This document shows, one piece after another, positions 1-64,000 of a stretch of 64,000 nt of DNA. Within the stretch, counting starts at the first letter, position 1; each line of letters starts with the position of its first letter. The translations under genes and the position numbers were made by a program. Location of the stretch: positions 1 through 64,000 of the forward strand of contig NC_011698.1 of the NCBI RefSeq assembly GCF_000150955.2, given 5' to 3'. Under the pieces are notes generated by a model. It had not been told where the DNA came from and did not search any database. It worked only from the letters and a program-made list of their open reading frames with translations. This DNA is from Phaeodactylum tricornutum CCAP 1055/1 (taxonomy: Eukaryota; Bacillariophyta; Bacillariophyceae; Surirellales; Neidiaceae).

Positions 1-1763
1 CATTACTTATCGCAGCGTTGAATTCGATGCAAATACTTGGTGCTGATGCACAAAACGCATATTTGAATGCCCCAGTTCGAGAAAAGGTATATACGACATG
101 TGGTCCAGAATTTGGGAATTCGACGGAAGGTCATTATGCAATTATCGTTCGAGCGTTGTATGGTTTGAAGTCAAGTGGAGCAGCATGGCGTGCTCACTTA
201 GCTGCAACAATGGAAGAATTAATGTTTACCTCTTGTATTGCAGATCCAGATGTTTGGTTAAGACCATTTCAGAATGAAGGTGGTCTCGAATTTTATGAGT
301 ATGTACTTATTTACACGGATGATTTCCTATGTATCAGTCATGATCCGAAGAGTATCTTGGATACTATTGGAAAACATTTCAAGCTTAAACCGGAATCCAT
401 TAAGACACCGGATACTTATTTGGGAGCGAATCTTGGACACTTTTCACTTCCCGATAAGCCAGACAAGCCGCGATGGTCTATGAGTTCGACAAATTATGTG
501 AAACAAGCTGTCGCAAATGTTGAGAAAGATTTGGACGAAATCAAAAGAGGTTTGCCTAACAAAGTGTCGTCGCCAATGTCGACGAAATATCGACCAGAAC
601 TTGATGTTTCTCCTGTGTTGAATGCAGAGCGTGCTAACTATTTTCAGTCTCAGATTGGTGTTTTGAGATGGGCAGTTGAAATTGGTCGAATTGATATTAT
701 GTGTGAAGTATCTATGCTTTCATCATTTCTCGCGATGCCACGAGAAGGACACTTGAGTGCTGTTCTTCATATTTTTGCTTATTTGAAATCTCACAACAGG
801 TCACGACTCGTGTTTGATGATTCGTATGCTGATATTGAGAACCATTTTATAGATGGCGCAGATTGGACGGATTTTTATGGTAATGTGAAGGAACCTATTC
901 CGCCGAATGCTCCGAAGCCACGTGGTAGGGCTGTGGAGATTACTGCTTTTGTTGACGCTGACCATGCTGGAGACAAAGTCACTCGTCGTTCACGAACAGG
1001 TGTTTTGATCTATCTTAATCGTGCTCCGATTATGTGGTTTTCGAAGCGTCAGAATTCTGTCGAAACGTCTTCGTTTGGAAGTGAGTTTGTTGCGTTAAAG
1101 ATTGCTACGGAGATGATACAGGGTTTGAGGTATAAGTTACGGATGATGGGAATTCCGATTGATGGTCCGGCTAGAGTTTTGTGCGACAATATGTCGGTGG
1201 TACACAATACTACAGCACCGGAATCGATGTTGAAGAAGAAGAGTAATGCTATTGCATATCACTTTGTACGAGAGAATGTCGCAATGGGAGTTATCAAGAT
1301 TGCTTATGAGCCGTCGGAGACAAACTTAGCCGATGCGCTAACAAAGGTTCAGTCAGCCCCAGTACGACAGAATCTTATGCGTCAAGTTTTATATTGAGTC
1401 AAATGAAGAAGGGTTTGCCGACTTTCCCGTTTCGATGAAGCCAGTATCGGAACAAATTGCATTTGCAATACTACATGTCATTGCATGCAGTGTCGAAGTT
1501 TTATTTTACAAGTTGTGGATCCCTATTTTTCCCATAGTGGTTTTGAGGGGACACATCTCTCCATGTCCATGTCTATGTTTATGGTTTCGATGTGTGGGGA
1601 CTAGAAAACCCCTACGTCAAGCGGTACATGAGGGGTTCATATCCCTAAGTCTATCAGATAAGTCTATAATCTTGTGTATTTACGCCTTTGGTCGCCTACG
1701 AAAGTATGCGGGATCCTTTCGGTTCCTTAGACGATTCTAGCCCGTTATCGTTGCAGTTTTCTA
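1..1763 (+). mobile_element. Family I copia-type retrotransposon A, 3' part only
   Basis: This is the 3' portion of a Ty1/copia-type LTR retrotransposon that enters from the left window edge. The visible coding part (to about 1,397) is the reverse transcriptase and RNase H end of pol, closely similar to elements B, F and G: it has the YTDD-type polymerase motif near residue 100 and the FVDADHAGD RNase H start near residue 313. A short 3' untranslated stretch with a purine-rich GTGGGGAC tract leads into the 3' LTR. No break is evident in the visible portion, but the rest of the element lies outside the window. It appears to be inserted in an older family II element, because family II pol sequence follows directly after its LTR. 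Confidence 0.9.
1602..1763 (+). repeat. 3' LTR of element A (family I)
   Basis: This 162-bp LTR starts TAGAAAACCCC and ends GCAGTTTTCTA, the same inverted ends as the other family I LTRs. The two ends match those of F and G (ACCC.TACG.CAAGC near the start, CCCGTTATCGTTGCAG near the end) while the middle is different, so it is a distinct LTR subfamily. The 5' boundary is set by the purine tract and by alignment to F. Confidence 0.8.
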
Positions 1764-3479
1764 CATCATCACAGTTGACACCACATCATCACAAGTGACA
1801 TCACCACAAGTAGTGACATCATCACAAATAGTCCATCCATCTGTCAACACCACCCATGACAAATGGTCTGCCCATCTGTTAGCAATCACTCATACACATC
1901 CAAGACTCAAAATGGATAAAATCCTGACAAGAAGATCCGAATCCATACAATATATGATGTCAAGCACAATGGAAGGCACAAGGCCAGGATGGTAGCTGGT
2001 GGACATCTTACTCCTGTACCTCTTGAAAGTGTGTATTCTGTAGTTGTCTCGCTACAAAGCTTGCGTATTGTTGTATTCCTAGCTGAACTCAACAGTCTAA
2101 AGCTATGGGGAGCAGACATAGGGAATGCATACCTGGAAGCCAAGACCAAAGAAAAGGTCTTTGTTGTAGCTGGTCCGGAATTTACTGAGCTAGAAGGGCA
2201 CATTCTTGTTATCAACAAAGCATTGTATGGTCTCAGGAGCAGTGGACTCCAATGGCATGAGAGATTTGCGGACACCCTTTGGGACCTTGGGTTCACAGCA
2301 AGTAAGGCCGACTCAGATGTCTGGATACAAACCAATCATAGAGTCTACAAATACCTTGCGGTCTGGGTTGACGACATTGCCGCTGCAGCTCACAGTCCTG
2401 GAGATATCATTGATCAACTCAAGGAGCGACACTAGTACAAGCTCAAAGGTGTTGGTCCTCTTGAATACCACTTGGGATGTACTTTTGAGCGAGACAAGGA
2501 CGGCACTCTTTCATACCACCCAAAGAAATGTATTGCACGTATGATGGAGCAGTATGAGAGGATATATGGTGAACAGCCCAAGATGTATGTGTCCCCACTA
2601 GAGAATGGAGACCATCCGGAACTAGATGCTACATCGGAACTCAGTGAAGATGGGATAAAGCAGTACCAGTCACTCATTGGGAGCTTGCAATGGCTCATCA
2701 CACTAGGTCAATTTGATATAGCCATTGCTGTTATGAGTATGTCAAGATTTCGAGTGGCACCCCATGAAGGACATCTTGATTGACTCAAGCAGATGTACGG
2801 TTACGTTAAGAAGATGAAGAATGGTGCTATTTGGGTTTGTACTGATGAGCCCGACTACTCAGAACTACCGGACAAGCGTCATAGCTGGGCAACTTCTGTA
2901 TACAGGGATGTCAAAGAACTTCTTCCTCATGATGCACCAACAGCACTTGGAAAGCATGTCACTCTAACAAGCTACGTTGATGCAAACCTATACCACAATA
3001 TGGTAACAGGTTGTTCTGTGACAGGAGTACTCCATCTTATCAACAAGACTCCCTTTGAATGGTTCTCAAAGCGTCAGGCTACCGTGGAGACTGCCACCTA
3101 TGGGTCTGAGTTTGTTGCAGCTCGGATTGCAGTTGAGCAAATCATGGACATCTGTACTACCCTCCGTTACCTTGGAGTGTTAGTGACAGGAAAGACAATC
3201 TTGTTTGGTGACAACCAGTCAGTGATTACTAGCTCAACAGAACCTCAGTTGCCCATAAACAAGCGTCATAATGCATTGTCTTATCATTGCGTTTGTGAGT
3301 CAATTGCAGCAGGAGTTGTTGATTTCCAGAAAATCTTGGGAGCCAAAGATGTGGCAGATGTGCTCAGTAAGCACTGGGGTTTTGCATGGCCAGTCCTTAA
3401 GCCACACTTGTTCTGGCAAGGTGATACATCAAATTGTGAGGTGAAGACTTTAAAGACCCCCAAGCAGGCTGATGGGGAG

Positions 3480-4502
3480 TGTTACGGTATGCCTCCTTGC
3501 AACATGTCTCATAGACATGATTCGCCTAACATGGATGTCGCAAGTGTGAATCAAAACTATGCACATGGAGTTAAGGAGGCGCGCACAGAAATATTGTCAG
3601 CCTTATTTCGTGGCCACGTGGACTCACAATAAAGGGAGCATTTGTAAAATTGCTATGTTTCTGGAGGCGCATGTGTTTAGTCCTTACTTGTCGGTTTACA
3701 AGACCAAGGTACAGTGAAATACAATCGGAACATAGGAGATACAATTGCGGGAACAAAAGGGGTACCACAAACCACATGGTGGGATTGAACAAGATCCTAT
3801 ACTCACCATAGGTATTGTGCAAGGAACTTATAGTTCCGAAAGTATATATACATGTGAAAGAAAGGTTGCCTATTGAGATTATGGCAGCTGTGGAAGATCA
3901 AAGATTCAATGGCATTTTTGTGGGATTGTTCACTGGACTGAACAACAGATTGACTAGTTTGTAGAAGGTAATGACCCACTCTTTGTTTTTTAAGTTCATT
4001 GATCCAAATTGCATTCTACGCATAGGTCCTTGTATCCGCTGTCTAACCCGTGGGGAGCATTGTCAACAAGTTGAGTTTTACAGTCCCTAAGTCTCTTAGG
4101 TGTATTGCAGGTTGTTTGTCTCAACGCCCACCTTTGTTTACTACTCACTGTCCTAACAGCGATCTGTCCTACGGTTGTGCTTTGGTGGTACTCTGTAACA
4201 ATCTGTCACATGGTAAGAGGTCTTTTATTTGTATGAACAGACCAATTGTCATGGACTAGTAGTAGAATAATCTTCCTCTCATTGCTTTAGAAATTCATTG
4301 ATCCAAATATTGCATTAGCATAGGTCCTTGTATCCGCTGTCTAACCCGTGGGGAGCATTGTAAGCAAGCTGAGTTTTACAGTCCCTAAGTCCGCTTAGGT
4401 GTATTGCAGGTCCTTTGTAATAACGCCCACTTGCGTTTACCAGGTATTGTCAACATTGCGTTATTCCTGTCTTTTGTACATACATTGTTGTACTATGTAA
4501 CA
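3480..4502 (+). repeat. 3' LTR of the family II element
   Basis: The LTR starts TGTTACGG right after the purine tract and ends TATGTAACA, giving canonical TG...CA ends. Its start matches the solo LTR at 13,903-14,520 (read on the minus strand), including CAACATGTCTC, and its end matches ACATTG...ACATAACA there. It is about 400 bp longer than that solo LTR, largely because of an internal tandem duplication of about 298 bp. Confidence 0.75.
3990..4487 (+). repeat. Internal tandem duplication (about 298-bp period) in the family II LTR
   Basis: The block beginning TTCATTGATCCAAAT, followed by GGTCCTTGTATCCGCTG and TTTTACAGTCCCTAAGTC, occurs at about 3,991 and again at about 4,292, with small differences. 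The solo LTR elsewhere in the window has this block once, so the duplication arose in this copy or its sublineage. Confidence 0.75.
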
Positions 4503-4551
4503 CCTTCAGGGAGTTTTTCACCTTTTCCCATCCCCTTCAGTAGATTTCCTC

Positions 4552-4627
4552 TAAAACAAAACTTATAAACTTGTCCCCACAATATAGGGATATTGAACCC
4601 CCATATGCTTGTCGTAGGGTTTTTCCA
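4552..4627 (-). repeat. Family I LTR fragment
   Basis: Read on the minus strand, this stretch matches the start of the F/G-type LTR (the ACCCTACGACAAGCATATGG-like region and the adjoining TATCCCTATA segment) with several differences. It is truncated, and the TIR element at 4,636 lies a few bases beyond the LTR start. It is an old remnant. Confidence 0.5.
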
Positions 4628-4635
4628 TTGGAAAA

Positions 4636-5692
4636 GAGGAAAAGCGCTATTTCGGCCTCTGCGACATGAAAAAATCGCTATTTCGGCCAAATCTGAAAAT
4701 TTCTAAGTACTTTAGATTGAGCGCGAAACGGCTGGTAAGCAAATTTAGCAAGTAGAAAATAATCCAATGCTTGGTGAATGCTCTGTATATGATATAGCAG
4801 AGGTATTGCACTGGAATTTTACAGATGCTGGCCATAGGGAGAGTGAAATTGCTGGGGTGGTGCTGTAGGACTGGAGTTTGCCATAGGTACCAAGGCCACT
4901 CGGAACCAATAGCTCCATTCACAACAGTGACCGAAAAATTGAGGGGATATGATGGTTGCCAAGCTTGTTGTAGGGTCAAAGGATACGGATGACTAGTATC
5001 AGTTGGGGGGGGGGGGGGGGGGAGTGGAGGACTTTTCCAGAGACACTGGAGCCTGGACGGCAGTCACCATAGGGGTTGATGGGGGAATTGCCAAGATGTG
5101 CAGAGTGGATGGTGACGGGAAGGGACACTGCCTTGGCAGTTGCTGTTGCAATGGTGGCGTCATTTTCCCAGGCACGCGCTGCTTCTTTGCGACGTTGCTT
5201 TTTGAGTCTTTGGCGTTGCCTTTCTGCTTCAATGCGTTGCGCTTGCAGCAGCTTGGCACGTCACGGTTTCTCAATTTCCTTTTGAGTTTGGATTGGTGCA
5301 AAGTCGAATGGGAGCAGTGGAGTTGGGCGACGTAGGGTAGAGCTTTGTACAATTTTTCTGGGCATGCCAACGGTTGAGACTCCAGCAGGGTTCTGTACGA
5401 CAATTTTTTGGCTGCAAGCTCAATCCCAGTCCCCGGATTGGGACTTCTGACTGGATAGAGTTTTGTGAAGTCCGTCCCGGGTTCATGGGTTGGAAGCAGC
5501 TCATCCATGCCAGCGCGATACCTCCGCTATATTATAAACAGAGCATACACCAAGCATTTGATTTTTTCTAATTGCCAATTTTACTTATAAGCCGTTTCGC
5601 GCTCAATCAAAAGTACTTACAGTTAGAAATTTTCAGATTTGGCCGAAATAGCGATTTTTCATGTCGCAGAGGCCGAAATAGCGGTTTTCCTC
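4636..5692. mobile_element. Mutator-like TIR element, non-autonomous
   Basis: The ends are long inverted repeats of about 120 bp: GAGGAAAAGCGCTATTTCGG on the left pairs with GCGGTTTTCCTC on the right, and the match continues inward through GGCCAAATCTGAAAATTTCT and AGCGCGAAACGGCT. Both sides are flanked by a perfect 9-bp direct repeat ATTGGAAAA (4,627-4,635 and 5,693-5,701), the target-site length typical of Mutator-like elements. No transposase is present. The 1-kb interior has a G17 run near 5,006 and one open frame on the minus strand, so it may be a Pack-MULE-type carrier of captured DNA. The superfamily call is inference from the duplication length and TIR length. Confidence 0.75.
4999..5508 (-). 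CDS. Hypothetical open frame inside the TIR element
   Basis: This 169-codon frame begins with ATG and fills about half of the transposon interior. The product would be basic and rich in Lys, Ser and Pro, with a C-terminal proline run encoded by the homopolymer near 5,006. I recognise no domain. It could be a captured host gene fragment or a chance frame; the low complexity and lack of recognisable similarity favour caution. Confidence 0.25.
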   Translation of the reverse strand: MDELLPTHEPGTDFTKLYPVRSPNPGTGIELAAKKLSYRTLLESQPLACPEKLYKALPYVAQLHCSHSTLHQSKLKRKLRNRDVPSCCKRNALKQKGNAKDSKSNVAKKQRVPGKMTPPLQQQLPRQCPFPSPSTLHILAIPPSTPMVTAVQAPVSLEKSSTPPPPPPN

Positions 5693-5701
5693 ATTGGAAA
5701 A

Positions 5702-6182
5702 CGATTCTAATTTACAGTTACTGTTAGAGTCGGATTTCAAAAACGACTCTATTTTTTTCTGAAAAATTCTCCACGGATTTTAGAAACGCCAGCCGGATCC
5801 TCTAAATACTTAATGACTGGTCGTTATTTTTCGGGACTCACATTCAAGGCTTTGCGGCAAGCCCGAGGCAAACGTGTTGCAATAGAGTTCTGACCCCAAA
5901 GTACTGCTGTACCAGGAAGATCCAACTGGTGTCCGCTTGGACAACACCCTTTTGTTGCATCAGCAACTTGACTGTTAGAGGCTTTTATTGCTCTAATAAA
6001 GTCCTTTCATTGGTAGTATACTGCGATGGGAAGTGCTTCCTTGATGGACAAAAGAGTATCCGCAGAATAGTTTGTTGCTACGCTCAGGGCACAACTACTC
6101 TCACGAAAGTTACTTACGACCAGGATCGAACACATCAGTCAGGACTAGAAACCCTTGTAATCTTTAAGATACTTTTCATAAT
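5702..6182. other. Intergenic, 3' flank of the glycosyltransferase gene
   Basis: I see no supported gene here. The stretch lies between the right end of the TIR element and the stop codon of the minus-strand glycosyltransferase-like gene, so part of it should be that gene's 3' untranslated region. Confidence 0.5.
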
Positions 6183-9059
6183 TTAGGTATTGACATTGAG
6201 TTTCCTTGTCGGGACTGGCCCATACAGTGCATCAAACAAAGACAGGGCATGCTTTGACCAAATCTTGCGTTGAAGTGAGTTAGTCTTATCAACCCATGGC
6301 TTTTGTTGACCTTGAAAATGAACAATACGCCACTCGCTAATATCATTGATTGTGAACACGGAATCTTCTGAATCGTCCAAGAACATGTTCCAAGCCGAGT
6401 CAAGTTTTCCATGAGTTCCATTACATTGCATGTTCATGGAAATTTGGACATCTCCACCAAGCGTAAATGACCAGTACGAAGCTACCGTTTCTATAAAGCG
6501 ACTTCTGCGCAATTTTCCAAGGTCTAGAACCATCACCGCAGTGTCAAAAATCGGTATGTCTAAACTGTCTTTCTTCAGTAATTGTGAGGGGGTTGTAGCA
6601 TTCAGAGCTGTCATCAAAGCACCAATTGACGTTTTTTTCGCAGAGTTCCTGGCGACAATACCACAATTTGGGATGACCTTTGAGGTAGACCACATTGGCC
6701 TAAGTGACTTTAGGATAATGGCATCACTATCAATCCAAAGAGCTTTTCCCACACACGGAAGAACCCGTGGCAAAAGAAGCTTGGCAGCATGTTCTCGAAA
6801 CATCTTTGGAATGCCCACATGTGCTTGGTCCAGCGGTATTGTGTACACCTTTGCGTTGGGGAACCATCGAAGCACCATCCACCGGACAATGCACCGCTGC
6901 TTGGCATTCATATTATCCGCAAGGAAATAGAACACAAATTGTTCTCTTGGGTTGGACTTGTACAGTGCATGAATCCAGCTGGAGAGAATTGGCTTGGAGT
7001 GTAGCCACATCGGATTGATTGCGGTTGCAATGTGAATGGCATCATTGTCATAATGGTCTTCCTTGGTTGCTCTACACACATCCGCTTCAGGAGGGTACTC
7101 CCATGATGTTGGAATAACACCAAACTTTCTTGCAGAATCAGTTAGTTCCCCATGACACATTGTTAACACTTGAAGCGCATTTCGCTTGACCTCAAGAAAT
7201 GCTGGGTTGGGGTTAGGTGGCGGCTGATCCCAATTGAAGGAAGCAAGAGCTTCTGACCCATTGACAGTGTTTACAGTGTGTACGGCATCCTGTAGACCGC
7301 TAAAACGCGCCCCATCGACACCTCCACCTCCGGGCATATTGTGATCCATGATCAGAATCACGGGCGTCCCCATGGAGGCAGCCGGTAACGCAATGTGGAG
7401 ACGCTGAGTGATAACCAGCTTGGCCTTTTGCAAGCGAAGCTTCATTTCGTTAGCTAAAAAGTATCTTGCCACCTGGTCATCTATAACACTTTTGTTCACA
7501 AGGTTTGCCGAAAGCTTCACAGCGCCCAACGTGATGTGGTCCGGTAACAGCTGGAGACCATTTTTGTTGACGTCGACAATTAAAACCTCATTGTTCTGCT
7601 CCTTCGAAGCACGCCATTTACTCCAGGTTGGTAGGAGAGTCATTGTCATGCACCCTGAAAAGACAGAGTGGACACCAATTGACTTCAAGAACCTTTGTGA
7701 TTCCGTGTCACGAGCCCCAATAGGCCAGTGTTGGTTTAAGTATGCCTTTGATTTGTTGACGTCCTGTTTGATTTTGTTGTTGTTAAGATGCATTGAAACA
7801 AAGACAGGCTCCAGTTTTCCAGGCGGAGGCCAGATCCAATTCCCATCCCCCCACCAGGCATTGAGGAACACTGTTGTTGGCGTCAACGCTGATTGAGATG
7901 GGGAGTGAACAGTCACTTCACCTGTGGCAGAAAAGTTTTTGGAGGCAATTACACTCACTACGTCAAGTCTGTCTCTTTCTACAAGGTACCCGGGGATCCC
8001 ACGAAACTGCAGGCCTGCTAGCCCCTGCATTTCATCACCTTTATTCATGTTGTGATCACCTACAACCTTCAAGGAGTGCCGCCTCGCCTGATAGCTGAGT
8101 GTCCCAAAATGTCTTCCAGGGCGACGCTCCATAACGGACTCTGTTTCTGTTGTTATTCCCATATTTAAAAGAGATAGCTGAGCATCAAGACAGATCGTCA
8201 TTCTGGCGCATAGGACATCCCACTGTATGTTTACTGGCCAATTGGACGCGACGTATTTTGGCCACTGATAAACATGTAGCATCTCATCCATGAGAGCTTC
8301 AATGACTTTATTTGTAGGGGGGGCCGCTACAGCATAGAGACCACCGCCAGAGCCCGGCTTCACTAGCATTTGATCATCAGCCGTCAAGAGCACGGCATCG
8401 TCTTGACCCAATGATCCAAGATCACTGGCATTCAACACGTCGGACCCCGGTAAGAGTACCATACCACCATACTTCCAGATAACAACAAGTTGCATAACAA
8501 CTTGAAGAGTTTGTTCGAAATGATTCGCTGATAAGAGCTTCGCCAAAACATGATCTCCAACCCAGTCCTCCAGTGGAGAATCTTGCGCCAACCTCGGTGC
8601 GACCATATGCTGGATCCAGATGCAGGAGCGTTTAGGGACGGCCTTGTGTGCGACAGTTACACATAAACTTGAGCCACAGTATACAGCTACTTGAATTCCC
8701 GGCAAGGCAGACGCAAGTCCTTCCATGGTTCTTTTCATGGCCTCCAACGTGGGTGGATCGTCATACGCCCAGACCAGACTTACTGGACCACCATTGGCTA
8801 GCGGTCGGCAGCCGTTATCATCAGATGTTACTGTCGCTTGGCTTGGTGACGATTTTGACGCAATAATAGATGGAGCTGGCCATTTCGTGGACAGCTGTGC
8901 TTCCGAGGAACCAGCAAAAGGACAGTCAAGTACACGGAGTGAATAGAAACCGGAGAACACAGTGCAAACGGTAGCAGCGACCAAAGGAATCCGGTACCAA
9001 TTGGAGTTTTGCGGTCTTGACGGCACCGTATGGACACGGCTTATATGTTTAGTAACCAT
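6183..9059 (-). CDS. Three-domain glycosyltransferase / pyruvyltransferase-like membrane protein
   Basis: The 958-residue product starts at the ATG at 9,059; the frame extends seven codons upstream only through a TTG. One hydrophobic segment (about residues 24-42) near the N-terminus predicts a type II Golgi or ER membrane protein with a lumenal catalytic part. Three regions follow. Residues about 92-330 resemble a GT32/DXD-type sugar transferase (WKYGGMVLLPGSD, where the usual DxD is altered). Residues about 395-630 resemble polysaccharide pyruvyl transferases as found in algae (VFLNAWWGDGNW, HWPIGARD, FSGCMTMTL, QRLHIALPAASMGTPVI). Residues about 672-958 look like a GT8 glycosyltransferase, with the metal-binding DSD in LWIDSDAIIL and a C-terminal HFQGQQKPW. 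Three carbohydrate-active modules in one chain suggest assembly of a surface or secreted polysaccharide or of a glycoprotein glycan. The precise substrate cannot be read from the sequence. The frame is intact and intronless. Confidence 0.85.
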   Translation of the reverse strand: MVTKHISRVHTVPSRPQNSNWYRIPLVAATVCTVFSGFYSLRVLDCPFAGSSEAQLSTKWPAPSIIASKSSPSQATVTSDDNGCRPLANGGPVSLVWAYDDPPTLEAMKRTMEGLASALPGIQVAVYCGSSLCVTVAHKAVPKRSCIWIQHMVAPRLAQDSPLEDWVGDHVLAKLLSANHFEQTLQVVMQLVVIWKYGGMVLLPGSDVLNASDLGSLGQDDAVLLTADDQMLVKPGSGGGLYAVAAPPTNKVIEALMDEMLHVYQWPKYVASNWPVNIQWDVLCARMTICLDAQLSLLNMGITTETESVMERRPGRHFGTLSYQARRHSLKVVGDHNMNKGDEMQGLAGLQFRGIPGYLVERDRLDVVSVIASKNFSATGEVTVHSPSQSALTPTTVFLNAWWGDGNWIWPPPGKLEPVFVSMHLNNNKIKQDVNKSKAYLNQHWPIGARDTESQRFLKSIGVHSVFSGCMTMTLLPTWSKWRASKEQNNEVLIVDVNKNGLQLLPDHITLGAVKLSANLVNKSVIDDQVARYFLANEMKLRLQKAKLVITQRLHIALPAASMGTPVILIMDHNMPGGGGVDGARFSGLQDAVHTVNTVNGSEALASFNWDQPPPNPNPAFLEVKRNALQVLTMCHGELTDSARKFGVIPTSWEYPPEADVCRATKEDHYDNDAIHIATAINPMWLHSKPILSSWIHALYKSNPREQFVFYFLADNMNAKQRCIVRWMVLRWFPNAKVYTIPLDQAHVGIPKMFREHAAKLLLPRVLPCVGKALWIDSDAIILKSLRPMWSTSKVIPNCGIVARNSAKKTSIGALMTALNATTPSQLLKKDSLDIPIFDTAVMVLDLGKLRRSRFIETVASYWSFTLGGDVQISMNMQCNGTHGKLDSAWNMFLDDSEDSVFTINDISEWRIVHFQGQQKPWVDKTNSLQRKIWSKHALSLFDALYGPVPTRKLNVNT

Positions 9060-9350
9060 TTTTTCTTGTGCAACAAACAAGTCCTTTCGATTTGTTTGCG
9101 TTGAAGAGATTGTCCAACAAAGTAGAATTTTTCTTGCTGACCGTGTTCAGGCTGGATAGTGTTCTCGGTTCAATCATCGTATCGCGCCTGACAGACTTAT
9201 TCTCCAATTCAAATAGTGAACTATATGCTCTAACTGTATAAGTCGGTCTTTGTTTTGAAATCCATTGTTTACAATTAGATCCATAATTACTGTCAGTTCA
9301 AAAACAATCTTTCTAAATAGGTTGGTTTATAACTTTGAAGGGCAAAAATA

Positions 9351-9653
9351 GAGGAAATCCCCTATTCGGGCCTCGTTGAGGCCGCAATTCCCCAATTCCG
9401 GCCTAATCCGAGATTTTTTAAGCGCACCAATACGCGACGAATATGTTTTGATTTTTTGCGTCAACTCTGATTGATCCCAATACATGAGAAATCTACTCTA
9501 CACAATCATAGACAAGTGTAAAGGATTAGATCTTAATTTATTTTTGTTACTTACCGTTGAAACATTTTTCGCGTTCAAAAACAGTCCTAAGAAAATCTCG
9601 GATTTGGCCGGAATAGGGGAATAGCGGCCTTGACGAGGCCCGAATAGCAAATT
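9351..9653. mobile_element. MITE with about 65-bp TIRs, related to the 4,636-5,692 element
   Basis: The left TIR (9,351-9,420) and right TIR (about 9,590-9,653) are inverted copies: CTATTCGGGCCTCG then CCGGCC.AATCCGAGATTTT in the reading direction of each end. The layout (CTATT.CGG.CCTC followed about 25 bp on by CGGCC.AATC.GA.A.TTT) matches the ends of the larger TIR element at 4,636, so the two are related families. The A-rich flanks share AAAAATA, a possible target-site duplication, but its exact length is unclear. The interior of about 170 bp has no coding capacity. Confidence 0.7.
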
Positions 9654-9863
9654 ATTTATAAAAATACTCTAAATATGAGCTACTTTTTTGCCCTCAACGA
9701 CATTTTTTCTTGATTCCAATGATAATTGTGTTCTTCATTCAAATAAGGTTACTTGCTTGACAGTTATAGTCCAGTCACAACGGCCTGTAGCGGGCCAGTA
9801 CTGTGCCGAAAGCGACCAACGAACTAAATGTGATTACCTTTGTGTAGGCAAAGCAATTCAAAA

Positions 9864-9935
9864 ATGCATACATACATAATAGATACATACATACTTAAAT
9901 TATTACATACATACTTAAATAATTACATACATACT
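9864..9935. repeat. Short tandem array (ACATACATACTTAAAT-like)
   Basis: CATACATA units with TTAAATTATTA spacers repeat three to four times. This is a simple repeat with no evident function. Confidence 0.7.
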
Positions 9936-10787
9936 GTCCGTTTGTGCAGAAGCATGACTACATCTGGTTTCTTTGTTGAAAAGGTGTCAATGACGAAAGA
10001 TCCACTCACTTACGAATGTATTTGTAGAATACGACGGAAGAGTAGTTCTTTTGGGGAAAGCCTTGCAGAAGCTCCGATTGTTTTAATTGATAAGTTTTCA
10101 GATTGTGAGACTAAAATATAGATTCCAAAATGAAACCTTTTGTGTTGGAAACAAAATGTACAAACATAGAAACCCTGTAGCCATCAAAGTGACTATCAAA
10201 CCTTGACAGATTTTTGGTCAGAGTGATTTGACCACCTGAGTGATCAACAAACCAGTGAGTTTGGTCTGCACCAACAGTATCTGTTGGCACTGATCATCTA
10301 GGGAGACTATATGGTAATCAGGAACATTTCTTTGCATGTGAGTTTTGATAAGACAACTTGTCTTAAATGCTTTGTGTGTCAGAAACTAGAGTTGTGCATA
10401 TTGCTAATTTTTGGTTTCCTATGAGGCGCTTTGTATTTTCCTCCGGCATGCCACACACGGGTAATGAACCCAACAAGGACAGTTGTCTGACCACTGCGTC
10501 TGTTTTACGACAGGACCAGGAAAAAGGAAATGGCACTGGGGCCAGGATCTAGGGCTGGCAAAATTCTAGATAGATGTTCCAACAGTTAATGCAAATGGCT
10601 AAGCAATTATATCTTCATAGTAGAATCAAATTGTAGCATTGTGTGGCTATAATTTTAGAAAATCAACATGCCAAGCGTCTGTCATATGTACGTTAGGCTA
10701 AGACTGGTCTGCTCAGGCAGATAATGGTATAATTTGTGTTTTGCTCTGTTTCATAACTACACTACTAATGATCTTGTGCTATTCTAG

Positions 10788-13559
10788 TGTCTAGTCAACC
10801 GGCCGTTGTCCTAGATATAGGACATCATTTTGTCCTATATATAGGATAAGAAAAGAAGCAAAAACATAAAGTAGTCCTGTAGCGGTAGTACAAAATTCTA
10901 CACAGAAATGGAATTTGACCATGGTGATCAAGAATCACACTTTTACTATTTAAAATAGGACATGCATACATAAAACTTGTACCATATTGTTCGTTAGGCG
11001 CCGTGACAGGTAGCCATGTGGTTTGCATAGCACAGCTTTCCCTTGGTGGTATAGCAAACCCACGGTTCTCTGGAGTGAGGTGTTTCTTCATCTTTGCACA
11101 CTGAGCAAACATATGTAGTCTTCTTGGAACACACCAAGCATTGTCCTTGTAGTCTATTGCTGCTATAACTACCGTCTTTGTTCTTTCTTCTTTTTTTGGT
11201 GGGTGTTATATGTGCGTATAGGCTACTTCTTGGTCTCCCATAGTCCTTGAAAGTGCTGGGCTGTCATTGTCCAAATTTGCCTCCACGAAATCTCTGCGAC
11301 TTCCAACATTGTCGTATTGGTTATCCACTAGCTCCTCAGCCAGGGCAGTTAGAAGTCTTTCTGCTTTTTTCTCTCCCGTTAGCTCTTCTTATTCCTGTAC
11401 ACAGACTGTAGGCCAACCAAGTGTCAACAACAATCATTCCAAATATTGAGAGGTTAACCCTTGTTGACCAATTTGTTGTACCCAACTTTCGTTCAAGCAT
11501 CAGTGTATCCTGACGACTTCGGTTGTGCCTGTCAATCATCCCACATGCAGAATAGTATAATTCCGCTGCTTTGGGCTGTGGAATGATAATTTACAGCCTC
11601 TCTGGATCTGCATCCGGAGATTGGTCAATCTGTCTCCAACAATAGCATATGTAGGGCTCGCCTGCATCCAGACTGGAAGCACTCAACACAAAATATTGGC
11701 AGTCCCTGTCCATCCACACAAAAGCCAACAGAGTGCTATAGTTTGTATCAATATCTCGCATCACAAGCCCTCTCCGTTCGCCTCTCTGGTTCAATTCTTA
11801 AGTCGAAAGGTACCTCATCGGATATTGTTTCGTTGCTGTTTTTACGACTCCAATAAATCTCAAACCATGTTGCTGCAACTCCATAGCTGTACCGACCGAT
11901 GAAAAATACAAGTCAGCGCAAACATTCCGGTCCGTCCACCACCAAGGAAGGACTAGTTCTTTGAGGATCTTTGTTCCATGCAGCAACTGTTCATCATAGT
12001 CCCTGTCATCTTCTGTTGCTGTCTTACCCTTTACAACCTTCAATCAAAGCATGATACCCAAACAGCCGCATGCGGCATTTTGAATCTCACAACCGTTTTT
12101 GGGCTTTCGGTCAATAGCCACGTAATTGGGAAGTCCACAATTTATCCATCCCCCCCCCCCTGACCATACCATTGCAACATTGATTCATCCACACAAATAA
12201 GATGAGATGGTTTGAAAGCATTGGCGCGATGATTGTTGTATCTTTCAACAAAATCATCAACAAGTTGCCACCGAGTTGTATGGGAGCTCATACCTTCCGG
12301 TCATTCAGGACACTGGTTGCTCCATCGGATATTTCGCCAAAGATCATCAAAGCGCTGCCGCGACATTCCTGTTTTTCCGAATGCAGGGGCAGGAATGTAT
12401 TTTGACGGCGCGGTTGCGGACCACAATTGCGATCGACTGCTAAATTCAAATTTTGTCGCAAGAATTAGAATACCAAAGAATCGAAGCAGCTCTCCTGTTG
12501 ACATGCAGTGCTTGTTCTGTTGGACAAGCTGCACATTTGTTAGCTAACACATGGCGGTCAGTTGGTCGGGTGGAAACATGAGAAGAAAATATTGCAGCCG
12601 CGAATATCTTCCATCAATGTCAGAGTCTAGACCAAGAAGGTCGCCAATTGGTGTATTGATGCCAAACTGCTTACTTTGGACACTACAATTTATATCAATC
12701 AATGTAGCTTGCTTGTCAGCTTACCACTTTGTTTCATGAGCCATTACAAAGGAAGCATCTTCAACACCCCAAACCTGCGTGGCTACTTAAGCGGTAGGTC
12801 CTGCTACCTGTTCCCCCACAGCTATTCCAATTTCTACCATCGGATGTGCTGGAAATTCCAATTCTTCATCAGGAGAAGTCTCCTGCAAGACTGCTTCTCC
12901 TTCCTCTTGCTCTGGAACGGCCAAATCTGTGTCTGCATTGTCTGTTGCCAGTATCGGTGCTGCGGGACTGGCTGGTACTGTCGACTGGTCCGGTTTGAAA
13001 AGTTTGACATTACGGATGTTCAGAGTGCTCCGCTTGACTGATCCTCAGCAACGAAGGTTGATACACGGTTGTTTGGCGCCTTTCTGGTATTGTCGACCTC
13101 CACAACAGTCCCCACAATGACCTTGGTGGTCCTCAAAGCACCGTATTGCCAAGCACACTCACTCAAATGGACAACATGACAGGCCTTCGCTGTCACCTGA
13201 GCACCAATCTTTCGGCGGGAATCCCCTTCTGACATAATTTTTAATGACATTGGTGTAAGTTGTGTATAAAAGGTTGATTTTGAGGGATGCAATGGACACT
13301 GCATTGACTCGGGAATGGCTCAGTTCGGGTCGAAAAAAAAAGCAAATATATTTTGAGTAACTCTAACATTGACGACAAATGCTCCTAAAATATTAAGACA
13401 TAGAGCATGCCGTGCTCTCCCAAGACGTTGCAGAGCATGGGGAACACGATGGTAACATTAATTCTATACAGATCTTGCTATAATGCATAGTTCTAGAGGT
13501 TTGGAAAATGTCCTTTATTGAGGATGGGTCCTCAATATAGGACAGAAGTAGACTAGACA
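10788..13559 (-). mobile_element. piggyBac-like DNA transposon (2,772 bp)
   Basis: The element sits inside the LTR of element C. Its ends are TGTCTAGTC and GACTAGACA, perfect 9-bp inverted termini, flanked by CTAG on both sides (10,784-10,787 and 13,560-13,563). CTAG occurs once at this point in uninterrupted LTR copies, so it is a 4-bp target duplication. Subterminal palindromes of the GTCCTATATATAGGAC type occur near both ends (10,808-10,850 and about 13,509-13,545) and could be transposase binding sites. The interior encodes a broken piggyBac-type transposase on the minus strand. Classical piggyBac uses TTAA, so the palindromic CTAG target is noteworthy. Confidence 0.85.
10994..13304 (-). 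pseudogene. piggyBac-type (DDE_Tnp_1_7) transposase, broken
   Basis: Transposase parts are recognisable in order on the minus strand. They are an N-terminal region from an ATG at 13,304; the DDE-domain start at 12,301-12,534 (ELLRFFGILILATKF, MSRQRFDDLWRNIRW); the first catalytic Asp in ICVDESMLQWYG near 12,190; the second in NVCADLYFSS at about 11,920; a segment with RGLVMRDIDTNYS (11,591-11,794); and NWSTRVNLSIFGMIVVDTW (11,336-11,539). Last comes a Cys/His-rich zinc-binding tail (CLVC, VCSVC, WVCYT, LCYANHMATCHGA) ending at 10,994. The pieces fall in different frames with stops between them, so at least four frameshifts or unrecognised introns separate them. A C10-11 run near 12,150 lies in the catalytic region and may be one slip site. 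Loss of function is likely; introns could explain some of the breaks. Confidence 0.8.
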
Positions 13560-13902
13560 CTAGTACGATTCTAGTCGGTTATCGCTGCAGTTTTTTCTAG
13601 TTTATCAGACCCAAGTCGTTCCGTATCCCTGTGGTGTTAAGTTATAAGTCTGTTGCGATTCTCTGAGTGTTTGTGAGTGTTTTGACGGAAGCGCCGAGTC
13701 CGAATGTGCCTGGGGAGGGAAGCATAATACCTGGCTCTTCATGTTGTTGTCAAGTTGCCGACGCCTGTAAAGGCCTAGAACATACTGACAGTATCTCGTA
13801 ATGGTCCACGTGGTAGTCGTGTTGATCGGATACTTGGTTTCTGGTCTGCATTAACGGCTTGAAACAAGGTGTTCACCATAGTTGGACGCTTCCATGGAGC
13901 TT

Positions 13903-14520
13903 TGTTATGTAGTACAACCAATGTACATACAAGGAACAGGAAAATGCAGTGTCAACAATACTGGGTAAACACAAGTTGGGCATTATTACAAACGACCTGC
14001 AATACACCTAAGCGGACTTAGGGACTATAAAACTCAACTTGCTTACGACCCTCCCCACGTGTTAGACAGCGGATACAATGGACCTATGCTAATCCAATAT
14101 TTGGATCAATCACTTTTTAAAGCAATGAGAGGAAGATTATTCTACTACTAGTCCATGACAATTGGTCTGTTCATACAAAAGAAAGACATCTTGCCATGTG
14201 CCAGATAACCTTACTCCCATACAAAGTTATATCTCTCCTAGGTACAAATCCCACACAGAACCACTTGGTGAGTAACCAATCCTGCTTGTCACTCTCCTTG
14301 TAGTTTGTGGGACTGTGTCCTGTTCTCCATCCTTGAGTTCTACTCCTGTGGCTTCCAGCACGGGATGACTCTGATTGTACCACGTATACATTGGGTTGTA
14401 CAATAAGGCCAACATAAAAGAAACAATCCCAACACAATTTTCACCTTGACTCACACTTCCATATACAGTGCTAGGTGTCTCCTGTCCCAGAGACATGTTG
14501 CCTTGGTGTATATTGTGACA
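13903..14520 (-). repeat. Solo LTR of family II
   Basis: This 618-bp insert in the leader of element C is bounded by the perfect 5-bp duplication AGCTT (13,898-13,902 and 14,521-14,525). Read on the minus strand it starts TGTCACAATATACACC and ends ACATAACA. Its start and end match the family II LTR at 3,480-4,502, and no internal element sequence is present. It therefore arose by recombination between the two LTRs of a full family II insertion. Confidence 0.85.
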
Positions 14521-15236
14521 AGCTTCTTCTACCAAAGCTTTGCTCAACGCTCCAGCCCAAGCGGCATCCTTAGCTTGGATGTTAAGTAGGATCTGTTTTC
14601 AAATATCCACTTACCAATTGTTTATATTGGACCTTGTACCAAGTGGTAGTTGCTGCTCCTCCACTCTTGCTATCAAATGTGTACATGTGTACCACAATGG
14701 GTATTGTAGTTATTGACCTGGCAATCAAGCCAGCTTTCACTATTTAAGCGGATGCGAACCAAATGTTTGCAAAACTTGTACCCGGTGATCAAAGGAAACC
14801 ATTGCTGTTCCCGCTTGCTAACAAGTGCTCAACTCGAAATTCTTTTTGAAGCTCCTTCCCGTCCTCAGGAGGAAACGGAAAATGTTCGCCATGGCTGCAG
14901 CTCTCGCTCAAGTCCGTAACGCCCTTCAGGCGATTGGTCTTGTCGACGCGTCTCATTGCGACGCCATTACCAAGTCTATTACTTCTGTCAAGGACTTTGT
15001 GTTCTTGACGGACAAGTTCATCAAGGATATGTGCAACACCCTCCGTAGTCCCGGGGGGACCGTCCCAAGTCCCGACGCCGCTCAGCCAGGCGCCCCAGCG
15101 GTTATTCCCCGCTCCGGTGTCGCCATTTCTCCAACGGCTGAAGAGCGTCTGATCTTGCTCATCTCAAGTGTACTTCTTGTCCCGTTCCGGCCCAGTTTGT
15201 TTCCGCTCGCGTCCTCTCCATAGCGGAGATTAAATG

Positions 15237-15562
15237 CTGTGATGATTTGATAGAGCCATACTGACCCGGATTCGGGGAAGTATGGTGGGACAAATGACCT
15301 TAGAGGACATCTCAGGATGAGATGCTAGGGTCATCACTTTAGTCTAGTCTTGTGCACATCGGATGATGTGCTCACTTTATTTTATTCTAAAGCATTTTGC
15401 AAGCTGTACTACTAGTCCTCTTGTGTGCTTGGTTAGACTTCGCCATGGCCATGCATTCCGCCGCAGCGGATTCGTCGGTCAAGCATCAGGACAACAATGA
15501 ATGGAATCATAGTCCGAATATTGTAGTGCCGATGAACAGAGCACCACGTGGATATTAAAAGA
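15237..15562 (+). repeat. Probable 5' LTR of element D
   Basis: The left boundary is where similarity to the gag of element C stops, at TGTGATGATTTG. The right boundary is placed just before the TTTATCAG primer-site-like sequence. No second copy is available for comparison, so both ends are approximate. Confidence 0.45.
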
Positions 15563-18500
15563 GTTTATCAGAAACCCATTTCATACACCATGCGCAAAAT
15601 TACCCACACAGCTCTGTGCGAGTGGATTGGTACCAGGCGCTAGACTGCACTGAGTTTTTCATCGGATCTGTAAAGCTTGACAGTAGTGTCGCATGTTTCG
15701 TAACACCTACCAGTTCGTAACACCTACCAGTGTGATCCGTGCAGTGGGAGAAAAAGAACCAGAACAGATCTTGGTTCGCGCCCAGTAGCGGTTTTTGAAT
15801 CCGCGGGTACGATCAGTTGACAATTGATCTTGAAATCAGTTAAGTAAAAATGGTCGCCTGTGGTCAATACTTCGTTAATCTATCTCACGAGTTTTCCCCT
15901 CCTTCAAAACGATTATACGAATCACAAAAGTATCTTAACCGATGCGTTCCTATTTGATTTATGATAATTTCAGTCACAATGACTGGATTACAGGGTCGGA
16001 ATGACCTGTGTACTTATCAATTATGTCACCAGTCATTCGCAATTTTCAGTTTTGTTGTTCAAACTAGTCACTTTTCTGAAAATTCATCCGAAATTTTCCG
16101 AAATACCGTATCCTACCGTTTACTCAATTCCCACCGTTTCCACCGTTTACCATGGCTGATGCTGATGCTCCCAACGCTCCCGAAGCTGGTCTTGCTCCGG
16201 CTGTTGCTGCCAATGCCCCGGGTATTGTTGGTGACGCCCAAGCTGCCGCTTACGCTGCGTTTGCCGCTGCTGAAGCTCAAATGGCAAACGCTCTCGCTGT
16301 TCTCGCGGGGGAAGCACCCCCTGATGCTCAACCCTTTCCTCCACCTCCGGGAGTGGCCGACATTCCAGTTGGCCTCCCTCCGGCTGTGGTGGATGCTCCT
16401 CTCATTGATCCGTATGACAGTCTTCTCATGAGGGCTGGCATGAACTACGGAACTCGCAAGGCTTTTTCTAAGGAGGGCTATGGTTTGATGTCTGACTTGG
16501 TTACTCTTAACCAGAAGCAACTTGAATCCCTCATTGATATGATGAACAAGAAGCATTGCGGTAAATCTTTTCAAGGCGCAATTCCGTTGGGCCTGAACCT
16601 TGTGGCTGAAGACCTTGAGATTGATATTGGCCACAAAACCAAGACCACTCTCAAGGTTATTCTCCATTGGGCGGACCTCCAGAAAAGTCTTGGATTAGAC
16701 GTGAATGCCGAGGATTATACCAATGTTGTTGGTCAGCTTGCCCGCGAACGTATGGATGAAGAGGAGAAGATTCTTGAGGCGGCCAAGAAGCTTACGCCTT
16801 CTAAGCCAACAACCCTCAAGGATATGACCAAGTGGCGTTCCTTCTTTGAAAACTGGAACTCATACATGAGTCAGTGTCGCGGTGCTGCGGCTATCCCTCT
16901 TTCGTACATTTACCGTACCAACAAGCAGCCCAAGACCGCTTTGGTCGGAACCTATGTGAATATGGATGCCTATTTGGTTGCCCAGACAGTCCTGTCTGGT
17001 TCCAACTTTGAGATCAATAACCAACGGGTTTTTGACAAATTCAAGGAAGCAATCATTACAACCGGACCTGGATGGTCTTTCATCAAGATGTACAACCAAA
17101 GCAAGGATGGTTGTGCTGCCATTTTGAAATTAAAGGAACAGGCGGAAGGAACATTAAACGAGTCAGTTCGCCGTGATGATGCCATCAAGATCCTGTCAAC
17201 TACAACATACAATGGTCCGAGTTGTAACTCGAATATTGATATGCTGTTGCAGAAATTTCAGTATGCCATATCGGAATTGGTCGAAATTGACGGAGTTGCG
17301 TTGCCGGATGGGCAGCTTGTGACTTATTTGGTCCAGGCATTGAAGGACCCAAGTCTGAGTTATGTTCGTGACACAATTCGCACCAATGCCACTTATCGGA
17401 ACAGTTTTCCGGAAGCGCAGCTTTTTGTGAAGACTTTTGTGTCTTTGTCCACAAGCAAATCCGAAAACACGCCTCGACAGGTCAATGATGTGCAAACATC
17501 AGGTAGTGGGGCCTCCGGTGGGAGTAAGAAAGGAGGTACCGGGAAAGGAGCCAGCAAGCCGACTCCCTTCAAGGGTGCAGTCACGGCTCGCAGTTATACT
17601 CCGGGAGAATGGAAAAGTTTGTCCAAGGACCAACAGGAAAAAGTGCGATCGCTGCGTAATAAAAAGAAGCAAGGAGGGAAACCCGAGGAATCAGAGAGGA
17701 GTGTTGACAGTGTAGCACGGGGTGAGCCTGTGGACACTAAGGAAGTCCATACCAGCAGTGAAATGGAACCGACTTCAGATGCGGCTGGCCTGCAATTTGG
17801 CCGTGGTGCGTATAAGAAATCGGTCGGATTCACTGCGGACACCGCTTCTCCTTCTGAAAACGGAACGAAGAAGCAGAAAACGCATCATGATGCGTGAAAC
17901 GCGGCACCCGATGCCAGTGTTTCGGGGACTAAGCAATGCATTTTACCAGATCGAGTGATATTGAGCCTCACCTCTACACGCAGCATTTGTGATCTCAACG
18001 CATGCACTCATCTTGGTGAGGGCCGCTGCAAGTTGGATTCACATGCAGACACATGCGTGGCTGGGGCAAACACTGTCTTGATTGGTGAATCGCAGAAGTC
18101 CGTAACTATGCGGCCTTTCTCTGGTGAATATTCTGCGCTGAAGAATATCCCCATTGGAACGGTTGCCACAGCTTACACAGTACCAGAAGACGGGAGAGTG
18201 GTGCTTCTTATTATTAATCAGGCCCTATTCTTTGGGGACAGATTGAAAAACACCCTATTGACCCCCAACCAGATGCGAGACTTTGGCATTGAAGTTGACA
18301 ATGCCCCTCGGCAGTATGTCGCCAACTCCAAGCACTCTTTGTATGTTCCTGACTCTCCACTTTGGATTCTGCTGCAACTGCGCGGAATATTCTCGTTTTT
18401 GGAGTCGCGGAAGCCCACGCAACAGGAACTCGACGAGTGTGAGCATATCATACTCACCTCTGATGTGCCGTGGGAGCCTTGCTCCACTGACTTTGCACGT

Positions 18501-19796
18501 CGGGAAGAACAGGCCGTTAAGCGTGACCGGAGTGTATCATTGGTTGACACAAGGGGACTTTCCACTGGCCATGCAACCTTCTCAGCACACCAATATGGTA
18601 TCCGTACTATTGCGGCCTTGCAGAGAGTACTTGAGACTTTTCGTTCCTTGACAGAGGTTGAATTGTGCGAGACAATCTAACGGACCGCCTTATTGCCTGT
18701 GTTAATGTTGCGTCGGATGACTACTGTGGAGATGGGTTGGATGGCAGGGCTGACTTGGATGTGTACCCATTCCGACAACTTCACCAGTGTTGTCTCAAAT
18801 ATGACATCAAGCGAAAGATGGTCAGCGTTGACGCTTGAGGTTTTGTCGAGGCGTTGGAATATTGGCCTGGAATCGGCCAAGCGGACTCTACAAGCGATGA
18901 CGCAGAAAGGTGTGCGGACTGTGATGCACCCCTTGACCCGACGGTATCGTACTCGCCAATCGCATTTACGATTTCCTACCATTTGGACCAAGGTTTACAC
19001 CGACACCATGTTTTTGTCTGTGGTCTCCATCCGCCAGTACAAGTGTGCCCAGGTGTTTACAACAAACACGGCCTATTTGCGCATTTACCCTCTGCAAACC
19101 AAGGAGCAAGCTCCTGATGCACTAGATACATGACATTGGGGTAATGAGTGATCTAGTTTATGACGGATCTAAAGAGCAGGGAGGTGGCAAACATTGGAGA
19201 GAGATTGAGCAGCGTCACCACATACATTGCCATGTAACGGAGCCACACAGCCAGTGGCAGAATCGATTCGTGAAATTAAGAAGGCTGTTCGGCACCGACT
19301 GCAGGTCTCTCGGGCACCAAGGCGACTTTGGTGTTTTTGTTGTGAATGGGTTTCGGCAATCCGTCAACTGACCGCCCACAACATTCCTGCATTAAACGGT
19401 TGTGTTGCTACAGAGCTTTTGGAAGGGGACACCCCTGATATTTCTGAATATGCGCAATTTGACTGGTATGAGCCTGTCTGGTTCATTGACCCAACTTCTG
19501 CTTTCCCTGAAATGAAGAAGAAATTGGGCCAATGGGTCGGAGTTGCATCAGATGTGGGACAGGCAATGACTTTTTGGATCCTTCCAAAGTCATGCATCCC
19601 AATGGCACGGTCCTCTGTTGCTCGCGTCCTCCCAGACGTAGGCGCTACTGATGAATTTAAGGCTGACCTTGCTGAACTCAATCTAGCCATTGAAAAGAGA
19701 ATTGGAAACAGCAAAACTGCAGAAGAAGATCAGGTCATTGACGGTCAACTCGCAAATCTAGTTTCGGGTCCGACTGATGATCTGTTTGAAGGGTAA
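15237..19796 (+). mobile_element. Family III copia-type retrotransposon D, degraded and 3'-truncated
   Basis: This element interrupts the gag region of element C. It has a probable 5' LTR (15,237 to about 15,562), a leader with a TTTATCAGAAACCC primer-site-like start, a gag region (about 16,152-17,897) whose product begins with an Ala/Pro-rich segment and ends Gly/Lys-rich, a protease region with the LDSHADTC active site (about 18,030), and an integrase region (about 18,800-19,796). Reverse transcriptase, RNase H and the 3' LTR are absent. It is broken at several places. Gag differs strongly from family I gag, hence the separate family. Confidence 0.75.
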
Positions 19797-20095
19797 CATG
19801 GAGTATGTCCCTCTTAAGTATAAATCCCACATAGAATCACTGAGCGAGTATCCAAACCCGCCTGTAACTTGCCTTGTAATTTGTGGGACTGTATCCTAAT
19901 CCTCATTCTTGTATCCTGCTCCTGCATCTTCCATTAAAAGATGTCCTTGATCACGGCGCGAATACATTGTGCTGTGCAATAAGGCCAACATAATGCCACG
20001 GTTCCACCATGCTCTCCACCCTGATTCACACTTCCGTTATCCATGTTAGGTGTCACTTGTCGTAAGGACATGTCACCTTGGTGTATACCGTGACA
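19797..20095 (-). repeat. Family II LTR fragment
   Basis: Read on the minus strand this starts TGTCACGGTATACACCAAGG and follows the solo LTR at 13,903-14,520 for about 300 bp (TGTGTCCC-type and ACAAATTACAAGG-type blocks) with roughly one third differences. It stops where the element D coding sequence ends. It is a truncated remnant, older than the solo LTR or from another subfamily. Confidence 0.65.
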
Positions 20096-20099
20096 TTGT

Positions 20100-20289
20100 G
20101 TGTATGTTAGGCTAAGACTGGTCTGCTCAGGCAGATAATGGTATATTTTGTGTTTTGTTCTGTTTCGTAACTACACTAGTGATCTTGTTCTATTCTAGTC
20201 CGATTCTAGTCGGTTATCGCTGCAGTTTTCTAGCAGACCAGTCTTAGCCTAACGTACACACGACAGGCGCTTGACGTGGGGTTTTTCTA
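20100..20289. repeat. Rearranged family I LTR with an inverted end piece
   Basis: Bases 20,100-20,232 are a B-type LTR in plus orientation that lacks its first 40 or so bases and ends GCAGTTTTCTA. It is followed directly (20,233-20,289) by the first 57 bases of the same LTR type in inverted orientation, ending GGGGTTTTTCTA. The two parts overlap in content around TTAGGCTAAGACTGG, so the structure is a head-to-tail LTR fold-back rather than a simple inversion. It is probably what is left of the 3' LTR of C after a rearrangement. Confidence 0.65.
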
Positions 20290-20424
20290 TATGAGACGAA
20301 TCCACTCTTGCGGTTAAGTCTCACTTTGATTTGGTGCGTCTCGTAGCAAATGTACATGAATTTTTGGAAATTTTCGAAAAGGCATCAAGTTCCGTCCTGC
20401 ATAAAGTACAGTCCTTTACGGTAT
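20290..20424. other. Unassigned spacer between elements C and G
   Basis: This short stretch matches none of the repeat families in the window and has no gene. It is probably ancestral flanking DNA; its last bases (GTAT) form the putative target-site sequence of G. Confidence 0.4.
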
Positions 20425-20574
20425 TAGAAAACTGCAACGATAACGGGCTAAAACGTGTCTGTGGGACCAAAGGATTGTAGATACGATAAAAAAGACGTAA
20501 AACAAAGACTTATAAGCATAAACCCAAGATAAAGGGACAATGAACCCCGATATGCTTGTCGTAGGGTTTTTCTA
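20425..20574 (-). repeat. 3' LTR of element G
   Basis: This 150-bp LTR has ends TAGAAAA/TTTTCTA. It aligns over its full length with the LTRs of F and the 5' LTR of G. It is separated from the body of G by element B. Confidence 0.9.
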
Positions 20575-20630
20575 GTCCCCTCACATTGAGACCATGAACA
20601 TAAACTTGGCGAAATGTGTCCCCTCAAAAC

Positions 20631-20793
20631 TAGAAAACTGCAACGATAACCGACTAGAATCGCACTAGAATAGCACAAGATCACTAGTGTAGTTACGAAA
20701 CAGAGCAAAACACAAATTATACCATTATCTGACTGAGCAGACCAGTCTTAGTCTAACGTACATATGACAGACGCTTGACGTGGGGTTTTTCTA
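20631..20793 (-). repeat. 3' LTR of element B
   Basis: This 163-bp LTR has ends TAGAAAA/TTTTCTA and is identical by eye to the 5' LTR at 27,136-27,298. It follows the GTGAGGGGAC purine-rich tract when read on the minus strand. Confidence 0.92.
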
Positions 20794-20973
20794 GTCCCCT
20801 CACATTGGAACTATGACACACATAGGACGATGTGTCCCCTCAAAACCACAACGGGAAAAATAGAGGCACACACACACGACGCTGCATGCAATATAACAAA
20901 TGCAATGCAATTTGTCCCAACCAGAATGACGGTCGAGAACGGGAAAGTCGGCAAACCCTTCAATAAACCAATG

Positions 20974-23900
20974 TCACCACAAAATTTGCCGTATGAGTTC
21001 TTGACGTTTCGGAGCAGGCTGGACCTTTGTAAGAACATCAGCCAAATTCGTATCCGTAGGTTCATACGCAATCTTGATAACTTTCGCGGCAACACATTCA
21101 CGAACAAAGTGATATGCAATGGCATTACTCTTCTTCTTCAACATCGACTCCGGAGCTGTAGTATTATAAACCACAGACATATTGTCGCACAAAACTCTAG
21201 CAGCACCGTCGATAGGAATACCCATCATACGTAGCTTGTATCGTAGACCTTGAATCATCTCAGTAGCGGTCTTAAGTGCAACAAATTCGCTTCCAAAAGT
21301 AGAGGTCTCGACTGAATTCTGACGCTTAGAAAACCACATAATCGGAGCGCGATTCACATAAATCAAAACACCTGTACGAGAACGACGAGTAACACGGTCT
21401 CCCGCATGGTCAGCGTCAACAAACGTTGTAATTTCAACAGCCTTACCGCGAGGTTGCGGTGCATTTGGAGGAATCGGTTCCTTAACATCACCGTAAAAGT
21501 CCGTCCAGTCCACATTTTCCTTAAATTGGTTGTTGATCACAGCATAAGTATCATCGAAAACCAAGCGTGACCGATTGTGAGATTTCAGATAAGCAAAGAC
21601 ATTGAAAACAGCAGTTAAATGTCCCTCGCGCGGCATCGCAAGAAATGAGGACAACATAGACACTTCGCACATGATGTCGATTCGACCAAGTTCAACTGCC
21701 CATCGCAATACTCCAATCAGTGACTGAAAATAATTAGCGCGATCAGGATCGAGAATAGAAGAAACATCTAACTCGGGGCGATAACTGGTCGACATCGGAG
21801 ACGAAGCACGATTGCTTAACGCCCTTCCGATTTCATGTAAGTCTCGTTCAACATTTTTCACGGCTTGTTTAACGTAATCCGTAGAACTCATTGACCATCG
21901 CTCTTTTGTCGGATTATCCGGCAACGAGAATGGCGCAATATTAGCTCCTAGATAATGATCAGGGGGCTTGATTGAATCCGGCTTCAACTTAAAATGCTTT
22001 CCAATAGAATCTAGGATACTTTTCGGATCTGAACTGATACAAAGAAAGTCGTCAGTATAAATCAACACATATTCATAATGTTCCGTACCGTCGGCCTTTT
22101 GAGCTGGACGAAGCCACACATCTGGATCAGCCAGGCACGAAATGAAGTTAAGTTCCTGCATCGTCGAGGCCAGATGAGCGCGCCAGGCAGCACCACTGGA
22201 CTTTAAACCATATAAGGCTCGAACAATGATTGCATACTGATTTTCGCAGGACGGTCCGAACTCAGGACCACAGACGGTGTAAACCTTTTCACGGACAGGT
22301 GCGTTCAAATACGCATTTTGGGCATCGGCACCAAGGATGTCCAGGTCATTAAGAGCAGCAACAAGAAAGGCAAGACGGACACTATCGCGTGAGACGACAC
22401 TGGCATAGGTGATTGAGCTCGGAGGATCCGTTACATGTCCCCCGGCGACGAGTCGGGCTTTGCGAGTGAAGTCCATTTTCACATCGAAAATCATGTGACA
22501 GGGAATACGAGTGTGACCGACAGGCTCAGTGGCTCCAGGATCAAGGATCTTGAAGGCCGGCATGACATGTTTCATTTCCTTTTTGATTGCGTCGGCCCAT
22601 AACGAAGTGTTAGTGTCCCTGTCAATTTCGAGAGCTTCGCGAACGGTTTTGGGAATACGTATACCAAACTTGTGCGTTCTCTTTTGATAACGAGTTTTCA
22701 CAGCAGAGACAATGGTATCTCGCTTACGAAGAGTATGGGGAACCCACCACGCAAAGGCAGGCTCGTGGACCAACTTGTTTGCAACGGCATACTCAGCAAC
22801 TTCGACAGGGTTAGATTCCTTCAGATCTTTAAGCGGCAACCAAGAGACGGATCCGTCTTTCCACTGTACGGACAGTTTCCATCCCTTGGTGGTACGTCGC
22901 ATATGCTGGTTGCCATTACGATCGGTGACATAAAGGTCGTCGGGAGCAACGGCAGAGCCGTTTTTCCGGTGATCAACAATCTCATCTAAAATAAGATGGC
23001 GACGTCCTTCATTGTCAACCTGAGAATAGATGTGCTCGGCAATAACGTTAGCAGCAAACTCTTTGACAACACCATCATTAAACTGTACCTCAAGGACACG
23101 AGAGTCGAGGATAGGATTTGCGTTCGAACGGCCAACCGGGTTGCCGTCGTGATCCTTTTTACGAGCAATAACTTTGCCGGTCAAAAGAGTGTCCCCTACA
23201 GGGAGTAATACTTCAGCATTGATATATTGATCGAATGCATCATGGTCATAGTCGTCGGCTTCCGGCATGGTAGCTTCGTCCCCCGTCGAGTCATCCGAAT
23301 AAGGTTCAAACTCATCGGGGTCACCAATAAATACCGGAACACGATTTGGATTGCCGAACTCTGTCTTAATTGAGTCATTAAACTCCAGCTGCCGTTTCTT
23401 TACAGACTCTGAGTTGTGATCGGCAACAGACAGTGGGGAGTAAGTAGTACGAGCAAGTATTTGTCCATTTGCAGCAAGAACACGAGCACACATTACATGT
23501 CCAATATCATGAGATGGTCCAAGCCATCGACCAAGCTTGCGCTTGTCTTCCGGGAAGTCTACCGGATCATGATACCAAAGCCATTCATACCACGACAATT
23601 CACACAAATGGGAAATATCCGACGTATCGCCGGAAACTGCCGTGTTAGGCACATCATCATGCAAAGCATAGATGTCGTGAGCAATGGAAGACCGAATATG
23701 GCCTTGTAATTCCAAACACATATCCCACAAACACAGTGGGGCTCCTGACTTTGTCATTGCTGTATTTGTCATGCGTTTCAGCGCCTTGATCGCTGTTTCG
23801 GCACGGTTCAACCAGGGAGAGTAAGGCTCAATCTCTAATGCATGGGCGCCAGCTGAGCGCACCTTTCGACGGAACTCGCCATGGGTGAGTTCCTTCGCAC

Positions 23901-26451
23901 CATCCGATATGACTGCAGCTGGGACACCTTCGCGATGGAACAACAGATCCAACGCTTCATGGGCTTCGGCTTTAGATTTCATGGGGTAAGCGCGTGTCCA
24001 GTCAATGTCATTGACAAAGACTTGGGCACACGTATTTCCACGCAACGATTTAAGCTTAGAAAACATGGTGTCAGTGTACAAATTCGTTCGAAGATGACGG
24101 AATCGTAGCTGCGAAGTAACCGGTTTGACGCGTTGCACGAGAGCACGATTGATAATGTTCTTTACACCGCGCTGTGTGGTGACGCGTAGGGTACGTTTGG
24201 CAGTAGCCAAGCCAATGTTCCAACGATGAGCCAACTCCTCAGGGCTGACTTTGTAACGATGATTTGACGATTGGGCAGAGCCAATGACAACAGTATTCTG
24301 AACGGAAGTCACAAAACGAGCGTCATCCAACGAAGTGGAGACGGACGACAAGGTCTCGGCAAGGGCACATGTTGTCGTAACAACACTTGTAACAGCACGG
24401 ACAGTACGACGGGATTTACTCGGAACAACCAAACCACGGGTATTGGTGCAATGCTCCTCCTGACGAGAAAAGTCCAAAGAATGAGGGTCCCACACAGGAT
24501 TGTCGTACGTCATGACGAGGTGAGTACAAGTATCAAACTCTTCAAGACTGGGCTTGCGAGAGGGCAAATACGAAATGACGCCATCAAGCATCAAAGGCAG
24601 CCGAACATTTTCGCTGGGGAAGAAGATGGAGTGTGAGGACTCCGTGGGCTTGTGAGTCAAAAACTTTGGGCACTCTTCCACCTCGACATCGTTGATACGA
24701 AGTTGGTTTGGATTGATCAGGTTGTGTTCCATTTTTGGAAAGTGCAACGCCTGATTGAAAACCAAAATAAAAGTTTCGTACGTGTGCGGGTGGTCGTAAG
24801 CAACAGCAGCGGACACAATGGGCACAGAATGGGCACGTCCGAGCGTGGACAAAAAGGGGCTCACATCGACGGTACGATGAGTTTCTTCAAACACAAAAGC
24901 ATGACGACCAACACAACAAGTATCGGCATGCGAATCCAAATCGGAGCGGGACAAATGGCCCGTACCAACCGATTGGACAGACACAACAGGGCGAGTGGAC
25001 ACAACAGACACATTTCGCTGGGACATGTTCTTGCCAGCAGAAGTGTTAGAAGTCAAAGTCGTGTTGTCATCATGACGAGGACGAGTATTTCGATCCGTGT
25101 CATTGGAAGTATCAACAGCAGACGCATTGCGACGACGATCACCATTACCATTTTGGCGCAAAGTGTGCACATGGCGACGCTGCTCCGCATTCATGGACTC
25201 ATACTCCTCGAAAGAGTAGTAGCGGTCGGTCATACCGCTTGTCGATCCGTTGTTAAACGGTTTACCTTTTCCACCACCGCGACCGCCGCGACCATGACGA
25301 CCGCCGCGACCACCGCGGCCACCTCTTCCGCCGCGACCACCTCGGCCGTTACCGCGACCACTGTGGCCTGTAGAAGCAGAAGAAATGTTACGAACCTGGG
25401 CCTGGTTCTGTTCGTCAATAAACTCACTCAAATAATTGACAGTAGCTTCAAAATCATTTTTCAACGCTGTAGTGGCACGAACGGTCGCAATTGCCGATTC
25501 GAGAGACGGGGCTTTAATGCGCTTCAAAAACTTGCGGACCTTGGCAGCTTCGGTCAATGGCTCACCGAACTCGTCGAGGTCGGTGTGGGCTTGCTGATGA
25601 ATCTCGGCAAAACGCTCGAAAGAAAAGTTTCGGCGCTCACCGCTATAAAACTTGTTTTCGAGGTCTCCCTCGGCCTTGTTCATGATCTTCGATTGGTTAG
25701 TCGGCCCAAGGTAATGAGAACGGAGGGCCAACCAAGCTGCACGACCGTTACGAGAACGAGCGTGAGCAGAAACCCAGCTCCAGGCAGGACCCCCATGGGT
25801 ACAAGCCCGGATTACGGACCAAACTTGATTGTTATCGGCGGCAAAGTCTTCGCCATCATGCGGGCAACGAGCGATCATTTCATCGAAAACACTTGGGTAC
25901 ATGTTATCCGGATCGTCCGGGACTTCGTCGTCGTCGCGGATCACATGGCGCAAAGGAACGCCAGTAGTTCCACGGACCTTGGAGAGATAATCTTCGATAT
26001 TCTCGAAGGCTTCGCGGATCTTCTTGAGGTCATCAATCATGGAAGGAGCCGTAGCATCCTTCGACAGAGTCTTGTCTTCCTCCTCACGGCGTTTAACCTC
26101 CGCCATGGAGAGGACTCGAGCCGCAACGAACTGGCCTGGGATCGGACGAGAGGTACGCTTGAGGTGACGGATATAATATCCGAGCAAGATCAAACGCTCT
26201 TCAGCCGTTGGAGAAATGGCGACACCGGAGCGGGGAATCACCGCTGGGGCGCCTGGCTGAGCGGCGTTGGGATTTGGAACGGTCCCCCCGGGACGACGGA
26301 GGGTGTTGCACATATCCTTGATGAACTTGTCCGTCAAGAACACAAAGTCCTCGACGGAAGTAATAGATTCGGTAATGGCGTCGCGATGAGACGCGTCGAC
26401 AATACCAATCGCCTGAAGGGCGTTACGGACTTGAGCGAGAGCTGCGGCCAT
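20974..26451 (-). CDS. Gag-Pol polyprotein of element B
   Basis: One 1,825-residue frame begins with ATG in a GCCATGG-like context. In order it carries Gag (to about residue 440) with an Arg-Gly-rich RGG-type stretch near 365-400 instead of an obvious CCHC knuckle; a protease with LDSHADTCC near residue 500; an integrase (about 640-1,000, core near 815-850 including ISDGAKEL); a chromodomain-free linker; a reverse transcriptase (about 1,330-1,600, YTDD near 1,467); and RNase H (from about 1,677, FVDADHAGD) to the end. Gag and Pol share a frame with no recoding signal seen, so the Gag:Pol ratio would have to be set by processing or another mechanism. Confidence 0.9.
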   Translation of the reverse strand: MAAALAQVRNALQAIGIVDASHRDAITESITSVEDFVFLTDKFIKDMCNTLRRPGGTVPNPNAAQPGAPAVIPRSGVAISPTAEERLILLGYYIRHLKRTSRPIPGQFVAARVLSMAEVKRREEEDKTLSKDATAPSMIDDLKKIREAFENIEDYLSKVRGTTGVPLRHVIRDDDEVPDDPDNMYPSVFDEMIARCPHDGEDFAADNNQVWSVIRACTHGGPAWSWVSAHARSRNGRAAWLALRSHYLGPTNQSKIMNKAEGDLENKFYSGERRNFSFERFAEIHQQAHTDLDEFGEPLTEAAKVRKFLKRIKAPSLESAIATVRATTALKNDFEATVNYLSEFIDEQNQAQVRNISSASTGHSGRGNGRGGRGGRGGRGGRGGRHGRGGRGGGKGKPFNNGSTSGMTDRYYSFEEYESMNAEQRRHVHTLRQNGNGDRRRNASAVDTSNDTDRNTRPRHDDNTTLTSNTSAGKNMSQRNVSVVSTRPVVSVQSVGTGHLSRSDLDSHADTCCVGRHAFVFEETHRTVDVSPFLSTLGRAHSVPIVSAAVAYDHPHTYETFILVFNQALHFPKMEHNLINPNQLRINDVEVEECPKFLTHKPTESSHSIFFPSENVRLPLMLDGVISYLPSRKPSLEEFDTCTHLVMTYDNPVWDPHSLDFSRQEEHCTNTRGLVVPSKSRRTVRAVTSVVTTTCALAETLSSVSTSLDDARFVTSVQNTVVIGSAQSSNHRYKVSPEELAHRWNIGLATAKRTLRVTTQRGVKNIINRALVQRVKPVTSQLRFRHLRTNLYTDTMFSKLKSLRGNTCAQVFVNDIDWTRAYPMKSKAEAHEALDLLFHREGVPAAVISDGAKELTHGEFRRKVRSAGAHALEIEPYSPWLNRAETAIKALKRMTNTAMTKSGAPLCLWDMCLELQGHIRSSIAHDIYALHDDVPNTAVSGDTSDISHLCELSWYEWLWYHDPVDFPEDKRKLGRWLGPSHDIGHVMCARVLAANGQILARTTYSPLSVADHNSESVKKRQLEFNDSIKTEFGNPNRVPVFIGDPDEFEPYSDDSTGDEATMPEADDYDHDAFDQYINAEVLLPVGDTLLTGKVIARKKDHDGNPVGRSNANPILDSRVLEVQFNDGVVKEFAANVIAEHIYSQVDNEGRRHLILDEIVDHRKNGSAVAPDDLYVTDRNGNQHMRRTTKGWKLSVQWKDGSVSWLPLKDLKESNPVEVAEYAVANKLVHEPAFAWWVPHTLRKRDTIVSAVKTRYQKRTHKFGIRIPKTVREALEIDRDTNTSLWADAIKKEMKHVMPAFKILDPGATEPVGHTRIPCHMIFDVKMDFTRKARLVAGGHVTDPPSSITYASVVSRDSVRLAFLVAALNDLDILGADAQNAYLNAPVREKVYTVCGPEFGPSCENQYAIIVRALYGLKSSGAAWRAHLASTMQELNFISCLADPDVWLRPAQKADGTEHYEYVLIYTDDFLCISSDPKSILDSIGKHFKLKPDSIKPPDHYLGANIAPFSLPDNPTKERWSMSSTDYVKQAVKNVERDLHEIGRALSNRASSPMSTSYRPELDVSSILDPDRANYFQSLIGVLRWAVELGRIDIMCEVSMLSSFLAMPREGHLTAVFNVFAYLKSHNRSRLVFDDTYAVINNQFKENVDWTDFYGDVKEPIPPNAPQPRGKAVEITTFVDADHAGDRVTRRSRTGVLIYVNRAPIMWFSKRQNSVETSTFGSEFVALKTATEMIQGLRYKLRMMGIPIDGAARVLCDNMSVVYNTTAPESMLKKKSNAIAYHFVRECVAAKVIKIAYEPTDTNLADVLTKVQPAPKRQELIRQILW

Positions 26452-27135
26452 GGTGAACTTTTAACTTTCTTCCTGAGGACGGGAAGGAACTTCGAAAAGA
26501 GTTTCGAGTTGAGCATGTGTTAGCAAGGTCGGCTTGGCATAACGGGAACAACAATAGTTTCTTTTGATCACTGGTTACGAATTTTGCAAATATTTGGTTC
26601 GCATACGCTTAAATAGTGATAGCCGGCCTGATTGCCGGGTCAATAACTAAAATACCCATTGTGGTATATATCTATACATTTGATAGCAAGAGTGGAGGAG
26701 CAGCGAATACCACTTGGTACGAGGTCCGATATTAACAATTGGTAAGTGGATGTTCGAAAACAGATCCTACTTAACATCCAAGCTTAGGATGCCGCTCGGG
26801 CTAGAGCGTTGAGTAAAGCTTCGGTAGAAGAAGCTCCATGGAAGCGTCCAACCATGGGAGGTGCCTTGTTTCAAGCCGCTATTGCAGACAAGAAACCCAG
26901 TATCCGATCGACACGACTACCACGTGGACCATTACGAGATACTGTCAGTATATTCTAGGCCTCTGCAGGCGTCGGCGACTCGACAACAACATGAAGAGCC
27001 AGGTATTATGCTTGCCTCCCCAGGCACATTCGGCCTCGGCGCTTCCGTCAAAACACTCACAAACGCTCAGACCATCACAACAAACTTATACCTTTGATCC
27101 CACAGGGATACAGAACGACTTTGGGTCTGATAAAC

Positions 27136-27298
27136 TAGAAAACTGCAACGATAACCGACTAGAATCGCACTAGAATAGCACAAGATCACTAGTGTAGTTA
27201 CGAAACAGAGCAAAACACAAATTATACCATTATCTGACTGAGCAGACCAGTCTTAGTCTAACGTACATATGACAGACGCTTGACGTGGGGTTTTTCTA
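27136..27298 (-). repeat. 5' LTR of element B
   Basis: This 163-bp LTR is identical by eye to the 3' copy. On the minus strand it is followed by GTTTATCAGACCC, the probable primer binding site. Transcription of the element should start within this LTR. Confidence 0.92.
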
Positions 27299-30200
27299 AA
27301 ACCACAATGGGAAAAATAGGGAACCAAATAAAAATAAAACTTCGACACTGCATGCAATGACAAATATAATGCAAATGCAATTTGTCCCAACATTGAACCT
27401 GTTGAGAACGGGAAAGTCGGCAAACCCTTCTTGTTACTTGAATCACCATAAAATACTTCGTATGATAGCTTGTCTCACTGGACCTGTTTGAACCTTCGTA
27501 AGTATATCCGCTAGATTTGATTCTGATGGTTCATATGCAATCTTGATCACTTTCATGGCAACATTTTCTCGTACGAAATGATACGCTATCGCGTTACTTT
27601 TCTTCTTCAACACTGATTCTGGTGCCGTAGTATTGTATACAACCGACATATTGTCACAAAGAACTTTAGCTGGACCATCAATAGGAATACCCATCATACG
27701 TAACTTGTATCGTAGACCTTGTATCATCTCAGTAGCAATCTTTAATGCAACAAACTCACTACCAAAAGTAGACGTTTCAACTGAATTCTGACGCTTCGAG
27801 AACCACATAATCGGAGAACGATTGATATAAATCAAAACACCTGTTCGAGAACGACGAGTAACACGGTCTCCCGCATGGTCAGCGTCAACAAAAGCTATAA
27901 TCTCCACCACCTTACCACGTGGTTCTGGAGCATTCGGTGGAATAGGCTCTTTAACATCACCATAAAAATCTGTCCAATCTGCATTATTGTTAAAGCTGTT
28001 GTCAATCACCGGATAAGAATCATCAAATACCAATCGAGACTTGTGATGTGACTTCAAATATCCGAAAATATGAAAAACTGCAGCTAGATGTCCTTCACGC
28101 GGCATCGCGAGAAAAGATTAGAGCATAGACACCTCACACATTATATCAATGCGACCAATTTCAACTGCCCATCTCAAAACTCCTATCTGTGACTGGAAAT
28201 AGTTAGCACGTTCCGCATCCAACACAGGGGAAACATCGAGCTCCGGTCGATAATTTGACGACATAGGTGACGTAATCTTTGTAGATAAACGTTTTCCAAC
28301 TTCATCCAAATCCTTTTCAACATTTGCAACTGCTTGTTTCACATAATTCGTGGAACTCATCGACCATTGTTGTTTCGATGGATTATCGGGAAGCGCAAAA
28401 CGTCCAAGATTTGCTCCCAAATACACCTCGGGCGTCTTAATTGATTCAGGCTTGAGTTTAAAATGCATACCGATCGAATCCAGGATCTTCTTCGGATCTG
28501 TACTGATACATAGGAAATCATTGGTATAAATAAGCACATACTCATAGTAATTCGTACCATCGTGTTTCTGAGCTGGTCTAAGCCAAACATCTGGATCTGC
28601 AAGACAAGAGATAAAATGCAACTCCTCCATTGTCGCAGCTAAGTGAGCACGCCATGCTGCCCCACTCGACTTTAAACCATATAACGCACGAACAATAAGT
28701 GCATAACGACCTTCCATTGACTTTCCGAACTCTGGACCACATGTTGTATATACCTTTTCGCGAACTGGAGCATTCAAATAAGCATTCTACGCATCAGCAC
28801 TAAGTATATCCAATGATTTCAAAGATGCGATGAGTAAAGCAATTCGAACACTATCGCGCGAAACAACACTGGCATATGTAATCGAACTCGGCGGATCTGT
28901 AACATGTCCCCCGGCGACGAATCTGGCTTTGCGAGTAAAATCCATTTTGATATCAAATATCATGTGACATGGTATCCATGTATGAGCAACTGGTTTAGGA
29001 GCATCCTGATCAAGAATTTTAAATGCTGGCATAACATTTGTCATTTCCTTCTTGATTGCATTCGACCACAACAAAGTGTTAGTATCTCGGTCAATCTCGA
29101 GAGCTTGCTTGACCGATTTTGGCATACAAATACCAAACTTGTGAGTCCTTTTAAGGTATCTCGTCTTTACCGCTGAAATAATACAATCACGTTTCTGCAA
29201 TATGTCTGGTACCCACCAAACAAAAGCTGGCTCATGAAGCAGTTTGTTAGAAACGGCATATTCGGCGACTTCAATTGGATTCGATTCCTTCAGATCTTTA
29301 AGAGGAAACCAAGTTGTAGATCCGTCCTTCCATTGCAATAACAACACCCAGCCTTTAGTAGTTCGTCTTATGCGTTTCACACCATGCTTGTCCGTATAAT
29401 ACATATCGTCAGGTGCAACTGCCAATCCATCCATCTTGTGATCAATGATCTCATCTACTATTCGAAACCGGCGTCCTTCATCATCCACCTGCGAATATAA
29501 GTGTTCCGCAATAACGTTAGCAGCAAATTCCTGCACATTACCGTCTGGGAACTGGACTTCCATAACTCTCGTATCCAAAACAGGATTGGGATGTGATTTC
29601 CCTACCAAGTTACCATCGCGATCCTTTTTACGCGCAATGACTGTTCCAGTGGTAGCAATGTCCTTGTACGGTAACACAACTTGTGCATCAAGGTATTCAT
29701 CAAAAGCTTCATGATCTAACTCGTCTGCTTGAGGCATTGACGGCTCGTCCCCTGTCGAATCATCTGAATAAGTGCAAAATACATTAACTTCTTCAGGAAA
29801 CACAGGGGCAATGGCATCATCACAGTTATTATAGCTCAAAGTTGCATCAAATGAGGACTTGTCTAATTGCACCTCCCTGGAATTAAGATCAGCTGTAGAG
29901 AGTGGCGAGTAAGAAGTTCGAGATACCACTTGACCACTTCGAACAAGTATACGCGCACACATAACATCACCAATGTCATGCGCAGGACCAAGCCAGCAAC
30001 CTAGATTCCGTTTGTCTACCGGAAAGTCGACTGGGTCCAAATACCATATCCAATCATACCAAGCAAATTCACATAAGTGACTGATATCCGTCGTATCACC
30101 TGACACTGCCGTGTTCGGTACATCGTCGTTCAATGCATAAATGTTATGGGCAATTGACGATTGAATCATACTTTGCAACTCCAGGCAAAAATCCCATAGA

Positions 30201-33200
30201 TATAACGGTGCAGATGACTTTTCCATAGCCATGTTAGTCATGCGTTTCAATGCTCTGATTGCAGTCTCAGCTCGATTTGACCACGGTGAGTAAGGTTCAA
30301 TTTGTCTAGCATGGGATCCTGCTGCACGAACCTTCCATCTGAATTCACCCTGCACCAATTCTTTCGCGCCATCCGAAATAATCTCGGCTGGAACACCTTC
30401 TCGGTGAAACAACAAATCCAATGTCTCATGGGCATTACCTTTTGACTTCATAGCATAAGCACGTGTCCAATCAAGATTGTTGACGTAAATCTGGGCACAG
30501 GTGTTTCCGCTCAAAGACATTACACAAGAAAACATTGTATCCGTATACACACTTGTACGGAGATGTCGGTATCTGAGCTGACTGGTAGTTGGCTTGACTC
30601 TCTGTGTTAAAGAGCGACTGGCAATATCCTTGACCCCTCTCTGAGTTGTAGCCAATAAAGTTCGTTTCGCTGCAGATAAACCAATATTCCAACGTCTGGC
30701 TAACTCTTCCGGAGTAACTCTGTACCTGTAATTCAACAACTGAGCAACACTCACCAGACATGTCTTCTCAAGTGCTTCGACAAAATGCTGTTCATCGAGT
30801 GACACCGAAATACTAGACAACACAACTGATACTGTACTTTTGTGTGACGAGATCATTAGAATGTTTGCATGACCGGATTGTCTCGTTACCAAAATACCTT
30901 TGCTATCGGTATACTTCTCCTCCTGACGAGTAAAATCCGTCGAATAAGGATCCCAAATGGGATTGTCATACGTGAGAGTCAACTTGTGAAAATTACGAAA
31001 CTCCTCCGGAGACGGCTTTCGCACTGGCAAATACGAAATCACACCATCTAATTGCAGATGCAATTTAAGATTCTCGTTCGGGAAATAAATCAAATGTGAC
31101 AAATCCGTGGGAATTTCAAGTAAAAATCTTGGACAATCATAGACCTGCACATTGTTTAACCGGAGCTGATTCGGATTTAACAAATTATGTTCCATGGTAG
31201 GAAAGTGCAAGGCCTGATGAATAGTTAAAATAAAAGTCTCATATGTGTAAGGATGATCATATGCAAGAGCAGCAGAGACAATTGGTACAGACCGGGCTTG
31301 TCCCAATGTAGATAAAAATGCAGAAACATCAACCGTTCGAGAGGTTTTGTGAAATATATAAGCGTTCTTTCCAACGCAACAAGTATCCGCGTGAGAATCT
31401 AACTCCGCGTGTGATATAAATGCACTCTCAAGTGACTGTATAGAGATAGAATGTGTTGATACCACTGACATATTCGAACTTCTCTGCGACATATTTCGAC
31501 CTGCTGACGACTTCGAAGTAAGCGAGCTTGTATCATCACGACTCGTCTTTGATTTCTTGTCATCCTCCTTTTCTTGAGAATCAACAGTAGAAGCATTGCA
31601 TTTACCACCAGCTTCTTGACGTAATGTATGCAAGTGACGCTTCTGTTCAGCATTCATACTCTTGTATTCATCAAAGGTATAATACTTATCCACCATGCCC
31701 TTGGTAGAACCTTTGTTGAAAACACCTCTATCACTGCGTCCACCGCGACCTTTATTACCACGACCTGATCCTCTACCTCGTCCTTGACCCCAACCAGATC
31801 AACCTGACCAAATATTCCGAAGCTGAGCTTGATTCTGCTCTTCAATAAACTCACTGAGGAAATTCACTGTGGCTTCAAAATCATTTTTCAAAGATGGGTT
31901 AGCACCAACAGTGGCAATTGCAGAATTGAGAAACAATGCCTGAATCCGTTTCAAAAATTTCCGAACTTTTGCAGCCTCTGTCAATGGCTCTCCAAACTCT
32001 TCCAGATCTGTATGAGCTTGCTGATGAATCTCAGCAAAACGTTCGAAAGTAAAGTTACGACGCTCTCCATTGTAGAACTTTGACTCAAGATCACCTTCAG
32101 CACGCGTCATAATCTTTGACTGATTAGTCGGTCCCAAATAATGCGAGCGAAGTGCAAACCAAGCCGCACGACCATTACGAGCTCGAGCATAAGCCGACAC
32201 CCAGCTCCAAGTAGGACCACCATGAGTACAAACGCGAATAATAGACCACACTTGAGCATTATCTGCTGCATAGGACTCTTCTTCATGCGGACATTGCGCT
32301 ATCATTTCTTCAAACGCATCTTGATAGTTGTTATCCGGACCTTCAGGAACTTCTTCATCTTCACGAATGACATAAGCCAATGGAACTCCCGTTGTTCCTC
32401 GAATTTGAAGCAAATATTCCGCAATATTTTCGAAGGCATCACGGATCTTCTTCAGGTCTTCAATTTGTCCAGGAGCAACAAGGTCTTTCGCTAACTCTTT
32501 GTCTTCCTTCTCACGCTTCTTGATCTCGATCATCGAGAAAATACGCGCCGCATTGAACTGAGCCGGATAAGGCCGAGAAGTGCGCTTGAGGTGACGAACA
32601 TAGTATGCCAATAACACAAGACGCTCCTCCGCAGTAGGTGAAATTGCTACACCATTGTGAGGAATCATTGCCGGGGCTCCAGGTTGTTCTGCGTTAGGAT
32701 TCGGAAGTGTACCCCCGGGACGACGGATGTTCTTACACATGTCCTTGATGAAATCATCCGTTGCGATCTCGAAAACATCCATAGACGTAATCGAATCCGT
32801 GATGGCATCGCGTTGTTCGACATCAACAATGCCGATCGCTTGTAAAGCATTTCGAACTTGAGCTAAAGCAGCCGCCATGGTCAACTCTTGTCTTCTTCAC
32901 CTGTCTTAAATTTCATAAAAACTTCGTAAGCTGGTTCGACAACATTCAGTGTTCTTTCTGCACCACGTGAACACGAGAATTATTGATCACTGATAACATC
33001 ACATGTGAACACCACATAAATACCATATAAGTGATATCGATATTGAATACCGTTTGAGAACCATTTCAATAAAACGCGACAAACACCATTTTCATGTCGC
33101 AACCCATAATACGAGATATTTGGCTGATATCTATCAGAGTGGAGGATCCACGATTACCGTTTGGTACAAGTCCGATAATTGTTGCTGTATAAGTAAATGT

Positions 33201-33599
33201 TCCATGCAAACAAACTACTTATCATCCACACATGGATAAAGCTTGGATCCGAGCTTTTAGCAAACAATAAATTCTTGTGCAATGCACCTTCTTCGGTAGA
33301 TGAAGAGATCCATGGAAGCGTCCCACCATGGAGATTTTGCCTCGTTTCAGACCGTTAGACGGATACGAAACCCAGTTACCGATCAACATGTCTACCACAT
33401 GGACCATTACGAGAAACTGGCAGTATATTCCAGGCCTCTGCAGGCTTCGGCAACTCAACAACAACATGAAGAGCCAGGTATTTAGCTTTACCTCCCCAGG
33501 CACTATCGGACTTGGCGATCACTTCAAACACTCAAATCACAACGAATCACCCTACCTTTGATCCCGTTACCTCAGCGTAGAACGATGGGTCTGATAAAC

Positions 33600-33749
33600 T
33601 AGAAAACTGCAACGATAACGGGCTAAAACGCGTCTGTGGGACCAAAGGATAGTAGATACGATAGAAAAGACGTAAAACAAAGACTTATAAGCATAAACCC
33701 AAGATAAAGGGATAATGAACCCCGATATGCTTGTCGTAGGGTTTTTCTA
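33600..33749 (-). repeat. 5' LTR of element G
   Basis: This 150-bp LTR differs from the 3' LTR of G at about four positions. It is followed on the minus strand by the TTTATCAGACCCATCGTTC leader shared with F. Confidence 0.9.
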
Positions 33750-34322
33750 AAAACGAACTCTCCCACAACAGACGACACATCGTTTTCATCGCTTTCGGAA
33801 GAATCCCAAAACTGGTTATATGTCCTTTTCAAATCAAAGGTGCACGAATGTATATATAGAAATAAATATCCACGTGAAGACACATAGGACTCAGGGTACT
33901 TTGACTGGATACATAATTTGCAATGATAGTGTGTCGAGCCCAACAGGGTCCAAAAAGGTGCATTCTCGATCCGGGCTTACTCTCGTTGATCCGGGCTTAC
34001 TCTTGTTGGCTGTGAAAGAAATATCTAATCGAAAACTCGTACTACCATAGCTGAAACGTAAAATGTATTTATTTTCTGTTGTAGGTTCGATCCTTTTCAC
34101 CACCAAATAAAGCTCGCATCAGCGATATTTCACAATTATCACTTTTCATTCCAGCAGCTAAATATGAAGTAAGTGCATTGACGCATGCTCCAACACATTT
34201 AGCCGCAAAATCAACCTTCTCTTGTTGGGACAGAAACATTGCAGGAGTGACCATACTAACTTTAAGCTGCTTCCTGTCAAAGTTCCGTATATTGTACATT
34301 ACAGTAGACATACAATGATTTA
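33750..34322. other. Intergenic: 3' flank of the 34,323-37,076 gene
   Basis: This should include that gene's 3' untranslated region. A 20-bp unit GATCCGGGCTTACTCTCGTT is repeated in tandem at about 33,968-34,007. An 80-codon ATG frame on the minus strand (34,069-34,311) starts 11 bases past the stop of the upstream gene; it has no recognisable domain and I do not call it a gene. Confidence 0.5.
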
Positions 34323-37076
34323 TTATGCTGATGAGGGTGATTCTGGAAGCGCATCTTGGTCCAGAGCCGTTGCCTTGATTGTTTCCAAAACGCTCTTCAG
34401 TCTCTTGCCACCCGCTGAAGGTCGAAAGCTGTATATTTGCTGGCCGTCTTTTCGCACGCTTACTACTGTTGGTAAAGGATTAAGAATAGAGGGAGTTGAT
34501 TCTTGCACATCAAAGTCCACTTCGCTTATCCGGAAGATGGCCGTCCGGCTGCCACCAATCACCGGAATGAGCTGAGTGATAAACAAAAGGTGTTTTGCCG
34601 TTACAGAGCAGGTGCCGGAAGCCCCCCCAACAACAATATTCCATTTTAACAAAGGTACTTCCATGACACCCGCTTTCCTGTGAAAATCATCTGCAGCTTT
34701 GGCTGCCTTCTCGGACAATGCGATACCGTTCTGTAAGGATTGAATCAAAGTGCGCTGATGTGCTTGCATCTTGGCCAACCTATCCATTACTTGTAGGTTC
34801 TTACGGCCTAGCCGAGCACCCTTCTCCTCGTCGTCTTGTATTTGAAATGCGTTCAGGATAAGAGAGACCGCACGTCGTGCCATGGCCAATGACTCTGACG
34901 CATCAATAGCATACAGAGTTGTCGGCGACAAAATCGGTTCGTCTCGCCCGGCGTCACTTGTAAGAGCTTGAGTCTCGTTTAAAGCTTCCATCACTCTCAG
35001 CCCCCAAGGTGGACATGCCTGTTGGGGTGGTGTAAAGTCCAAGGGATATTCGTTGAGCGGCACAGGTTTGGGCAACAATGGGGCTTCCATACCGTATGCG
35101 TCAAATGTTGGCTGTAGTAGCGAAATCATGTTGGCACAAGCGTACTCGGCCTCGCGCGCGTACTCTTCTAATTCGCTCGCGCTCTTCAGTAGCTGCATTA
35201 TCATGACTTCCCGTGAAAACCGTCGAATCTGCGAGCAGTAGTGTACATCCAAGGTAGGCAAAGCCGGAAAAGCCCCAAAGCGCGCCGTGGTCAATGTCGT
35301 GTAAGTCAAGTCCCGTGTTTCTAGCTCTTCCCACGTCGCTTGGACGAAACGCCACGAAGACTGAATCACTGGCCAGTCGTCCGAATTCAGAGACGGTAAG
35401 GTGATGCTTCCTTCGCGGACGGACGGACACGCTCGGTAATGCTCCAATAGATGACTGGAGACAAGAGTCTGCATGGACTCACGGTTGTCGAAGCGTTTGC
35501 CCGGGGAGCGGATCCTTTTTGACAATTCGGGAGCTTCTACCCGCTGCACCAATGCACAACATTCGCGCAAACGAGTGGATGCCTCAATATCAAGGTGTTC
35601 TACCAACGCAAAGTGATTTGTTCCTAATACGTGATCGCCGGCCGGATTTTGCTGTGACAGTGCCGTGACCCAAGATGTGTTCATATTGTCCACATCGTCA
35701 CTGGGTTGAATAGACTCGCTGCAACAGTGATACACGCGTAGCAACAAGACTCGCTCGCAAGAATCAGATTTGGCCGTGCATAATTGAGCATCGATGAGAA
35801 AGGGTGGGTATGTACTGGGTACACCCTCCAACTCGCCCGCACTTGATTTACTGTGAAAGGATTCTTCCACAAGTCGATCCGGATCTCGTGGGACGACACA
35901 CCCGGATATGATTCCTCGTAAATGACCGCCCTGTCGTTTGAGAATCCGTGCATGTATGGCGGTACTAGTCAGAACCTGATGTACGGCATCCATTATGGCT
36001 CCACAGAGAACGTCAGGTCGGACTGGGATTGCCAAGGTGCGAACCGGTAAGGGTAGTGTGTATTGACTACAACCAGTAACAGTAGTATCAGGTCCGGGTT
36101 TGGCTGCATCTGGTAAACCCACATATAAATGTTTAAGTTTGGATTCGGGAATGGCGAGACAATAGTCTTTCAAACCGATGAGATTCCCGGTAGTTGTGTC
36201 GCGGGGTGGTACAACGAAGGAAGTCAAGTCGACCGAATACCAACCGCCGTGTTCTTCCAACGAAAGGCGCAAAGCGGTAAAGTGATCCTTGTGTGTGTAG
36301 GGCTGAATAGGATTGGCTACGGAACGGGATGGTGTACCTGCCGTTAGCAGTATGGAACTATCCCTGGGTCCTTGGTCAACTTCGGGAGACGAAGAAGTCG
36401 TGGCTGTCGATTTCCCATTCGGCGAAGATACTGGAGATGGTATACGGATTGGCGACAGAACTTTGTCTGGACAATCGTCGTCGTCAATTTCCAAGCTGCA
36501 TTCTTCCTGCTTGTTACCGTCGCTGGGATCTATATCGGCCTCTCGACTGGACGACGACTGCAGAGCGAGGGCAGGTGAACCGTCGGCACTTTGGTGATCC
36601 GGCGGATCAAAGAGCTGTCGTTTCATCCCCTCGCAAAAGGGTGTTCCCGATAAATTGAATTTGTCGACTGCGTCGCTAGTGTTTGACATATTGTGCGAAA
36701 CTGTTTGAAATAAGGTGGAAAAGTCCTGGGCGAGTTCCAATTCTTGTCGCAAGAGTGCTTCCGAGAATTGCAGACTCTCCATTTCCCGATCCATGTCATC
36801 GTCTTCCGAAGTGGCTGCTTCCAAAACAGAGAAGGAGGGATGCGACTGAAATTCGAATGGAACCTGCAGGAGAGCGTCCGCTTGTTCAAAATCAGGGGCG
36901 AGTTTGGCCGCAAGCGCTCGGATTTCGGCGTTTTGTGATTCGTCCGGATTCAAGGGGACGGGACTGTTCACACAATCGTCGAGAGCCAGCTTGTCGTATG
37001 CCTGTGTGTCTTCGTCTGTTCCCGACTCCGTTGAGGCGTCGGATCGGAGTGAAGCGGGAGTCAACGAGGAGGACAT
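34323..37076 (-). CDS. Large protein of unknown function with C-terminal PH/GRAM-like segment
   Basis: The 917-residue product starts at the ATG at 37,076 (MSSSLTPAS); the frame runs further upstream only from a TTG. The N-terminal third (to about residue 270) is acidic, Ser/Pro-rich and probably disordered. The middle (about 270-700) has mixed secondary-structure character and no family I recognise. Residues about 700-800 look helical, with a possible coiled coil (RKNLQVMDRLAKMQAHQRTLIQ region). The last 110 residues (LLKWNIVVGG... CSVTAKHLLFITQ... FRISEVDFDV... VSVRKDGQQIYSF) have the strand pattern of a PH/GRAM-like lipid- or protein-binding fold. A role in membrane-associated signalling or trafficking is only a suggestion. 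The gene is the sole occupant of the 3.7-kb segment between the inverted elements G and F. The frame is intact and intronless. Confidence 0.75.
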   Translation of the reverse strand: MSSSLTPASLRSDASTESGTDEDTQAYDKLALDDCVNSPVPLNPDESQNAEIRALAAKLAPDFEQADALLQVPFEFQSHPSFSVLEAATSEDDDMDREMESLQFSEALLRQELELAQDFSTLFQTVSHNMSNTSDAVDKFNLSGTPFCEGMKRQLFDPPDHQSADGSPALALQSSSSREADIDPSDGNKQEECSLEIDDDDCPDKVLSPIRIPSPVSSPNGKSTATTSSSPEVDQGPRDSSILLTAGTPSRSVANPIQPYTHKDHFTALRLSLEEHGGWYSVDLTSFVVPPRDTTTGNLIGLKDYCLAIPESKLKHLYVGLPDAAKPGPDTTVTGCSQYTLPLPVRTLAIPVRPDVLCGAIMDAVHQVLTSTAIHARILKRQGGHLRGIISGCVVPRDPDRLVEESFHSKSSAGELEGVPSTYPPFLIDAQLCTAKSDSCERVLLLRVYHCCSESIQPSDDVDNMNTSWVTALSQQNPAGDHVLGTNHFALVEHLDIEASTRLRECCALVQRVEAPELSKRIRSPGKRFDNRESMQTLVSSHLLEHYRACPSVREGSITLPSLNSDDWPVIQSSWRFVQATWEELETRDLTYTTLTTARFGAFPALPTLDVHYCSQIRRFSREVMIMQLLKSASELEEYAREAEYACANMISLLQPTFDAYGMEAPLLPKPVPLNEYPLDFTPPQQACPPWGLRVMEALNETQALTSDAGRDEPILSPTTLYAIDASESLAMARRAVSLILNAFQIQDDEEKGARLGRKNLQVMDRLAKMQAHQRTLIQSLQNGIALSEKAAKAADDFHRKAGVMEVPLLKWNIVVGGASGTCSVTAKHLLFITQLIPVIGGSRTAIFRISEVDFDVQESTPSILNPLPTVVSVRKDGQQIYSFRPSAGGKRLKSVLETIKATALDQDALPESPSSA

Positions 37077-37461
37077 GACACTGGCGTATGGTGTGGGGAT
37101 GCGTCTGTTCTCGTAAACGGAAGGATGGTGGGCGCGAAAGTGATCCAGCAATCGTCCTCGTGCTGTCCGGGGATGCTTTGCGAAAGAACGGCTTCTCGGT
37201 GTCAATCGCTAGAGTCACAGAACAAATCAATGACAAGAAAAGCACGGTGTGGAGGACGAAAGTTGACAGGTACGCTTGGTGGTGTTGCTTTTGCTTTTGA
37301 TCGTATTGTTGTGCTGTGGGTAGGTGTCATCATGGTCTCTTGACTGCAAGCCTGCCCCGACGCCTTGTTGTTCGGAGAATTTCAAACAAATGTCTTGAAC
37401 GACAATAAAAACCAATCGAAAACCACACAGGATACTTTGAGGAAGTTCGCTATCGTAATAC
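37077..37461. promoter_or_regulatory. Upstream region of the 34,323-37,076 gene
   Basis: This 385-bp stretch between the gene's ATG and the 5' LTR of F must hold the promoter and 5' untranslated region. I recognise no specific element. The LTR of F points away from the gene and lies only about 385 bp upstream, so it could influence expression. Confidence 0.35.
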
Positions 37462-37611
37462 TAGAAAAACCCTACGACAAGCATATCGGGGTTCATTGTC
37501 CCTTTATCTTGGGTTTATGCTTATAAGTCTTTGTTTTCCGTCTTTTTTATCGTATCTACAATCCTTTGGTCCCACAGACACGTTTTAGCCCGTTATCGTT
37601 GCAGTTTTCTA
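37462..37611 (+). repeat. 5' LTR of element F
   Basis: This 150-bp LTR has ends TAGAAAA/TTTTCTA. It is followed by GTTTATCAGACCC, the probable primer binding site. Confidence 0.9.
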
Positions 37612-37825
37612 GTTTATCAGACCCATCGTTCTACGCTGAGGTAGCGGGATCAAAGGTAGGGTGATTCGTTGTGATTTGAGTGTTTGTTTAATGAGCCTCA
37701 GTTTTTGGTCCCACAGACACGTTTTAGCCCGTTATCGTTGCAGTTTTCTAGTTTATCAGACCCATCGTTCTACGCTGAGGTAGCGGGATCAAAGGTAGGG
37801 TGATTCGTTGTGATTTGAGTGTTTG
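37565..37825 (+). repeat. Partial duplication of LTR end plus leader start in F
   Basis: About 122 bp from within the 5' LTR through the primer-site region into the leader (37,565-37,686) recurs at 37,704-37,825, a 139-bp period. A short spacer, TTTAATGAGCCTCAG, lies between the copies. F therefore has two primer-site-like sequences; G has one. Confidence 0.85.
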
Positions 37826-40800
37826 AGTGATCGCCAAGTCCGATAGTGCCTGGGGAGGTAAAGCTAAATACCTGGCTCTTCATGTCGTTGTTGAGTCGCC
37901 GAAGCCTGCAGAGGCCTGGAATATACTGCCAGTTTCTCGTAATGGTCCATGTGGTAGACATGTTGATCGGTAACTGGGTTTCGTATCCGTCTAACGGTCT
38001 GAAACGAGGCAAAATCTCCATGGTGGGACGCTTCCATGGATCTCTTCATCTACCGAAGAAGGTGCATTGCACAAGAATTTATTGTTTGCTAAAAGCTCGG
38101 ATCCAAGCTTTATCCATGTGTGGATGATAAGTAGTTTGTTTGCATGGAACATTTACTTATACAGCAACAATTATCGGACTTGTACCAAACGGTAATCGTG
38201 GATCCTCCACTCTGATAGATATCAGCCAAATATCTCGTATTATGGGTTGCGACATGAAAATGGTGTTTGTCGCGTTTTATTGAAATGGTTCTCAAACGGT
38301 ATTCAATATCGATATCACTTATATGGTATTTATGTGGTGTTCACATGTGATGTTATCAGTGATCAATAATTCTCGTGTTCACGTGGTGCAGAAAGAACAC
38401 TGAATGTTGTCGAACCAGCTTACGAAGTTTTTATGAAATTTAAGACAGGTGAAGAAGACAAGAGTTGACCATGGCGGCTGCTTTAGCTCAAGTTCGAAAT
38501 GCTTTACAAGCGATCGGCATTGTTGATGTCGAACAACGCGATGCCATCACGGATTCGATTACGTCTATGGATGTTTTCGAGATCGCAACGGATGATTTCA
38601 TCAAGGACATGTGTAAGAACATCCGTCGTCCCGGGGGTACACTTCCGAATCCTAACGCAGAACAACCTGGAGCCCCGGCAATGATTCCTCACAATGGTGT
38701 AGCAATTTCACCTACTGCGGAGGAGCGTCTTGTGTTATTGGCATACTATGTTCGTCACCTCAAGCGCACTTCTCGGCCTTATCCGGTTCAGTTCAATGCA
38801 GCGCGTATTTTCTCGATGATCGAGATCAAGAAGCGTGAGAAGGAAGACAAAGAGTTAGCGAAAGACCTTGTTGCTCCTGGACAAATTGAAGACTTGAAAA
38901 AGATCCGTAATGCCTTCGAAAATATTGCAGAATATTTGCTTCAAATTCGAGGAACAACGGGAGTTCCATTGGCTTATGTCATTCGTGAAGACGAAGAAGT
39001 TCCTGAAGGTCCGGATAACAACTATCAAGATGCGTTTGAAGAAATGATAGCGCAATGTCCGCATGAAGAAGAGTCCTATGCAGCAGATAATGCTCAAGTG
39101 TGGTCTATTATTCGCGTTTGTACTCATGGTGGTCCTACTTGGAGCTGGGTGTCGGCTTATGCTCGAGCTCGTAATGGTCGTGCGGCTTGGTTTGCACTTC
39201 GCTCGCATTATTTGGGACCGACTAATCAGTCGAAGATTATGACGCGTGCTGAAGGTGATCTTGAGTCAAAGTTCTACAACGGAGAGCGTTGTAACTTTAC
39301 TTTCGAACGTTTTGCTGAGATTCATCAGCAAGCTCATACAGATCTGGAAGAGTTTGGAGAGCCATTGACAGAGGCTGCAAAAGTTCGGAAATTTTTGAAA
39401 CGGATTCAGGCATCGTTTCTCAATTCTGAAATTGCCACTGTTTGTGCTAACCCATCTTTTAAAAAAGATTTTGAAGCCACAGTGAATTTCCTCAGTGAGT
39501 TTATTGAAGAGCAGAATCAAGCTCAGCTTCGGAATATTTGGTCAGGTCGATCTGGTTGGGGTCAAGGACAAGGTAGAGGATCAGGTCGTGGTAATAAAGG
39601 TCGCGGTGGACGCAGTGATAGAGGTGTTTTCAACAAAGGTTCTACCAAGGGCATGGTGGATAAGTATTATACCTTTGATGAATACAAGAGTATGAATGCT
39701 GAACAGAAGCGTCACTTGCATACATTACGTCAAGAAGCTGGTGGTAAATGCAATGCTTCTACTGTTGATTCTCAAGAAAAGGAGGATGACAAGAAATCAA
39801 AGACGAGTCGTGATGATACAAGCTCGCTTACTTCGAAGTCGTCAGCAGGTCGAAATATGTCGCAGAGAAGTTCGAATATGTCAGTGGTATCAACACATTC
39901 TATCTCTATACAGTCACTTGAGAGTGCATTTATATCACACGCGGAGTTAGATTCTCACGCGGATACTTGTTGCGTTGGAAAGAACGCTTATATATTTCAC
40001 AAAACCTCTCGAACGGTTGATGTTTCTGCATTTTTATCTACATTGGGACAAGCCCGGTCTGTACCAATTGTCTCTGCTGCTCTTGCATATGATCATCCTT
40101 ACACATATGAGACTTTTATTTTAACTATTCATCAGGCCTTGCACTTTCCTACCATGGAACATAATTTGTTAAATCCGAATCAGCTCCGGTTAAACAATGT
40201 GCAGGTCTATGATTGTCCAAGATTTTTACTTGAAATTCCCACGGATTTGTCACATTTGATTTATTTCCCGAACGAGAATCTTAAATTGCATCTGCAATTA
40301 GATGGTGTGATTTCGTATTTGCCAGTGCGAAAGCCGTCTCCGGAGGAGTTTCGTAATTTTCACAAGTTGACTCTCACGTATGACAATCCCATTTGGGATC
40401 CTTATTCGACGGATTTTACTCGTCAGGAGGAGAAGTATACCGATAGCAAAGGTATTTTGGTAACGAGACAATCCGGTCATGCAAACATTCAAATGATCTC
40501 GTCACACAAAAGTACAGTATCAGTTGTGTTGTCTAGTATTTCGGTGTCACTCGATGAACAGCATTTTGTCGAAGCACTTGAGAAGACATGTCTGGTGAGT
40601 GTTGCTCAGTTGTTGAATTACAGGTACAGAGTTACTCCGGAAGAGTTAGCCAGACGTTGGAATATTGGTTTATCTGCAGCGAAACGAACTTTATTGGCTA
40701 CAACTCAGAGAGGGGTCAAGGATATTGCCAGTCGCTCTTTAACACAGAGAGTCAAGCCAACTACCAGTCAGCTCAGATACCGACATCTCCGTACAAGTGT

Positions 40801-43800
40801 GTATACGGATACAATGTTTTCTTGTGTAATGTCTTTGAGCGGAAACACCTGTGCCCAGATTTACGTCAACAATCTTGATTGGACACGTGCTTATGCTATG
40901 AAGTCAAAAGGTAATGCCCATGAGACATTGGATTTGTTGTTTCACCGAGAAGGTGTTCCAGCCGAGATTATTTCGGATGGCGCGAAAGAATTGGTGCAGG
41001 GTGAATTCAGATGGAAGGTTCGTGCAGCAGGATCCCATGCTAGACAGATCGAACCTTACTTGCCGTGGTCAAATCGAGCTGAGACTGCAATCAGAGCATT
41101 GAAACGCATGACTAACATGGCTATGAAAAAGTCATCTGCACCGTTATATTTATGGGATTTTTGCCTGGAGTTGCAAAGTATGATTTGATCGTCAATTGCC
41201 CATAGCATTTATGCATTGAACGACAATGTACCGAACACGGCAGTGTCAGGTGATACGACGGATATCAGTCACTTATGTGAATTTGCTTGGTATGATTGGA
41301 TATGGTATTTGGACCCAGTCGACTTTCCGGTAGACAAACGGAATCTAGGTTGCTGGCTTGGTCCTGCGCATGACATTGGTGATGTTATGTGTGCGCGTAT
41401 ACTTGTTCGAAGTGGTCAAGTGGTATCTCGAACTTCTTACTCGCCACTCTCTACAGCTGATCTTAATTCCAGGGAGGTGCAATTAGACAAGTCCTCATTT
41501 GATGCAACTTTGAGCTATAATAACTGTGATGATGCCATTGCCCCTGTGTTTCCTGAAGAAGTTAATGTATTTTGCACTTATTCAGATGATTCGACAGGGG
41601 ACGAGCCGTCAATGCCTCAAGCAGACGAGTTAGATCATGAAGCTTTTGATGAATACCTTGATGCACAAGTTGTGTTACCGTACAAGGACATTGCTACCAC
41701 TGGAACAGTCATTGCGCGTAAAAAGGATCGCGATGGTAACTTGGTAGGGAAATCACATCCCAATCCTGTTTTGGATACGAGAGTTATGGAAGTCCAGTTC
41801 CCAGACGGTAATGTGCAGGAATTTGCTGCTAACGTTATTGCGGAACACTTATATTCGCAGGTGGATGATGAAGGACGCCGGTTTCGAATAGTAGATGAGA
41901 TCATTGATCACAAGATGGATGGATTGGCAGTTGCACCTGACGATATGTATTATACGGACAAGCATGGTGTGAAACGCATAAGACGAACTACTAAAGGCTG
42001 GGTGTTGTTATTGCAATGGAAGGACGGATCTACAACTTGGTTTCCTCTTAAAGATCTGAAGGAATCGAATCCAATTGAAGTCGCCGAATATGCCGTTTCT
42101 AACAAACTGCTTCATGAGCCAGCTTTTGTTTGGTGGGTACCAGACATATTGCAGAAACGTGATTGTATTATTTCAGCGGTAAAGACGAGATACCTTAAAA
42201 GGACTCACAAGTTTGGTATTTGTATGCCAAAATCGGTCAAGCAAGCTCTCGAGATTGACCGAGATACTAACACTTTGTTGTGGTCGAATGCAATCAAGAA
42301 GGAAATGACAAATGTTATGCCAGCATTTAAAATTCTTGATCAGGATGCTCCTAAACCAGTTGCTCATACATGGATACCATGTCACATGATATTTGATATC
42401 AAAATGGATTTTACTCGCAAAGCCAGATTCGTCGCCGGGGGACATGTTACAGATCCGCCGAGTTCGATTACATATGCCAGTGTTGTTTCGCGCGATAGTG
42501 TTCGAATTGCTTTACTCATCGCATCTTTGAAATCATTGGATATACTTAGTGCTGATGCGTAGAATGCTTATTTGAATGCTCCAGTTCGCGAAAAGGTATA
42601 TACAACATGTGGTCCAGAGTTCGGAAAGTCAATGGAAGGTCGTTATGCACTTATTGTTCGTGCGTTATATGGTTTAAAGTCGAGTGGGGCAGCATGGCGT
42701 GCTCACTTAGCTGCGACAATGGAGGAGTTGCATTTTATCTCTTGTCTTGCAGATCCAGATGTTTGGCTTAGACCAGCTCAGAAACACGATGGTACGAATT
42801 ACTATGAGTATGTGCTTATTTATACCGATGATTTCCTATGTATCAGTACAGATCCGAAGAAGATCCTGGATTCGATCGGTATGCATTTTAAACTCAAGCC
42901 TGAATCAATTAAGACGCCCGAGGTGTATTTGGGAGCAAATCTTGGACGTTTTGCGCTTCCCGATAATCCATCGAAACAACAATGGTCGATGAGTTCCACG
43001 AATTATGTGAAACAAGCAGTTGCAAATGTTGAAAAGGATTTGGATGAAGTTGGAAAACGTTTATCTACAAAGATTACGTCACCTATGTCGTCAAATTATC
43101 GACCGGAGCTCGATGTTTCCCCTGTGTTGGATGCGGAACGTGCTAACTATTTCCAGTCACAGATAGGAGTTTTGAGATGGGCAGTTGAAATTGGTCGCAT
43201 TGATATAATGTGTGAGGTGTCTATGCTCTAATCTTTTCTCGCGATGCCGCGTGAAGGACATCTAGCTGCAGTATTTCATATTTTCGGATATTTGAAGTCA
43301 CATCACAAGTCTCGATTGGTATTTGATGATTCTTATCCGGTGATTGACAACAGCTTTAACAATAATGCAGATTGGACAGATTTTTATGGTGATGTTAAAG
43401 AGCCTATTCCACCGAATGCTCCAGAACCACGTGGTAAGGTGGTGGAGATTATAGCTTTTGTTGACGCTGACCATGCGGGAGACCGTGTTACTCGTCGTTC
43501 TCGAACAGGTGTTTTGATTTATATCAATCGTTCTCCGATTAGTTGGTTCTCGAAGCGTCAGAATTCAGTTGAAACGTCTACTTTTGGTAGTGAGTTTATT
43601 GCATTAAAGATTGCTACTGAGATGATACAAGGTCTACGATACAAGTTACGTATGATGGGTATTCCTATTGATGGTCCAGCTAAAGTTCTTTGTGACAATA
43701 TGTCAGTTGTGTACAATACTCCGGCACCAGAATCAGTGTTGAAGAAGAAAAGTAACGCGATAGCGTATCATTTTGTACGAGAAAATGTTGCCATGAAAGT

Positions 43801-44102
43801 GATCAAGATTGCATATGAACCATCAGAGTCAAATTTAGCAGATATACTTACAAAGGTTCAAACAGGTCCAGTGAGACAAGCTATCATACGAAGTATTTTA
43901 TGGTGATTCAAGTAACAAGAAGGGTTTGCCGACTTTCCCGTTCTCAACAGGTTCAATGTTGAGACAAATTGCATTTGCATTATATTTGTCATTGCATGCA
44001 GTGTCGAAGTTTTATTTTTATTTGGTTCCCTATTTTTCCCATTGTGGTTTTGAGGGGACACATTTCGCCAAGTTTATGTTCATGGTCTCAATGTGAGGGG
44101 AC

Positions 44103-44252
44103 TAGAAAAACCCTACGACAAGCATATCGGGGTTCAATATCCCTTTATCTTGGGTTTATGCTTATAAGTCTTTGTTTTACGTCTTTTTTATCGTATCTAC
44201 AATCCTTTGGTCCCACAGACACGTTTTAGCCCGTTATCGTTGCAGTTTTCTA
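44103..44252 (+). repeat. 3' LTR of element F
   Basis: This 150-bp LTR differs from the 5' LTR at about three positions. It follows the purine-rich tract directly and is bordered on the right by a T7 run. Confidence 0.9.
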
Positions 44253-44662
44253 TTTTTTTGATGAGCTCTACAAACGCAAGAACGCGAATGATGGAAATCG
44301 ATGAACTAATAAGAATTATGAGTCGATTGAGAATCGCTATTTGGTTTGTATGGCTCGGAGACACTCTCAATGACTGGTTTGAATGGCAATGACATGTTTG
44401 AAATGTCAGCGGGAAGACTAGAATGCCCGGTTGGCGTTCTTGTCTTGTAAGTACTTGTGATTTGAATCGGGATACTATCAGTAGAGCCGTAACTGATAGG
44501 GTAACTGTCATCAGTACCGTAACTGATAGGGATAGGATGATTGGGCTCGATCTTCATATCAACACGTTTTCCGTATCGTGCCTCGTAGGTTCTCTTTGAA
44601 GCTCTTAACCAGCGTTGACGGTGAGTCACTTCTTGTTGTATAGAACTCACCGTCTGTTGAGC
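44253..44662. other. Intergenic between element F and the DXO/RAI1-like gene
   Basis: This holds the upstream region of the plus-strand gene at 44,663. A 16-bp unit, CCGTAACTGATAGGG-like, occurs twice (about 44,488-44,532). A long minus-strand frame (44,306-44,650) contains repeated ISYG tetrapeptides but lacks an ATG at its start, so I do not call it a gene. Confidence 0.4.
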
Positions 44663-45910
44663 ATGGCCGCCTTGGAAACGAATGACACGGTAGATATTGG
44701 AAGCCGCATCGACCTCACGTCGTTAGGCCGCGATCTCGACCGTTTGACCTTGGCAGCCGAGCCAAGTGATGCCTTTGCCCCAAAAGACGACGTTGCTCCG
44801 CCGCCATCAGTCCCACTACCGGCACCATCTTCACAGCTTGTTCGGGAAATAAAGGAATCGGGCTGGTCTATTTTTCGTCCGCTGGCTGATTTAGGCTACT
44901 TTACGTGGCGACCGAGTTCCCGTCGACACAAATCGTTGCGGGACGTTTCGGCGGAAGAGGTACGCCAGCAGGTGGATCTGCAAGCTCTACCGGATCGCTT
45001 AGTGGATGTATACCGTTTACCACTGCCTGTACCATTTTTGACCGACAACAACAGCAAATGCACGTACGTGAACAAGTATCCACTAGGGCAGTTTGACGTC
45101 GCAGGTTTATATGCGGCCGCTAGACGTGGTCTACGATTCCACCATGAAAAAATCGATTTCTGTTTGGGAGGGTCGACTTTAAATATGTTGGCAACCCGTG
45201 ATGACAGCAGTCCTTATTTTGCCTGCATGATCGCCGGTACGAAGACGATTCTGGTCTCGAAACAGAAAGAATACGTCCGGAATCTAGCCGACGTTGGTTT
45301 CCAGTTTGAGCGATTGGTGACGGGACGTGCGATGAATGATTGGAATGTCACTACAGTCGTCAATGGTAACGCTAGCGTGGCGTCGCACAATCTAGAATGC
45401 CTTGAACATTTGCACGTGATGCAGGTGGGATCGTACCGTGTTCTTTTTCGTGCGGAAACAGATGCGGTGGATGAGGAGAACAACCCCGTGGAAATAAAAG
45501 CGTCTCATCCAAGATATTGGAAGAAAGCGACAATGCTGCAAATGCTGAGTAGCGGCAGTACTACGCTTTGCCGCGGAGTCAAGGGACGTGGCAGTTTGTC
45601 TAGCGTCAACACACAATCGCTGGTCCAAGTCTCCGCCAAGGCTTTGGGAGATCGAAGCAGTGGTACCCGAGAGGCACTAGAACGCCTCATTCTGGAAGGT
45701 ATGGCGGCGTTGCGCGAACAACTACAGTGTGCTGGCAAAGTCTATAAAATAGTATTTCCCTTGGCGTCGGTCGGCGGCCGCAACAGCCATGGTGGTCTTC
45801 CCGGAAAGCTCAGGCTGATTCCGGCTATTGGACGCCGCGCAATCGTTTTGCCGAGTGACAAGGTACTACGTGAGCTCTTAGCTGTACCGACGTTGCTTAC
45901 AAAGCCTTAA
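44663..45910 (+). CDS. DXO/RAI1-like decapping and pyrophosphohydrolase-family protein
   Basis: The 415-residue product starts at the ATG in a GAGCATGG context; the frame extends upstream only through a TTG. The C-terminal two thirds follow the DXO/RAI1 layout: KIDFCLGGSTLNMLA near residue 170, VGFQFERLVTG with the conserved FE near residue 215, the acidic metal-ligand pair in RAETDAVDEENN (Glu 265, Asp 267), then VEIKAS (Glu 277, Lys 279), matching the family's ExD and ExK motifs. This family removes incomplete or non-canonical 5' caps from mRNA and, in many members, degrades the RNA 5' to 3'. The first 70 residues are Pro-rich and look disordered. Which activity this member retains cannot be read from the sequence. 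The frame is intact and intronless. Confidence 0.75.
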   Translation: MAALETNDTVDIGSRIDLTSLGRDLDRLTLAAEPSDAFAPKDDVAPPPSVPLPAPSSQLVREIKESGWSIFRPLADLGYFTWRPSSRRHKSLRDVSAEEVRQQVDLQALPDRLVDVYRLPLPVPFLTDNNSKCTYVNKYPLGQFDVAGLYAAARRGLRFHHEKIDFCLGGSTLNMLATRDDSSPYFACMIAGTKTILVSKQKEYVRNLADVGFQFERLVTGRAMNDWNVTTVVNGNASVASHNLECLEHLHVMQVGSYRVLFRAETDAVDEENNPVEIKASHPRYWKKATMLQMLSSGSTTLCRGVKGRGSLSSVNTQSLVQVSAKALGDRSSGTREALERLILEGMAALREQLQCAGKVYKIVFPLASVGGRNSHGGLPGKLRLIPAIGRRAIVLPSDKVLRELLAVPTLLTKP

Positions 45911-46677
45911 CTATTTGTTTCACCGTCCGTCCTTTACGTTTTTCCTTGAAATACCTTAGACTCTCACCATTATTGGACTCCATCTTCTTTCCCTCCACAA
46001 GGAATGGATAGTGAATGTTAGGAACCCGGGACGAGCGACCCTCACTGTCAGACTAATAAAAGTATGTTATGCCTAGAACAATCGTTGGCCTGGTAGTGCC
46101 CAACAAGATGCTCTTTTCCAATCGGTGATTACCAACCAGAAGTGGGAAAAGAGCTCCCGCAGTATTTCTTAGAGTAGTTATCCTTTACATGTTACTAGAA
46201 CCAACGAGTGGCTTCCATAGTTGCACAGACAAAGGAAAGTAGAGACGGATGACACACGCACCGTCTGCGTCATCTGGTGACATGCCGAAGTGTATCGTGT
46301 GCTACACACACAATTCTAACAAGACAATGGTGTGCCTGCTGGACCTACCCTAACCTATCCCACCTTTTTCAGGACAGGGACATGCCAGGGTTGCGTCACC
46401 GCGACGGCATTGTTGTGCGCGCACGGCTCGCTCGCGCATGTCCTTTCTAGCTAGAAGCCACGGGATGACGGTGACCGTTTTTTCCTTACATTACCAAAAA
46501 GCTCACTCTAGTAGTAGCTAGCTGTATCCACGGTATCCATATCCGGTAGGTTTCGCCATTTGACGTTTCCGAGCCAGACTTTCACAAGTCTTCCCGTTGC
46601 GAGTCTTGACTCTCTCCTGCTCTCTCTCTCTTGGAGAAAATTGCACTCGTGTGTACATTGGTGTGTGTCGAATTGCC
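45911..46677. other. Intergenic between the DXO-like gene and the first STT3 gene
   Basis: No gene is supported. The region holds the 3' flank of the DXO-like gene and the promoter and 5' untranslated region of the STT3 gene, with a CT-rich stretch just before its ATG (about 46,608-46,632). Confidence 0.5.
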
Positions 46678-49600
46678 ATGGTAGATTTAGACAAGAAGAC
46701 GAAGAAGAACAACGGCAGCGTGAAGACGGTAACCAACGGCCAGACCAATGCGCCGTCATCGTCGTCGAACATGAACGATGCGAGTCGTCCCCCCGTTACG
46801 GAAGCTACCGTAGATAGCACGGTGCGCAGTGTTTCGCGTTTGATCCAAGCCTTAATCTTCGCGGCTGTCCTTCAAGTACTCTACCGAGCGCTCGTGGAAG
46901 CCTACACGATTCGATTGCACGCCATTAACGAATACGGACGCGTCATTCACGAGTTTGATCCTTACTTGTAAGTCCTCCGTATCGACAAGCCTGTTATAGT
47001 GGCAGTTATCCTGACGCGTACCCCGCAACTCACTGTACCCTTCCCTTTTCTGCTTGTAATATCTACTGTACTGTCGGTGCTGGTATCACCGTCTACCTTT
47101 GCTAACGTCGTTCGATCGTTGGCTGTCGGTTTTAATTATCTTCTCGATCCGTACCGGACAGCAACTACCGCGCTACGGAGTACCTGTACGAGCACGGATG
47201 GCAAGCCTTCTGCACCTGGTTCGACTACCTTGTCTGGTATCCTTTGGGTCGTCCCGTTGGTACCACAATCTACCCCGGTATGCAGGTCACCGCCGTCGCT
47301 TTGAAGAACTATGTACTCACCGATATGTCCATCAACGACATTTGCTGCTTCATCCCCGCCTGGTTCGGGGTCACAGCGACAATGGCGGTCTTTGCGTTGT
47401 CTTTCGAGTGCACCCGATCCACCGCACGCTACGAGTCCATCTTTAGTACCATCCCTTTGGTCAAGGATATCTACCAGCTTTTGTTCAAACCGGTGCTGGA
47501 GTTTGTCTGGAACGGCATTTTGGTCAAGATTACCGGGGGTGACTGGGGATTGGGTCGCGTGCACCGCAAGCCAACGGCACCGGCAGGCTCCTTTCGGACT
47601 CCCTGGATGTGTGCCACGGCGGCGGCTTGGATTATGAGCATTGTACCGGCACATCTCTTGCGCTCCATTGGTGGCGGTTACGACAACGAAAGCATCGCCA
47701 TGACGGCCATGGTTCTGACGTTTGCCGTCTGGACGCGGGCCTTACGAGATACTCCGGAAACGAACGGATCCGGCTGGTTACCCGGGACCATGCTGTGGGG
47801 TGCTTTGACCGGGGTAGCCTATTTTTACATGGTGGCAGCGTGGGGTGGCTACGTTTTTGTCCTGAACGTGATCGGCGTGCACGCGTCGGTGTTGGTGCTG
47901 CTCGGACGCTATTCAACCAAACTGCATCGGGCCTACTCCTGCTTTTACGTGGTCGGTACCGCGCTGGCGATTCAGGTACCCGTTGTGGGATGGACGCCCC
48001 TCAAGAGCCTGGAGCAAATGGGACCACTCGCGGCCTTTTTGGGAATGCAACTCTTGGAAGTCTGTGCCGTCATTCAGCGCAAGAACCCGGGCATGTCCCA
48101 GAAAAAAATCTGGAAGCTGCGGATGCAGGTCTTTGGTGGCGCTGGATTGATTGGCGCGGCCCTTGTTTTTCTGCTCTTGCCAAACGGCTACTTTGGTCCG
48201 TTCAGCTCCCGGGTACGTGGACTCTTTGTGAAGCACACCAAGACTGGCAATCCGCTGGTCGATTCCGTTGCGGAACATCAAGCCGCCTCTCCGGAAGCGT
48301 ATTTTCAATATCTACACAAGGTGTGCTACCTAGCTCCCGTTGGACTGCTCATGGTTTGTTTGTTTTCCTTCAACGACTCGAGCTCGTTTTTGCTCGTGTA
48401 CGGTGTGGCGGCGTACTTCTTTTCTCACAAGATGGTCCGGCTTATCTTGCTGACGGCGCCGATTGCATCCGTTACGGCTGGCATTGCTTTGGGTAAATTT
48501 GTCTCGTGGGCCGTGGATGCCATTGCGCTGGATCAATCTCTGGATTTGTGGGCCTTTTTGCTGGGCAACTCGACTACCGAAGCATCCACAAACGGAACTG
48601 CCGTCGCGTCCAAGGCCAAGCCAAAAAAAGGCAAGCGGAATACTAACGGAGATGGAGAAGACGATGTTGTAGCAGCGGGCCAACCCCTCTATATGCGCAT
48701 CGTTCGTTTGGCTATCTTTGGCGCAGTCGCTTTCCAGTCCATCCCCGAGTTCAAAAGCTTTTGGCAAATTTCCCACGAAGTTGCGGTACAAGTCTCGCAC
48801 CCGACAATTATACAAAAAGCACAGCGTAGGGATACTGGAGAAACAATCTTTATCGACGACTACCGTCAGGCATATTTGTGGCTCAAGAACAATACTCCGG
48901 AAGACGCCCGCATTATGGCTTGGTGGGATTACGGGTACCAGATAACCGGCATCGGGAATCGCACCACTATTGCCGACGGAAACACTTGGAACCACGAGCA
49001 CATTGCCCTCTTGGGACGGACGTTAACGGCCCCAGAAAAGGAAGGTCACCGCATTGCTCGCCATCTCGCTGATTATGTTCTCGTTTGGGCCGGCGGCGGT
49101 GGCGACGACGTGGCGAAGTCTCCACACTTGCGACGCATTGCCAATTCGGTGTACCGTGGCTTGTGCCGAGAGCCGACTTGCCGAGACTTTGGCTTTCAAG
49201 TAAGTGCCGTGATTTGTTGTCCGTTTACCATCTTTGGTTTGGGCTAATAATTGTATTACTTTTCGTGTAGAGTAAGGGAAACCCGACCGCTGATATGCGA
49301 AAGAGTCTCTTGTACAAGCTGCACAGTCACAATTTGGTCCCTGATGTGCAGGCCGACCGAAATCGATTCCGTGAAGTTTTCACCAGTACATACGGAAAGG
49401 TTCGAATTTACAAAATCTTGAGTGTTTCCAAGGAGAGCAAAGATTGGGTTGCGAATCCGGAAAATCGAGTTTGTGATGCCCCAGGTAGCTGGATGTGCCG
49501 GGGGCAGTACCCACCGGCTCTCAAGAAAGTGTTGAGTGAAAAGAAAGATTTCAAGCAGTTGGAAGACTTCAATGCGAAGAGCGACCATGACGATTCGGAC

Positions 49601-50005
49601 TATCAACGTGAGTACATGGAAAATGTCATGCACAAGAAGCAAGTCCCGCGTCCAAGAGACTCTAAGAGTGGGCAGGAACCAAAAGAACCAAAGGAGCAGC
49701 CCTCAGCGAGGCACGAAGTAGTTAAACTTTCCGATGAAAAGATTGAGGCCCTGAACCAAAATTGGGAGAACAACGAGCGCACCACACTTATGTGGGAATT
49801 GATATCAGAAAATCGCTTGAATGATATGGTGCAACTATTGTACGAATCCCCTGAATTGGTGCACCTCCGCAGTGCCGATGGGCGTGGACCTATGTTCTGG
49901 GCTCACGAGTATGGCAGATCGCAATTCCTTCAAGTCTTTCGACAGCTAGGCGTTCGAGAAGACCGAAAGGATGCTGTTGGAAAAACGGCTCTCGACATGG
50001 CGTAG
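46678..50005 (+). CDS. STT3: STT3 oligosaccharyltransferase catalytic subunit with C-terminal ankyrin-like repeats (copy 1)
   Basis: The product transfers the lipid-linked oligosaccharide to Asn in N-X-S/T sites in the ER lumen. Three exons are inferred: 46,678-46,967, 47,162-49,199 and 49,271-50,005, with GT-AG introns of 194 and 71 bp, giving about 1,020 residues. Landmarks are HEFDPYFNYRAT spanning the first splice junction (first acidic catalytic motif, near residue 95), GGGYDNES (about 270), DSVAEHQ (about 464, the flexible-loop SVxE site), and the hallmark WWDYGYQI (about 684) followed by ADGNTWNHEHIA. About a dozen hydrophobic segments precede WWDYG. After the usual STT3 lumenal domain the chain continues to an ankyrin-like segment (about residues 949-1,020: MWELISENRLNDMVQLL, SADGRGPMFWAHE, GKTALDMA). 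Ordinary STT3 proteins have about 700-850 residues and lack this tail. It converges on the second STT3 gene. Confidence 0.93.
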
Positions 50006-50327
50006 GTCCAACCAGTTATATGACTACACATGGTTAAGAGCTTTACTAAAATTAGCCACCGATTTTGCATTCGTCACGAAGAAATAGTTTCCACTTCTCG
50101 GCAAACCTGACTTTTTAGCGAGGCGCATGTATCGTTGCTTCTGGCGAGCTGCACCGAAAGGTTCTCGACAAAGATAGTCTTTGTCGAGATTGTGCTTGAG
50201 TCGCTAACAATTATACCCCAAGCACTATTTACCATAAGGGGCAAACAATGAAAGGTTTTTCGAATCACAGAAGTTTTGGAGAATTTGTTGTAAAATCGAT
50301 TTTAAAGCGAACGAAGCAAAATTTAAT
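50006..50327. other. Short convergent spacer between the two STT3 genes
   Basis: Both STT3 3' untranslated regions must fit within or overlap in this 322-bp spacer. Apart from the hairpin at 50,164-50,188 I see nothing in it. Confidence 0.6.
50164..50188. other. Perfect 11-bp hairpin in the convergent spacer
   Basis: CTCGACAAAGA and TCTTTGTCGAG form a perfect 11-bp stem with a 3-nt TAG loop. It lies near the middle of the spacer shared by the two STT3 3' ends and would fold in transcripts of either strand. A role in 3'-end formation is possible but unproven. Confidence 0.5.
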
Positions 50328-53300
50328 CTAGCCTCCCTGTTGCAAATCCAATGGGGTTTTTCCGCTGCCGTCACGATCCGTATAAGGAACTCCTGCCTTC
50401 ATGAGAAGCTTGGTTACATCCTCGTTGCGCTTCTCAAAAGCCCACCACATAGGTCCTCTCCCATCCTCTGACCTCACATATGCTTTATGCGGCTCCGCTT
50501 CGAGCCATGCCTTTAATTCCTCAACGGCGTTTGAATTGATTAAGTTCCACATGCGTGTTGTGTCGTCGGTGTTTTCCCAAGTGTTATATATATCGTCAAC
50601 CGAGACATGTTTCTTCTCCTGTACTTCGGCGTCGACCTGTTCTTTGTTGCGTTCAATTTCTTTGGCCATGGCCTTTCTCCGGGCGCTGTCCGGGTCCTTC
50701 AGATCTTCGAAATACCGACGCGTGTATTCTTCATCCCGATCGCCCCGGTTGAAATCTTCTAATTGTGAAAAGTCTTTTTTGCCTTCCAGAACTCGACTCA
50801 ATCCCGGTGGGTACTGACCGCGACAAAACCATGAACCAGGAGCGTCACAGATACGATTGGATGGATCGGCAACCCATTCCTTGGATTCCTGCGAGACTCC
50901 GAGGATCTTGAAGATCCGCACCTTGCCGTACTTGGACCGGAAAACTTCCTGGAACTTGTCCGCGGGTGCATTGGCTTCCGGCTTGATTTGATGGCCGTGA
51001 AGATTGAACAAAAAGCTGCGCTTCATCATGGCCGACGGGGTTCCCTCGCGATCCACAAAGCCAAAGGCCCGACAGGTAGGATCGTCGGGACAGTGATCAC
51101 GATAAACCGAGTTGGCGATGCGAGCCAAATGCGGAGATTTGGCCAAGTCGTCACCGCCACCGCCGGTCCACAACAGAACGTAATCGGCCCAATGACGAGC
51201 AATCTCGTATCCCTCCTCGACACCGGTCGTCAACGCTTTTCCGAGTAGCGCAATGTGCTCATGATTCCACGTATTTCCATCCGCGATGCTTGTCCGATTC
51301 GCAATACCGGCAATCTGGTAACCATAGTCCCACCACGCCATGATGCGGGAGTCTTCCGGAGTGTTGTCTTTCAACCACCAATAGGCTTCACGGTAATCGT
51401 CAATCATGACTAGTTGACCATCACGGAGGCGCGCTCGCATAATGATGGTCGGGTTGGAAAGGTCTTGACTCAGCCGCCAACTGTAATTATTAAAGCTTCC
51501 ACCCAGAAAGTATCCGATGAGCAAAAGGACAAGCGCCACGCTTCGACGGACAAGGATGCCTTCCGTAGTATTCAAAGCTAATCTGGCTGTTTCTTGAATG
51601 GCGGCTAATCCTTCAAACGAAGAAAAGCTTTCCGAAGTATACTTATCGGATTTGCCGACAGTTTTGGGAATCTTTTTCTTTTTCTCCTTGGTTGCTTTCA
51701 TAGTGACCTTGCCGTCCTTCTTGGTTGTTTTAGTCACCACGGCGGGTGACTCACCTTTATTGGCCTCATCATCATCCACGATGTCCCACCACTGGTGCAG
51801 GCACCAGGTAAAGAGACGACCAGCGGTAATACCACCAAGAATCGACCCAATGGGCGCCGTCAGTAGAATGAGACGAACCATTTTGTGGGAAAAGAAATAG
51901 GCTGCCGTCGCCCAAACGATCAGAAAGGAACTGGCGTCGCTCAAGTTGAAAAACACGAGTATGTAACCCACGGGTGCCAGGGAACAAACGTGATGCAAGT
52001 ATTGAAAATAGGCCCGCGACGAAGCGGCCTGGTGTTCAGCGACAGAATCCACCAGCGGATTGCCCGTCTTGGTATGCGCAACGAACAATCCACGAACCCG
52101 CGATGACAAGGGACCAAAGTATCCCTTGGGGGCTAGAAAAAAGGCAGCAAACATGACAAGCGCCCCAGCGATGGCACACATTTGTACACGCAGTTTCCAC
52201 GCCTGTGCCCGGGTCAAATTTTGCCGTTTCCGGAGGACTTCACAAACATACAAAAGCTGGTATCCCAAAAAGACGGCACCCGGTCCGAGTTGCTCGAGTG
52301 ACTTGAGTGGTGCCCATCCCACCACCGGAATTTGAACGGCCAAGGCGGTACCGATACTGTAAAACAACGTGTACGCGACGTAGGTCTGGGTAGAAAAGCG
52401 TCCGGCGAGGACGAGAAAGGCCGCGTGTACGCCAATTAGGTTGAGAACAAAGACGTAGCCTCCCCAGGCGGCGACCATGTAAAAGTAAGCTAACCCCGTG
52501 GCGACGCTCCATGCGACGTAGGTTTGTGCGTGGGCACTACCGGAAGTACTGCGCAGGGAGCGTACCCAGCAATAAAAGGTGAGTACCATGGCAAATACGG
52601 CGATGCTTTCGTTGTCGTATCCACCGCCCATGGAGCGCATCAAATGGGCAGGAACGATGGCCATCATGGCCATGGCGAAAATCGAGCAGCCAATAGCGGG
52701 AGACCAGAATCCCAAGAGTAGGGGTGTCGAGCCGCTGCGATCGACGTCGGTACCTTGGTACGTCCTCTTTTGACCCTTGTAAATGTCCCAAATGAATCCG
52801 AGCAGGGAGGAATGGGTATTGTGGGGAATAGAAACTTCGTAGGCGATGGAGCCGGTAACAAACGAGGCCATCACGCCGAACCAAACGGGTATGTAACAAC
52901 AAATGTCGTTCAAACTCATAACACTATCCAGCAAGTACCGCTTAATAGCGACGGCGGTAAACTGCATACCGGGATAAATGGTGGTACCAACGGGACGTCC
53001 CAATGGATACCAACTCATGTAATCGAACCATTGGAAAAAGTCCTTGATGCCGTTGTAGTACAAATATTCCGTCGCGCGGTAATTGAACTGTTCGACCACA
53101 AAAACGCAAAGAAGCAGTAGAAGAGAGTGAGCTATGCGGTGCCATTCATGATTAGCGTCACCGTAACAAAGCCGGTCGGTAATAGCGCTTGGACAGTCCG
53201 TCGCGCCATGTCTGGAGCGCAACTCGAGGCCCATTGACCCGTACGTACCCAGGGGTCAAATTCGTGAATGACGAGGCCAAAATCGTCAATGGCACCCATA

Positions 53301-53425
53301 CGGATGCGATACGCCGTGTGCAGGATCACATACACGGCGTAAGCCGTCCCTCCGAGCAAAACCCACGACAAAAGGTCGGACGAGGGTTCCGGCGGACGCG
53401 TGGAGGAAATCGTCGACGGGGACAT
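50328..53425 (-). CDS. STT3: STT3 oligosaccharyltransferase catalytic subunit with C-terminal ankyrin-like repeats (copy 2)
   Basis: This is a second catalytic subunit of ER N-glycosylation. Two exons are inferred: 53,425-53,249 and 53,087-50,328, with a 161-bp GT-AG intron that falls at the same point of the first acidic motif (FDPW/FNYRAT) as intron 1 of copy 1, though in a different codon phase. The product is about 978 residues. Landmarks are EFDPWFNYRAT (near 55-65), GGGYDNES, DSVAEHQ, and WWDYGYQI (near 643) followed by ADGNTWNHEHIA. A Lys-rich loop (KKDGKVTMKATKEKKKK) lies before the lumenal domain. The last 90 residues form an ankyrin-like tail (MWNLINSNAVEELKAWL, SEDGRGPMWWAFE, GKTPLDL). 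The start is the ATG giving MSPSTISS; the frame goes further only from a TTG. The copies are diverged throughout, so this is an old duplication. Confidence 0.93.
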
Positions 53426-53979
53426 CCTGTGCGGACAGTGTAACCCCAGTATGACCAACACTGACAAGCCCAATTAATCCTCACAATCGCTACAAGCAAA
53501 CAAGCAGGTATCGATCGAGAGAAAGAGATATCGATCGAGAGAAAAGCGTGACCAACGACGAAGGCAATACGGATGCGAAGAGGAGGGATCACTATCGACT
53601 ACGACTCTCTTCTCAATGACGAAGCGTACGCGATTCGGCAGCAATGGAAAAACGGCACAACGGTCCAAATCCAAACCCAGGATCTGGAAAGGAAGGCCGG
53701 ACAGACTGCGTGTGGCCAATGACCCTCGCAAAATGTCCCATTGCCGTGACTAATAGACAGGAAACACTGTATACGTGACGCTATCCTTTCGAAGTATTCG
53801 TATTCTAGCACCACTAATCGTGAGAAAATCTTTTTCTCTGGTTTACTTCGAAACTAACGTTGCGTTCATGCATTGGCAAGCTCCCACTGCTAAAGAAAGG
53901 AATTGGTACAGATGCAAGTAGACGTACACGGACACGTAGACAAAAAAACAAAGTCTACCGTAGCTTACTGGTTTCACAG
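53426..53979. other. Intergenic upstream of the second STT3 gene
   Basis: This holds the STT3 promoter region and the 3' flank of the next minus-strand gene. A TATCGATCGAGAGAAA unit is repeated in tandem at about 53,508-53,545. No gene is supported. Confidence 0.5.
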
Positions 53980-55239
53980 TCAATGCCGTAAAGAATGGTT
54001 GCTCTCATTGTCGGTATCCTGATTGTGTCCTTCTTCCCTAATTTCTCTTACTTGGTCCCCATTTTCCACGTGTTTCCGACTCTCTTCTGAATCGTCATCG
54101 TCGGCCGTTACGTGTCGGACAAAGGCCGGTAGACTGGGATCGTATACGGAGCAGCAAAACGCATTGTCCGTATCGGTGCATTCGGTGGCCACGCGGCGAT
54201 AGTCCGTGTCGTGCCGTTCGCGTTCTCCGATCGTACAAACCGCACGCAGCATTACCCACCGGTCATCCCCGTTCTCTTCCGTAACGTATCGGTACAATGC
54301 GCTCGAGTAGCGTTCGAAAAAGTCCACCTCGTCCATGGACAAATCCGATGGAAGATTGGAGAGCCAATGTAGCATTTTAGGAGGCAATCGGGTGCTGGGC
54401 AGTGGTGTCACTTGTACACCAGAGTCCCCCGTCTTTGCCGCAACCTTGGCTGCTTTCCTGTCTTGTAAAGGCAGGTACACTAGTCCCGGGTGCATCCGAC
54501 TCTGGCCCACGTACTGGACAATCGTGCCTTGAATACCCCGCGTCAAGGAGGCCTCCGCTGTCATGTTCCAAGACACGTACGCATCGTGGTGACCGGAATA
54601 CAACAAACACCACGTTAACAGAGCATCCTGCGCGTACCATGGCGACGCATCGTAACGATCGCGAAAGCCTTCTCCACACATCCCATCGGCCTTGGTTATC
54701 GGCAGCTGTGTATTGAAGTCATCGTGTTCCCAGGCGGTCAAGGTCAGCTTTTGTTGCAGTCGGGACGGATTCGTAGCGAACCGTCGCAAGGCGGCAACGT
54801 GCCGCACGGCTTGACGTGCGTCGCGATTGGAGCTTTTCGCAATGGCGTAGTTTTGGAAAAAACGCGGCAAACTTTGGTCCAAGTGAATACTACGAGGATA
54901 GATCGTCATGATACGTCGACTCGGTAACGGAGCTCTTCGGGAGAGAAATTTCCACAAGAGTTCCGGGGCAAAGTAGAGCAGGGCTAACAGCCCAACCACG
55001 ACGACCAGCAGTATCGTTTTGAGATACGTCAGCAGCAAATCCGCGAGTGATGACTCGTAGTGGGAAGCCAGAGCTCCCATTTGACGTCGCTCCCGGCGGC
55101 TCTCGGCGCGAAGTTCTCGCAACACGCGGGCTTGCTTCGTTTCTGGCAACGGCGTCTGCGGGGCATGGGCATTGGGCGAGTTTGCGGATAAAGATCCCGT
55201 GGTCGGTCGTTGTCGCAGCGTTTCTTGGGAACGATCCAT
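53980..55239 (-). CDS. Single-pass membrane protein of unknown function
   Basis: The 419-residue product starts at an ATG. Residues about 1-65 are polar and basic with a short Arg/Glu-rich helix (RELRAESRRERRQ), residues about 70-93 are a strongly hydrophobic segment (TILLVVVVGLLALLYF), and about 320 residues follow, probably lumenal or extracellular if the protein is type II. The C-terminus is acidic and hydrophilic (DDDDSEESRK onward). The soluble part contains paired Cys residues and many Trp/Tyr but matches no family I know. Likely a diatom- or stramenopile-restricted protein; this is inference. The frame is intact. Confidence 0.7.
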   Translation of the reverse strand: MDRSQETLRQRPTTGSLSANSPNAHAPQTPLPETKQARVLRELRAESRRERRQMGALASHYESSLADLLLTYLKTILLVVVVGLLALLYFAPELLWKFLSRRAPLPSRRIMTIYPRSIHLDQSLPRFFQNYAIAKSSNRDARQAVRHVAALRRFATNPSRLQQKLTLTAWEHDDFNTQLPITKADGMCGEGFRDRYDASPWYAQDALLTWCLLYSGHHDAYVSWNMTAEASLTRGIQGTIVQYVGQSRMHPGLVYLPLQDRKAAKVAAKTGDSGVQVTPLPSTRLPPKMLHWLSNLPSDLSMDEVDFFERYSSALYRYVTEENGDDRWVMLRAVCTIGERERHDTDYRRVATECTDTDNAFCCSVYDPSLPAFVRHVTADDDDSEESRKHVENGDQVREIREEGHNQDTDNESNHSLRH

Positions 55240-55868
55240 TTTTAGCTATGTCACTAGAATTATGCTGATGGTTGCAGTACTAGCCGAGTCTTTCAGTAGA
55301 AAGACGACATTCCTTCTAGAGACTGCTCTCCTCCCAACGTCGGGTTGTTTGTTCTTAGATTTAACAGCGGAGCGGCAGTCGACGTGACATCTAACATGCG
55401 TTGGGGTTTCTCACTTTTCGCGAGATTCGCGAGATTCTCTGTGCAATCGATCGATATACCTAGCCTGGAAGCTCTTTACAATAGGTGGATGTACTATAGC
55501 GGGAAAATTGGCATATATAGCAAGTTGCTACCGCAGCCACAACGACGCGGGTTTTACAATCAGTATGGTAAAAATCGATCAGGAAAAAGAGTCTCCCGTA
55601 AATGAAAAGTTTTTCCTATCGGGAGATACGTTGGAGCCGGATTGAAAGTATTTTAACTGTAAACTTGGCCGTGAAGGGAAGGCGAATTTTCGTTTTTCTC
55701 CGCGCCTGAATATGTGCTGTAGAAATCACCTGAAAAACTATACGACGAGCCAGGCTAACGTCTGCTAGTATGCATGTGAAGATTGGTTTTGCACGCAATG
55801 CGAAAAGCAGCGCATCTAATGATTTAACTAGGACTGGCGGTGACCAACAATCGTAGCATACGCTTTTC
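55240..55868. other. Intergenic between two minus-strand genes
   Basis: This contains the promoter region of the membrane-protein gene and the 3' flank of the Ser/Pro-rich gene. No ATG-started frame looks coding. Confidence 0.5.
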
Positions 55869-56510
55869 TCATGGCAACGTGAAGAAGAACTTACGACCGG
55901 GTTTGCCCTCACTTCTTCGTATGGGGTCCACACCTTCTGTCGGAACAGCTGAGGGCACGTCACTCGGTACATCGCTCGGCGCTTCAGAATCGAACGTGGA
56001 AAGAAGGGTACTTGGAGCGTCGGAATCAAGCATGGAAAGAATGGTGCTTGGAATGTTACTTTCAACAGCGGAAAGAATGATACTCGGAGCACCCGAAATA
56101 GACGGAGCGCGTACGGCGCTTGGGGTAGCGGACGTCCATGACGAACTCGGAACGTCGGACAAAGTCGCAGAAGGCACGTTGCCTGGACTTGATGGCGAAG
56201 GACTGGAGCTGGGCATGTCGCCTGGCACAGTGACCGGCAAGCTGTTTGGCTGAGCGACGGGTGCCAACGACGGGTAATCGGAGCGGTCACGGCCCTTGTC
56301 GGATTTAGATCCCTTGCCTTTCGTTTTTGATGAGCTGGGTACGTCGGTGGCCACCTCGATGTTCTCATCAGGAGTGAGCTCGTCAGTCTTTCCTTTTGTT
56401 CGCCGAAGCGTGTGCAGTCGTCCTCCTTGACGGCTATCGTTGGCACTGATATCGACAGCATTCGCGAGGACAAGGAACCCCAAGAGCTGTAGTGAAATAT
56501 GGACTCGCAT
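55869..56510 (-). CDS. Secreted Ser/Pro-rich protein
   Basis: The 213-residue product begins with a clear signal peptide (MRVHISLQLLGFLVLANAVD, cleavage near residue 18). From about residue 75 to 195 it consists of imperfect 9-12-residue units of the type DVPSS, SxAPSxxLS, or NIPSTILS, rich in Ser, Pro, Ala and Asp. Such Pro-Ser tracts are common in diatom secreted and cell-surface proteins and are usually O-glycosylated; that is family knowledge. It ends GRKFFFTLP with no membrane anchor. No enzyme domain is present. Confidence 0.7.
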   Translation of the reverse strand: MRVHISLQLLGFLVLANAVDISANDSRQGGRLHTLRRTKGKTDELTPDENIEVATDVPSSSKTKGKGSKSDKGRDRSDYPSLAPVAQPNSLPVTVPGDMPSSSPSPSSPGNVPSATLSDVPSSSWTSATPSAVRAPSISGAPSIILSAVESNIPSTILSMLDSDAPSTLLSTFDSEAPSDVPSDVPSAVPTEGVDPIRRSEGKPGRKFFFTLP

Positions 56511-57247
56511 TGCAAAAAAATTGAGAGAAGTTGCCGTTGGGTGCTAAAGGTGATGTAGAAAATGAAACCAAAACTTTGTGAACGCAGTATATTCTCTTCT
56601 GATCTTTTGATAGGGGGCGAACGATTCGACTTACGCTCGTGAGTCTTAATGTCCCAGAAGTTAGCTGTACCAGAATTGCAGAATTGCAGACGTGTTAAGG
56701 GTGGGAGTGGGCCTTAAAACGTCGAGTCCAATGATAAATTCGTCGAGCACAGGTCCCGTGTCATGTTTATACACGTCTCAACCGTTGCCGAAAACTTGAT
56801 ATAAAAGACCAGAAGTACAGTCTATATTTGACAAGTATTTCTTAGAGCGATTCCTTTCACGTTAGTTGTGTATCGTTATATCGAGGAACGCGTGCTCGAG
56901 CTCACAGTCACTGTCAAAAAGATACCGTTTCGCCCGACCGACCGTCCATCCCATCGACCGTCCGTCCATCCTACCAATGTTCAACGGTTTGGTTGTTTGC
57001 GTTCGGTTTCGCTACCGATCGAAAACGCCGTTTTAGGGGCGAGAAGGATCCAAACAGATGTTGACTTTCGTTCGTTGTGGTTGTTCTTCTTACAGTTAAC
57101 CTTTATATTCGTCTCGTTACGTCTCCCCTGTCATAATTCCATAAGGACGTACTCAACAGAGAGTAAACGAGTCTCGTTTGCGCTTGGCTGTGAATAGATT
57201 CCTTTTCTTTGTGATCCCGATTGTCTCGTAGTTCCATCCAATCTGTC
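56511..57247. promoter_or_regulatory. Divergent promoter region of the Ser/Pro-rich and AlgH-like genes
   Basis: The genes on either side are transcribed away from this 737-bp region. GACCGTCC/CGACCGTCCATCC-type motifs repeat at about 56,937-56,975. I recognise no specific factor site and no supported gene. Confidence 0.4.
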
Positions 57248-58024
57248 ATGGCGCCTTCCAGAATAGCGCGGCTCCACTTCTGCGCTCGCGCGGTGCTCTC
57301 CCTATTGGCGCTGGGAACGGTCTTCGCCTGGGTTCCCACAGGATCGGGGGTACATCATCGCTGCCGAAACGGCAAAACGCCGATACTAGGCATGTCGGCC
57401 GGAAAGAACGACGGTGACGCGTCGCCGTCTTCCAAAGTACGTTTCCTCGGCAAGGGCGAACGAGCCATTGTACGTCCAGGCGTCGTCCTACTGGCACCCA
57501 CCAACGAATACCACCACTACTACCGGCAAGCAGCTATATTTGTGCACGCCATGGGAGAAGACGACGATGACGTGTACGTGATTCGGGGTGTGATTCTGGA
57601 TCAGCCCACTCCGTTTACTTTGGGTGAAATGATGGAACACAATCCAGCGCTGCAAAAGACTCCGCTGAAAGACAACTTGCTCTTTCGAGGAGGAGATAAA
57701 GGTGGCGATCAGGTGGTGTTGCTTCACAATCATGAGGAGATCGGGCAGTCATCGATTGGTGTATCGGGGGTGTTCCAGGGAGGCTTTGATCAAGCCATGG
57801 CGGCCTGCGAAAAGGGTCATCGGCAAACCAGCGACTTTAAACTTTTCTTTAATTACTGCGAATTCACAGAACTCGAGATGGAAGACCTGTTGGCATCGGA
57901 CGAAGACGGAGACGCCTGGATATCGGTGGAAGTTGACTCCGATTTCGTATTGAATGATGGGTGGGAACGCGGCGATGCTTGGTCTCGACTACGGAATGCG
58001 GTACAACAACAGCTTAAGCTTTGA
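57248..58024 (+). CDS. AlgH/UPF0301 (DUF179) family protein, predicted plastid-targeted
   Basis: The 258-residue product starts at the ATG in TGTCATGGCG. The N-terminus has a signal-peptide-like hydrophobic stretch (residues about 13-25) followed by TV-FAWVP, with Phe 26 at the predicted cleavage point; this is the ASAFAP-type motif that directs diatom proteins across the four plastid membranes. The mature part follows the AlgH/UPF0301 pattern: VRPGVVLLAPTNEYHHYYRQAAIFV at the start, a GVILDQPTPFTLGEM segment, LLFRGGDKGGDQVVLLHNH (the GGP-then-His region), then a C-terminal FFNYCEFTELEMEDLL segment. The biochemical role of the family is unsettled, so only location and fold are supported. The frame is intact. 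Confidence 0.8.
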   Translation: MAPSRIARLHFCARAVLSLLALGTVFAWVPTGSGVHHRCRNGKTPILGMSAGKNDGDASPSSKVRFLGKGERAIVRPGVVLLAPTNEYHHYYRQAAIFVHAMGEDDDDVYVIRGVILDQPTPFTLGEMMEHNPALQKTPLKDNLLFRGGDKGGDQVVLLHNHEEIGQSSIGVSGVFQGGFDQAMAACEKGHRQTSDFKLFFNYCEFTELEMEDLLASDEDGDAWISVEVDSDFVLNDGWERGDAWSRLRNAVQQQLKL

Positions 58025-58225
58025 ATCCGGTGACGACCATTAACTTGTAAAAATGCAAAATATCTAGTGTTTCATGCAAGAATTATACCACATACAAATC
58101 GGAACCAATTCAGTGGGGCAATGTCCCATTTTCGCTGCACAGAACTTTCCCTTGTATGGAAACAACGCGTTATTCGGCCGTGCACCCGCAGCAACGAGCC
58201 TGCACAAAGCCGACCTGCGTTTCGC

Positions 58226-60064
58226 TCAATCGGTTCCGGAATCCTCCCGAGGATCGGTTGTCATCGCGTCGTTCGCCGCTCGTCCAGTCTCGCCTTCATT
58301 GTTGCCTGATGACGTCACACCTTTGGATTCCACTGGCGGCGTCGACAAAGACACTTCTTCGTCGCCGTCGCGTGGCGACTTGGTCTTTTTAATGGATGGA
58401 GTAGTCGGCAGCGGCAGTCCTCGTTTCCGGGCCGTCTGGACGTAGGACTTGTAGTAGCAACGAATGCGATCGCGAATGGCAACAAAGGTGAAGGCTTGCG
58501 GATCAAACTGGTAGTTGTGTTGGGCAGCCAAATGGAGCAACTGATTGGTCAACCAGTTGTTGTACGTCTTTTGTTCCGCAGTGTAGTTCTTACTGGAATG
58601 TTCCAAATACTCGTCGCGATGCGAGATCAAGAATCGTTCCAGCTGTTGTCCCGAGAAAGAGGTAACATAAGCAAGCGCATGGTGTGAGCAGTGTACCTTC
58701 GCACTCGAGTAAACTGAACGAACGGTATGTTATTGCGGCGAAACGTACCTCTGGATAATGTTTCCACGAAAACTTTTTGCGCAGAACCGTTTTCTCTTCC
58801 AGGGTTGGTTGTTGCACGTATGTGTAGGGTGCGGCCGTCGAGGACTGGTACGGGGGTGGTGGCGCGTCTCGCTCCGGACCTGGTCGCTCGTAAAGTCCGC
58901 CGTGCGCGGTGGGGGGACCCCGCGGGGGGTAGAATGGAGCGTGTGACGGCGGACCTTCGTATCCCCATTGGGGTGGTGGACCACCATACGAGGGAGGGTA
59001 CGAACCACTGCGAGCGTAGTAGTGCTGTGGCGGCGAACTCGGTCCGTAGTCCGGACCATCGTAGTAGTAGCGTGGTGGCGCTCCGCGACTGTAGTCCCCA
59101 CTGTCGTGGCTATCAAAAGAGGTACGCTCCACCATGACGGGACGTCCCGTGTCCCATTCCGTAGGACCGACTCGAGCGTGCGGAAGGTAGGAAGGCGGTG
59201 GATACGGATGAGGGGGCAACGATCCCCGGGTTTGTGGTGGTGGATAGGCCGGTCCCCGGTGATGATGGTACTGTGGAGCGTCATCGTAGGGAGAGTAGTT
59301 TCCGGTGGGCGTAATGGGCTTGGGACCGTACGTGTACGCTGGCTGTCGGGGAACGTAGGTCGACGGATCGGACTTGGGCGTAGCGGTCGCCACGGGGACT
59401 TCCTGACTGCGGCGCTGTAAAGGGGATGTAGGGGAAGCTTCCTTTACTTCTTCTTCGTCCTCGTCGTCTTCCATGGTGGAACTCACCTTGGCGAGCAGCG
59501 CCAGGGGATCCGCATCCTTTTTCTTGGTACGGCTACTGACACGATTGGTAGAGGCACTGGTCGCACAACCGGTATCTCCCGCTTTGGGAGGCGACTTGTG
59601 CGGAGGATTGGTGTTGGCACGCACGTGTCGTTCCGTGGCTACCGGAGGTCTCCAACCGGAACGCGAAAGCGGCGGAGCAAAGTCGTGAGGTCGGGGTGGA
59701 CGCACCGGCACGTGAGGGTAGGCGGCCCTCCGGGACGGTGCGCCGTACGTGGCGGCAGAGGATCCCCGGTACGCCGCAGGTCCCCCAGCGTAGGATTCGT
59801 AGGGTTCTCCTCCTCCTCCTCCGTGAGACCATCCGCTGGGACGGGGTGGACCCCGGGATGCGTGTGGATGTGTTGTTGTTGTTGTTGTTGTGGATAGTAG
59901 TAGTGATGGTCCGGAGGCGGACCTCTCGGCTGGTACGGCGAGGGTGTCGCGTACGTAGGGGGAGGACCTTCGCGACGTTCGTACGGTGAGTCGTATACGG
60001 GGGGTCGGGCAGGGTGTACCGCCGGAGGATGCGACCAATGTTCCCGATTGGTGGATGTCGCCAT
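58226..60064 (-). CDS. Pro/Tyr/Gly-rich protein with a compact C-terminal domain; frame discontinuity
   Basis: The likely start is the ATG at 60,064 (MATSTNREH), giving a Pro/Tyr/Gln-rich N-terminus. The same composition continues downstream of about 59,840-59,890 in a different frame (GWSHGGGGGEPYESYAGG onward), so the sequence holds a frameshift, an unrecognised small intron or an assembly slip near a (CAA)n run. The second exon runs to 58,749 at HYPE, a GT-AG intron of 106 bp follows (58,643-58,748), and the last exon (58,642-58,226) starts LERFLISHRDEYLEHSS. That exon encodes about 75 well-structured residues rich in Tyr, Asn and Arg (AFTFVAIRDRIRCYYKSYVQ), then a polar tail. I do not recognise the domain. 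An acidic patch (EDDEDEEEVKE) lies midway. The Pro/Tyr/Gly part is probably disordered. Confidence 0.6.
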
Positions 60065-61355
60065 TGTTCACGACAGGAAAGAAGAATTCCTTTTCTACCC
60101 CCTAGCGTGAGTACAACGGAGAAGCTCCCGAGCTCGAGACGAATCAGAGAGAAAAACCCCCAAAAGACTCTTTGGCTCCCAAGACAACGTGTTGTTGTTA
60201 CTAGTTTGGAGTTTGGTAGGTTGCGCCTCACCTATTCTACGACCTACAATGGCAGAGTACTTGTTACCTTTTGAATCAACTGGAACCCAATCTTGAAGTT
60301 GTTGTTGTGTTGTTGTCGTTGTTGGCACCGGTAGGTACTATTATACAAAGAACCAGAGACCGCAGTGTGTGTGTGTGTGTGTTTGCGGGAGGGAGGGCGA
60401 CTCTTTTTGGCTCGCGCGGCGGGTGCCGTGTCGAACTTCGGTGACTGGTCGAGAGAGAGGTACCGAGGGACGCCAGCCTGGAAGGAGTGCGCACTCTACG
60501 TTCCTGGACCGGTACCGAGAAAACCTCTCGGAAAGACTCCGGAGTCCAATCTCCCTGCCATCGTGACGGGGGCATAGTCGTAAGTACACGAGTCTTGTCG
60601 GAACGCGAAATGTTATACTCCTATACAAGTATGTTCTTGCAAATACTTCGTTCCAACGTCTAAACGAGCTATAAATAACTAAATCGCGCTGCTCCTGTAT
60701 AGGGTGTTCAATTCCGACTGGTTAGGGCGGGTGTGTCGGCAAGTGCCGTTCGAAATGCCACAGAAAGCCGAGAGGTTAGTACTCAAGTAGTAGTACTAGC
60801 TAGTAGTAGCCCACCGAAACTTCCAACCGTAAGATTCGTCGATCCCGGTGGGAGTCGCGAAAGGCAATCGTTCCAAGGGAACCCGCAAAACGGGCCCTTT
60901 CGAATTCTTGAATACACGAACGCACGCGCAAGCCGGTTGAGTAGTACTGTACGGCGCCGCCACTAGAGACATTCCACCGTATGCGAACGGGACCCGATGA
61001 AATTGGAACCCAAACCATGGGTCGGGAAGCGCGCCTCCCCTTCGCATAGCCAAATCGCTCGGCCGAGAATGTCTCCCGAGCGAGTGATTTTCGGTCTTGC
61101 CGACCACCGAGGTCAAGAATCCATCCACTCGTACGTCGTGCGTCAGCGAACCGGCAGATCGCCATCACGAACAAGTGTCGAGATACAATAACCATCTGCT
61201 GTTGTATCCCAGGATGCAGTCAACACAACAACCTCTGGACCCAACCGAGTTGGTGAATTCCGTCTGCTACCTTATAGTGTCTCTGGACCCAACCGAGTTG
61301 GTGAATTCCGTCTGCTCCTTACAGTGTACCACAAAAAATTCCGAAGGAGTGTAGG
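60065..61355. other. Intergenic between the Pro-rich gene and ZISO
   Basis: Divergently transcribed genes flank this 1.3-kb region, so it should contain both promoters. It holds a (GT)8-9 microsatellite (about 60,366-60,383) and the 48-bp tandem repeat next to ZISO. Short frames exist on both strands but none is supported by composition or a recognisable domain. Confidence 0.5.
61233..61327 (+). repeat. 48-bp tandem repeat just upstream of ZISO
   Basis: Two adjacent copies of CTCTGGACCCAACCGAGTTG followed by GTGAATTCCGTCTGCT lie at 61,233-61,280 and 61,281-61,327, nearly identical. Each holds the inverted motif CAACC..GTTGG. The second copy ends about 28 bp before the ZISO ATG, so the repeat is in the 5' untranslated region or core promoter. 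Confidence 0.8.
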
Positions 61356-62444
61356 ATGAAAGCGGTGGTGTTGCTAGCAGCGTTCGCAGCCGTTGTGAAT
61401 GCCTTTTCGGTCGCGCCGGGGAGTTCTGTCGGATCTCGACACTCGAGGTTCTTGCACCAATCCTCGATGGCACCTTGGTGGCCAACCTCCTCCTCCTCTT
61501 CGATCCGCTTACACTTGTCCACGACGGAACCAGAAACTGCTGTGGAAACGAGCGAAACTCGTTTAGTTGGTGACGACGCGGCCTACTTTTCACTCGAAGA
61601 GCAAAGCTTGAATAAGTGGCTCCAGTTTACACTCGCTACGGGGACCGTTTTGGCGGCAGTGGCCTGGGCGTGGTTCCTTCCCGGAGGTCTGCACGGTGGA
61701 GATTTGTTTCTGCAATCTGTCCAAGCCACCACGGGAACGACTGATCCTGCCGTCACCGTCTTTTCGATGTTGACGGTGTTTGCCGTGGCGCACTCCGGAT
61801 TGGCCAGTCTCCGAACCTATGCCGAGCCTGTGGTCGGTGCCAGGGCCTGGCGAGTCTTGTTTGCCGTAGTTTCCTTGCCTTTGGCCCTTTCCTGTATCTC
61901 GTACTTTGTCAACCATTCCCACGAAGGAATCCAACTTTGGGATTTGACCCATGTGCCCGGAATGCACACTCTGCTCTGGGTCACCAACTTTATCAGTTTC
62001 TTGTTCCTGTATCCATCGACCTTTAACCTGTTGGAGATTGCTGCAATCGAAAGACCACAGCTTCATTTATGGGAAACCGGCATCACTCGAATCACACGTC
62101 ATCCGCAAGCTGTTGGTCAGGTCATGTGGTGCGCCGCACACTCTCTTTGGTTGGGAACATCCACGGCATTGGCCGCATCGGTCATGTTGATTGGCCACCA
62201 CGCCTTTTCGGTGTATCACGGGGATCGCCGGTTGCAAACTCGACACGGCGAAGCCTTTGACTACGTCAAGAGTAAAACTTCGGTAGTTCCGTTCCAAGCA
62301 ATATGGGAAGGTCGACAAACGCTGCCTCCGGACTACTACAAAGAATTCTTGCGTGGGCCTTACTTCTTGGTTGTTGGTGGGACAGTGGCGGCGTATTTTG
62401 CGCATCCTTGGATGCAAGCCGGTGCAGCCTTGTTGCATTGGTAA
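61356..62444 (+). CDS. ZISO: 15-cis-zeta-carotene isomerase, plastid precursor
   Basis: The 362-residue product is an NnrU-like integral membrane protein that isomerises the 15-cis bond of 9,15,9'-tri-cis-zeta-carotene, between phytoene desaturase and zeta-carotene desaturase. The N-terminus (MKAVVLLAAFAAVVNA-FSVAP, Phe 17) is a textbook diatom plastid signal with the ASAFAP-type site. About six hydrophobic segments follow. The diagnostic C-terminal region is present: ITRITRHPQAVGQVMWC, HSLWLGTS, LIGHHAFSVYHGDRRL, KTSVVPFQAIWEGRQ, LPPDYYKEF and YFAHPWMQ. The His residues in these segments include the family's heme-ligand candidates. The frame is complete and intronless, and the length fits the plant and algal family. 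Confidence 0.93.
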   Translation: MKAVVLLAAFAAVVNAFSVAPGSSVGSRHSRFLHQSSMAPWWPTSSSSSIRLHLSTTEPETAVETSETRLVGDDAAYFSLEEQSLNKWLQFTLATGTVLAAVAWAWFLPGGLHGGDLFLQSVQATTGTTDPAVTVFSMLTVFAVAHSGLASLRTYAEPVVGARAWRVLFAVVSLPLALSCISYFVNHSHEGIQLWDLTHVPGMHTLLWVTNFISFLFLYPSTFNLLEIAAIERPQLHLWETGITRITRHPQAVGQVMWCAAHSLWLGTSTALAASVMLIGHHAFSVYHGDRRLQTRHGEAFDYVKSKTSVVPFQAIWEGRQTLPPDYYKEFLRGPYFLVVGGTVAAYFAHPWMQAGAALLHW

Positions 62445-62974
62445 ATTTGCGGCATTCGGAAGCGTTTGTGGACCATCCGAATACAGTTCGCAAACCCAAT
62501 TCTCTGGATACATCCGAGAAGAAACGAACAGTTGCTGGAGTTTGTACAAACCTGGGTACAAACCTAGTGTGATGCTGCCACGAATAATGTGAGAGAAGTT
62601 CTAGCTAGCTAGCGTAAGGTAAGGTAAGAATCACACCTTGTTCTGGACAAAACGTTTAAGGTTAAAAGACTATGAAATTTTAATTTCCAGAAGCAAGTAT
62701 TTTACTGTTAATGCATATGTCGAGAATAAAAATATACGTGAGGAGTGACGTGTCAAGATGATATCTTCTATTCGTGTGACCAGGTACAACTTTCGACAAC
62801 TACTGAGAGTGACGTCCCACACACTCGGATGCAATGAATCGTGGTTCCAGGGGCTAGCTAACGGGTACCAGGTTCAAACGCAAAAAACAGCTTCGGAACG
62901 AATATTCTCGACTCTACTGTTACGCAGGCGAGACCAAAGACTAAAATCACCACCAGGCCAGCAATTACTTGACG
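62445..62974. other. Intergenic between ZISO and the C2-domain gene
   Basis: This holds the ZISO 3' flank and the upstream region of the C2 gene. An ATG-started frame at 62,758 overlaps the C2 gene in another frame and is not supported as coding. Confidence 0.5.
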
Positions 62975-63394
62975 ATGGGAGTCTTTACGGTCTACTTGGA
63001 CAGGATCGCCAATCTTCGAGACAGCGATACGCTTGGAAAGTCTGATCCATACGTCAAGTTTGAGCTAGAACAAGACAATTTCGTCTTCGATAAGGGATTT
63101 GGCAAGCAAATTTCTTCCAAAAAGAAGAACGATCTTAATCCTGAGTACGGCGAAACGTTCACATTCAAAGGTGTTCCGTCCATGAATAATATCGTGCTAC
63201 ACGTCAAGGTTATGGACGACGATATCGGTTTTGATGACGAAATTGGATCAGCGAAAATATCTATGGAAAAGCTTGGGTTGACGAAAGTACCAAAGGAGAT
63301 CGAGAGGGTAATTGACCACAAAAAGGGTGGAGGCTGGTTTTCGAGAAAAGCCAAGATTTATCTGAAGGTCTCCTTTGACGAGGGTGGCGAGTAA
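62975..63394 (+). CDS. Small single C2-domain protein
   Basis: The 139-residue product starts at ATG 62,975 (MGVFTVYLDR); the frame extends two codons upstream only through a TTG. Almost the whole chain is one C2 domain: GVFTVYLDRIANLRDSDTLG then KSDPYVKFEL (first calcium-loop Asp residues), KKNDLNPEYGETFTF, and VMDDDIGFDDEIGSA (second loop Asp cluster). The Asp pattern is compatible with calcium-dependent phospholipid binding. It resembles stand-alone C2 proteins of plants and protists. It ends in an SFDEGGE tail with no membrane segment. Confidence 0.88.
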   Translation: MGVFTVYLDRIANLRDSDTLGKSDPYVKFELEQDNFVFDKGFGKQISSKKKNDLNPEYGETFTFKGVPSMNNIVLHVKVMDDDIGFDDEIGSAKISMEKLGLTKVPKEIERVIDHKKGGGWFSRKAKIYLKVSFDEGGE

Positions 63395-63667
63395 AAGAGT
63401 GGGTTGCGTGGACACACAGACGTCCAGCAATACGTCTTTCGGTTTTCGATGAATACATTGTCTATGTGACAGCTAACTTTTTAGAATTGAGGAATGCTCA
63501 GCGTCTTTCGTAGTGTCTTTGAATAGGGAAGAAATTCAGTGCGTCGCTCTTACCGTCGGCAAATGCAGAATTCGCTATTCTTGCTCTCTGCTCGATCAAA
63601 GAGGTTGTTATAAAAAGACGGCTACAGGTGACGGTCCGGAGCCATCACAATTTGATAAATATCTCAA
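63395..63667. other. Convergent spacer after the C2 gene
   Basis: This short spacer holds the 3' ends of the C2 gene and the edge gene. Nothing else is seen. Confidence 0.5.
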
Positions 63668-64000
63668 CTAGGCTGCCGCTGCTGTATGCTTTTCGATGCT
63701 ACTGTCAGTGATTCCGACAAAAAATTCGGATTCTTCTGCCATTCTTTTGATAACACGGGTGAGACTCGCATGCGTCGAGTGCGCTTCCAAAAGGCTCCCT
63801 CGGGAAAAAAGAAGCACGCCGATAGTATTGAGATGCATAGCGGCAGCAATCGTCTGCTGAGTGTATCGCAGATGGTCTTCGGGTGAGGCGCGAATCTGAT
63901 TTTGTAAAATAAAATGTCCCACCCGGAGAACTTTTGCTGCCCGGGTGAGTGCTTTGTTGGAAGTGCCCTTGTCCACTTGCATACGCGCAAGGCAAATCTG
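63668..64000 (-). CDS. C-terminal part of an unknown helical protein, cut by the window edge
   Basis: On the minus strand an open frame enters from the right edge and ends at 63,668. An ATG lies at 63,982, but the frame is open to the edge, so the true start is probably outside. The visible 110 residues look all-helical (AAKVLRVGHFILQNQIR, YTQQTIAAAMHLNTIGVLLF) and end in an Ala run. I do not recognise the family; a helical-repeat or TPR-like end is possible. Confidence 0.45.
   Translation of the reverse strand, partial: QICLARMQVDKGTSNKALTRAAKVLRVGHFILQNQIRASPEDHLRYTQQTIAAAMHLNTIGVLLFSRGSLLEAHSTHASLTRVIKRMAEESEFFVGITDSSIEKHTAAAA

Follow-up and report, generated by a model that had tools for sequence, protein, structure and literature searches.

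Two LTR retrotransposons, G and F, lie in opposite orientation on either side of a 3.7-kb segment (S) in the genome of Phaeodactylum tricornutum, and neither carries matching bases on its two flanks as it now stands. A sequence-only reading of the locus had proposed that S was turned round by crossing-over between the two elements. The locus thus raises the question of whether S has been inverted since the elements inserted and whether such a turn took place in a cell or in the assembly. We analysed a window of 64,000 bases (bases 1-64000 of contig C30, which we take to be chromosome 30 of the P. tricornutum reference) and searched the assembly of 27,450,724 bases in 88 contigs.

Arrangement of the locus

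Both G and F possess paired 150-bp LTRs, and the 5' LTRs of both face inward, adjoining S (Table 1). They form inverted arms of 6,226 nt, 99% complementary and only 4.3 kb apart. In the assembly search, the sole other match to S was 70 bp at 77%. S occurs once in the assembly, as does the 1.4 kb to the right of the solo LTR Z, and the assembly yielded no second copy of S or its outer flanks and no alternative contig with the other arrangement (one of the searches scored 40 of 140 candidates). The 917-residue ORF of S matched no Pfam family at E 0.001.

Table 1. Features of the locus, in positions of the window; G0 and F0 denote the elements as originally inserted under the proposed reading.
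Feature	Position	Strand	Remarks
GTAT, outer flank of G	20421..20424	plus	putative TSD copy of G0; pairs with reverse-complemented 37458-37461, not with present partner
Element G, LTR retrotransposon	20425..33749	minus	3' LTR 20425-20574 (outer), 5' LTR 33600-33749 (inner)
Blackbeard-like Ty1/copia element	20631..27298	minus	nested in outer part of G
Segment S	33750..37461		3.7 kb, single-copy, bracketed by G and F
CGTTTT	33750..33755	minus	putative F0 TSD (TTTT) and left TSD (CGTTT) of solo LTR
917-residue ORF in S	34323..37076	minus
GTAT (plus strand: ATAC), flanking F on the inside	37458..37461	minus	putative second TSD copy of G0
Element F, LTR retrotransposon	37462..44252	plus	5' LTR 37462-37611 (inner), 3' LTR 44103-44252 (outer)
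122-bp tandem duplication in F	37565-37686 / 37704-37825	plus	LTR end and leader; copies 100% identical
TTTT, outer flank of F	44253..44256	plus	putative right TSD copy of F0
Solo LTR Z	44256..44564	plus	outside F; family different from G/F
CGTTT, right TSD of Z	44565..44569	plus	left partner: reverse complement of 33751-33755 in S

The LTR of the G/F family is 150 bp long (TAGAAAAA...GTTTTCTA), with at least 40 near-full-length matches in the assembly, including the four of G and F. The two ORF pieces of F that were scanned gave no Pfam match; a reverse-transcriptase domain (RVT_2) was found in the element nested in G, with which G and F share 74-77% DNA identity over three 300-nt repeats. 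Judged by sequence, G and F appear to be Ty1/copia-like (CoDi) elements of a family related to the nested one. The nested element has 163-bp LTRs, both contained in a 167-nt repeat at 20627 and 27132 that is 100% identical between its copies, and a 4-bp target-site duplication (TSD), AAAC. One published Blackbeard primer matches it exactly and the LTR primer matches with 1 mismatch. The available portions of PMC2806351 describe Blackbeard as a P. tricornutum Ty1/copia element with a 163-bp LTR and the TSD TTCC. The nested element resembles it in LTR length, primer matches and a 4-bp TSD, a length also seen in G and F, whereas G and F differ from it as a related family with LTRs of 150 bp.

Between the two copies of the tandem duplication in F lie 17 unmatched filler bases, 16 of which match nowhere else in the window at up to 2 mismatches. 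The duplication with its filler (37565-37825) adjoins S and is possibly a repair scar. To the left of G, 20098-20296 holds a Blackbeard-type LTR fragment whose parts of 133 bp and ~58 bp are in opposite orientation, a small inversion within an LTR. Farther left, 18000-19795 recurs at 91%, among the matches listed, close to the ends of C1, C31 and C60 and at two places in C44, a small contig.

Target duplications at the ends of S

In the present order, G is preceded by ...ACGGTAT and followed by AAAACGAACT, and F is preceded by ...CGTAATAC and followed by TTTTTTTGAT, neither pair showing a match. When S is flipped, an exact 4-bp TSD appears at both elements, GTAT/GTAT at G and TTTT/TTTT at F. 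The third way of pairing the flanks, outer with outer and inner with inner, matches over 1 and 0 bp. The coordinates and flanks on which the proposal had been built, including the absence of matches in the present order and their return after the flip, were all correct. An exact 4-bp TSD was found in 5 of the 7 other family copies with both outer flanks readable (CTAG, GTAT, ATAT, AATT and CTGT); elsewhere, the partner LTR was mostly missing from the matches. The duplications proposed for G and F hold good, their length being 4 bp and not the 4-5 bp originally given.

The two copies lacking a TSD are a solo LTR on C16 (GTTT/AACA) and an element on C14 (813-819 kb, CATC/GGAT). Since the C14 element is also without a TSD, a missing duplication has other causes too. 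The LTRs of this element (C14:813030-819195) are 1 site apart, and it is another candidate for recombination between elements. Furthermore, an LTR of the G/F family at C60:161108-167806 has element DNA on both sides, which suggests tandem elements sharing one LTR.

The solo LTR Z, of a different family, provides a further test. Z has nine other copies at 97-100%, of which seven include the left end, and additional matches, mostly more distant, lie at 75-97%. Other copies of the family mostly have 5-bp TSDs. The right TSD of Z, CGTTT, is in place, whereas its left copy is missing beside Z and sits at the far end of S, where a flip restores the pairing. Counted against this explanation, Z begins here with TTTTGATG, whereas its family has TATTGATG. 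The match between the T runs, which the sequence-only reading had called weak, is in fact stronger than that because at the end of S the T run is preceded by CG, which completes the TSD of this second element. The chance of finding GTAT together with CGTTTT at the given positions is about 1.6e-6.

LTR alleles and possible exchange between G and F

We compared 39 LTRs of the family, leaving out three rows (two repeating one locus and one same-flank) and keeping the other same-flank pairs. Three pairs (L007/L013, L060/L061 and L062/L064) share the same 26-bp flank on different contigs within ~25 kb of the contig ends, which suggests duplicated end-of-contig segments. At alignment position 37, only two LTRs carry the base G, the outer one of element G and the inner one of element F; the other 37 of the 39 lack it. 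Because the two share this private allele, the inner F LTR is probably the original 5' LTR of G0. As a control, the LTR pair of an intact element on C5 shares two such alleles. Pairing the LTRs in the swapped arrangement requires the fewest changes (1 and 4, as opposed to 4 and 3 in the present pairing and 2 and 5 in the third).

The inner LTR of G and the outer LTR of F, the supposed pair of F0, share no private allele and differ at 4 of 150 bp; in the three elements of the family whose TSD is intact, the two LTRs differ at 0-2 sites. The inner LTR of G has a T common to five other LTRs and not to the outer LTR of F. The latter has a two-copy allele in common with a solo LTR on C22 (L012) to which it is unrelated, one of four unrelated LTR pairs sharing such an allele, and 19 of 300 between-copy LTR pairs differ at no more than one site. 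Because unrelated pairs also share alleles and such close between-copy pairs exist, the LTR test on its own is modest: it speaks for one half of the swap but gives the other half no support.

Between the inner LTRs and the site of the nested element, a stretch present in both, G and F differ by 51 substitutions in 6,451 aligned bases, in agreement with their earlier description as near-identical, and the outer 206 bases show 2 differences. Relative to G, F has a 138-column insertion, the tandem duplication described above; G has the nested Blackbeard-like element. The differences are clustered, with identical runs of 1602, 921 and 890 bp over the whole shared stretch. The longest run was reached in 1 of 20,000 permutations and the four longest together in 0. 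Moreover, G and F are mutually the closest copies in the two end stretches compared. The clustered identity fits gene conversion or crossing-over, and it fits equally an assembler reusing the same reads. In the comparison of the 5' and 3' ends, 16 of the 17 private G-F differences belong to F; since these lie in both the inner and the outer parts, the end alleles do not locate a crossover.

Origin of the arrangement and known parallels

Because the TSDs of G and F, the displaced TSD of the solo LTR and the LTR allele all agree with a flip, S is inverted in this sequence relative to its state at insertion, the simplest route being crossing-over between the inverted elements. We consider it rather probable, at roughly 0.62, that two elements inserted and that an intrachromatid crossover in a cell then turned S. 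G0 would have inserted at GTAT and F0 at TTTT, in opposite orientation and ~3.7 kb apart, the target of F0 being the left edge of the solo LTR, which is older. Later, non-allelic homologous recombination within one chromatid, a crossover between these inverted copies, would have turned S together with the inner parts of both elements. With a crossover between G0 and F0, the present G and F would therefore be reciprocal chimeras in which an LTR and half a TSD from one parent are combined with those of the other, and the flank pairing would make the inner LTR of G the former 5' LTR of F0. At the empty sites, the predicted left join, between 20,424 and the 37,457 side, would read ...TTTACGGTATTACGATAG..., and the right one, between the 33,754 side and 44,253 onward, ...GAGTTCGTTTTTTTGATGAGC....

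Such a crossover exchanges only the DNA beyond the crossover points, that is, the elements' outer parts together with whatever follows them, and changes the orientation of the 917-residue ORF. The sequence-only reading had also had the flanking DNA of this gene reassorted; this does not follow, as each end of S stays joined to its own inner 5' LTR. Its pairing of the flanks stands, borne out by the element TSDs, the TSD of Z and the LTR allele, whereas the turning of a chromosome in a cell does not separate from a misassembly. Partly supported as a whole, the interpretation is good as an account of the sequence and, as a biological event, no firmer than the probability given above for the crossover.

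We infer that the crossover was a cellular event, not a product of the assembly, and that the two elements were on the same chromosome copy. The alternative is that S keeps its ancestral orientation in the organism and that halves of G0 and F0 were wrongly cross-joined in the Sanger assembly, which was misled by arms 99% identical over 6.2 kb, perhaps with G0 and F0 on different haplotypes. This is a possibility to be taken seriously, although a less probable one. A misassembly predicts the same junctions as a real flip, the closeness of the long arms would favour it, and the identical G-F runs of 0.9-1.6 kb could come from shared reads. S being single-copy with no alternative contig in the assembly is also in keeping with it. 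According to the relevant portions of PMC8147415, the reference is a mixture of haplotypes, as shown for five chromosomes, CoDi insertions in the long-read assembly fall mostly in one haplotype, and chromosome 30 is one of two chromosomes not confidently resolved by Bionano optical mapping. Against a crosswise join, the window contains no gap or ambiguous base, the 51 clustered differences give an assembler handles to tell the copies apart, and exchange between such elements has been published for the P. tricornutum genome (PMC2806351, in part).

It is very improbable that G and F each recombined with family copies elsewhere, and not with each other, gaining new flanks. Five P. tricornutum elements without a TSD and an exchange between the elements PtC25 and PtC75 on chromosomes 11 and 31 offer precedents in the available text of PMC2806351; the missing partners of all three TSDs, however, lie at the ends of S, and an outside partner is unneeded. 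Least credible of all is that G and F independently lost their TSDs or never had them, through mutation or through recombination of their LTRs with other copies, and match by chance after a flip. Despite the lack of a TSD in 2 of the 7 other testable copies and in the five published elements (PMC2806351, in part), chance would have to place both GTAT and CGTTTT at fixed positions and to produce the LTR allele pattern too.

Returning to the crossover, S could also be a segment that flips recurrently during mitotic growth, so that a clonal culture would hold the 917-residue frame both ways. The long, closely spaced inverted arms would sustain such flipping, their tracts being homogenised by conversion. 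We regard recurrent flipping as doubtful.

A real event would be an inversion made by retrotransposons, with three target duplications still visible in their displaced positions. The portion of PMC2806351 concerned proposes that, in diploid P. tricornutum, rearrangement by transposons supplies diversity in the place of sex. An assembly error would mean that a much-used reference shows one segment the wrong way round and has to be corrected. A term look-up in the main texts of PMC8147415, PMC9266582, PMC2806351 and PMC10833087 returned no passage on an inversion on chromosome 30, and among the titles and opening abstract lines listed by the literature searches none deals with one; it may be listed in other papers or in supplementary material.

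The kind of event is already known, both in P. tricornutum, as exchange mediated by transposable elements with displaced TSDs, and elsewhere, and the locus described here is a new example. Within the species, PtC25 and PtC75 are likewise copia-like elements without TSDs of their own, with displaced TSD halves and an older element split between two flanks; there, the exchange is between chromosomes 11 and 31 and not an intrachromosomal inversion (PMC2806351, in part). Inversion 2z3 of Drosophila buzzatii arose, according to the available portion of PMC2775673, by ectopic recombination between inverted copies of Galileo. As at G and F, homologous copies in opposite orientation lie at the breakpoints with their TSDs exchanged, whereas Galileo is a DNA transposon with 7-bp TSDs and the segment here spans 3.7 kb. 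Inversion 2z3 was confirmed by non-inverted chromosomes with single targets and by chimeric copies (PMC2775673, in part), whereas the assembly searched here presents one arrangement, in which the chimerism of G and F is only half supported.
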